In this document: piece by piece, positions 1-37,327 of the stretch | Layout of the letters: each line of letters starts with the position of its first letter | Position numbering within the stretch: position 1 is the first letter of the stretch | Assembly: GCA_026393865.1 (NCBI GenBank) | Contig: JAPKZI010000009.1 | Location: 1-37,327 of the forward strand | Source: Candidatus Aminicenantota bacterium | GTDB lineage: Bacteria > Acidobacteriota > Aminicenantia > Aminicenantales > UBA4085 | Length of the DNA stretch: 37,327 nt | Reading direction: 5' to 3' | Notes under the pieces: model-generated | Databases searched by the model: none | What the model was told of the DNA's origin: nothing | Seen by the model: the letters and a program-made list of their open reading frames with translations, nothing else | Program-made: the position numbers and the translations under genes

Positions 1-137
1 GAGATCTGTTCCTTGAAATAGCGTTGGGCTTGGACGGCTTTCTCAGGATTGGATTTGCTTTTGAGAAGAGCCATGGCCTTTTTGGCCAGCTCCTCCGGGG
101 TCACGAATTTCGTCGCTTTTTTATCGCCCTCGGTCAT
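1..137 (-). CDS. N-terminus of a cut-off protein, possibly DNA alkylation repair (AlkD-like)
   Basis: Reading on the minus strand from an ATG at 135-137, the first 45 codons are open to the window edge and begin MTEGDKKATKFVTPEELA. A GAGAGGAAACC ribosome binding site lies just upstream. The segment is Lys/Glu-rich and helical and ends with the run QAQRYFKEQI. That run resembles the start of HEAT-repeat AlkD-type DNA alkylation repair proteins, which excise alkylated bases. The catalytic part lies outside the window, so the family call is weak. That this is a real gene start is well supported by the ribosome binding site and amino-acid composition. Its upstream region carries copy 1 of the three-hairpin repeat. 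Confidence 0.5.
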   Translation of the reverse strand, partial: MTEGDKKATKFVTPEELAKKAMALLKSKSNPEKAVQAQRYFKEQI

Positions 138-190
138 GGCGGTTTCCTCTCTTCACTTTCAAAGCGGGGCCCGTTCATCTCCCCTGCTCC

Positions 191-294
191 GTCAAGGGAC
201 GAGCCTTCGGCTCGCCACTCGCCCGTAGCTTATATCCACGGGCGAGTACGGCGGAAGTGGACCCCCGGGCAAAGCCCGGGGCCCCGGCCGCCGT
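191..294 (-). repeat. Three-hairpin GC-rich repeat, copy 1 (full length, 104 bp)
   Basis: On the minus strand it runs from ACGGCGGCCGG (ending at 294) to CCCTTGAC (191). It matches copy 3 at 23339-23442 in all but two positions, both in the loop-proximal part of the second hairpin. It contains CCCCGGGC/GCCCGGGG, ACTCGCCCGT/ACGGGCGAGT and GCGAGCC/GGCTCGT stems. Here it is intergenic, between the 5' end of the cut-off gene (start 137) and the 3' end of the trpB2-like gene (stop at 422). The remaining spacer, 295-421, shows nothing else recognisable. Confidence 0.93.
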
Positions 295-421
295 GGAAAG
301 AATCTTACACCTTGGGAAAATAGCCTGTCAATCCGGAAGGAGAGTTCGGGGAGGCCGAAGCCGACCCCGGCCCGGCCCCCCCTAGGGAAAAAGGAGAATC
401 GAAGAAACTGTCTTTATCGTT

Positions 422-1735
422 TCATGCGCTGCGCGACCCGTTGCCGTTCCGGGCGTAGGCGCTGAGGTCGAGTAGCCCGTGACCCGAAAGGTTGAAGAGA
501 ATGACTTTTTCCTTTCCTTCTTTCGTCGCCGCCAGGGCCTCGTCGATGGCCGCCGCGACGGCATGGGACGATTCCGGCGCGGGCAGAATCCCTTCGGCCT
601 TGAAAAAGAAGTGGCCGGCCTCGAAGATGCGGTCCTGCGAATAGGCCCTCGGCTCGACGATCCCAAGCGAGGCGAGATGGCTGACGAGCGGAGCCATGCC
701 GTGGTAGCGCAGACCGCCGGCATGGATCGGAGCCGGGATAAAATCCATGCCCAGGGTGTGCATGCAGAGGAGAGGAGTCAGGCCGGCCGTGTCGCCATGG
801 TCGTATCGCAGCTCACCCTTAGTGAGGGACGGACAGGCGTCTGGCTCGACGGCGACAAAGCGGATGGACCGGCTTTCTTTGAGCCTCTTCCGGACGAAGG
901 GAAAGGCGATCCCCCCGAAGTTCGAACCGCCCCCGACGCAGCCTATGACCACATCGGGTTCGGCGCCTTGGGCGGTCATCTGCAGGTCGGCTTCCTGCCC
1001 GATGACGGTCTGGTGCATGAGGACGGCGTCGAGGACAGAGCCGAGCGAATACCTCGTCGCCGGGCTTTTCATGGCGAGCTCCAGCGCTTCGGAAATGGCG
1101 ATCCCGAGGCTCCCCGGATGGTTGGGGTCCTGGTCATAGAAGCGGGCGCCCGATTCGGTCTTGGGGCTGGGACTTTCCTCGACCGAAGCCCCGAACATTT
1201 CCATGAGGACGCGGCGGCCCGGTTTCTGGCGATAGCTGACCCGGACCATGAAGACCTTGACTTTGACGCCGAAAAGCGCCCCGGCGTGGGCTAAGGCCGA
1301 ACCCCATTGGCCGGCCCCCGTTTCGGTGACGAGCGTCTCGATGCCGTCCTGAGAGGCGAGATAGGCTTGCATCAGGGCGGTGTTGCTTTTGTGGCTTCCC
1401 ATGGGGCCGGCGCCTTCATATTTGTAGAAGATATGGGCCGGCGTACCCAAGGCTTTTTTCAGGCCGGAGGCGTAGATGAGGGGCGTCGGGCGGAAGAGGG
1501 CGAATTTTTCCCGGACGGCGTCGGGGATGGGAACGAAACGCTCCAGGCTCCCTTCATGGGCGATGAATCCTTTTGAGAAGACCGGCTCCAGGTCCTGGGG
1601 GCACAAGGGCTGTTTCGTCCCGGGATGGAGGGGAGGCTTGGGGAGCGTCGGTAAGTCCGCCTTGATATTGTAAAAATGAGAGGGTAAGACGTCGCTGCCC
1701 CGCTCCGAAAAGCGTTTTATTGAATCGATGTTCAT
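422..1735 (-). CDS. trpB: Tryptophan synthase beta chain, type 2 (TrpB2-like)
   Basis: A 437-residue PLP enzyme of the TrpB2 type (fold type II). The family condenses indole with L-serine to make tryptophan in the cytoplasm. The PLP lysine is K116 in the motif GAGPMGSHKSNTA. A TETGAGQWG motif near residue 138 carries the catalytic glutamate, and a glycine-rich phosphate-binding loop, GCVGGGSNFGG, lies further on. The N-terminal extension before the PLP domain is typical of TrpB2 rather than TrpB1. No trpA or other trp gene is adjacent, so this copy may be a stand-alone indole-salvage enzyme, a known TrpB2 habit. The start is an ATG after AAGGAGATTCTC. A roughly 180-nt structured leader precedes it. 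Confidence 0.93.
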   Translation of the reverse strand: MNIDSIKRFSERGSDVLPSHFYNIKADLPTLPKPPLHPGTKQPLCPQDLEPVFSKGFIAHEGSLERFVPIPDAVREKFALFRPTPLIYASGLKKALGTPAHIFYKYEGAGPMGSHKSNTALMQAYLASQDGIETLVTETGAGQWGSALAHAGALFGVKVKVFMVRVSYRQKPGRRVLMEMFGASVEESPSPKTESGARFYDQDPNHPGSLGIAISEALELAMKSPATRYSLGSVLDAVLMHQTVIGQEADLQMTAQGAEPDVVIGCVGGGSNFGGIAFPFVRKRLKESRSIRFVAVEPDACPSLTKGELRYDHGDTAGLTPLLCMHTLGMDFIPAPIHAGGLRYHGMAPLVSHLASLGIVEPRAYSQDRIFEAGHFFFKAEGILPAPESSHAVAAAIDEALAATKEGKEKVILFNLSGHGLLDLSAYARNGNGSRSA

Positions 1736-1738
1736 GAG

Positions 1739-1915
1739 AATCTCCTTGGTGTTGATCTCCCTTTAAAAGGGAACCCGCGCTCGTGCCGAATAGGGCACGA
1801 CCTTCTCGGGAAAAAAAAGAGATGGCGGTAGGGTTATTGGGCGGCGGGGTCCGCCCACCAGAACCCATAAAGAGCGGTATAAGAAGCGCTGGAAAGATTC
1901 GCTGAGCTTCTTATG
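1739..1915 (-). promoter_or_regulatory. Structured 5' leader of the trpB2-like gene
   Basis: Read on the minus strand, the leader has four successive stem-loops. The first is 1905-1915 with 1877-1887 (AAGAAGC arms). The second is 1839-1844 with 1851-1856 (GGGCGG/CCGCCC). The third is 1781-1800 (CGTGCC/GGCACG). The fourth is 1759-1771 (CCCTTTTAAAGGG), just before the ribosome binding site. A run of eight U residues (1811-1818) follows the second stem by about 20 nt. The layout suggests attenuation of a tryptophan gene, but I see no convincing leader peptide with Trp codons and no T-box consensus. The region is otherwise gene-free. Confidence 0.3.
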
Positions 1916-1974
1916 CCGATCATGATGGGCGGATATTAATGAAGAATCAAGCGCGTGTCAAACACTATTTTAAG

Positions 1975-2013
1975 AAAAAAGCCGGTGACGGGAACCGGAG
2001 GCCCGTCACCGGC
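1975..2013 (-). terminator. Rho-independent terminator of the S9 peptidase gene
   Basis: A perfect 12-bp stem, GCCGGTGACGGG (1981-1992) with CCCGTCACCGGC (2002-2013), has a 9-nt loop. On the minus strand it is followed at once by six U residues (1975-1980). It begins 14 nt after the S9 peptidase stop codon. Confidence 0.92.
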
Positions 2014-2027
2014 CGATGAAAAATCTT

Positions 2028-4664
2028 TTATTTTCGCGGCGCTTTGGCGCCGGCCTGTTCCTTCTCCCGGTTGAGCTCCATGATGTCCACGCTCGTCTCG
2101 GAGTCGCCGATGAGGTGCTTGCAGAAATAATCCGCCCGGATCCAGAAGAAGTAGTCGCCCATGGTCCCGTAGCCGTGGCGTTGGCCGGGCATGAGGACGA
2201 AATCGAATCTCTTGTTGGCCAGGATGAGGGCGTTAGCCATGCGGAAGGTGTTGGCCGGATGAACGTTGTTGTCGATATCTCCCGTGACCAGCATCAGGCG
2301 GCCCTTGAGGTTCTTAGCTAGTTCGGAGTTCTTCTCGATCGTATATTCGAACTTGACGTTCCCTTCTTTGTCGATGACCTCTTTGACGCCGTGGTGCTTC
2401 TCGCTCCACCACCGGTTGTAAATATTGTTCTCGTGGTTGCCCGAGCTTGAGACCGCGACTTTGAAAAAGTCCGGGTAGACGAGCATGGCCGCCGTGGACA
2501 TGAAACCGCCTCCGGAATGGCCGTAGATGCCGACCTTGTCCATGTCGATATAGGGATACTTCATAGCCAGCTGTTCGACGGCCCGTTTCTTGTCAGCCAG
2601 GCCGTAGTCGCGGAGATTCCCGTAGCCGAAGTTGTGGTACCACTTGGAGCGGTTCGGATGGCCGCCCCGATTCCCCACTTCGATGATGACGAATCCGAAC
2701 TGGGCCAGGGCGACGTTGGCGTTGCGGGGCGTGAACGTCTTGGAGACGCTCTCGGTCTGGGGGCCGGGATAGACGTACAGGACGATCGGGTATTTCATCT
2801 TAGGGTCGAAGTCGAACGGCTTGTACATGACGCCGTAGAGGTCCGTGATCCCGTCATCGGCCTTGATCTTGAACGGCTCGGGCAACTTGAAGCCGGCCTC
2901 GACCAGCGCCGTCACATCGGTCGCTTCGAGGTCCATGACAATATTGCCCAGGACATCCTTCAGCTGGGATTTCGGTGCCAGGTCCACGCGCGAAGCCGTA
3001 TCCACTAAGAATTTCATGGGTTCGTTCATGTCCGCGGTATGGCTGGCCTCGCCCGGATTGATGAGCTTGAGACCGCCGCCGTCGAGATTAACCCGGTAGA
3101 GGTGGACGAAATAGGGATCCTCGTTCGCTTCCCGGCCGCAGGCTTCGAAATAGAGGACGCGCGTTTTGTCGTCGATGCTTTCGACGCCCGTGCACTCGAA
3201 TTCTCCCGCGGTGATCTGGTTCTTGAGCTTGCCGGTCTCGTCGTAGAGGTAATAATGGCCCCAGCCGTCGCGCTCGGACCACCACAGCATCTCCTTGCCG
3301 GCGTTGATGAGCCGGAGGGGTTGGACGTCGACGTACGTGTTGAGGACTTCCTGGAACAGGACCTTGACCTCCCCCGTCTTCGTGTCGGCCAGGAGGACGT
3401 CGTATTTGTGAAGGTCGCGGCTTTGGCGGCCGAAATACATCTTGTCGGACATGTCGCCGAGCCACATGGCCGGAGGCGGATTGTCCCGGTAGCGATCGGA
3501 GATCTTCCGGGGAGCTGTGGACACGGAGATCGTCTGGTCCTTGAACATATCGGCTTTGATCTTCAGTTTGGCCTTGGTGGCCAGGTCGTAGACCAAGAGC
3601 TCCGGCTGGGGCTGATTCTCCTCGCCGGGCATGGCGTATTTGTAGGTATCGAGCGTCGGCCGGGGATTCGCCAGGGCATTGATGACCCACAAGCTGCCGA
3701 CCTTCCGCTCATCCTCGCGGATCATGGAAAATTTCTTCGAGTCCTTCGACCAGACGATGCCGATCGGCGGAACGCGGTAGTCCTTGCGGTCCTTCTCCTC
3801 TTTTTGGTACTCCTTTTTGTCCTCTTCGTTCAACTCGCGCGTATAGCTGAAATGCTCCTCGCCGTCCGTCGTGAGCTGGACTTCCTTAATATTCTTATCG
3901 TCGGCTTTCTTCTGGGCGAGCTTATAGCTGTCCGCATCCATCATGAACAGGTTGAAGCCACGACCGAAGATGATCGTCTTTTCATCGGGAGAGATGCTTC
4001 CGACCCAGCGGGGCCGTTTGTCCGGGGCCTTGTAATCCTCGAGAAGAGTCAGCTTCCCGGAGGCCAGGTCGTATTCGAAATAGAGCAGCTTGACCTTGGA
4101 TTCGGGTTCTTTGGGAGCAGCGTCCTTTTTTTCGTCCTTCTTTTCCTCCTTCTTTTCCTTGTCCTGCTCCTTTTCCTTCTCTTTTTCCTTGTCCTCGAGC
4201 TCCTTGGCGATATCGACGACTTTCTTGAGCTTGTCCCCGGACATGACATCCGCGTCCTTGGGATATTCGATCTCGAAGCGGAAGGCGGTATCTTTCTTGA
4301 TGAACTTGATTGTCCGGATGGGCAGGTGTTGGGCGTCATAGGGGAAGAGGGTGATCTTCGTCAGCATCGCCGCCATTTTGACACTGTCAAAGAGCGGTTT
4401 CTTTGTCTTGAGCACGGGATCGATCATGAAGAACTTTCGGCCCTGGCTCGTCTCGAACGTGTACCAGAACTTATCGGGTTTGGTCTCGAGCCAGTTCGGC
4501 GTCACCGCCGTGTCGAAAATGAGCTTGGCGACTTTGGCCGGCATCCATTTGGCGGCCAGGTCGTAGTTGGCCTTTTTCAACGGCGCATTTTCGCCGGCCG
4601 AAGCGGGCAGCGCCGCCGCGATCAGGACAAAAACCAGGAATACGGATAAAATGACGCGCTTCAT
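2028..4664 (-). CDS. Secreted S9 family peptidase (dipeptidyl peptidase IV-like)
   Basis: An 878-residue exported serine peptidase of the prolyl oligopeptidase/DPP-IV clan, which trims peptides outside the cytoplasm. Residues 1-24 form a signal peptide ending ASA. A long N-terminal beta-propeller-like region follows, then the alpha/beta hydrolase domain from about residue 620. The catalytic triad is S717 in YGHSGGGF, D798 in GDIDNNVH and H830 in GQRHGYG. The nucleophile motif has His where most DPP-IV relatives have Trp or Tyr. An unusual run of about 40 Lys/Glu/Asp residues (around 155-195) interrupts the propeller and is probably a disordered loop. The start codon follows AAGGAGGATTTCGC. 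It has its own terminator and a likely promoter. Confidence 0.93.
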   Translation of the reverse strand: MKRVILSVFLVFVLIAAALPASAGENAPLKKANYDLAAKWMPAKVAKLIFDTAVTPNWLETKPDKFWYTFETSQGRKFFMIDPVLKTKKPLFDSVKMAAMLTKITLFPYDAQHLPIRTIKFIKKDTAFRFEIEYPKDADVMSGDKLKKVVDIAKELEDKEKEKEKEQDKEKKEEKKDEKKDAAPKEPESKVKLLYFEYDLASGKLTLLEDYKAPDKRPRWVGSISPDEKTIIFGRGFNLFMMDADSYKLAQKKADDKNIKEVQLTTDGEEHFSYTRELNEEDKKEYQKEEKDRKDYRVPPIGIVWSKDSKKFSMIREDERKVGSLWVINALANPRPTLDTYKYAMPGEENQPQPELLVYDLATKAKLKIKADMFKDQTISVSTAPRKISDRYRDNPPPAMWLGDMSDKMYFGRQSRDLHKYDVLLADTKTGEVKVLFQEVLNTYVDVQPLRLINAGKEMLWWSERDGWGHYYLYDETGKLKNQITAGEFECTGVESIDDKTRVLYFEACGREANEDPYFVHLYRVNLDGGGLKLINPGEASHTADMNEPMKFLVDTASRVDLAPKSQLKDVLGNIVMDLEATDVTALVEAGFKLPEPFKIKADDGITDLYGVMYKPFDFDPKMKYPIVLYVYPGPQTESVSKTFTPRNANVALAQFGFVIIEVGNRGGHPNRSKWYHNFGYGNLRDYGLADKKRAVEQLAMKYPYIDMDKVGIYGHSGGGFMSTAAMLVYPDFFKVAVSSSGNHENNIYNRWWSEKHHGVKEVIDKEGNVKFEYTIEKNSELAKNLKGRLMLVTGDIDNNVHPANTFRMANALILANKRFDFVLMPGQRHGYGTMGDYFFWIRADYFCKHLIGDSETSVDIMELNREKEQAGAKAPRK

Positions 4665-4755
4665 GCGAAATCCTCCTTAAAAAAGATATTGATTCGAGGG
4701 ATTTGAGGGGACGGAGACGAATGATGGGTGCCCTGAACGATCATGAAAGAACACT

Positions 4756-4782
4756 TTTATAACACAAGCGGGATAAAATCAA
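4756..4782 (-). promoter_or_regulatory. Putative sigma-70 promoter of the S9 peptidase gene
   Basis: On the minus strand, TTGATT (4777-4782) and TATAAA (4756-4761) are separated by 15 nt, a little short of the ideal. It lies about 90 nt upstream of the S9 peptidase start and just downstream of the small membrane ORF, in an AT-rich patch within GC-rich DNA. Confidence 0.35.
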
Positions 4783-4792
4783 CCGCGAATTG

Positions 4793-4972
4793 TCATCGGA
4801 CGGACATGCCGAGAATGACCATCGTCTCGACATAGCTTCCGAAGAAAATGAAGAATCCGGAGACCAGATAGAGGAGGGCGAACATCTTGAGACCGCTCCG
4901 AAAGCCTTCTTTTCTGGAGACAAAACCGAACTTGATGAACCGGGATTTCTTGACGATGGCCGCGAACTTCAA
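4793..4972 (-). CDS. Small single-pass membrane protein, hypothetical
   Basis: A 59-codon reading frame starting with TTG (4970-4972), six bases after AAAGGA. The N-terminal 30 residues are basic (KKSR, SRKEGFRSG). They are followed by a hydrophobic span of about 20 residues, FALLYLVSGFFIFFGSY, and a short tail. The pattern fits a small inner-membrane protein with a cytoplasmic N-terminus. I recognise no family. It sits 33 nt downstream of tRNA-Arg on the same strand and upstream of the S9 gene. Support rests on the ribosome binding site, the hydrophobic pattern and the absence of another gene here. No canonical ATG is available. Confidence 0.45.
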   Translation of the reverse strand: MKFAAIVKKSRFIKFGFVSRKEGFRSGLKMFALLYLVSGFFIFFGSYVETMVILGMSVR

Positions 4973-5004
4973 TCGATCCTTTCTCTTTTCAAAAACGGAA
5001 CGAG

Positions 5005-5078
5005 CGCGCCCGGAGGGATTTGAACCCCCGACCTATGGATTCGAAGTCCAGCGCTCTATCCAGCTGAGCTACGGGCGC
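5005..5078 (-). tRNA. tRNA-Arg, anticodon TCG
   Basis: On the minus strand the cloverleaf has a 7-bp acceptor stem, GCGCCCG (5072-5078) with CGGGCGC (5006-5012), and G as discriminator. The D-arm is GCTCAGCTGGATAGAGC, the anticodon loop is CTTCGAA (anticodon TCG, reading CGA), and the T-arm contains GGTTCAAATCC. No CCA is encoded. A standard bacterial Arg tRNA. Confidence 0.95.
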
Positions 5079-5160
5079 GTGGGGTCACCTATCTTAACCC
5101 AAGAGAAGGGACATGTAAAATTGAGTCGTGAGACCACCTTAAGGCGGGGGAGAGCTTTGA

Positions 5161-5931
5161 TTATTTCAGCCCGACGCTTTTTTTGATTTGTTTCTCAACG
5201 AAACGATCGCTCAAAAAGCGCTTGAAAAAGGCCATCGCCGGCGCGCCGCCGCCCGCGGCGTAGAACGGGCGAGGGTCCTTCGCCCGGAGGATCCTGAGGA
5301 CTTTCTTTGCCACGACCGAAGGGTCAGATCCTTCGGCCATCCGAACTTCTCTATGGCGGATAAACCGGCTCATATCAGCCTGGAAGCCTGAATCGGAAGG
5401 AAAATAAACCGTCGGCTCGATCGACGTCCGAATATCTCCCGGATCCAAAAGAACGACCCGGATGCCGAAAGACTTAACTTCGTTCCGGAGGGACCAGGTG
5501 AAACCCGCCAGGGCGAACTTGGCCGAGGAATAGGCGGATTGATATGGAACCGCGAAACGGCCGGCCATGGACCCGATATTGATGATGAATCCGCGGCGTC
5601 TTCGGAGCATGTCCGGCAACACTCCCTGGATGAGCTTGATCGGTCCGAACAGGTCGAGCTGAAAGAGGTCCCTGACCTTGGCCAGGGGACCCTCGGCCGC
5701 CGGCCAAAGGCTGCTTCCGCCGGCATTGTTAATCAGGATGTCCACCGGCCCGGCTTGGGCGAGGCACTCTTCGATCGAGGCTTCGTCCATGAGGTCGAGT
5801 GGAAGATAGGAAATGCCCTCGATCTTGTCCTGGATCGATTCGGGATGCCGTGATGTTCCGGTAACCTGATAGCCGGCGCTCTTGAGAAAATCCGCGATCG
5901 CCCGGCCGATGCCCTTTGAGGCTCCGGTCAC
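5161..5931 (-). CDS. Short-chain dehydrogenase/reductase paired with the alpha-oxoamine synthase
   Basis: A classical SDR of about 256 residues with the NAD(P)-binding motif TGASKGIG, NNAG near 68-71 and the catalytic set S121, Y134, K138 (YSSAK). SDRs of this type reduce ketones, including 3-ketosphinganine or 3-ketoacyl groups. It lies directly downstream of the alpha-oxoamine synthase on the same strand, so it may reduce that enzyme's beta-keto product. The start is odd. The GTG used here (5929-5931) falls inside the first beta strand, whose earlier residues AKVLV are encoded just upstream. No ATG, GTG or TTG exists between them and the preceding in-frame stop. An ACG at 5959-5961 follows GGGAG with good spacing. 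The true start is therefore uncertain. Confidence 0.87.
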   Translation of the reverse strand: MTGASKGIGRAIADFLKSAGYQVTGTSRHPESIQDKIEGISYLPLDLMDEASIEECLAQAGPVDILINNAGGSSLWPAAEGPLAKVRDLFQLDLFGPIKLIQGVLPDMLRRRRGFIINIGSMAGRFAVPYQSAYSSAKFALAGFTWSLRNEVKSFGIRVVLLDPGDIRTSIEPTVYFPSDSGFQADMSRFIRHREVRMAEGSDPSVVAKKVLRILRAKDPRPFYAAGGGAPAMAFFKRFLSDRFVEKQIKKSVGLK

Positions 5932-5962
5932 GAGGACTTTGGCCGAGGCCGGAGCTTCCGTC

Positions 5963-7210
5963 TTAGTCTCCCGTCTCCTGCGACATCATCGTCTTGGTCG
6001 CGTTCAGGTCGAGCTTCAGGTCGTCCCGAACCTTTTTGAACGCGGCGACGGTCCGCTGGATGTCCTCATCCGTATGGGAGGCCGTCGGGACCATGCGGAA
6101 CAGGAGAATGCCCTTGGGAACCACCGGGTAGATGACGCCCGTGACGAAGATCCCCATGTCGCGGAGCGATTTGATGATGGCCATGCCGAGAGGGACATCG
6201 CCCGCCGGGACATAGACGGCGCAGAGCGGCGAAGGGACCTCGCCGACCTCGTAGCCGAGATCGCGGATCCCGGCCTTGATTTTGGCCGCGTTCTCCCACA
6301 TCTTTTTTCGCCGGGCCTGGTCGTTGGCGATGATGTCGAGCGTCTTCGACAGGACCTGGACGTAGATCATGGGCAAGCTCTTGGCAAAGATCTGGGTCCG
6401 GGCGTTGTAGCGGATCCATTCGGCGACCGGCTTCGTCGTGGCCGTCACGCCGCCGATCGCGGCAAAGGCCTTGGCGAACGTTCCGAAATAGATGTCCAGT
6501 TTGTCGTGCACGCCGAAATATTCGCCGCTCCCCCGCCCACCCTCGCCCATAACGCCGAAGCCGTGAGCGTCGTCGACGTAGATGCGGGCGTCATATTTGT
6601 CTTTGAGCGCGCAGATCGCCGGAAGGTCGGCGATATCGCCGCGCATGCCGAAGACGCCTTCCGTGACGATCATGACCCCGCCCTTGCGGTCCTTGTTGAC
6701 GTGTTTCAGATGCGACTCGAGGCTGTTCATGTCGTTATGCCGGTAGACGCGGAACTTCGCTTGGGAAACGAAGATCCCGTCCAGCATCGAGGCGTGGGAC
6801 AGTTTGTCGACGATGATCGTATCTGTGGCATCCACGAGAGAAGCGATCGTACCGATGACGCCCAGATACCCGTAATTGAACAGGACGGCATCTTCTTTCC
6901 GGAGCCAATCGGCGAATTTCTTCTCGAGGGCGATGTGGTATTCGGTGTTGCCCGTCATCATCCTGGCGCCCATGGGAGAGCTGGCGCCGTACTTCTGGGC
7001 CGCTTCGACGGCCAAAGCTTTGATTTCCTCGTTCTCGGCCAGGCCCAGATAGTTATTGATCGACCATTGGATGACTTTCCGGCCATGGAAGATCATTTCA
7101 TGACCCGGAATAGGTTCCAACACCGGCCGGGAGAAATAATGGTCGCCGCGGACCCTAAAAGGCCCGAAGTATCCGCTGTCGCCCGAACATTTTTCGAAGA
7201 GGTCCTTCAT
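5963..7210 (-). CDS. Alpha-oxoamine synthase (serine palmitoyltransferase/KBL/AONS family)
   Basis: A 415-residue PLP enzyme of the family that condenses an amino acid with an acyl-CoA and releases CO2. Members include serine palmitoyltransferase, 2-amino-3-ketobutyrate ligase and 8-amino-7-oxononanoate synthase. Visible motifs are NNYLGL (52-57), MGARMMTGNTEYH (80-92), VDDAHGFG (212-219, PLP-binding Asp and stacking His) and GTFAKAFAAIGG with the Schiff-base lysine K247. The sequence is closer in feel to Bacteroidota sphingolipid-type members than to BioF, and no biotin genes are near. The ATG follows GGAGCACAG. The SDR gene follows immediately, which points to a ketone-reducing second step as in sphingoid-base synthesis. 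The substrate is inferred. Confidence 0.87.
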   Translation of the reverse strand: MKDLFEKCSGDSGYFGPFRVRGDHYFSRPVLEPIPGHEMIFHGRKVIQWSINNYLGLAENEEIKALAVEAAQKYGASSPMGARMMTGNTEYHIALEKKFADWLRKEDAVLFNYGYLGVIGTIASLVDATDTIIVDKLSHASMLDGIFVSQAKFRVYRHNDMNSLESHLKHVNKDRKGGVMIVTEGVFGMRGDIADLPAICALKDKYDARIYVDDAHGFGVMGEGGRGSGEYFGVHDKLDIYFGTFAKAFAAIGGVTATTKPVAEWIRYNARTQIFAKSLPMIYVQVLSKTLDIIANDQARRKKMWENAAKIKAGIRDLGYEVGEVPSPLCAVYVPAGDVPLGMAIIKSLRDMGIFVTGVIYPVVPKGILLFRMVPTASHTDEDIQRTVAAFKKVRDDLKLDLNATKTMMSQETGD

Positions 7211-7303
7211 CTGTGCTCCGTTTCAGCCGATAGAACTTGACCAACAAACGGACATCTTAATGGAATTCCGGCCATGAAAGCAAGCGAAACCGGAGTCACC
7301 GGC

Positions 7304-7329
7304 GGCCCGCCCCCTTTTCGGGGCGGACC
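7304..7329 (-). terminator. GC-rich stem-loop after the small secreted protein gene
   Basis: On the minus strand, GGTCCGCCCC pairs with GGGGCGGGCC across a short A-rich loop, with one G-U pair. It starts 18 nt after the stop codon at 7347. There is no clear U-run, so it may be an RNA 3'-end stabiliser rather than an intrinsic terminator. Confidence 0.4.
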
Positions 7330-7346
7330 GGCGTCTATCGTCGACG

Positions 7347-7853
7347 TCATTTCTTCAGCAGCCGTTTTTTATCCTTGACCGCTCTGAGGATGTCCTCCGC
7401 CAGTTTCGGAAGTTCGTTCTCGTCATAGTCGGAGCGTTCGATCCGGAAGGCATCCGGGCCTAAGAACAGCGTGAGTTCCCTGGTCTTCTTGGCCAGCTTG
7501 ATCTTGGAATTCTCCCTCGTCCTCTCCATATACGTCACCTGAATTCTCATTTTCTCCGTTCCGGCGACGGTCTGGATGAAGATGTTGACATAGATATCCT
7601 TGTTTGTGTCGTCCTCATCGGGCCCGCCGATGAAAAAATCCCTCTGGACAAAATCCTCTCCGGGCCGGACGCCCATCTCTTTGACTTCGGTATAGATGGT
7701 CCTAAGGGTCTCGGGAAAAGCCCGTTGAAGCGGCGAAAAGCCAAATCCCTGAAAGAATGGAAAAGATAACAAAAAAAGCGCCGGAGCCTGGCTTCGAAGA
7801 CGACTCTTCGAGCCTGACGGCCGCGTCGCCGTGCTCTGAGCCAAAGAGGGCAA
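7347..7853 (-). CDS. Hypothetical exported protein downstream of the CocE-like hydrolase
   Basis: A 168-residue protein of unknown family. The TTG start at 7851-7853 is set by an excellent GGAGGAG ribosome binding site 4 nt upstream, only 11 nt after the hydrolase stop codon, so the two are probably co-translated. The N-terminus has a basic stretch and then a hydrophobic stretch (APALFLLSFPFFQGFGFS) that looks like a signal peptide. The remaining 120 residues are charged, with likely alternating beta strands (DIYVNIFIQTV, KMRIQVTYMER) and a C-terminal amphipathic helix ending in Lys. It has no cysteine lipobox. Function is unknown; a periplasmic role linked to the hydrolase is a guess. Confidence 0.7.
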   Translation of the reverse strand: MPSLAQSTATRPSGSKSRLRSQAPALFLLSFPFFQGFGFSPLQRAFPETLRTIYTEVKEMGVRPGEDFVQRDFFIGGPDEDDTNKDIYVNIFIQTVAGTEKMRIQVTYMERTRENSKIKLAKKTRELTLFLGPDAFRIERSDYDENELPKLAEDILRAVKDKKRLLKK

Positions 7854-7864
7854 GCGACTCCTCC

Positions 7865-9856
7865 TTAGGGCTTCTTCAGCCGCGAGCGCATGAACAGCGT
7901 GAAGGCGATAACGAGGACGACGACCAGGAGAAGGAGGAAAAAGATCCTGACCAGCGAAAAATTCCCCGAGGCCTCTTTCTCGGCTGAACTGACGACCGGC
8001 AGGCTTATAAATGACGCGCGCACCGCGTCTCTGAATACGGTCACGGACGGCGATGGGTCGAGGACGGGCGTCGCGGCATTATCCTTGTCGGCGCAGGTGA
8101 TGGTCAAACGGATCCGATTTCCCGCCTTGAACGCTTTCGCGGTGGGTTCGAGATCGAAGACAAGCTCGACCGGCCGGCCGGGTTCGAGATCCTTCACATC
8201 GGTGTCGAAGCTCCGATGATAAGGCAGGCCCAGGTTGTCGTATGGCGGTGCTTGGACGGCCCTGTGAGAGGCCCTCAACGCCCCTTCCGTGATGTATAGC
8301 GAAAGGCCCTCGTCCTTCACCTCTTCGAGGTAAGCGAAAAAATCACCGTCCGCCGCGGTCGAGGCGACCCAGAGATGGACGACCGGATGGCCGGAGATCG
8401 CGACTTCTCCCGTCAGAGGGGCCGAGGTGTAGGTCAGGCCTTTGACGTCGTTCGGCCCCTGGTCAGGATAGCCGAATTCTCCGCCCACGGTGTTGTCCCA
8501 GCGCGTCGTCGTGCCGGTCGTGGCCGAATAATCGACCTTATATACGTCTTTTCCCTCCGTTCCGGTCGGGACCTTTTTGGTCAGCGACCCATCGTTCGAC
8601 GACTTGGCGCTTTTGGACTTCCCCTCGCCAAAATAATAAGGAACGTCCTTCGCTTCGAGGAGCGGCCATTGAGAAGCCGTCATCCACACGTTCTGCTTGG
8701 GCCCGACCATCACTTGATAGTGGATCGGGGGATCGTTCATGATCCCATTGTCGATGCCCTTCAGCCAGTAATCGAACCAACGCCATGTTTCCACGCTCAG
8801 GAGGGTGAAGGCCTCCATGAGGATGTCGGCGTCCTTGGGCGAATGCGACCAGGCTCCGACGGCCAGCTTCCGGGGGACGGTGAAATTCCGGAACATCAGG
8901 AATCCGTCCCGGGTGAACGCGTCGTACCAGCCGCACCAAAGATACATCGGGATTCCCGATTCGTTGATTTCCTTGATGTAGCCGGCCGGCTGCCAGACCA
9001 GGTTCGGCATGGCTCCGGTCAGCTCATCCCGGCTGTTGCGGAACTTCAAGGGAGACACGGCCGCGATCAAAGATCGATTGCCCTTGTGCTCTTCGATCGC
9101 TTTTTTGAGGAGGACACCGTTCTTATCGTCGTCGACGGGAGCGGCGATTTCGTCCACGTCGAAGCGCCTGGTCAATTCGCTCCAGGTCCGGACGAAATCC
9201 TCTTTGAATATTCCGCCCTGGGCGCCCACCGAGTATATGTCGAAAAGAGGGACGGCCGGAAAGATCGCTTTGAGGTGGGGCGGCTTTTTGCTGGCGGCCA
9301 TGATCTGGGTGACTCCGAGGTAGGAACCGCCGAACATGCCGACCTTTCCGTCGGACCAAGGCTGCTTGGCCAGCCACTCCGTGATCTCATACGCGTCCTG
9401 TGTTTCTTCGGGCGTCCAAATCCCCACGGCCTTGCCGAAGGAGGCGCCGGAACCCCGGCAATCCGCCGATGCGGCGACATAGCCGTGCTTGAGCAGGTTC
9501 CGGATGTCGTAGCTGTCGGCGATGGAGATCAGCCGTCCTTTGGCCAGGAAAGCCCGCCGGTAGCGGTTGTGGGTCCAGACGACGGGGAGCGGTTCGTCGG
9601 CCGGTTTCCCGTTGACGGCCGGACGGATGATATCGATAGCCAGCTTGACGCCGTCCCTCATGGTCAGATATTGAGACGTCCGGACCCAGGAGTCGTATTT
9701 CGCTTCCGAATAGCCGGAGTATTGGCCGAATTTGGAAACGCGGGCTTGGGCGGCGGCCGGAACCGCGGGGTTCTTCGCCGTCTCCTGCGCGGAGAGGAAC
9801 GGACCGGACAAGACCAGGACGATGACGCCGGTGTAAAAGACTCGACGGAACCGCAT
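7865..9856 (-). CDS. CocE/NonD family hydrolase with C-terminal membrane anchor (S15-like)
   Basis: A 663-residue exported alpha/beta hydrolase of the cocaine esterase/X-Pro dipeptidyl peptidase group, which cleaves esters or peptides. Residues 1-23 form a signal peptide ending LSAQ. The nucleophile is S178 in GMFGGSYLG. The oxyanion/DCRGSG region lies near 132-137, and Asp and His candidates are in WCGWYDAF and AWSHSP. A C-terminal jelly-roll domain follows. Unusually for the family, the last about 35 residues contain a strongly hydrophobic helix (FFLLLLVVVLVIAFTLFM) followed by RSRLKKP. This would anchor the enzyme in the inner membrane with the catalytic part outside. The ATG follows GAGGAGGGTTCC. 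Confidence 0.92.
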   Translation of the reverse strand: MRFRRVFYTGVIVLVLSGPFLSAQETAKNPAVPAAAQARVSKFGQYSGYSEAKYDSWVRTSQYLTMRDGVKLAIDIIRPAVNGKPADEPLPVVWTHNRYRRAFLAKGRLISIADSYDIRNLLKHGYVAASADCRGSGASFGKAVGIWTPEETQDAYEITEWLAKQPWSDGKVGMFGGSYLGVTQIMAASKKPPHLKAIFPAVPLFDIYSVGAQGGIFKEDFVRTWSELTRRFDVDEIAAPVDDDKNGVLLKKAIEEHKGNRSLIAAVSPLKFRNSRDELTGAMPNLVWQPAGYIKEINESGIPMYLWCGWYDAFTRDGFLMFRNFTVPRKLAVGAWSHSPKDADILMEAFTLLSVETWRWFDYWLKGIDNGIMNDPPIHYQVMVGPKQNVWMTASQWPLLEAKDVPYYFGEGKSKSAKSSNDGSLTKKVPTGTEGKDVYKVDYSATTGTTTRWDNTVGGEFGYPDQGPNDVKGLTYTSAPLTGEVAISGHPVVHLWVASTAADGDFFAYLEEVKDEGLSLYITEGALRASHRAVQAPPYDNLGLPYHRSFDTDVKDLEPGRPVELVFDLEPTAKAFKAGNRIRLTITCADKDNAATPVLDPSPSVTVFRDAVRASFISLPVVSSAEKEASGNFSLVRIFFLLLLVVVLVIAFTLFMRSRLKKP

Positions 9857-9930
9857 GGAACCCTCCTCTTTTTCTTTTTCTCTTTTGGATTTTACCTTTT
9901 TGCCTCATTTTTGACAAATCGGCTTCCCGG

Positions 9931-9959
9931 TTGACTTTCACCCTCAACCGATTTACAGT
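9931..9959 (+). promoter_or_regulatory. Putative sigma-70 promoter of the RsbRD-domain gene
   Basis: TTGACT (9931-9936) and TACAGT (9954-9959) are separated by 17 nt, with the start codon at 9982. The region is the 125-bp gap between divergent genes. Confidence 0.42.
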
Positions 9960-9981
9960 CTTCTCAGGAAGAGAGGACGGC

Positions 9982-10455
9982 ATGGACAACCAGGGCACGA
10001 ACGATTATTTTTTTCAAACTCCCGTTACGAAACGGCTGATCGAACTGATCGAACATCACGCCGACGACCTGACCAAGAGCTGGATGCGCGAGGTCAAAAA
10101 GGATCCGGGCACTCCGACCTACGCCAATTATCGCGACGAAAACGAGCTCTACCGGCGCGCCTTCAAGGTTTTCAACCAGGTCGGGAAGTGGATCTCCAAG
10201 GATGCGTCAAAGGACGAGATCCGGAAATACTGGACGGATTTAGGACGCCAGCGCCGCAAGGAAGGATTTCCCCTCTCGGAGATCGTCCAGTCCCTCTTTC
10301 TCATCCGCCGGCACCTCTGGCAGAAGGTCGAATCCGAAGGACTCTTGGACACGGCCTACGATCTGTACCAGGCCATGGAGCTCAATAATCAGGTCTCTCT
10401 GTTCTTCGACCGGGCGGTCTATCACGCCGCCTGCGGCTACGAATCAGAGGACTAG
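9982..10455 (+). CDS. Stand-alone RsbRD-type N-terminal sensor domain protein
   Basis: A 157-residue all-helical protein matching the RsbRD N-terminal domain. That domain is normally fused to histidine kinases or STAS domains in stress-response (stressosome-like) signalling. Recognisable segments are LIELIEHHADDLTKSWMREV near the start, a central DLGRQRRKEGFPLSEIVQSL and LIRRHLW. No output domain follows, so it would have to act through a partner protein. The chosen ATG follows AGAGAGGACGGC; an earlier in-frame start at 9931 would lie inside the promoter. The M14 peptidase gene starts 12 nt after the stop codon, so the two are probably one transcript. Confidence 0.78.
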   Translation: MDNQGTNDYFFQTPVTKRLIELIEHHADDLTKSWMREVKKDPGTPTYANYRDENELYRRAFKVFNQVGKWISKDASKDEIRKYWTDLGRQRRKEGFPLSEIVQSLFLIRRHLWQKVESEGLLDTAYDLYQAMELNNQVSLFFDRAVYHAACGYESED

Positions 10456-10467
10456 AAGGAGGTCTGC

Positions 10468-12597
10468 GTGAAAAAATCCCGCTTGTTCGTTCTCCTGATC
10501 ATGCTCATGGTTTTGTCTCTCGCCGCGCCCGCGGCGCAGAAGGTCCCCGTCAGCTTCAACGACTACCACGGCTACACCGGCACGGTGAAATATATCAAAG
10601 ACGTCGCCGCCGCCTACCCCGACATCACCGAACTGATCGAGATCGGCAAGAGCGGACTGGGGCGGCCGATTTACGTCCTCGTTATTTCGAACATGAAGAC
10701 CGGCACGACCATCGACCGCCACGTCGAGCTCCGCCATCCCCGTAACGCCGAGGTCAAAGAGGTCTTTCATCAGAAACCCTATGAAGGCAAGCCAGGCCAA
10801 TGGATCGATGGCGGCATGCACGGCAATGAATACACCGGCACCGAGGTTTGTCTGTATATCATCGACAAGCTCGTTTCCGGCTACGGATCCAACGCCGAGA
10901 TCACGTCCGCGATCGACGCCAAGGTCATTTATGTTTGCCCGGTCACGAATCCCGACGGCGTCTTCAACAGCGTCGAGCGGGAGATCTCCCAGCGCGGGAA
11001 CGGCGACCTGGGCGCCGCCAAGGACGGCCCGCGGGATCTCAACGCCGACGGGCACATCACCCAGTTCCGCTTCAAGGATACCAAAGGCACGTCCGTGATC
11101 GACGACAAAGACCCGCGGCTGATGGTCCGCCTTCCCGCGTCCGACCCGTCGACCAAGCCGCGCTATATCGTCGTCACCGAGGGCCAGAAACCCGCCGCCT
11201 CGGGAGCGCGCCCGGCCGGTCCGGCGGGAGTCGGGGCAAGCATCGACGTCAATAGAAATTTCCCTGAAGGCTGGTGGACGGACGAAAGCTTCGCCGGCGG
11301 CACCGGCGCCTATCCGACTTCATCTCCCGAAGCCCACGCCCTCGTCGAATTCGTCGTCAACCACCGCAATATCCTGATGACTCAGAATTTCCACACCTCG
11401 GGCGGCTTCACCTACCGCGTCCCCGGCACGGCTCCGGACACGGCCCTGGCGGCCAAGGACGTGGCCGTCTATGACCTCGTCCTCGGCAAGAAATATCTCG
11501 AGCTCATCGGCGAGAAAGTCCCCGAGGCCTGGCTGAAGCCCGAGCAGATGGCCGATTTCAAGACCAAGCTCCGCGGCGCGACCAAAAACAAATACGCCGT
11601 CGAACGCGGCTACGAAATGCCGCGCGGCTGGATTATGGGCTACAACGAGGAGCGCGATCAGCGCTACGGCTACGGCATGGTCATCGACTGGTGGTTTCAG
11701 CAATACGGGGCCTACGCCGTGACGACCGAGCTCTGGAACCCGGCCAACGACATCCCGGGGTTCCCGAAAATCGATCCCCAGAGCCAGGACCGCAACGAGC
11801 AGGAACGCGCCCTCCTCAAGTACAACGACGAGAAATACGGCGGCAAGCTCTTCGTCGCCTGGAAACCGTTCAAGCATCCGGAACTGGGTGACGGCGAGAT
11901 CGGCGGCTGGATCCCCAAGTACCGCGGCAACGCCCTGCCCGGCGAGCCGCTCCTCGGCGTTTGCGAAAAACACTGGCAGTTCGAATTCTTCCGGAACGGC
12001 CTGCTCCCCCAGGTCGCCATCACCGAGGCCAAGGCCAATGTCCTGTATACCTCGAACAGCGCCAAGGAGGCGACGGCCGTCGTCCAGGGTGACCAGGTGA
12101 CGATCAAGAAAGGCGCGGCGAAAGGCAAATACAAGATCGTCGAGGTCACGGCGACTATCGAGAACAAAGGCCCGCTGGCGACGCACGTCGCCCGCGGCGC
12201 CCAGCTCCCCGGGAACCGCGATGACGTCGTCTGGCTCGTCGGCGATCGGGACAAAACGAAATTCCTTCAGGGCGAACCCTCGATGAGGCTCGGCGTTCTC
12301 GACGGCCAGATGAGGATCCCCGGGATGACGAGCGGCCCGGGCGCGGCCTCAGCCCCCGGCCAGAGGGGCTCCGGCGGAGGCGCGCCGCCGCAGGTGCTGC
12401 CCCAGATGCCGCCCGGTATGCCGGGAATGCCCGGCGGCCAGCGCGGCCAGCGCGGTCAGGGAGCGCAGTCACCGCAACAGACCGGTCCCCGCCGCGAGGT
12501 GAAATGGCTGGTGGCCGTCGAAGGCGACGCTCCACTCAAAGTGATCGTCACCTCCCAAAAGGGCGGTACGGTCGTCAAAGAGATCGCGGTGAAGTGA
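10468..12597 (+). CDS. Secreted M14 family zinc carboxypeptidase (first of a pair)
   Basis: A 709-residue exported metallopeptidase of the M14 (carboxypeptidase A-like) family. It has a signal peptide, residues 1-23. The zinc-binding HxxE is H118/E121 in GGMHGNEYTG, followed by NPDGVF, the DVNRNFPEGW arginine/substrate motif near 258, the third zinc His in QNFHTSGG near 311, and the catalytic Glu in TTELWNP. A DLNADGHIT loop resembles a calcium-binding EF-hand loop. The region around residues 615-670 is Gly/Pro/Gln-rich and repetitive (MPPGMPGMPGG, QRGQRGQ), probably a flexible linker to a short C-terminal beta domain. The GTG start is fixed by AAGGAGGTCTGC. The second M14 gene starts 14 nt downstream. 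Confidence 0.93.
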   Translation: MKKSRLFVLLIMLMVLSLAAPAAQKVPVSFNDYHGYTGTVKYIKDVAAAYPDITELIEIGKSGLGRPIYVLVISNMKTGTTIDRHVELRHPRNAEVKEVFHQKPYEGKPGQWIDGGMHGNEYTGTEVCLYIIDKLVSGYGSNAEITSAIDAKVIYVCPVTNPDGVFNSVEREISQRGNGDLGAAKDGPRDLNADGHITQFRFKDTKGTSVIDDKDPRLMVRLPASDPSTKPRYIVVTEGQKPAASGARPAGPAGVGASIDVNRNFPEGWWTDESFAGGTGAYPTSSPEAHALVEFVVNHRNILMTQNFHTSGGFTYRVPGTAPDTALAAKDVAVYDLVLGKKYLELIGEKVPEAWLKPEQMADFKTKLRGATKNKYAVERGYEMPRGWIMGYNEERDQRYGYGMVIDWWFQQYGAYAVTTELWNPANDIPGFPKIDPQSQDRNEQERALLKYNDEKYGGKLFVAWKPFKHPELGDGEIGGWIPKYRGNALPGEPLLGVCEKHWQFEFFRNGLLPQVAITEAKANVLYTSNSAKEATAVVQGDQVTIKKGAAKGKYKIVEVTATIENKGPLATHVARGAQLPGNRDDVVWLVGDRDKTKFLQGEPSMRLGVLDGQMRIPGMTSGPGAASAPGQRGSGGGAPPQVLPQMPPGMPGMPGGQRGQRGQGAQSPQQTGPRREVKWLVAVEGDAPLKVIVTSQKGGTVVKEIAVK

Positions 12598-12611
12598 GAG
12601 AGGAGGCCAAG

Positions 12612-14594
12612 ATGAACGCCCTAAAATATCACAAGCTCCAAAGATCCTCGCGGCGCCGCGATTCCGTTCATGGGTCATCGCGAGGAGCGAATCGACGTGG
12701 CCAGCTCACCGCCCTGTCATTGCGAGCCTCTTGGCGTGGCAATCTCGTAGTTTTGGCCCTTTTCATAGTCCTCATCCTTCTCCCGACCCCCACTCCCTCC
12801 TTCGCTCAATCCAAGCTCCAAAAATCGCCGGCCGGATACCACGGCGAACTCGACTTCCCTATCTCCTGGAAGCGCTATTACACGGTCGACGAGAAGAACC
12901 AGATCATGCGCGACCTTCAGGCCAAATATGAGCACCTCGCCGATATCCAAAGCATCGGCAAGAGTCGCCAGGGCCGCGACCAGATGCTTCTGACCATCAC
13001 CGCAAAATCGACCGGAAAGCCCGAGGCCAAGCCGGCCATGTGGGTGGACGGCGCCATCCACGGCAACGAAATCAACGGCGTCACCTGCGCCCTTTACACG
13101 GCCTGGTATCTTTTGACGCGCTATGATTACGATCCCTATGTCTACGACCTTCTGAACCGCGTCACGTTTTACATCCTCCCGGGGCTGAACGTGGACGCTA
13201 ACGATTCCTACGCCCGCTACCCCAACACGGCCAACAATCCGCGCGAGCCTTTCCGGCCCATGGACGACGACGGCGACGGCCTCTTCGACGAAGACCCGAC
13301 CGAGGATATCGATGGGGACGGCGAGATCACGAACATGTACGCCGAGGACCCCGAAGGTGCATTCAAGCTTTCGCTCGACAAACGTCTCTTCATCCCGGTC
13401 GCCGACCCGCGCGAGGAAGTCCAGCGCTTCCGCCGCGTCGGCATGGAAGGATTCGACAACGACGGCGACGGCCGGATCAATGAGGACGACCTGGGCGGCC
13501 CCGACCCGAACCGTAACTTCCCCTTCGACTGGAACCTGTCGAACGGCCGGCCCTATCCCCTGAGCGAGCCCGAGACACGCAACGTCTTCGAATTCTGGCT
13601 GGCCCATACGAACATCTTCGGCTCGTTCCATTTTCACAACACGGGCAAATTGATCATGTTCTCGGCGCCTCCGGCCGCGCGCGTGACGATGACGCCGGAA
13701 CAGCAACGCACGCTGCAGGAGCGGAACGCCCAGCGCCTCGGGGAGATGCGCAAGACCAACCAATGGGCTCAGCTCTTCGACCGGGTCGTGGACCCCGCCT
13801 ATCAAACGGACATGACCGCCCTGACCGAGATCGTCACCATGGGGGCGAGGATCCTCAAGGATTATCGGCCGACGATGAGCGGCTTGGTCGGCCAGGCCCA
13901 GGCTGCCTCCTATTACATGCTCGGGGCCTACGCCTCCCTGATCGAGCTCTGGAGCCTGCCGCTCGACGCCGACGAGAACAAGGACGGCCGCGTCTCGGAT
14001 GAGGAAATGCTGAAATGGATCGACATAGAACTGGGCGGCGAGGGCTGGGTCACACCGCACAAGTTCAAACATCCGGACTTGGGTGAAGTCTGGATCGGCG
14101 GAACGGCCAAAAAACACATCACCCGGACACCGCCGGCGCGGTATATCGAAGAGGAAGCCCTGCGGAATTGCCAATTCGTTCTCTACTGCGCCAGCCAGTT
14201 CCCCAAAGTCGCGATCGACAAGGTTGAGGTGAAACCGGCGACGGACAACCTCCTGTGGGTCGAGGTGACGGTCAAGAACGCCGGCATCTATCCGACGAGC
14301 TCGGACCGGACGGTTCAGCTGAGGAAGGACGTCAAGGACAAACTGACGGTCAGCATGTCGGATAACGTCAAGTTGGTCGAGGTTCCGGAAGGCCAAACGC
14401 TCCTCGACCCGACGAATCCCGCGGACCGGGTCCTGGCGCCCAAGGGAAAGAGCGCCGAATTCAGGTTGTTGAGCCGGGGGGCGCAGAAGTTCGTCTATCT
14501 GGTCAAGCTCGACGGGAGCGACGGCTGGGTGGAATTCGAGGTCACTTCGAAATCCGGAGGAACGGCCAAGAAGAGGATCAGCTTCAAGCAATAA
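12612..14594 (+). CDS. Secreted M14 family zinc carboxypeptidase with repeat-derived N-terminal extension
   Basis: A 660-residue M14 metallopeptidase. The ATG at 12612 follows an AGGAGG ribosome binding site (12601-12606). The catalytic core shows H150/E153 in GAIHGNEING, PGLNVDAND, NRNFPFDW (300-307), a third ligand His in GSFHFHNTG and a catalytic Glu candidate in SLIELWSLP. Three aspartate-rich DxDxDG loops (near 218-240, 281-292 and in DADENKDGRVSDEE) look like EF-hand calcium sites inserted in the catalytic domain. Residues 21-46, before the signal helix (NLVVLALFIVLILLP), are encoded by two partial copies of a GTCATTGCGAG-type dispersed repeat. A shorter product from a TTG at 12720 would be a neat signal peptide, but it lacks a ribosome binding site. 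Confidence 0.92.
   Translation: MNALKYHKLQRSSRRRDSVHGSSRGANRRGQLTALSLRASWRGNLVVLALFIVLILLPTPTPSFAQSKLQKSPAGYHGELDFPISWKRYYTVDEKNQIMRDLQAKYEHLADIQSIGKSRQGRDQMLLTITAKSTGKPEAKPAMWVDGAIHGNEINGVTCALYTAWYLLTRYDYDPYVYDLLNRVTFYILPGLNVDANDSYARYPNTANNPREPFRPMDDDGDGLFDEDPTEDIDGDGEITNMYAEDPEGAFKLSLDKRLFIPVADPREEVQRFRRVGMEGFDNDGDGRINEDDLGGPDPNRNFPFDWNLSNGRPYPLSEPETRNVFEFWLAHTNIFGSFHFHNTGKLIMFSAPPAARVTMTPEQQRTLQERNAQRLGEMRKTNQWAQLFDRVVDPAYQTDMTALTEIVTMGARILKDYRPTMSGLVGQAQAASYYMLGAYASLIELWSLPLDADENKDGRVSDEEMLKWIDIELGGEGWVTPHKFKHPDLGEVWIGGTAKKHITRTPPARYIEEEALRNCQFVLYCASQFPKVAIDKVEVKPATDNLLWVEVTVKNAGIYPTSSDRTVQLRKDVKDKLTVSMSDNVKLVEVPEGQTLLDPTNPADRVLAPKGKSAEFRLLSRGAQKFVYLVKLDGSDGWVEFEVTSKSGGTAKKRISFKQ
12674..12746 (+). 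repeat. Two partial GTCATTGCGAG-type dispersed repeats inside the M14 gene
   Basis: Unit a (12674-12707) begins GTCATCGCGAGGAGCGA and continues CGACGTGGCCAGCTC. Unit b (12716-12746) begins GTCATTGCGAG and ends CGTGGCAATCTC. Both follow the pattern of a short dispersed repeat I know from many bacterial genomes (GTCATTGCGAG, GAGCGA, then GCAATCTC). They are tandem, in the same orientation, and read in frame into the peptidase's N-terminal extension. Confidence 0.72.
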
Positions 14595-14624
14595 ACCGGA
14601 TTTCATCTTCAGGCGTTCGTATTC

Positions 14625-14652
14625 TTGACCTCCGTCGAGGCCCGCATATAGA
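14625..14652 (+). promoter_or_regulatory. Putative promoter giving a leaderless symporter mRNA
   Basis: TTGACC (14625-14630), a 16-nt spacer and TATAGA (14647-14652) form a good sigma-70-type promoter. The symporter ATG at 14661 is only 9 nt beyond the -10 box, about where transcription should begin. There is no Shine-Dalgarno sequence before it. Confidence 0.5.
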
Positions 14653-14660
14653 ATGGCCCC

Positions 14661-16604
14661 ATGAACCTCACTCTCCTCGATTGGGGCATCGTCGTCATCG
14701 TCTTCGCCTTCATCGTCGTCGTCGTCATCTCCTCCAAAAAACTAATGCGGTCGGTCTCGGATTTCCTGGCCGCGGGACGCACCGGCGGGCGCTATCTCAT
14801 CAGCCTCTCCCAGGGGACGGCCGCCCTCGGCGCGATCACCATCGTCGGCATGTTCGAGATGAATTTTATCGCCGGGTTCAACCTGCGCTGGTGGGAAATG
14901 GTCATGGCCGTCGTGCTCGTGTCCATCAGCGTCTCGGGTTGGGTCCTCTACCGCTTCCGCCAGACGCGCGCCCTGACCATGGCTCAGTTCTTCGAGGTCC
15001 GCTACAGCCGCAACTTCCGGATCTTCGCCGGAGGGCTGGCCTTTTTCGCCGGGCTCATCAATTTCGGCATTTTCCCGGCCGTCAGCGCCCGGTTCTTAAT
15101 CTATTTCTGCGGCCTTCCACCGTCGTTCGACGTTTTTGGGATCTCCGTCTCCACGTTCGCCCTGACTATGGTCGTCATCCTCTGGATCCCCTTGTATTTC
15201 GTCTTCAGCGGGGGGCAGATCGCGGTGATGATCACCGATTTCCTCCAAGGGATATTCACTAACGCCGTTTTCATCGTCATCGTCGTCGTCCTGATGCTCA
15301 AGGTCGATTGGGCCCACATCTTCGCCGCCGTCGGCGCCGCGCCCGCCGATGCTTCGCTCATCAATCCCTTCAAGACCGGCAGCACCAAGGACTACAATTT
15401 CTGGTATTTCCTGATCGGAATGGTCGGCGTCATCTACGGCAAGCTGTCCTGGCAGGGCACGCAGGCCTACAACGCCTCGGCCAAGAGCGCCCACGAGGCG
15501 AAGATGGGCGACGTTCTCATGAACTGGCGGAATATCCCCCAATGGGGGCTGTTCCTGGTCTTCGTCCCCCTCGTCGCCTACACCTTCCTTCATCACCCCG
15601 ACTACGCGGGAGCGGCCGCGGGGATCCGGCCGGTGTTGGACGGCTTGGCAAGCGACGCTCTTCGGAGCCAATTGACAGTCCCTCTGGCCCTGACCAAGCT
15701 CCTCCCCGTCGGACTGATGGGGGCGTTCGCGGCGGTGATGCTCGCCGCGTCCATCGCCTGCCATGAGACCTATCTCCATTCCTGGGGCAGCATCTTCATC
15801 CAGGACGTGGTGATGCCGATCCGGAAGCGGCCGTTCGCGCCCGAACAACACATCAAATATCTGAAGGCGGCCATTCTGGGCGTAGCGGTCTTCATTTTCT
15901 TCTTCAGCCTCCTCTTCCAGCAGAGCGAATACATCTTCCTCTTTTTCGCCGTCACCGGAGCGATCTTCGCCGGCGGCAGCGGCGCGGTGATCATCGGAGG
16001 TCTTTATTGGAAGCGCGGAACGACCGCGGCGGCCTGGTCGGCGATGATCACCGGCTCGGTCGTGGCGGTCGGGGGCATCGTCATCCAGCAGATCGACAAG
16101 GACTTCTTCATCAACGGCCAGATGTTCTGGGGACTGGCCATGGCCCTCAGCAGCGTGGTCTATGTCATCGTCTCTCTGGCAACGGGGCGCGGGAAACGGA
16201 CCTTCGACATGGACCGGATGCTCCACCGCGGCCGCTTTCTCATCCGGGAAGAATATAAGGTCGTGGACGAGACGCCGGTCAAAGGCTGGAAAGTCCTGGG
16301 CATGGGCCGGGAGTTTACGAAATTCGACAAGGTCATCTATATCGCGACCTACGCCTGGACCTTCTCCTGGGTCGTCGTCTTCATCGTCGGGACGATCGTG
16401 AACCTGACGGGAAGCGTCGGCAACGCGGCCTGGATGAGCTTCTGGAAGACCTACGTCTGGATCTATCTGGCCACGTCGGTCGTCGTCATCGTCTGGTTCT
16501 CGACGGGCGGGCTGATCAATCTCCGGCAGATGATCAAAACGCTCAAGACCATGACCCGAGACCACGCCGATGACGGATTCGTTCATAAAGACCATGACCG
16601 CTAG
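14661..16604 (+). CDS. Sodium:solute symporter (SSS family), probably sugar transport
   Basis: A 647-residue integral membrane protein with 13-15 predicted hydrophobic spans and the SSS-family look. The first helix starts at residue 7, DFLAAGRTGG follows it, and LSQGTAALGAITIVG marks the sodium-site helix. Later come a cytoplasmic loop near 510-545 and two final helices. The family couples sodium entry to uptake of sugars, amino acids or other solutes. It is the first gene of a run with GH94, GH130 and UroD-family genes, so a disaccharide or oligosaccharide is the likely substrate. The GH94 start overlaps its last 35 nt, which indicates translational coupling. It appears leaderless. Confidence 0.92.
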   Translation: MNLTLLDWGIVVIVFAFIVVVVISSKKLMRSVSDFLAAGRTGGRYLISLSQGTAALGAITIVGMFEMNFIAGFNLRWWEMVMAVVLVSISVSGWVLYRFRQTRALTMAQFFEVRYSRNFRIFAGGLAFFAGLINFGIFPAVSARFLIYFCGLPPSFDVFGISVSTFALTMVVILWIPLYFVFSGGQIAVMITDFLQGIFTNAVFIVIVVVLMLKVDWAHIFAAVGAAPADASLINPFKTGSTKDYNFWYFLIGMVGVIYGKLSWQGTQAYNASAKSAHEAKMGDVLMNWRNIPQWGLFLVFVPLVAYTFLHHPDYAGAAAGIRPVLDGLASDALRSQLTVPLALTKLLPVGLMGAFAAVMLAASIACHETYLHSWGSIFIQDVVMPIRKRPFAPEQHIKYLKAAILGVAVFIFFFSLLFQQSEYIFLFFAVTGAIFAGGSGAVIIGGLYWKRGTTAAAWSAMITGSVVAVGGIVIQQIDKDFFINGQMFWGLAMALSSVVYVIVSLATGRGKRTFDMDRMLHRGRFLIREEYKVVDETPVKGWKVLGMGREFTKFDKVIYIATYAWTFSWVVVFIVGTIVNLTGSVGNAAWMSFWKTYVWIYLATSVVVIVWFSTGGLINLRQMIKTLKTMTRDHADDGFVHKDHDR

Positions 16605-19053
16605 ATCCAAGTACGGACATTTCAGCCCGGACGGGAAGGAATACGTCATCACCAACGTCGCCACGCCGAGCCCCTGGATCAACTACATATATAACGGGCG
16701 ATACTTCGCCACGATCTCGAACAACGGAGGCGGGATCAGCTATTATAAGAGCCCCCTTCACGGCCGGATCACGAGGTACAGGATCAACGACGTGCCCCCG
16801 GACCGGCCGGGGAAATACATCTATGTCAAAGACCGGGAGTCGAGCGCGTTCTGGAGCCTGACCTGGCAGCCGGTCGGGAGGAATGTCGAGGCGTATCGTG
16901 TCGCCCACGGTTTCGGCTATACGCGGGCCGACGCCGACGTGGAAGGCATCGCCTCATCTGTTCTCTTTTTCGTCCCCCCCGATGACGACCAGGAGATCTG
17001 GAAGGTCCGGCTCACCAACGGATCGGCCGGGACACGCCGCCTTTCGATCATCGGCTACGTCGAATTCGCCCTCGGCCACGCCCTCATCGACCTCATCAAC
17101 CAGTGCGACGATCAGCATTTCAACCGCGTTCACTTCGACCGCGAACTCAACGCTATCTTCGCGACCAAGACCTACTGGGTGACGGAGACGCGCGGAACCC
17201 AGCATCAGGAGAACAAGGAATGGGACCGCTGGGCGTTCTTCACGGTCGATCGGCCCGTCGTCGCCTACGAGACGCTGCGCGAACGCTTCCTGGGGTCTTA
17301 CCGCAACGAGAGCCGCCCCGAGGCCATTGACCTCGGCCGGCTCGGATCCCGCGACACGGATTTCGGCAACGCCGTCGGCGCTCTGCAGGTCGATCTCGAT
17401 CTTGCCCCGGGCCAGTCCGAAGATCTCGTTTTTTCTCTTGGCGTCGTTCCCAAGGCCGAGTTCGAGTCGAAAAAACAGGCCGCCGTTAGGAAATATCACG
17501 ACCTGGGCGCCGTTAGCTCCGCGTTCGCCGCCGTTCAGAAGGCCTGGACGGATTTCTTCGATCACGCGCGCTTTGAAACACCCTACCCCGACGCCAATAT
17601 CTTCATGAACTATTGGACTCCCTATCAAGCCAAGGTCGCCTTCGACGTCGGCCGCGTCGCCAGCTTTTATTACTGGGGCATCGGCCGGGGCTTCGGCTAT
17701 CGTGACACGGCCCAGGACACCATCGCCATCTCGATCTCCGATCCGGCCAAGGCGCGCGAGAGGATCCTCCTCCTGGCCCGCCAGATGCGGCGCGACGGCA
17801 AGGTTTATCACCACTTCTACGGCGACGGTCAGGGCGAATTCACCGAGCACTGCGACGACCCGCTCTGGTTTATCCTGGCCGTCACGGAGTATCTCAAGGA
17901 GAGCGGTGATTTCGGCCTTCTTGATCAGCCGGAGCCGTTTCTCGACGGCGGCCGGGGCCCCGGGCTTTGCCCGGGGGTCCACTTCCGCCGCGAAGGCTCG
18001 TCCCTTGACGGCCCCAAGGGAACGATCCTCGACCATCTCTTCGCCGTCGTCGATTTCGCCCGGTCCAACCTCAGGTCCCACGGCCTGCCCAACTTCGGCC
18101 GGGGGGATTGGAACGACACCCTCGATTACATCGGCGGCGCGGACGGCGGCGAGAGCGTCTGGGGCGGGATGTTCTATATGGCCATGCTCACCCGGCTCAT
18201 CGAATTGCTCGAGCATCTGAAGCTGGATTCGAGGATCCAGGACATCGCCGCTGTCCGCGACGGACTGGCCGAAGCCCTGGACAAATTCTGTTGGGATGGA
18301 GCCTGGTACATCCGCGCTTTCGGGGAGAACGGCAAGAAGATCGGATCGAAGGACAATCGATACGGCCAAATCTTCATCAACGCCCAGAGCTGGGCGGTGA
18401 TCGCCGGACTTCCCGACCGATCGCGCCTCATTCAGGCTATGGACAGCGCCCGCGAAAGGCTCGGCTCGGAATACGGGCCGAAGATCTGCGCCCCCGCCTT
18501 CCGCGAGATCGACCCCAAGATCGGACTCATCACCCGCTGCGTCCGGGGGAAGAAGGAAAACGGCGCGGTCTTCTGCCATCCGGCGGCCTGGCTGATCCAG
18601 GCCGAGTGCCTATTAGGACGGGGAGACGCGGCTTTCGAATATTATCGAACGCTGCTGCCCAATCGCGTCGATCCGGATGTCTTTACAGCCGAGCCCTATG
18701 TTTATTCTCAATACATCACCAGCGACGAGCACGAATCCCCGGGCCGGGCCAGCCATTCCTGGCAGACCGGCTCGGCAGCCTGGATGTTCCGGGTCGCCGT
18801 CGACTTCATCCTCGGCATCCGGCCGACGTACGAAGGGCTTCTCGTCGATCCCGTCATCCCCCGGTCGTGGAAAGACTTCCGGGCCGAGCGCGTTTTTCGC
18901 GGCACGCGCTATTTCGTCGAGGTCGAAAATCCGGGCGGCGCGGAATCGGGCGTGGCCGCGATGACCGTCGACGGCCGTCCGGTCCAAGGCCGGATCGTGC
19001 CCATCTCGGACAAGCCCGAATGCCGGATCCATGTTACAATGAGCCCGAGGTGA
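16570..19053 (+). CDS. GH94 glycoside phosphorylase (cellobiose phosphorylase-like) with repeat-encoded insertion
   Basis: An 827-residue inverting phosphorylase. The family splits beta-glucosides such as cellobiose with phosphate to give glucose-1-phosphate. The N-terminal beta-sandwich starts YGHFSPDGKEYVITN and contains the PWINY and ITRYR motifs of cellobiose phosphorylases. The (alpha/alpha)6 barrel contains GFGYRDTAQD and the catalytic acid D513 in GDWND. No signal peptide: cytoplasmic. Residues 459-479 (GGRGPGLCPGV and following) are encoded by a shortened three-hairpin repeat. Without them the text reads FLDGPKGTILDHL, matching the family's usual DGGEGTVYEHL. The insert is about 35 residues before the catalytic Asp, so activity may be altered but the barrel stays in frame. 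It overlaps the symporter and is 4 nt from the GH130 gene. Confidence 0.93.
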   Translation: MTDSFIKTMTARSKYGHFSPDGKEYVITNVATPSPWINYIYNGRYFATISNNGGGISYYKSPLHGRITRYRINDVPPDRPGKYIYVKDRESSAFWSLTWQPVGRNVEAYRVAHGFGYTRADADVEGIASSVLFFVPPDDDQEIWKVRLTNGSAGTRRLSIIGYVEFALGHALIDLINQCDDQHFNRVHFDRELNAIFATKTYWVTETRGTQHQENKEWDRWAFFTVDRPVVAYETLRERFLGSYRNESRPEAIDLGRLGSRDTDFGNAVGALQVDLDLAPGQSEDLVFSLGVVPKAEFESKKQAAVRKYHDLGAVSSAFAAVQKAWTDFFDHARFETPYPDANIFMNYWTPYQAKVAFDVGRVASFYYWGIGRGFGYRDTAQDTIAISISDPAKARERILLLARQMRRDGKVYHHFYGDGQGEFTEHCDDPLWFILAVTEYLKESGDFGLLDQPEPFLDGGRGPGLCPGVHFRREGSSLDGPKGTILDHLFAVVDFARSNLRSHGLPNFGRGDWNDTLDYIGGADGGESVWGGMFYMAMLTRLIELLEHLKLDSRIQDIAAVRDGLAEALDKFCWDGAWYIRAFGENGKKIGSKDNRYGQIFINAQSWAVIAGLPDRSRLIQAMDSARERLGSEYGPKICAPAFREIDPKIGLITRCVRGKKENGAVFCHPAAWLIQAECLLGRGDAAFEYYRTLLPNRVDPDVFTAEPYVYSQYITSDEHESPGRASHSWQTGSAAWMFRVAVDFILGIRPTYEGLLVDPVIPRSWKDFRAERVFRGTRYFVEVENPGGAESGVAAMTVDGRPVQGRIVPISDKPECRIHVTMSPR
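17945..18009 (+). repeat. Three-hairpin repeat, copy 2 (shortened, 65 bp) inside the GH94 gene
   Basis: Same ends as the full copies (ACGGCGGCCGG to CCCTTGAC) but with an internal 39-bp deletion. The deletion removes the whole second hairpin and the left arm of the third. Flanking GACGG occurs on both sides (17944-17948 and 18007-18011), so the net insertion is 63 bp, or 21 codons. In this reading frame the full element would contain TAG and TAA, both within the deleted 39 bp. Confidence 0.95.
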
Positions 19054-19057
19054 ATCC

Positions 19058-20029
19058 ATGGAGCGCTGTTCAAGAAATCCCATCCTGACCCGGAAGACGG
19101 TCCCGCCTGTCCCTCCCCTTCTGACCGACGTCACATCGGTCTTTAACCCCGGCGCCGTCAGACAGCATGGAGGGTATCACCTGATCCTTCGGGTGCAGGC
19201 CCGCTCGCGCGAGACGTTCCTGATGGTCGCCGAAAGCGCCGACGGAGCAAATTTTATGGTCAGGCCGGAGATCGTCCATTTTGAGGGGATCGAAAAGATC
19301 AAGGAGCGGATCTACCATATCTACGACGCGCGCCTCACGCCGCTCGAGGGCGATATATATATCATGTTCGCCATGGACATGGACTCCGGCTGCCGGCTCG
19401 GTCTCGGCCGGACGCGCGATTTCAAGAAGTTTGAATTCCTCGGGATCACCTCGAACGAGGACATCCGGAACGGCGTCCTTTTTCCGGAGAAGATCGGCGG
19501 CCGGTATCTGCGCATGGACCGGCCGAACAAAGCCCGCCTCGAGGGCGGCCCGACGACGGGCAGCACCATCTGGCTTTCGGAATCCGAAGACCTCATCCGC
19601 TGGACGCCCGTCGCGCCGCTCATCAGCGGCCGGTTCCATTACTGGGACGAACTCATCGGATCCGGCCCCCCGCCCGTCAAGACCCGCGAAGGCTGGCTCC
19701 ACATCTATCACGGGGTGGCGACGCATTTTGGAAGCGCCAACGTTTATCAAGCCGGCGTCGTGCTGCTCGACCTCAAAGACCCGTCCAAGGTCCTCGGCCG
19801 CTGCCGCCACAATATCCTTGAGCCGCGCGCGATCTATGAACTGGCCGGCCAGGTCCCCAATGTCGTCTTTCCGAGCGGCATGATCGTCGAGAAAGTCGAC
19901 AAGGACGGATTTTCCCAACCCGCTTCACCAGTCAAGATATACTACGGCGCCGCGGATACGGTCGTCGGCATGGCCGAGACGACGGTCAAGGATCTCCTGG
20001 CGGCGGCCAAGGAATCTCCCATCTTTTGA
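19058..20029 (+). CDS. GH130 family glycoside phosphorylase
   Basis: A 323-residue five-bladed beta-propeller protein of family GH130. These enzymes phosphorolyse beta-mannosides such as mannosyl-glucose or mannobiose, releasing mannose-1-phosphate. Visible landmarks are the start NPILTRKTVP, FNPGAVRQHGGYHLILRVQAR, the catalytic Asp region YHIYDARLTPLEG near residue 90 and the sugar-binding segment HIYHGVA. The C-terminal blade includes YYGAADTVVGMA. No signal peptide. It follows GH94 after 4 nt with a GAGGTG ribosome binding site, and the UroD-family ATG starts 1 nt after its stop codon. Substrate class is inferred from the family; which beta-mannoside cannot be told. Confidence 0.92.
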   Translation: MERCSRNPILTRKTVPPVPPLLTDVTSVFNPGAVRQHGGYHLILRVQARSRETFLMVAESADGANFMVRPEIVHFEGIEKIKERIYHIYDARLTPLEGDIYIMFAMDMDSGCRLGLGRTRDFKKFEFLGITSNEDIRNGVLFPEKIGGRYLRMDRPNKARLEGGPTTGSTIWLSESEDLIRWTPVAPLISGRFHYWDELIGSGPPPVKTREGWLHIYHGVATHFGSANVYQAGVVLLDLKDPSKVLGRCRHNILEPRAIYELAGQVPNVVFPSGMIVEKVDKDGFSQPASPVKIYYGAADTVVGMAETTVKDLLAAAKESPIF

Positions 20030-20030
20030 C

Positions 20031-21050
20031 ATGAACAGCCGGGAGCGCGTCAAACGGGCCATCCGATTCCAAAAACCGGACCGGGCCCCCATCTCCCACG
20101 CCGTCCTTCCTGCGGCCCAGTTGAAATATGAACAGGCCCTTGCCGAAATCCTGACCGAGTTCCGCGAGGATTTCGGCTGGGACTATATGCCGGATCTGCC
20201 CGTCGAAAAGTGGTCCGCTCAATATAGGCAAGGCCTCCAGGTCGACGATTTCGGCACGGTCTGGCAAGTGGAGTGGGCCGGGATCTGCGGCATCCCCGTC
20301 CAATGGCCGATCCCCGACCTCGACCGCTACCAAGAATATCTCTGGCCAGAGGATTTCAAGGCGGGCCCTCCCGCCGGACGACATTACAGCGGCCACATGT
20401 GCGGCTATGACGAGCGCTGGTACGCCCGCGGCGCCTGGCTCATCTATTTCGAGCAACTCCAACAGCTCCGGGGCATGGAAAACCTGCTCATGGACATCGC
20501 CTCGGAATCCCGGCCGTTCCTGCGCCTGATGGACGACATGCTGGCCTTCAACCTGCGCTGGATCGACCGCTGGGTCAAATTCGAATACGACGGATTGCAC
20601 TTCGGGGACGACTGGGGCATGCAGAATCGCCTGTTCATCCGCCCCGAAACCTGGCGCCGCCTGTTCAAGCCCCGCTACGCCGAGATGTTCAGGCGGGTGA
20701 AAGCGGCCGGGAAAGACGTCTGGTTCCACAGCGACGGCTTCATCAACGACATTTTCGGGGACCTGATCGAGATCGGCGCGGACGTCATCAATTTCCAAGT
20801 CGCGGTCGTCGGCCACGAATGGGCGCGGAAGAACGTCCGCGGCCGGGTCGCCGTCCGGACGGACATCGACCGGCAGAACGTCCTTCCCTTCGGCTCCCCC
20901 GCCCAGGTCAAAGAAGAGGTCCACCGGACATTCGAATCGTGCGGCACGCCGGATGGCGGTCTCATCGCCTGCGGGGAGGTCGGGCCCGACGTCCCGCTGG
21001 CGAACATCCGGGCCATGGTCGAGGCCTTCAGGGACTACGGGAAACTCTGA
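20031..21050 (+). CDS. Uroporphyrinogen decarboxylase (UroD)-family protein of unknown role
   Basis: A 339-residue TIM-barrel protein of the UroD/MtaA superfamily. It starts MNSRERVKRAIRFQKPDRAP, the classic opening of this group, and has FHSDGFINDIFGDLIEIGAD and GGLIACGEVGPDVP towards the end. The superfamily contains heme-pathway decarboxylases and corrinoid-linked methyltransferases. Members embedded in sugar operons of this kind are distinct and mostly uncharacterised, so I do not assign hemE. It is the last gene of the symporter-GH94-GH130 run, one base after the GH130 stop codon. A long palindrome follows it. Confidence 0.85.
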   Translation: MNSRERVKRAIRFQKPDRAPISHAVLPAAQLKYEQALAEILTEFREDFGWDYMPDLPVEKWSAQYRQGLQVDDFGTVWQVEWAGICGIPVQWPIPDLDRYQEYLWPEDFKAGPPAGRHYSGHMCGYDERWYARGAWLIYFEQLQQLRGMENLLMDIASESRPFLRLMDDMLAFNLRWIDRWVKFEYDGLHFGDDWGMQNRLFIRPETWRRLFKPRYAEMFRRVKAAGKDVWFHSDGFINDIFGDLIEIGADVINFQVAVVGHEWARKNVRGRVAVRTDIDRQNVLPFGSPAQVKEEVHRTFESCGTPDGGLIACGEVGPDVPLANIRAMVEAFRDYGKL

Positions 21051-21058
21051 CTCTTATC

Positions 21059-21144
21059 AATTCCGGGGATACTAACCTTAATTCGCCTTCCGAAAAATAA
21101 AAGTCCTAAACGCTATACGAATTATGGTTAGCGTCCCCGGAATT
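21059..21144. repeat. REP-like long palindrome after the UroD-family gene
   Basis: Arms 21059-21085 and 21118-21144 are inverted copies of 27 bp with three mismatches (AATTCCGGGGA, CTAACC and AATTCG shared). They enclose a 32-nt AT-rich centre. The arm sequence resembles CCGGGGA-type palindromes associated with IS200/RAYT-like transposases in environmental genomes, but no transposase is present here. It begins 8 nt after the UroD stop codon and could also end transcription. Confidence 0.75.
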
Positions 21145-21162
21145 CAGCCAAAAATTTAGGGG

Positions 21163-21191
21163 TTGAGTTATCTGTCATCGAAATATAAAAT
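21163..21191 (+). promoter_or_regulatory. Putative promoter of the desulfoferrodoxin-rubrerythrin pair
   Basis: TTGAGT (21163-21168), a 17-nt spacer and TAAAAT (21186-21191) lie in an AT-rich patch just upstream of the desulfoferrodoxin ribosome binding site (AAGGAGAG). I see no clear PerR-type operator. Confidence 0.48.
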
Positions 21192-21224
21192 ATATTCTCT
21201 AAAAATCAATAAGGAGAGTTGCAT

Positions 21225-21605
21225 ATGCCGAAAGTCAGTCAAAGACTCCAAGTCTTCAAGTGCGCCCTCTGCGGGAATATCGTCGAAGTATTATTTGTCG
21301 GAGGCGCCGAGCTCGTCTGCTGCGGCCAGCCTATGAACCTGCTGACCGAGAACACGGTCGACGCGTCCAAGGAAAAGCATGTCCCGGTGATCGAGAAGAC
21401 GGCCGACGGGGTCAAGGTCAAAGTGGGCTCCGTCCCCCACCCTATGGAGGACAAGCACTACATCCAGTGGGTCGAGGTCATCGACGGCGGATTCGTCTAT
21501 CGCCAGTTCTTGAAACCCGGCCAGGCTCCCGAAGCCGTGTTCTGCGTCAAAGGCAAGGTTTCCGCCCGCGAATATTGCAATCTCCACGGCTTATGGAAAG
21601 CGTGA
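21225..21605 (+). CDS. dfx: Desulfoferrodoxin (class I superoxide reductase)
   Basis: A 126-residue cytoplasmic iron protein that reduces superoxide to peroxide in anaerobes. The N-terminal desulforedoxin centre has C13, C16, C32 and C33. The catalytic Fe centre ligands are H52 (EKHVPVI), H72 (PHPM), H78 (DKHYIQW), C118 and H121 (YCNLHGLW). All ligands of a 2Fe superoxide reductase are present. The ATG at 21225 is preferred over a TTG two codons earlier because of the AAGGAGAG spacing. Rubrerythrin follows after 19 nt and would remove the peroxide formed. Confidence 0.96.
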
Positions 21606-21624
21606 CCGGAGCGAACAAGGAGAA

Positions 21625-22209
21625 ATGACCATGTCGAAATCCATCAAAGGGACCCAAACGGAAAAGAACCTCCTGGCTTCGTTCGCCGGAGAATCTCAAG
21701 CCCGGAACCGCTACACCTACTTCTCCGGCGTCGCCCGGAAAGCAGGCTTCGAGCAGATCGCCGAGATCTTCCTCGAGACCGCCGAGAACGAAAAAGAGCA
21801 CGCCAAGCGGTTCTTCCGATTCCTCGAAGGCGGAGACCTCGAGATCACGGCCTCTTATCCCGCCGGCGTAATCGGCGAAACGGCGGCCAACCTCGAAGCC
21901 GCCGCGGCCGGCGAACACCTCGAATGGACCAAGCTTTACAAGGAGGCGGAAAAGACGGCCGAGAAAGAAGGCTTCCCCGAGATCGCCAAGCAGTTCAAGG
22001 AAATCAGCGAGATCGAGGCTCATCATGAAAAGCGCTACCGGAAACTGCTGGCCAATGTCCGTGAGGGTAAGGTCTTCAAGAAGGACGTCGTCGTGAAATG
22101 GAAATGCCGCAATTGCGGCTACATCCATGAGAGCAAAGAGGCGCCCCAGAACTGTCCGGCCTGCTTGCATGCTCGCGCGTTCTACGAGGTGCTCGCGGAA
22201 AACTATTGA
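21625..22209 (+). CDS. rbr: Rubrerythrin
   Basis: A 194-residue non-heme di-iron peroxidase. The ferritin-like four-helix domain has E23, the ENEKEH motif (54-59), a GEHLEW segment and [10 protein letters not shown] (129-138), the usual di-iron ligands. The C-terminal rubredoxin domain carries the Cys4 site C161, C164, C177 and C180. It reduces hydrogen peroxide using electrons from rubredoxin-like donors in the cytoplasm of anaerobes. Its ATG follows AAGGAGAA; a second ATG two codons later is possible. It is probably co-transcribed with the superoxide reductase and ends at a repeat-like hairpin. Confidence 0.96.
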
Positions 22210-22218
22210 CGGACGGGA

Positions 22219-22272
22219 CCTCCCGAGGTTGAATGAGATCCTTCGCTTCGTTCAGGAGGGACAGGCTTTTTT
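22219..22272 (+). terminator. Probable terminator built on a dispersed-repeat fragment
   Basis: CCTCC (22219-22223) pairs with GGAGG (22255-22259), and TGAATGA (22230-22236) pairs with TCGTTCA (22248-22254). Six T residues follow at 22267-22272. The core GAGATCCTTCGCTTCG at 22235-22250 matches a dispersed repeat fragment common in bacterial genomes. The T-run overlaps the stop codon of the convergent GHMP kinase gene. Confidence 0.5.
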
Positions 22273-23263
22273 AGAAGACAATCGGCTTGACCACGATCGC
22301 GCCTAATCTCCCCAGTTCCTCTAACAGCCGCTCAAACATGACCTCGTCCTTAAAGGTCCCAAGAATCGACCCCCCCGATCCGGCGAAATGGGACGAAGCG
22401 CCGCAGCCCCTGGCCGTGTCGATCATCTCCTGATTGGCGGGGTGAATGGTCATAATCGACCGGCGCAAGTCGAAGTTCTCGTTGATGAGCCGGGACAGCC
22501 GGTCATGGTCCTGTTCCAGGATCGCCGCGCGTCCCTGGTCGGCCAGCCCGGCCAGCTTTTTCAGCGTTTCGAGGGTGAACGGATCGCCCCGGTCGACCTT
22601 GATCCGGATCTCGTTCAGGACGCGGCCGGAGACCTTTCCCAGGGCCGGCTTGTAAGCGAGGTATAAAGGGGGAAGCAAGTCAGCATCCAAGCGTTCATAC
22701 CGGCCATAGCCCCTGTCCCTGAGGAGATCCCTGTCGAAGTCCATGTACAGGCAGCCTTCATAGACCTGGGTAACCCGGTCCTGGAGTCCGGCGTTGATAT
22801 CGAGTTCATCCCTTTCCGCGCCGAGGATGAGCCCGGGTTGCGCCTCGATCGGGATCGTCAGTTCGTAGAAATTCATCAAGGCTCTCATGGTCGCAGTAAT
22901 GATGGCGCTCGAGCCGCCCAGTCCGATCTGCCGGGGGATGTCGGATGTGAAGCGGACCGTAAAATTCTTCCGCGGAAGAACTACGCCGGAAGAAAGAGCA
23001 TATTCATAAAACTTTTTCATGGCGGCCTTGATGAGGCGGACGGCTCCGTAATAGCCGTAAAGCCCGACCTTTTCAGCGAATTCGGAAAGCGATCCGTAGC
23101 GCTCCTCCTCGTCCGCGGACGGAACGATGCGGATGTCCGGGCTGTCCTCGAGCGCCAATCGCGCCCGGAAATTCTTGATCGAGACGGCGATGACCTTGCC
23201 GAAATAGCCGTCAGACGGATTCCCGAGCAATCCCGCCCGGGCGAAGGCGAACCCTTCGATCAT
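22271..23263 (-). CDS. GHMP family sugar kinase, glucuronokinase-like
   Basis: A 330-residue cytoplasmic GHMP-fold kinase. The ATP-binding signature is IPRQIGLGGSSAI (109-121). The start ARAGLLGNPSDGYFGK strongly recalls plant glucuronokinases, which phosphorylate C1 of glucuronate. ASSHFAGSGGSI near the C-terminus is the third GHMP motif. The product would be a sugar-1-phosphate. A sugar nucleotidyltransferase gene lies 3.3 kb upstream on the same strand, so the two may form a kinase plus nucleotidyltransferase salvage pair. The ATG follows AAGGAGAGAGCTCGC. Exact substrate unproven. Confidence 0.88.
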   Translation of the reverse strand: MIEGFAFARAGLLGNPSDGYFGKVIAVSIKNFRARLALEDSPDIRIVPSADEEERYGSLSEFAEKVGLYGYYGAVRLIKAAMKKFYEYALSSGVVLPRKNFTVRFTSDIPRQIGLGGSSAIITATMRALMNFYELTIPIEAQPGLILGAERDELDINAGLQDRVTQVYEGCLYMDFDRDLLRDRGYGRYERLDADLLPPLYLAYKPALGKVSGRVLNEIRIKVDRGDPFTLETLKKLAGLADQGRAAILEQDHDRLSRLINENFDLRRSIMTIHPANQEMIDTARGCGASSHFAGSGGSILGTFKDEVMFERLLEELGRLGAIVVKPIVF

Positions 23264-23338
23264 GCGAGCTCTCTCCTTATGGACAATCCCTCATCTCGCC
23301 TTCCTTCCGGCGAGATGGGAAAGTGTCTTCGTTTTTCG

Positions 23339-23442
23339 ACGGCGGCCGGGGCCCCGGGCTTTGCCCGGGGGTCCACTTCCGCCGTACTCGCCCGTAGATA
23401 TAAGCCACGGGCGAGTGGCGAGCCGAAGGCTCGTCCCTTGAC
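23339..23442 (+). repeat. Three-hairpin GC-rich repeat, copy 3 (full length, 104 bp)
   Basis: Stem 1 is 23352-23359 with 23363-23370, stem 2 is 23386-23395 with 23407-23416, and stem 3 is 23418-23424 with 23428-23434. The left flank is TTTTCG. The right end overlaps the last base of the oxidoreductase stop codon (23442-23444, minus strand), so it forms the immediate 3' UTR of that gene. The rest of the gap to the GHMP kinase (23264-23338) contains only its ribosome binding site and a CATCTCGCC/GGCGAGATG stem-loop (23291-23317). Confidence 0.95.
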
Positions 23443-25481
23443 TAAAGCGAAGCCAAAACCCCTCTGACGTACCCGATCGACTCCGCCGCCCCGGCCAGAG
23501 GGTCCTTCTCGTCCTTTTCGTATTCCAGGCTGACCGCTCCGGCGTAATTCAGCTTGATGAGCGTCCTCAGCAGTTTCGGAATGTCGGTGACGCCTCGCCC
23601 GATCTCGACGGTCGAGCCTTTCTCTGTCGAATCGGTCACGTCCTTGATATGGAGATCGAGCAGCCTCTCTTTGTACCGCTCGGCCGCGCCGGCCGGGTCG
23701 ATCCCGCATCGCTGCGTATGCCCGACATCGAGACATAGGCCGACGCGCATGTCCATGCCTTTGATCTTGTCGTAAACGCTTTCGGGCGTCGGATAGAGCT
23801 TGTCCGTGGGTCCGTGGTTATGGACGGCCAGCCCGATACCGGACCGCTTGACGAGTTCATGAGCCAGGTCCAAGAGCTCGTGATTCGGAACACCGACGAT
23901 CATTTTCATGCCAGCGGCTTTGGCGTAATCGAACGCCTGCCTGGTTTCGGTTTCGGTCCTCATATAGATCACCCCGCCCGCATAGGGATCGAGCCCGGAC
24001 TGCTTGAGCTTCGCCGCGATCGCCCGGATCTGATCCGGAGAGCTCTCCAACGGCAAATGCATGCTCTTGAGCGAGATTTTCCGCAGTCCCAGCCGCTTGG
24101 TCATGCCGATCGTCTCGTCCAAGCCGAACGCCCGGAACGTGTACGAGCACATGCCGAGCTCGAAGCGGTATTTATTCCTGTCGACAAGCAGGATCGGCTC
24201 TTGTTGGGGAAACAATTGGTTCGAGATCACGGGCGCGGCCAGACGCACGGCGATATTTCCGAGGTGGCAGGCCAGGACCGACTTGTGGCCGATCTCGACG
24301 TCCGCGGTCGGCGTCTTTCGCGTTTTCATGGATTCGACGAAATTCCTGATATGTTCGAAATGAAAATCGCCCGATCCCCCCTGGCGCGGCTTGGGCAACA
24401 TGCGGAAGACTCGGTCCGGCTGCTTGAGCTGATCGGTTTCGGCATGGACCTCCCATCCTCCCCTGTCCACAACGAGAATTCCGTTCTCACCGTGGAACTC
24501 GCAGCCGTGCTCCCTTTGCCACGGCCCGATCCCGCAGCCGATCATGTGTTCCCAGACGAGCGAGAAAGTGGGGAATTCGATGACGGATTGCTGCGTGTCC
24601 GGCGTTTCCCGGATGTCGTCTGGAAAACCGTATTTTCCGCCGATGGCCATGGCCCCGACCGGTTCTTCCCCCATGATCCACATGACCACGTCGATCATGT
24701 GCGCGCCCCAGTCCGTGGCCAGGCCGCCGGAATAGTCCCAGAACCAGCGAAAGTTGTGGTGAAAGCGCATCGAATTGAACGGCCGGGCCGGCGCCGGACC
24801 GAGCCACATGTCGTAATCGACGCCTGGAGGAGCGGGTCCGTCCGGAGGGCTTCCGAGCGAGCCCTTCCAATCGAGATAGGCCCAGGCGCGCGTCATCCGG
24901 ATCTTGCCGAGCCGGCCGGATTTGACGAAGTCCCGGGCGGCCTGGTAGTGCTTGGAGCTGCGCTGCTGAGTGCCCACTTGGACGATGCGGTTGTATTTGC
25001 GCGCGGCCGTGACCATGGCTCGGCCTTCCGCGATGGTCGTCGCCAGCGGCTTTTCGACATAGACGTCCTTGCCGGCCTGGCAGGCCAGGACGGTCAGGAG
25101 AGCATGCCAGTGATCGGGCGTCCCGACGATGACGGCATCGACGTCCTTGCGGTCGAGGATCCTGCGGAAATCCTTATAGCCGTCCGGGGCCTTGCCGCGA
25201 GCGTCGGTTACTCTCTTGATCCCTTCGGCGAGCCGTTTCTCATCGACGTCGCAGACGGCCGGACAGTCGATCTCCGGCAGACGGAGAAAAGCGCCGAGGT
25301 CGGCCTTCCCCTGGTCGCCCGCGCCGATCAAGCCCACCCGGATCCTGTCGCTTGAGGCAGGTTTCTGCCGGGTTGAAGCGGCAGCCGCCGCGGCGGTCGC
25401 CAGGCCGGCGGCGATAGCCGAGGCCGAGAGCGATGCTTTCGCCGCATCCCCGAGAAATTCCCTGCGTTTCATTTTTTTCAT
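23442..25481 (-). CDS. Tat-exported Gfo/Idh/MocA oxidoreductase fused to a sugar isomerase/epimerase TIM barrel
   Basis: A 679-residue two-domain protein. The ATG at 25479-25481 follows AAGGAGGCCGG and gives MKKMKRREFLG, a twin-arginine-like signal with an Ala-rich helix. The Gfo/Idh domain (about 45-435) has GLIGAGDQGKAD for NAD(P) and the EKPLATT motif. Family members oxidise sugars, often at C3. From about residue 455 (FELGMCSYTFRAFG) a xylose-isomerase-like TIM barrel follows, with LAVHNHGP, GLCLDVGHT, LLDLHIKD and a final SLEYE carrying the usual metal ligands. The last part of the usual Gfo/Idh C-terminus is missing, so the domains are joined tightly. It is divergent from the DUF1080 gene, which suggests a joint 3-keto-glycoside pathway. 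Its stop codon abuts repeat copy 3. Confidence 0.92.
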   Translation of the reverse strand: MKKMKRREFLGDAAKASLSASAIAAGLATAAAAAASTRQKPASSDRIRVGLIGAGDQGKADLGAFLRLPEIDCPAVCDVDEKRLAEGIKRVTDARGKAPDGYKDFRRILDRKDVDAVIVGTPDHWHALLTVLACQAGKDVYVEKPLATTIAEGRAMVTAARKYNRIVQVGTQQRSSKHYQAARDFVKSGRLGKIRMTRAWAYLDWKGSLGSPPDGPAPPGVDYDMWLGPAPARPFNSMRFHHNFRWFWDYSGGLATDWGAHMIDVVMWIMGEEPVGAMAIGGKYGFPDDIRETPDTQQSVIEFPTFSLVWEHMIGCGIGPWQREHGCEFHGENGILVVDRGGWEVHAETDQLKQPDRVFRMLPKPRQGGSGDFHFEHIRNFVESMKTRKTPTADVEIGHKSVLACHLGNIAVRLAAPVISNQLFPQQEPILLVDRNKYRFELGMCSYTFRAFGLDETIGMTKRLGLRKISLKSMHLPLESSPDQIRAIAAKLKQSGLDPYAGGVIYMRTETETRQAFDYAKAAGMKMIVGVPNHELLDLAHELVKRSGIGLAVHNHGPTDKLYPTPESVYDKIKGMDMRVGLCLDVGHTQRCGIDPAGAAERYKERLLDLHIKDVTDSTEKGSTVEIGRGVTDIPKLLRTLIKLNYAGAVSLEYEKDEKDPLAGAAESIGYVRGVLASL

Positions 25482-25616
25482 TCCGGCCTCCTTTCCTGTC
25501 ATGAGGGGCGCTTCGTTCGGCACCGTCGGCCCTTATTTATTTATACACAGAACGGGATTCTTTTGCTATATTTTAAAATGTGAACGTGATAAGAATACAA
25601 TCAAGGGAGAAAGAAT

Positions 25617-26507
25617 ATGCTGAAGAAAACGTGGAGCCCTATATTTATCTTCTTGGCGTCGATGTCTGCGGCCGCGGTGATGGCGCCGAACGGGAATACA
25701 TCTCAACCCGAGGCCGCGAATGTTCTGATCGCCCAGGAAAAAGCCCAGGGCTGGGTCCTCCTGTTCGACGGAATAACTTTCGCCGGGTGGCGGGGGCTAG
25801 GTTATACCCACGTTCCACCGGAGCACTGGATCATCGAGAACGGAGCCATCAAAAAAGTGCCGACGAAGGACGTGCCCCTTCAGAAGGACGGCCAACCGCT
25901 CCTCGGCGGCGACCTGATGACCATCGAGGAATTCGAGGACTTCGAGCTCGCTTTCGACTGGAAGATCAGCCCCGGCGGCAATTCGGGTGTCAAATACAAC
26001 GTCTCGGAGGAGATGTCGACGGCGGCCGGGGCCCCGGGCTTGCCCGGGGGGTCCACTTCCGCCGTACTCGCCCGTGAAAATAAACCACGGGCGAGTGGCG
26101 AGCCGAAGGCTCGTCCCTTGACGGCCAATCCCCCATCTCATGCCGCCCTGGGATTTGAATATCAGGTCTTGGACGACGATAAACACCCCGATGCCAAGAA
26201 CGGCCCGAACCGGACGGCGGGAGCCCTTTACGATCTGATCGGTCCCCGGAACAAAACACTGAAACCGGTCGGCGAATACAACACGGCTAAGATCGTCTTC
26301 ATCGGAAAGCACGGCGAGCATTGGCTTAATGGGGTCAAAGTTCTCGAATTCGACCTGGACACGGCCGCCTTCGGCCAGCTCCTGGCTAAAAGCAAATACA
26401 AGGACATCCCCAAGTTCGCCGAAAAACGGAAAGGGCATATCGTCCTTCAGGACCATACGGACGCGGTCTGGTATAGGAACATCAAGATCCGAATCCCAAA
26501 AAAATAA
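25617..26507 (+). CDS. DUF1080 (3-keto-disaccharide hydrolase-like) exported protein with repeat-encoded insertion
   Basis: A 296-residue protein with a signal peptide (about 1-22) and a LamG-like DUF1080 domain. Landmarks are WVLLFDGITFAGWRG, FELAFDWKISPGGNSGVKYNV, GFEYQVLDD, GEYNTAKIVFIGKHGEHWLNG and a final IKIRIPKK. The Pfam family is named for hydrolysis of 3-keto-glycosides. Residues 135-168 are encoded by a full three-hairpin repeat (SAVLARENKPRASGEPKARP and neighbours). Without them the text reads NVSEEMSTANPPSHAALGFE, a normal family sequence. The insertion lies in the loop between two core strands. The ATG follows GGGAGAAAGAAT. It is divergent from the Gfo/Idh-isomerase gene across a 135-bp AT-rich gap. 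Confidence 0.92.
   Translation: MLKKTWSPIFIFLASMSAAAVMAPNGNTSQPEAANVLIAQEKAQGWVLLFDGITFAGWRGLGYTHVPPEHWIIENGAIKKVPTKDVPLQKDGQPLLGGDLMTIEEFEDFELAFDWKISPGGNSGVKYNVSEEMSTAAGAPGLPGGSTSAVLARENKPRASGEPKARPLTANPPSHAALGFEYQVLDDDKHPDAKNGPNRTAGALYDLIGPRNKTLKPVGEYNTAKIVFIGKHGEHWLNGVKVLEFDLDTAAFGQLLAKSKYKDIPKFAEKRKGHIVLQDHTDAVWYRNIKIRIPKK
26019..26122 (+). repeat. Three-hairpin repeat, copy 4 (full length, 104 bp) inside the DUF1080 gene
   Basis: Same ends as the other copies. GACGG flanks it on both sides (26018-26022 and 26120-26124), giving a net insertion of 102 bp, or 34 codons, with no stop. Relative to copy 3 it has lost one T in the first loop and gained one G five bases later, so length and frame are kept. 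Other changes lie in the second hairpin loop. Confidence 0.95.
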
Positions 26508-26528
26508 GACCGATCCGATCTGGAACGA

Positions 26529-27434
26529 TCAGCGCCAGAGAGGCGTCGGATATTTGCCGGCCGCGACAAGACGGGCGATTTCGGCCATGACTCTCGGCTT
26601 GTCTTCCCGATACGTCACGCCGAACCATTTGTCTGCGCTGGGAAGGACCTTGACCGAAGCCTGTCCGTTCTTGACCAGCTTGTTGACAACCAGCGGGATA
26701 TACAGCTCGGATTTCAGGTCGTTCCCTCTGTCTTTGAGGAAAGCTTCGAACTCCGTTCGGGCGAATCCAAAGAAAGCCGGCGTGAATCCCCAGAAATTCA
26801 TGGACACCGTCTCCCGTCCGGTGAGCCGCACCTCCTGGCCCGCTTCATTCAGGAACCGGGCCCCGTCCGCCGTTTTTTCGATGCACGTCCGCTCGACGAT
26901 AGTCCTCAAGAGCCCCTTTTCGGCCACTTCGCAGACACCCCTGGCCACGGTGCCGTGCTCGGAGAGGGCCGTTCCCAGCTTATAGCCGACCAGTGAAAAC
27001 GACGCGTCATCCGCTTTCACATTTCGCAAGAAGTCGGCCATGACCGCGTAGGCCCGCGCGCCGTAGAAATCATCGGCGTTGATGGCGGCGAAGGGGCCAT
27101 CGACTTTAGGTTCAGAGACGAGCACGGCATGGCTCGTCCCCCAGGGCTTGATCCGGCCGGCCGGGACGGACAGCCCCTCGGGGATGTTTTGGAGCTCCTG
27201 AAAGACGTAATCGATATCCAGCTTTGACCGCAATGGGGTCAGAAAGACCTCATGGAATTCCTTCTCGATGCTCTTCCGGATGACGAAGACGACCTTCCCG
27301 AATCCCGCCCGGCCGGCGTCATAGATCGCATAATCGACGATGGTCTCGCCGGAGGGTCCGACCTGGTCCATTTGTTTCAGACCCCCGTAGCGATTGCCGA
27401 TGCCGGCGGCAAGGATGACAAGGATAGGTTTCAT
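26529..27434 (-). CDS. Sugar-1-phosphate nucleotidyltransferase
   Basis: A 301-residue cytoplasmic nucleotidyltransferase of the NTP_transferase family, which joins a sugar-1-phosphate to an NTP to make an NDP-sugar. The opening VILAAGIGNRYGGLKQ is the nucleotide-binding signature, and INADDFYG (118-125) carries the metal-binding aspartates. SMNFWGFTP and YREDK motifs follow. Start: the ATG at 27432-27434 is 8 nt from GAGGAG; a TTG two codons earlier is possible. It is convergent with the DUF1080 gene. The closest functional link in the window is the GHMP kinase, and together they could turn a free uronic acid or sugar into an activated sugar. Substrate unknown. Confidence 0.88.
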   Translation of the reverse strand: MKPILVILAAGIGNRYGGLKQMDQVGPSGETIVDYAIYDAGRAGFGKVVFVIRKSIEKEFHEVFLTPLRSKLDIDYVFQELQNIPEGLSVPAGRIKPWGTSHAVLVSEPKVDGPFAAINADDFYGARAYAVMADFLRNVKADDASFSLVGYKLGTALSEHGTVARGVCEVAEKGLLRTIVERTCIEKTADGARFLNEAGQEVRLTGRETVSMNFWGFTPAFFGFARTEFEAFLKDRGNDLKSELYIPLVVNKLVKNGQASVKVLPSADKWFGVTYREDKPRVMAEIARLVAAGKYPTPLWR

Positions 27435-27506
27435 GTTCAAAGCTCCTCGGCGATCGCTTCATTATAGCAAAAATCGCGCAAAGCCGCGCCTCGCGCTTCG
27501 GCCCAT

Positions 27507-27535
27507 TTGACAGAAATCGAGGCTCATGCTAAGTT
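27507..27535 (+). promoter_or_regulatory. Putative sigma-70 promoter of the Ser/Thr kinase gene
   Basis: A consensus TTGACA (27507-27512), a 17-nt spacer ending TGC (extended -10 feature) and TAAGTT (27530-27535). The kinase ATG is at 27553, preceded by GGGGA at 27541-27545, so the leader is very short. Confidence 0.58.
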
Positions 27536-27552
27536 CATCTGGGGAATGATAG

Positions 27553-29487
27553 ATGAAATGCCCCTCCTGCCAGACCGAGAATTTGCCCGACAGCCGCTTC
27601 TGTCATAAGTGCGCCACTCCCCTGCCCTCCGATATCTCGAATCCCACCCCCTCTTTTACCAAGACCATGGTCACGCCCTTCGAAGAGCTGTCCCGGGGGG
27701 CGTTGTTCGCCGGCCGCTACGAAGTGATCGAAGAGCTGGGCAAGGGCGGCATGGGCAGAGTTTACAAGGTTTTTGACCAGAAGATCCAGGAGGTCGTCGC
27801 CCTTAAGCTCATCAAGCCCGAGATCGGCTTCAATGAGAAGGCCGTCGAGCGGTTCAAGAACGAGCTCAAATTCGCCCGGAAGATCTCCCACCGCCACGTC
27901 TGCCGCCTCTATGACCTGGGAGAGTACGGACTGGCCCACTTCATCACCATGGAATACGTCGAGGGCGAGGACCTCAAGAACTTCATCCGCCGCTCCGGGA
28001 CCATCACCACGCCGAAGGCCATCAGCATCGCCAAACAGGTCTGTGAAGGCCTCATCGAAGCTCACCGCTTGGGCGTCATCCACCGAGACCTGAAGCCCCA
28101 GAACATCATGATCGATAGGGAGGGCAATGTCCGGGTCATGGACTTCGGGCTGGCCCGTTTCCTGGAGGCGGACGGAGTCACGGGTTCCGGCGTTATGCTC
28201 GGAACCCCCGAATACATGTCGCCCGAGCAGGTCGACCTCAAGGAAGTCGATGCCCGCTCGGACATCTACTCGCTGGGCGTGATCATGCACGAGATGGTCA
28301 CCGGCCGGGCCCCCTTCGAAGGCCAGACTCCCATCAGCATCGCCATCAAGCACAAAAGCGAGCTTCCCCGTGATTCCCGGCAGATCAACCCCCTCGTGCC
28401 GGAATCGTTCTCCCGCCTTATCCTCAAATGCCTGGCCAAGGATCGCCAGAAACGCTACCAGAGTGCCGAGGAGCTCCGCCAAGACCTGACGGGCATCGAA
28501 AAGGGTCTGCCATCCTCGCTCAAGGAAATCTCCAGGCAGGACTCCCGGGGTTCCCGGGAGATCCCCGTCAAATTCCAATTGCGGAAATTGTTTGTTCCCG
28601 CCCTGATCCTTCTCGTCGGCGTCGCCGTTCTCGTCTTCGTCTTGACAAAAAAAAGCGAATCGCCATCGAAGATGTCTTATTATAGTCCCTCCGGTCCCCG
28701 CTCGGGCCAGCTTCAAAAACCCCCCGTTTCGCCGTCGGGGGACGGCCAGAGCTCCGCGCGCCGGGGAAGCGGTTCCGACATTCTCAACATCATAGGAGAT
28801 GAATTCTTAAAACTCCTTGCTTCCAAAAACCCCCAGGACATCAAGGAAATCGAAAAACTCGCCGATAAATTCAAGGGTATGCTCCCGGAAAAAGGGCCCT
28901 ACGTGGACGCCTACAACGACATGACCCGGAAGATCAACGAACGGAAAAAACTGACGGCCGCCGAGCCGGGCCGGGCCGGAACGGATAAACAGCCCGCCCC
29001 CGAGGTTCAGGGCGAGATGAACAAGCTCCTGGCCCTCGTGGCCGAACGCCAGGCCGCTCAGAAGGCCAAGGACGCAATGACCGCGGCCAAAACGCAGACC
29101 CTGCGGACGGCCAGCATGGACGCGAATCTTCTCTTCCGCTTGGCCCGTTATGAAGAGACGAACGCCGACGACGCCTTCGCCAAGAACGACTACTCCGGAT
29201 CGAAAGCCCTCTACCGGATCCTGGAGAAGGTCTATGCGCTCTGCCCCCAAAGCGCGACTGATAAGGACGGGGTGGCCAAGCTGCAACAGTTCCTGGCCGC
29301 GCTGAAGAAAGAGGTCGAACAGGCGGGCGCGGCCTCGGCCGATGCCTGGCTGGCCGAATACGCCGCCGAGATCGAGAAACAGGCCACGGCCTTCTTGGCC
29401 AAAAAGGACCTGGAGAACGCGGCCGGGGCCACCATCCGGGCGGCCTTCCTCTACGAGAAGCTCAAGGACGCAGCCGCGTCCAAATAA
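27553..29487 (+). CDS. Transmembrane Ser/Thr protein kinase with zinc ribbon
   Basis: A 644-residue Hanks-type kinase. The N-terminal zinc ribbon has C3, C6, C17 and C20. The kinase domain (about 56-315) has the glycine loop GKGGMG, K85 in VALKLI, HRDLKPQN (177-184), DFG (197-199) and GTPEYMSPEQ. A transmembrane helix (346-365) follows. The C-terminal 280 residues are Lys/Ala-rich and helical, with TPR-like texture (LLFRLARYEETNADDAFAKNDY) and probably extracytoplasmic. The layout is that of bacterial sensor kinases that phosphorylate proteins in response to an external cue. The zinc ribbon ahead of the kinase domain is seen in several uncultured phyla. It stands alone, with its own promoter and no phosphatase gene nearby. 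Confidence 0.94.
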   Translation: MKCPSCQTENLPDSRFCHKCATPLPSDISNPTPSFTKTMVTPFEELSRGALFAGRYEVIEELGKGGMGRVYKVFDQKIQEVVALKLIKPEIGFNEKAVERFKNELKFARKISHRHVCRLYDLGEYGLAHFITMEYVEGEDLKNFIRRSGTITTPKAISIAKQVCEGLIEAHRLGVIHRDLKPQNIMIDREGNVRVMDFGLARFLEADGVTGSGVMLGTPEYMSPEQVDLKEVDARSDIYSLGVIMHEMVTGRAPFEGQTPISIAIKHKSELPRDSRQINPLVPESFSRLILKCLAKDRQKRYQSAEELRQDLTGIEKGLPSSLKEISRQDSRGSREIPVKFQLRKLFVPALILLVGVAVLVFVLTKKSESPSKMSYYSPSGPRSGQLQKPPVSPSGDGQSSARRGSGSDILNIIGDEFLKLLASKNPQDIKEIEKLADKFKGMLPEKGPYVDAYNDMTRKINERKKLTAAEPGRAGTDKQPAPEVQGEMNKLLALVAERQAAQKAKDAMTAAKTQTLRTASMDANLLFRLARYEETNADDAFAKNDYSGSKALYRILEKVYALCPQSATDKDGVAKLQQFLAALKKEVEQAGAASADAWLAEYAAEIEKQATAFLAKKDLENAAGATIRAAFLYEKLKDAAASK

Positions 29488-29495
29488 TCCCTTTC

Positions 29496-29657
29496 CTATT
29501 CGAACCGGGGATTCACCACGTTGCTGAACATCGAACCGAAGGTGAAACTCAGCCCGATATTGAAACCGTAGGAATTGGCCTCGAACCTCCCCTCGTCGTA
29601 ATCGTTCAGGCCCATGAAGGCCAGGTTGTACTCGCTCCCTCCGCTTGAGGACGCCTT
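29496..29657 (-). pseudogene. C-terminal remnant of an outer-membrane beta-barrel protein
   Basis: Directly after the tricorn-like gene's TAA, the same frame stays open for 53 codons to a TAG at 29496-29498. It encodes two amphipathic strand-like segments (SEYNLAFMGL and NSYGFNIGLSFTFG) and the end NVVNPRFE. The aromatic/glycine alternation is that of an outer-membrane barrel C-terminus, not of a protease. No ribosome binding site precedes it. It is most simply the 3' stub of a deleted gene, although a 39-codon ORF from an internal ATG exists. Confidence 0.6.
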
Positions 29658-32600
29658 TTAACGCCGGACCCGGATCGGATACGGAGGGCGCGGGAGCTTC
29701 TTCGGAGGATTCTTCTTGAGCTCGTCCAGGACGATCTGGATCGCTTTCTCCAGCTGCGGATCGCGCCCGGCGATGACCTCGGCCGGAGTCTGATCGATCT
29801 CGACATCCGGCGGAACCCCGACGTTCTCCACCACCCACCCGTCCTCGGTCCAGATGGCCAGATTGGGAGCGGTGACGGAGCCGCCGTCCATCAGGACCGG
29901 GAAGCCGAGGGTGCCGACCAGCCCTCCCCACGTCCTCTTGCCGACGATGGGGCCCAGTTTGAACTTACGCCACATCCAGGGGAAGAGATCGCCTCCGGAA
30001 CCGGCCATTTCGTCTGCGATGAGGACCTTTGGGCCCTGGATCGAAGCGCTGGGCGACTTGAAGTCGGCCCCGTAGCGCGTGTTCCAATAGCTGACGAGCG
30101 GCTGGCGCAGATGGTCGATGTAATAATCGGCTACCAGGCCGCCGCCGTTGAAACGCTCATCGACGATGATAGCCTCTTTGTCGGCCTGCGGGTAGTAATA
30201 CCGCTTGAAATAGGTGTGGCCGAGCGTGGTCGTATTGGGGACGTAGACGTAGGCCACGCGGCCGCCCGTGGCTTGTTCGACCTTCTTGAGGTTGCCCTCG
30301 ACCCAGTCGCGGTTGCGGAGGGCGGATTCGCTGGCGATCGGAACGACCGCGACCGTGCGCGAACCCGTCCCGTCGGGGTTCGGGCCGACCGTGATCTCGA
30401 CGATCTTGCCGGCCGTGTTCTCGAACATGGCGTACAGGTTAGCCGGCGGCCGGAGGTCCTTTCCGTTCACGGCCAAAAGGTATTCTCCGCTCTTCACCTC
30501 CACGCCGGGCTCGGTCAGCGGCGCGCGGAGCTCGGGATTCCAGTTCAATCCGCCGAACACTTTCTTGAACCGGTACCGGCCGTTTTCGACGGCATAATCG
30601 GCCCCCAAAAGACCGCCCGGAACGCTCCTGACCTCGAACGGAGAGTCTCCTCCGCCGACCCGGTGGTGGCCGACACCGAGCTCAGAACACATCCACTGGA
30701 TGATCCGGTTCAGGTCGCCGCGGCAGGCGGCGTGGGGCAGAAAGACCTCGTATTTGGCCTTCATCGCCGGCCAATCGGCGCCGTGCATATTCGTCGCATA
30801 GAAGTAATCGCGGTTGATCCGCCAGGCTTCGTCATAGATCTGTTTCCATTCGGCGACGGGCTGAATCTTGACTTCGATAGCATCGGTGTTCAATCGACCT
30901 TGGCCCGGCTGGGGTTTAGGCGTCAGGGAGGTGATGAAATAACCGCCTCCGGACACATAGAAGATCTTCTTTTTATCGACGGAGATTTCGTATCCGGAGA
31001 CTCCGTTAAGAACGACCTCGTCCTTGCGCGTCTTGAAATCGAACTTGTGGAGCGTCGCTCCTGGAGCACCAGGGCCGGAAACGGCCGGATTCTCGAGGTA
31101 GAAGAGCTGTCCCGCCTCGCCGGCGGCCAGGCCTCGATAGCTTCCCGCCGGAACGGGCAAAGCCAGGATCCGGTGGTCGAGGCCGTCGAAATCGATCTTG
31201 AACGTCTCGGCGGCCTTCGCCGGCGCGGCCGCGGGTTTCTCCTCCTTGAGCACGGCGGCCGGGGAGGACTTGGCCTCGGTTTTGGCCGCGGGGGTTTTAT
31301 CGACCGCGGGCTTGTCCGGCGTCCCTTTTTCCTCGTCGCTCTCCTTGGCCAACGGGTTCGGTGCGTCTTTGGTCAGGGCCGCGACGTAGATCGAGCTCGT
31401 CAACCGCATGTCGGCGTTCGACATATCGAACCACTGCTTCACGGGACCGGCGTCCGTCGAGGAGAAGAAATAAAGGTATTTTCCCGACGCGTCGAAAACC
31501 GGATCGCTCACTTCGCTCAGGCCGTCCGTGATCGGGAAGGCCCGGTCCTGCTCGAGCGAATAGGCGCAAACCCGCTGGATATAGGTCGCGGAGTTCAGGG
31601 TGTAAGCGATCCACTTGGAATCCGGCGACCAGGCGGTCGAATTGCCGCCTCGCCCGCCGAGCTGAAAGTCGACCGCGATCTTCTTCTGGATCCCGGTCTT
31701 CAGGTCCAGCCAATAGAGAGTTCGGGAATTGTCTCCGAAGGAGATCTTCTGGCCGTCCGGCGACCAGACCGGCGAATCGAAGAACCCGCTTCCGGCGAGC
31801 TTGAAGGTCTTGACCTCTCCCTTGCCGTCCTGGGGGCGAACACGGAGCTGGTATTCGCCCGAGGCGTCCGAGAAATAAGCGATGGACCGGCCGTCCGGCG
31901 ACCAGACCGGGGATCGCTCGTGCGATGCCGGCGCGTTGGTGATATTGCGGGCGTCGCCCTTCTCCGCGGGCACGGTCACGATCTCACCCCGGAACTCGAA
32001 CACGGCCCGAGCTCCCGACGGCGAGAGATCCGCGTTCCGCACCCACCTCGCCCCTCGGACGAAGCGCTCGCGAAGCTCGCCGAGGTCGGCGGAAACGCCG
32101 ATCTTCAGCCGCGCGCTTTTGGCGGTCTGCGGATCGAAAACAAAAAGCTGACCGGCCTGCTCATAGATGATTTTTCCCCCGCCGGCCGCGGCGTTGAGAA
32201 TGGGATAGTCGGTGTGGTTCGTCAGTTGTTTGACCTCTTTGGTCTTTGGATCATAGGAGAAGAGGTTGAACTCGCCGTTTCGATCCGAGCGGAAATAAAC
32301 CTTGTCCCCGATCCACATCGGCCCGGGATCGTTGGCCCGCCCCTCGGGCTGGGGGACCTTTTCGAGGGACAAGTCGCTCAGCTTCAGGATCCAGATGACG
32401 GAATTGCGGCCGCCCCGATAGTTTTTCCACTGGGTGAACGCGTCCGGCAGAGGGTTATAGGCCAATCGCGTCCCGTCCGGCGAATAGACCGCCCGGGCCG
32501 CGTTCGGGACCTTGAGCTCCTCTGGAAATCCTCCATCCAGCGAGACCGTGTAGAGCTTGCTGTACGCGCCCGTGAAACTGGCCCGGCTCGAGGCGAAAAA

Positions 32601-32984
32601 CACGGCCTTGCCGTCCGGGGTGAAGCCCTGGACGAGGTCCGGGCTCGGATGCCAGGTCAGGCGCTTGGGAATTCCGCCCAGGACGGGGACGGTGTAAACG
32701 TCCATGTTCCCGTCAAACTGGGCGCTGAAGGCGAGCAGGCTCCCGTCCGGCGAAAAGGCCGGATAACCCTCCACCCCCAGGTCGGACGTCAGGCGGCGGA
32801 CGTTCTTCCCGTCCAGATCGGCCGCCCAAAGGTCATTGGCATAGACGAAAGCGATGTGTGTCCTGCCGATGGCCGGCTGGGTCAGCATCTTCGTGTCGTT
32901 GATGTCGATGGCCTGGAGCCAGGCCGCCGCGAGGATAAAGGTCAGAGACAGAATCATGATCCTGGAGATCGTCGTCTTTCTCAT
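29658..32984 (-). CDS. Tricorn-like protease (S41 family), exported
   Basis: A 1108-residue tricorn protease homologue. Signal peptide 1-25. Two beta-propellers are rich in SPDG repeats (YPAFSPDGSLLAFSA, SPVWSPDGRSIAYFS, SPVWSPDGQKISFG). An Ala/Lys/Glu/Pro-rich linker follows (about 545-590), then a further beta region, a helical segment (QIYDEAWRINRDYFY), a PDZ domain (GLLGADYAVENGRYR) and the C-terminal S41 core. The family catalytic elements are visible: His in GVGHHRVGG, Ser in ADEMAGSGGDLFPW and Glu in EDGWVVENVGVPPD. It degrades oligopeptides; here it is exported rather than cytoplasmic as in archaea. The ATG follows AAGGAGGGCTTT. A beta-barrel remnant follows in frame after its stop codon. 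Confidence 0.95.
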   Translation of the reverse strand: MRKTTISRIMILSLTFILAAAWLQAIDINDTKMLTQPAIGRTHIAFVYANDLWAADLDGKNVRRLTSDLGVEGYPAFSPDGSLLAFSAQFDGNMDVYTVPVLGGIPKRLTWHPSPDLVQGFTPDGKAVFFASSRASFTGAYSKLYTVSLDGGFPEELKVPNAARAVYSPDGTRLAYNPLPDAFTQWKNYRGGRNSVIWILKLSDLSLEKVPQPEGRANDPGPMWIGDKVYFRSDRNGEFNLFSYDPKTKEVKQLTNHTDYPILNAAAGGGKIIYEQAGQLFVFDPQTAKSARLKIGVSADLGELRERFVRGARWVRNADLSPSGARAVFEFRGEIVTVPAEKGDARNITNAPASHERSPVWSPDGRSIAYFSDASGEYQLRVRPQDGKGEVKTFKLAGSGFFDSPVWSPDGQKISFGDNSRTLYWLDLKTGIQKKIAVDFQLGGRGGNSTAWSPDSKWIAYTLNSATYIQRVCAYSLEQDRAFPITDGLSEVSDPVFDASGKYLYFFSSTDAGPVKQWFDMSNADMRLTSSIYVAALTKDAPNPLAKESDEEKGTPDKPAVDKTPAAKTEAKSSPAAVLKEEKPAAAPAKAAETFKIDFDGLDHRILALPVPAGSYRGLAAGEAGQLFYLENPAVSGPGAPGATLHKFDFKTRKDEVVLNGVSGYEISVDKKKIFYVSGGGYFITSLTPKPQPGQGRLNTDAIEVKIQPVAEWKQIYDEAWRINRDYFYATNMHGADWPAMKAKYEVFLPHAACRGDLNRIIQWMCSELGVGHHRVGGGDSPFEVRSVPGGLLGADYAVENGRYRFKKVFGGLNWNPELRAPLTEPGVEVKSGEYLLAVNGKDLRPPANLYAMFENTAGKIVEITVGPNPDGTGSRTVAVVPIASESALRNRDWVEGNLKKVEQATGGRVAYVYVPNTTTLGHTYFKRYYYPQADKEAIIVDERFNGGGLVADYYIDHLRQPLVSYWNTRYGADFKSPSASIQGPKVLIADEMAGSGGDLFPWMWRKFKLGPIVGKRTWGGLVGTLGFPVLMDGGSVTAPNLAIWTEDGWVVENVGVPPDVEIDQTPAEVIAGRDPQLEKAIQIVLDELKKNPPKKLPRPPYPIRVRR

Positions 32985-33094
32985 AAAGCCCTCCTTAAAA
33001 CGATGACGATTTTATAGCATAGGAACCCGCGATAAGCAAACCTCGGGGGACCGGGGAAACGAACTTGTCTTCCTGCTGAAGGAGGTAAGATTCT

Positions 33095-33817
33095 CTATTC
33101 GAAAAGCGTCTGGAGAGACTGGTATTTCGCGTGGACCGTGTCCACGCCCTTCTCCATGCCGTCATGGTCGTGGGCCTGGCCGGCCGCGTCGAGCGTCTTA
33201 GCCGCGATCAACAAGTCGGCGGCGGCCTTTTTGAAGGCCTCGGCCTTGGCCTCCAGCCTCTTGGGCAGGGTCGCCTTGGTGATGGCTTCAGCCTTGGTCA
33301 CCAGGTCCGCGCTGGCGCCGCGGATCTTGTCATACGCCTTCTCCGGCAGGTATGTGTGAAAAACGATATAGAGTGCCTGATGGAACACGTCCATTTCCTT
33401 GAGCACCGGGGCGAGGGTGCGGACCAGGGCTTCATATTTAGCGTGGAGCGCTTCCGCGGCGCTTAAAAGGGCCTGGTCGTCTTTGCCGGCGGCCGCCTTG
33501 TTGTAATCGTCCACCGCTGTCTTCAGGGTCGCTACGCCTTCCTTCCATTTGGCTTCCTTCTCCCGCAGAATGCCGGGGAGCTTGGCCGTAAAAATGGGAG
33601 CGGCCAGCTTATTGACGTCGGTGACGTATTTTCGGAGGGCCGCGTAGTCCTTCTCTGGGTAGGCCGTATGCCAGATCGGATAGATGATGTCGTGGAAAGC
33701 GGTGAGTTCCGGCACCTCGCTCTTGGTCTCGGCCGCTTTGTCCTGGGCCGCGGCGGAGAGGCTGAGCCCTAGAACGCCGAAAAAAAGGATGAGAACGACA
33801 ATGATCCGTTTCTTCAA
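33095..33817 (-). CDS. Exported helical protein made of two tandem His-containing repeats
   Basis: A 240-residue protein of unknown function. The TTG start (33815-33817) is favoured because GGAGG lies 5 nt upstream; an ATG at 33829 would place that site inside the gene. After a signal peptide ending SAAAQ come two homologous units of about 100 residues. They show matching landmarks: FHDIIYPIWHTAYPEKDY and FHQALYIVFHTYLPEKAY at their starts, and LHAKYEALVR and VHAKYQSLQT at their ends. Each is predicted all-helical. Three His positions recur in both units, and a further HDHD follows in the second, suggesting a metal- or heme-binding four-helix arrangement. That role is inference only. Confidence 0.8.
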   Translation of the reverse strand: MKKRIIVVLILFFGVLGLSLSAAAQDKAAETKSEVPELTAFHDIIYPIWHTAYPEKDYAALRKYVTDVNKLAAPIFTAKLPGILREKEAKWKEGVATLKTAVDDYNKAAAGKDDQALLSAAEALHAKYEALVRTLAPVLKEMDVFHQALYIVFHTYLPEKAYDKIRGASADLVTKAEAITKATLPKRLEAKAEAFKKAAADLLIAAKTLDAAGQAHDHDGMEKGVDTVHAKYQSLQTLFE

Positions 33818-33925
33818 AATGGCCTCCATATCACGATAAAATAAATGCGAGCCTTCTATTATGGGGATTTTCCCGGATTTTTCAAGCCGCCGCAGAAAAG
33901 ACAGCGGTCCGGGAACCGGATTCCT

Positions 33926-34717
33926 TCAGTATTCGACGCCGACGGTGACCCCGAAATTCAGGAGCGACGACTTGCCGCTGGAGACCCATGAGGACGAGGC
34001 CACCGCGGCCTTCAGATCGCCGTCGAGCAGGCTGTTCCATTCGAAATGAGGCCGGATGTAGAAGGGGGCGGAAAAAGTATAGGTCAATCCGAGTTCGAGA
34101 ATGAAGGCGCTGACCGCCCCTTTGTCCAGGGGGACATAATAGAAGTTGAATTTGGCGTTGGCGAAGGTGAGCCGGGCAGCCGCGTTCAGGATCAGGTTCG
34201 CTCCCGCTTCCTGTTCGAGCTGGATCCCGACCTCGCCGACGTAGCCGCCCTTGTTCTCCCAGAGGTCCAGAAAGTGGGCCGTTTCCAGACTCAAACCGCC
34301 CAGGCCCAGGTCATACGTGATCTGAAGTTCGAGCTCTCCGGTCATCGGATTTTCGGCCTTGTCCTGGTTTGGGTAGGAATAGATGTTGAAGGCCGGCTCG
34401 ACCGTGAAGGCCCCCCATTCCTTCTTGTAGGACAGGCGGAAATCCACCTCGTTGAACCGGCGGTAATTCGGTTCGCGGTTGAGGACGAAATTCCCCCAGA
34501 CCGAAAAGGTCAGTCCGGACCGGCTCAACCAGGCCGTCGGCTGCCAGACCGCTCCCTCGCTCCAGGCAAAGGAGCGCCAGATATACCTCGAATTGAAGTC
34601 GAACTCAGCGCCGTAGGTCAAGGCGCCCGATCTCTCCTCCTGGCCCAGGCCGGACGCGGGGCCCAAGGTAAGCAGAACGAGGAGGAACAGCGGAAAAGTC
34701 TTTTTCGCTCTTTCCAT
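33926..34717 (-). CDS. Outer-membrane beta-barrel protein (putative porin-like)
   Basis: A 263-residue exported protein with a signal peptide (1-25, ending GLG) and then strand after strand of alternating residues (GAEFDFNSRYIWRSF, LTFSVWGNFVLN, EVDFRLSYKKEW). It ends VTVGVEY, with the terminal aromatic residue typical of outer-membrane barrels. The overall look is that of TorF-type putative porins. The start ATG follows AAGAGGCCTT, 12 nt after the GH127-like gene's stop codon, so the two may be co-transcribed and the barrel might admit that enzyme's products. No plug domain and no TonB box. Confidence 0.82.
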   Translation of the reverse strand: MERAKKTFPLFLLVLLTLGPASGLGQEERSGALTYGAEFDFNSRYIWRSFAWSEGAVWQPTAWLSRSGLTFSVWGNFVLNREPNYRRFNEVDFRLSYKKEWGAFTVEPAFNIYSYPNQDKAENPMTGELELQITYDLGLGGLSLETAHFLDLWENKGGYVGEVGIQLEQEAGANLILNAAARLTFANAKFNFYYVPLDKGAVSAFILELGLTYTFSAPFYIRPHFEWNSLLDGDLKAAVASSSWVSSGKSSLLNFGVTVGVEY

Positions 34718-34729
34718 AAGGCCTCTTTT

Positions 34730-36754
34730 CTATTTAACGGTCGGGAAAACGGAAATGCGCAGCCTCGCGCACCCCATGGGAATGAGCGTGACGTCCTCCA
34801 AAAGAGCGCCGGTCCGCATCGGAGAGGGGGGGACCTTTCCGACCATGCGCTTCTCCTCTTTCCATTCCGGGACTCTTTTCGCCTTGGCCTTGAGAACGAT
34901 GGGGGCCGCTTCGAGAGTGAACGGCTGATAGGCCGGCGTCTTCCTCTCGAAGATCGAGATGGACGCCGCCGGATCGGCCGGGTCCACGGCCAGGCCGTAA
35001 TTCCAGGGCGTCGTGGGCAGGATCTCGACCGCGGGCCAGGCGTCCGTCCCTCCGTAACGTTTGACCTGTTCTCCGATCTTGAGCGAATACCAGAGCGGGC
35101 CGCGGCGAACGGAGACCGCGTTCCCCAGCCGGCTCCAGGTCTTGACTTCGATCTTCTGGGGGAGTTCGAGACGGACCTGGTCGCCGTTCTTCCATGTTCG
35201 TTTGAGACCGGCATAGCTCGACGCCGGCGCCTGGCCCGTCACGGCCTCTCCGTTGATGAAAACCTTCGCCATCGCGCACCATTCGGGAATCCGCATATAG
35301 AGCGGAAACTCGACGGGTTGGGATGTCCAGACCGTGAAGTCGATCGTATCGCCGAACGGATAGGCTGTATTCTCGTCGATCCTGACCTCGACGCCGGGGC
35401 CGACTTTGGCTGTGACCCGCGAGGGCGCGTAGAGCGCCGCCGTCAGTCCTTCGTCCTGGGTCGCCATCCAGAGATGCTCGCTGTAATAAGGCCAGCCGAA
35501 GGCGAAGTTGTGCTGGCAGCAGCGGTAGCTCCAAGGATCGTAGGAGAGGAGCGTGCCCTCGCTCTGGAAATCATGCGCGGCCGAGCTGTCGCAGGAAATG
35601 AGGTTGGGCGCCGTCAGGTAATGCAAGCCCTTGAGATCGGGAAGCGTCGAAGCGGGAAGCGAATTGAAGGCGATCTCCTCGCAGCGCTCCGCATAGCGCG
35701 GTTCGCCCGTGATCTTGAGGAGAGATTCGTTGGAATACATGAACTCGACCATGGAGCAGGTCTCCGCGCCCTGGCGGGGATCCCCATAACCGCGCCTCAG
35801 GTTCTCGTCCGCTCCGAACATGCCCCCGGGCTGCTGGCCGAGCTCGCCCATGACCAAGGCGTAATTGCGCTCGACGGCGTCCAGGTATTTCTTCTCTTTC
35901 GCCTGCTGGAAATAAACGCCGGGCTGGCGAAACCCCATGGTGATGTTGACGCCGTGATAGAACGAGCTGATCAGGTCTTTGGCATCGCGCTCCTCGTTGA
36001 AAAGCGGCGACGTCCAGTCCGAGGTCCGCTCATAGAGCTTCCGGCCCAGGTCGAGCAGGAATCTCTCTCTTGTCCGGTTATAAAGCCAATAGACGCTTTC
36101 GAGGTTGTCCCCTCCCCTGAGTTTCTGCCAGCTGCCGGGGAGAAGGCGTTCCGCCGGCAGGTCCAGCTCATAGCGGAAATATTTCGTCATGAAGGGAAGG
36201 ACGCGCGGATCGCCCGTCGCCTCATGAGCGCTCTGCAGGATGGAAAGCAGGAGCATGTTGGGCCAGAGGTCGAGGTTCTTCTTGTTGTCGGGAGGCCCGA
36301 AATATCCGTCGGGCTGCTGGCTGCCCAGAGCCTCATCGATCCAGCCTTTCGTCTCGCCGATGAGCGCGGCGTCCTTCAGGATGGCGCCGAGGTCGCCGTA
36401 GCCTTTCAGCCAATACGGCATCTCCTCCCAGCCTTTGTTTTTGAGCGTCAGCCAGCCGCTCCCTGAACCCAGGAATGAGCTGAGTTCCTTGAGGCGGCCG
36501 GTGAATCCGTCGCGCATCAGCTGGAGCTGACTGAGCAGCCAGCCCTTGGGCTCGATGCCTCCGATCGGAAGCTTGATCAAGGGGCTCGGAGCGAGCGGCT
36601 CGCGATTGGAGACGTAATGTCTATTATGTCCCGCCGTCGGCAGGATCTTGACGACCGTGATCAGGGCCGGAGTCTTCGCCGTCCCGGACGGACCTTCGGC
36701 CATGAAGGCCAGCGAAATCGCTCCGCAGCAGAACGCGACCAGGACGAATTTCAT
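34730..36754 (-). CDS. GH127/GH146-like glycoside hydrolase (DUF1680)
   Basis: A 674-residue exported enzyme of the DUF1680 group, which includes beta-L-arabinofuranosidases. A signal-like N-terminus (1-19) is followed by an (alpha/alpha)6 barrel (WEEMPYWLKGYGDLG, SQQPDGYFGP, GAETCSMVEF) and C-terminal beta domains (PLYMRIPEW, RRGPLWYSL). The Cys/Glu zinc site typical of GH127 is visible as the Glu and Cys of GAETCS and the pair in RCCQHN; the nucleophile is one of these cysteines. It would release arabinose or a related sugar from plant-type glycans. It lies between the porin-like gene and a serine hydrolase gene on the same strand. Confidence 0.92.
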   Translation of the reverse strand: MKFVLVAFCCGAISLAFMAEGPSGTAKTPALITVVKILPTAGHNRHYVSNREPLAPSPLIKLPIGGIEPKGWLLSQLQLMRDGFTGRLKELSSFLGSGSGWLTLKNKGWEEMPYWLKGYGDLGAILKDAALIGETKGWIDEALGSQQPDGYFGPPDNKKNLDLWPNMLLLSILQSAHEATGDPRVLPFMTKYFRYELDLPAERLLPGSWQKLRGGDNLESVYWLYNRTRERFLLDLGRKLYERTSDWTSPLFNEERDAKDLISSFYHGVNITMGFRQPGVYFQQAKEKKYLDAVERNYALVMGELGQQPGGMFGADENLRRGYGDPRQGAETCSMVEFMYSNESLLKITGEPRYAERCEEIAFNSLPASTLPDLKGLHYLTAPNLISCDSSAAHDFQSEGTLLSYDPWSYRCCQHNFAFGWPYYSEHLWMATQDEGLTAALYAPSRVTAKVGPGVEVRIDENTAYPFGDTIDFTVWTSQPVEFPLYMRIPEWCAMAKVFINGEAVTGQAPASSYAGLKRTWKNGDQVRLELPQKIEVKTWSRLGNAVSVRRGPLWYSLKIGEQVKRYGGTDAWPAVEILPTTPWNYGLAVDPADPAASISIFERKTPAYQPFTLEAAPIVLKAKAKRVPEWKEEKRMVGKVPPSPMRTGALLEDVTLIPMGCARLRISVFPTVK

Positions 36755-36767
36755 GATGCCCTCCCGC

Positions 36768-37327
36768 TCATTTTTTGATGATCGACGCCGCGACGACGTT
36801 CGCCACGCGGCTCCGGAGAGGGACGATCTCTCCTTTATCCTCGGGATGAACGCTGTTCGTCAGGAAAACGACGACGGTCTCGGTCTCGGGATCGATCCAG
36901 AGCGACGTCCCGGTGTAGCCGGAATGCCCGAACGAACGCGGGCCGAACAGGTCGCCGCCGTTGCTCGCGTAGACCGAGCTCAGATCCCAGCCCAAGCCGC
37001 GGCCGGAGAGCGGCGCCCGGGGATAGATCGAAGTCATGCGCTCGACGGTCAAGGGTGCCAGGATGCGGACGCCGTCCCATTCCCCCTTGCCCAGGATCAT
37101 CTGGGCGAACAGGGCCAGGTCGTCCGCGGTGGAGAAAAGGCCCGCGTTCCCGGACACGCCGCCTTGCAGCCGGGCCAGCGGGTCGTGAACGACGCCGATG
37201 AGCGGCTTGCCGTCGACGACCTGGGTCGGCACGGACAGACCCGGATATTTCGAGGCGGGCTTATAGAGCGTATGATACATCTTCAGCGGCTTGAAGATGT
37301 GCTGCTCGGCGAAGGCGTCGATCGACA
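36768..37327 (-). CDS. C-terminal part of a serine hydrolase (class C beta-lactamase-like), cut by the window edge
   Basis: The last 186 residues of a beta-lactamase/esterase-type serine hydrolase; the start lies beyond 37327. The visible part has the family's KPLKMYHT, GNAGLFSTADDLALFAQM (a typical helix after the active site) and the HSG box in SFGHSGYTGTSLWIDPE, equivalent to KTG in beta-lactamases. The SxxK nucleophile and YxN motifs are not in the window. Such proteins act on D-amino-acid peptides or esters in the periplasm. Its stop codon is 13 nt from the GH127-like start, so they share a transcript. Confidence 0.9.
   Translation of the reverse strand, partial: SIDAFAEQHIFKPLKMYHTLYKPASKYPGLSVPTQVVDGKPLIGVVHDPLARLQGGVSGNAGLFSTADDLALFAQMILGKGEWDGVRILAPLTVERMTSIYPRAPLSGRGLGWDLSSVYASNGGDLFGPRSFGHSGYTGTSLWIDPETETVVVFLTNSVHPEDKGEIVPLRSRVANVVAASIIKK

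What the first reader, a model, noticed from the sequence alone, without database searches (positions are those of the whole stretch)
191..26122. Family of 104-bp, three-hairpin repeats, four copies in 37 kb
Copies at 191-294 (minus), 17945-18009 (shortened), 23339-23442 and 26019-26122 share the same ends (ACGGCGGCCGG and CCCTTGAC) and three GC-rich stems. Three are exactly 104 bp. No transposase lies in the window, so this is probably a non-autonomous mobile or structured element. At this density a whole genome could hold hundreds. I know of no named family with this sequence.
Basis: partly seen in the sequence, partly recalled or inferred. Interest (0 to 1): 0.92.

Follow-up and report, generated by a model that had tools for sequence, protein, structure and literature searches.

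The report
Gene-tolerant mobile hairpin element in Aminicenantes
The four repeats belong to a small, gene-less jumping DNA element that folds into three hairpins, sits in dozens to well over a hundred places in some uncultured Aminicenantes bacteria, and when it lies inside a gene nearly always keeps the reading frame, so that the encoded protein carries an extra 21 or 34 amino acids.

Summary
The repeat is a high-copy, non-autonomous mobile hairpin element of Candidatus Aminicenantes: 80 right ends in the window's genome, 159 in a same-genus genome, 0 in two of ten genomes searched. Its model matches 12 of 142 class genomes. Movement is shown by empty sites lacking exactly 102 bp (63 bp for the short form) and by copies nested in other copies. 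In full copies the junctions are asymmetric: TCSAC at the left, a TTGAC right end, a random right flank, no clear duplication. Hairpins 1 and 2 covary strongly. Two window copies, and 15 of 95 testable copies, lie in frame inside genes; with the frame left free, 15 copies were in frame and 1 out. The effect resembles Rickettsia palindromic elements; the junctions resemble single-strand HUH transposition (IS200/IS605, RAYT/REP). No mobilising enzyme was found: PF01797, PF04986 and PF02371 do not track carriers, and G006's short copies mostly lack the left motif. New variant of a known kind; mobility is firm, the enzyme is inferred.

The parts
191..294 (-). Full copy (104 bp as written; net insert 102 bp) on the minus strand, not inside a listed ORF of 120 aa or more; left flank on that strand TCC, then AC
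   Evidence: CM match G000:C112:191-297
17945..18009 (+). Short copy (65 bp as written; net insert 63 bp = 21 codons) in frame inside a GH94 phosphorylase-like gene; left TCG+AC, right end TTGAC
   Evidence: empty site in G002; falls in gaps of the alignment to cellobiose phosphorylase 3qde
23339..23442 (+). Full copy between genes; its last base is also part of the stop codon of the minus-strand ORF 23442-25523
26019..26122 (+). Full copy (net insert 102 bp = 34 codons) in frame inside a 3-keto-disaccharide hydrolase (PF06439) gene; carries one deletion and one insertion that cancel out
   Evidence: empty sites in G001 and G004
16570..19053 (+). Host gene of the short copy: GH94 family, open across the insert
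   Evidence: PF17167 (two stretches) and PF06165; PDB relatives
25617..26507 (+). Host gene of the in-frame full copy: PF06439, open across the insert
   Evidence: PF06439 aligned at 53-300 across the insert at 143-177; PDB alignments break around the insert

Best explanation
It is a non-autonomous mobile DNA element made of three hairpins in a row (H1 about 47 nt, H2 about 31 nt, H3 about 20 nt) followed by a CTTGAC tail. Shown: it inserts as a 102-bp unit (63 bp in the short form); full copies stand to the right of a TCSAC motif, without a clear target duplication and with a right end TTGAC that resembles the target; it is polymorphic between relatives; it has inserted into its own copies at an internal TCCAC; both net lengths are multiples of three, and in-gene copies are read through. 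Inferred: the folded single strand is cut at the TYSAC motif at both ends by a HUH tyrosine transposase supplied in trans (IS200/IS605- or RAYT-like), and the excised strand is joined 3' of a TCSAC in single-stranded target DNA. Inferred: insertions that broke genes were removed by selection and in-frame ones survived, as with Rickettsia palindromic elements.
For: Copy number and patchiness: 80, 159, 37, 32, 23 and 12 right ends in G000, G001, G006, G022, G016 and G079, and 0 in G004 and G034; 12 of 142 class genomes match the model. Empty sites: copy 26019 in G001 and G004 with net 102; copy 17945 in G002 with net 63; the G016 C23 copy empty in G034, G044, G046 and G050, each net 102 by HSP arithmetic. 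Nested copies: L111, L141 and L160 show both junctions of a copy inside another; the L111 nest measures 102 bp net. Left flank in 91 full copies: T 67, C 81, G or C 83; right flank at most 0.05 bits at the first 8 positions. Right end TGAC in 93 of 106 copies. Structure kept by compensation: 67 cells with changes on both sides against 18.3 (sd 6.7) in shuffles, 0 of 500 as high, slid controls 4-11. In-frame copies: 15 of 95 testable against 1338 of 2000 random window points; with the frame relation left free, 15 copies in frame and 1 out of frame. HUH background: PMC8266576.
Against: No Y1 (PF01797) gene was found in G022 or G010, which carry copies, and most non-carriers have one; 28 Y1 stretches (27 genes) carry no more than chance-level matches to the element. 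No autonomous version was seen. Of 13 short copies fetched from G006 only 3 have the TCS left flank and several have other left ends, and of 5 readable G010 relatives only 1 has it. Both strands fold about equally well, so the active strand is not known. Orientation against GC skew, a possible mark of lagging-strand insertion, is 14 of 22 and inconclusive. H1 starts directly after the target motif, leaving no obvious place for an IS608-type left guide sequence. The shared AC leaves a 2-nt ambiguity, and one empty site (L028 against L155) fits a cut two bases further left better.
Confidence: 0.57

Rival explanations
1. The element is moved by a rolling-circle Y2 HUH enzyme (IS91/ISCR-like), which also inserts without target duplication next to a short fixed motif.
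For: The junction geometry (fixed motif on one side, similar motif at the other end, no duplication) would be the same (recalled). Two copies (L179, L196) have flanks that match the empty sequence of a PF04986-type locus in G011.
Against: PF04986 has no match in G001 or G016, two carriers, and is present in many non-carriers (31 of 59 genomes in all).
Confidence: 0.12
2. The element is moved by another kind of enzyme (IS110/bridge-RNA, a site-specific recombinase, or a retroelement) and only resembles single-strand transposition at its ends.
For: Neither HUH family searched tracks the carriers. The left motif is weak in the G006 short copies. G000, G001 and G006 have PF02371 genes, one of them 1.4 kb from a copy (G000:C20).
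Against: PF02371 is absent from carriers G002, G010, G016, G022 and G079 and present in non-carriers G004 and G046. The asymmetric 5-nt target with no duplication is not the usual mark of most of those systems (recalled). Recombinases and reverse transcriptases were not searched.
Confidence: 0.23
3. It is a functional RNA or DNA structure (terminator, mRNA stabiliser, protein-binding site) kept by selection at each place rather than a selfish element.
For: Strong covariation of hairpins 1 and 2; 80 of 95 testable copies are not called in-gene. One copy shared by G016 and G079 has 0 differences in 34 codons while the rest of its gene shows pS 0.163.
Against: Empty sites in relatives, in-gene copies in both orientations (7 and 8), nested copies, and only a weak placement bias (59 gene 3' ends against 47 gene 5' ends, 50 undecided, over 78 copies).
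Confidence: 0.08

Closest known systems
Rickettsia palindromic elements (RPE)
   Same: Palindromic elements in many copies, inserted in frame inside genes of unrelated enzymes, as described in the MITE review (PMC10969869, passages read) and here.
   Different: Other phylum; RPEs are about 150 bp per the review, with nearly half of the R. conorii copies in ORFs, against 15 of 95 testable copies here. No sequence comparison with RPEs was made.
REP / REPIN elements mobilised by RAYT (TnpA-REP)
   Same: Hairpin DNA in high copy without a transposase gene inside; RAYT is a HUH enzyme related to IS200/IS605 (PMC8266576, abstract and two sections read).
   Different: No GTAG motif next to the hairpins; three hairpins and 102 bp instead of one of 20-50 nt; none of 27 Y1 genes examined is flanked by it.
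CGTC-tagged REPs
   Same: Palindromic high-copy family without an associated transposase; includes repeats that correspond to RPE-4 and RPE-6 (PMC3733652, abstract and sections 6 and 16 read).
   Different: Those have one 8-9-bp stem and an unpaired terminal CGTC; here CGTC lies in the last arm of hairpin 3 and the end is CTTGAC.
IS200/IS605 family and derivatives
   Same: No clear duplication, insertion 3' of a short target, right end similar to the target, hairpins (general features partly recalled, partly PMC8266576).
   Different: No tnpA inside; no guide sequence identified; the only IS200-like element compared (L057-L061) has different ends.
BOX / RUP / SPRITE repeats of pneumococcus
   Same: Small repeats that insert into one another (PMC10969869, passage).
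   Different: Not compared by sequence; different host.

Membership tests
Mobile, non-autonomous element | Present/absent polymorphism with a clean empty site | tested here: met
Mobile, non-autonomous element | No transposase gene inside | tested here: met
   About 102 bp in the full copies listed, with no room for such a gene
Classical MITE | Terminal inverted repeats | tested here: not met
   Left end GGCGGCC, right end CCCTTGAC; no inverted match by eye
Classical MITE | Target-site duplication | tested here: not met
   Right flank carries at most 0.05 bits per position; only a shared AC. A 2-bp AC duplication cannot be told from a shared AC.
IS200/IS605 derivative | Insertion 3' of a fixed short target, random right flank | tested here: met
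   91 full copies; not so in the G006 short copies, 3 of 13
IS200/IS605 derivative | Right end resembles the target | tested here: met
   TTGAC against TCSAC
IS200/IS605 derivative | A cognate Y1 transposase with matching ends in the genome | tested here: inconclusive
   PF01797 in 44 of 59 genomes but not G022 or G010; none of 27 Y1 genes examined, among them those found in G000, G001, G002 and G006, has the element's ends
IS200/IS605 derivative | Guide sequences pairing with the cleavage sites | not tested
   No dedicated search; no unpaired stretch before hairpin 1
REP | GTAG tetranucleotide 5' of the palindrome | tested here: not met
   No such conserved motif at either end in the 28-row alignment
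REP | Association with a RAYT gene (REPtron) | tested here: not met
   28 stretches (27 Y1 genes, a part of those) carry no recognisable copy
CGTC REP | Unpaired terminal CGTC beside an 8-9-bp stem | tested here: not met
   CGTC is within the last arm of H3; terminus is CTTGAC
RPE | In-frame insertions in unrelated protein genes | tested here: met
RPE | Sequence homology to a Rickettsia RPE family | not tested
   No RPE sequence was compared
Any Rfam 15 family | Match at gathering score | tested here: not met
   The only match in the window is a tRNA at 5005-5078

The most novel reading that the evidence does not exclude
A modular hairpin element whose main building blocks come in multiples of three (63, 102 and 141 bp; blocks of 39 and 78, though a further 37-bp hairpin does not fit) and which leaves most reading frames open, so that it acts as a recurrent source of 21- or 34-residue inserts in enzymes of uncultured Aminicenantes. 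It grows by self-nesting at an internal copy of its own target, has crossed between bacterial families, and is mobilised by a single-strand transposase not yet linked to any such element.
Probability: 0.3. Interest if true: 0.78.

Novelty: new variant of a known kind. Interest (0 to 1): 0.62.

Why it matters
In-frame palindromic elements are best known from Rickettsia, and how they move is, to my knowledge, open. Here is a family in an unrelated, uncultured lineage with sharp junctions in its full copies, empty sites, nested copies that act as internal controls, and both private and shared insertions. That makes two questions testable: which enzyme moves small hairpin elements that lack a linked transposase, and what 21-34-residue inserts do to conserved enzymes. 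It also warns that gene annotation in Aminicenantes will contain element-derived protein segments.

Tried and rejected
Rejected or inconclusive. (1) Chance repeats: excluded. (2) A known RNA family: no Rfam match. (3) Classical MITE with inverted ends and duplication: not met. (4) A linked RAYT or IS200 element: 28 stretches with 27 Y1 genes examined (L058 and L089 hold the same gene; one search lists many more Y1 matches, among them two of the three in G016, that I did not fetch), best matches to the element E 0.27 and 0.52; the one IS200-like group compared has other ends. (5) Y2 and IS110 (PF02371) genes as the tracking mobiliser: no co-distribution. (6) Orientation by GC skew: 14 of 22, inconclusive. 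(7) Covariation within the close subfamily: weak (4 pairs); strong only with divergent two-hairpin relatives. A2 is fitted to the model; A3 is a MAFFT alignment, but its divergent rows were found with the model. The third hairpin of A2 (its helix 5) also seems to covary, but its rows there run into unlike sequence and I do not use it. (8) Phage carriage: no exact match to one pattern in viral contigs. (9) Open frames beyond composition: 4.11 per copy against 3.02 (sd 1.11) in shuffles, a mild excess. (10) Placement beside genes: weak.

Results against the reading: G022 and G010 have copies but no Y1 gene. G022's form of the TIM-barrel gene gave only a 209-aa open frame, so the gene may be broken there. 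Multiples of three in a few block lengths could be chance, and the 37-bp block is not one. The codon model was trained on window genes, so the 1338 of 2000 control may overstate its sensitivity in other genomes. G079 and RBG_13_64_14 gave the same protein and may be one genome. Of the 15 in-gene copies L151 and L176 are the same site in two genomes, so 14 sites are independent.

Rows dropped; flank counts use 91 of 100 full copies; copies with flanks under 30 bp and copies not ending in C were left out, which removes the TTGAT copies (all 106 are); 95 of 106 copies had enough flank; L115 scored as coding but had stops and was not counted; L114:2656 was below the threshold. One search asks for the same frame on both sides; one search drops that condition. 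One search leaves out the 17 top-ranked in-gene candidates. One search aligned 27 of the 43 diverse copies plus window 23336-23442. One search uses 33 of the 37 rows of A2 (without L176, L238, L244 and a second L123 match). The list contains chance, self and 65-75% matches; only c7, c35 and c99 were used. L132 was first counted as a clean nest but shows only the right junction.
Full report
What is there. The four copies are real and at the stated coordinates. Three are 104 bp, one is 65 bp. A search of the window's own genome gives 40 scored matches at 94-100% identity, of 92 first-look candidates. The 17-nt right end, with up to 2 mismatches, occurs 80 times in this genome, 159 times in the same-genus genome G001, 37 in G006, 32 in G022, 23 in G016, 12 in G079, 8 in G002, 4 in G010 and 0 in G004 and G034; the reversed-pattern control gives 0 or 1 in each. 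These counts take full, short and nested right ends together.

Host and distribution. One is titled Mycobacterium and one Spirochaetes; the latter shares its flanks with Aminicenantes contigs at 91-97% and looks misbinned. With a covariance model, 12 of 142 class genomes match, in families the tool labels f1, f2 and f6; within genus g10 only some species have it, and four of the twelve have three matches or fewer. A phylum-wide DNA search hit 6 of 396 genomes, one of them only weakly. Copies in f6 genomes reach 96-97% identity to the window's copy, although window genes are only about 66-78% identical to those of other genera of the same family. That suggests transfer between families, or unusual constraint; I did not separate the two.

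Junctions. Among 91 of 100 full copies (long flanks, last base C), the three bases left of the element are T (67), C (81) and G or C (83); the right flank has at most 0.05 bits at its first 8 positions. Over all 106 copies the element ends in TGAC in 93, TGAT in 5, TGGC in 5, CGAC in 2 and CGGT in 1, and 80 have AC on both sides. Because AC is shared, the cut could lie before or after it; the net insert is the same. The motif does not hold everywhere: of 13 short copies fetched from G006 only 3 have TCS at the left, and of 5 readable two-hairpin relatives from G010 only 1.

Empty sites. For copy 26019 the same-genus genome G001 and the same-family genome G004 lack it; HSP coordinates give a net insert of exactly 102 bp in both, and about 100 in G002, where the HSP ends are fuzzy. 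For copy 17945 the G002 gene lacks exactly 63 bp. A G016 copy (L191) is absent from G034, G044, G046 and G050, each net 102 by HSP arithmetic, and present in G079. A G001 copy (L127) has an empty paralogous site in L178, 95.5% identical over the 157 bases aligned across the junction (by flank 72 and 93%). At the L191 site G022 carries the short form, so the 39-nt block is lost or gained in place.

Nesting. In L111, L141 and L160 a full element sits after the internal TCCAC of hairpin 1 of another copy and is followed by the rest of that copy; L132 shows the right junction only. L141 and L160 share a variant and may not be independent. For L111 the net insert is 102 bp. A related 78-bp two-hairpin unit sits at GGGG/CCCC in hairpin 1 of many G001 copies, and a 37-bp hairpin in its loop. 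In 7 groups (6 LmR, 1 LLmR) hairpin 2 scores in the opposite orientation, which fits a hairpin flip.

Structure. The single strand folds as H1 (4-50), H2 (51-81), H3 (82-101) and a CTTGAC tail, z = -5.9 as DNA; the opposite strand folds almost as well, z = -5.7. Within the close subfamily covariation is weak. With divergent relatives from G002, G008, G010 and others, a MAFFT alignment of H1 and H2 (33 rows) has 94.1% of cells paired and 67 cells with changes on both sides, against 18.3 (sd 6.7) in shuffles and 4-11 in slid controls; 0 of 500 shuffles reach it. The first two hairpins are therefore kept by structure; H3 and the CTTGAC tail mark the subfamily in the window.

In-gene copies. A codon model trained on window genes calls 1338 of 2000 random window points in-gene, but only 15 of 95 testable copies, 7 and 8 in the two orientations; none of the 15 has a stop inside the element. 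That test required the same frame on both sides. Without this condition the same model finds 15 copies in frame (one on both strands) and 1 out of frame, a 101-bp copy (L100). The translations run through the insert. Pfam matches lie across or on both sides of the insert in 9 of the 15 proteins: GH94, PGM_PMM_II, 3keto-disac_hyd, AP_endonuc_2 (the same site in two genomes), Methyltransf_23, MacB_PCD, PhzC-PhzF and Pect-lyase_RHGA_epim. In 5 (L173, L136, L053, L168, L148) the insert lies beside or between the matched domains, and 1 (L114:1048-4008) has no match; a PIN_2 protein below the threshold is also split. The GH94 insert falls in gaps of the alignment to cellobiose phosphorylase, and PDB alignments of the other window protein break around its insert. 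In the TIM-barrel gene shared by G016 and G079, the gene outside the insert has pS 0.163 and pN 0.044, which fits purifying selection, and the insert has no difference in 34 codons; about 2.5 to 5 synonymous changes would be expected from the local and overall rates. I cannot explain that.

Mechanism. The asymmetric junctions, the missing duplication, the TTGAC end resembling the TCSAC target, and the conserved hairpins are what a single-strand HUH transposase would leave. The IS200/IS605 and RAYT background is from PMC8266576 (abstract and two sections); the geometry of individual IS elements is recalled. The enzyme is not identified. PF01797 occurs in 44 of 59 genomes searched but not in the carriers G022 and G010; PF04986 and PF02371 do not track the carriers either; seven other Y1 proteins from carriers are 24-50% identical to the one in G000.

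Known or new. PMC3733652 (abstract, two sections) describes GTAG and CGTC REPs, states that CGTC REPs lack a dedicated transposase and that some correspond to RPEs. PMC10969869 (passages) describes RPE in-frame fusions and pneumococcal repeats inserting into one another. Searches for Aminicenantes with transposase and with palindromic gave 7 and 6 papers, none about such an element by title or start of abstract; the top papers listed by two broader searches held no mention of Aminicenantes. So I found no description in this library; that is not proof of novelty. The element fails membership tests for REP, CGTC REP and classical MITE, and works like an RPE and, by inference, like an IS200/IS605 derivative.

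Noticed in passing
L058:1412-2030, L059:1412-2035, L057, L060, L061: An IS200-like element of about 600 bp (78-93% identical between genomes) with a 23-bp palindromic sequence repeated at both ends; of these five, only the G001 copy comes from a genome rich in the window's element.
   Followed up: partly
L111:2432-2663, L132:138-369, L141:2736-2976, L160:4174-4415: A 78-bp two-hairpin relative and a 37-bp hairpin with GGCTTTG direct repeats sit inside copies of the window's element: hairpin in hairpin in hairpin.
   Followed up: partly
L191 (G016:C23) compared with L211 (G079): The in-frame insert shared by two species has 0 differences in 102 bp while its host gene shows pS 0.163; about 2.5 to 5 synonymous changes would be expected.
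   Followed up: partly
L185:1171-2478 (G011:C9), L179:209, L196:9947: Sequence matching a PF04986 (IS91-like) locus of G011 serves as an insertion site for the element in other genomes.
   Followed up: partly
L220-L232 (G006): Thirteen short copies in G006 mostly have left ends unlike the window's (L228 and L231 share one), as if the left end had decayed or been exchanged.
   Followed up: no
L122: A contig titled Spirochaetes carries the element with flanks 91-97% identical to Aminicenantes contigs; probably a binning error.
   Followed up: partly
window 23439-23444: The right end of copy 23339-23442 shares a base with the stop codon of the minus-strand ORF 23442-25523.
   Followed up: no
L170, L163 and others (LmR groups): Hairpin 2 is inverted relative to the rest of the element in a handful of copies.
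   Followed up: no
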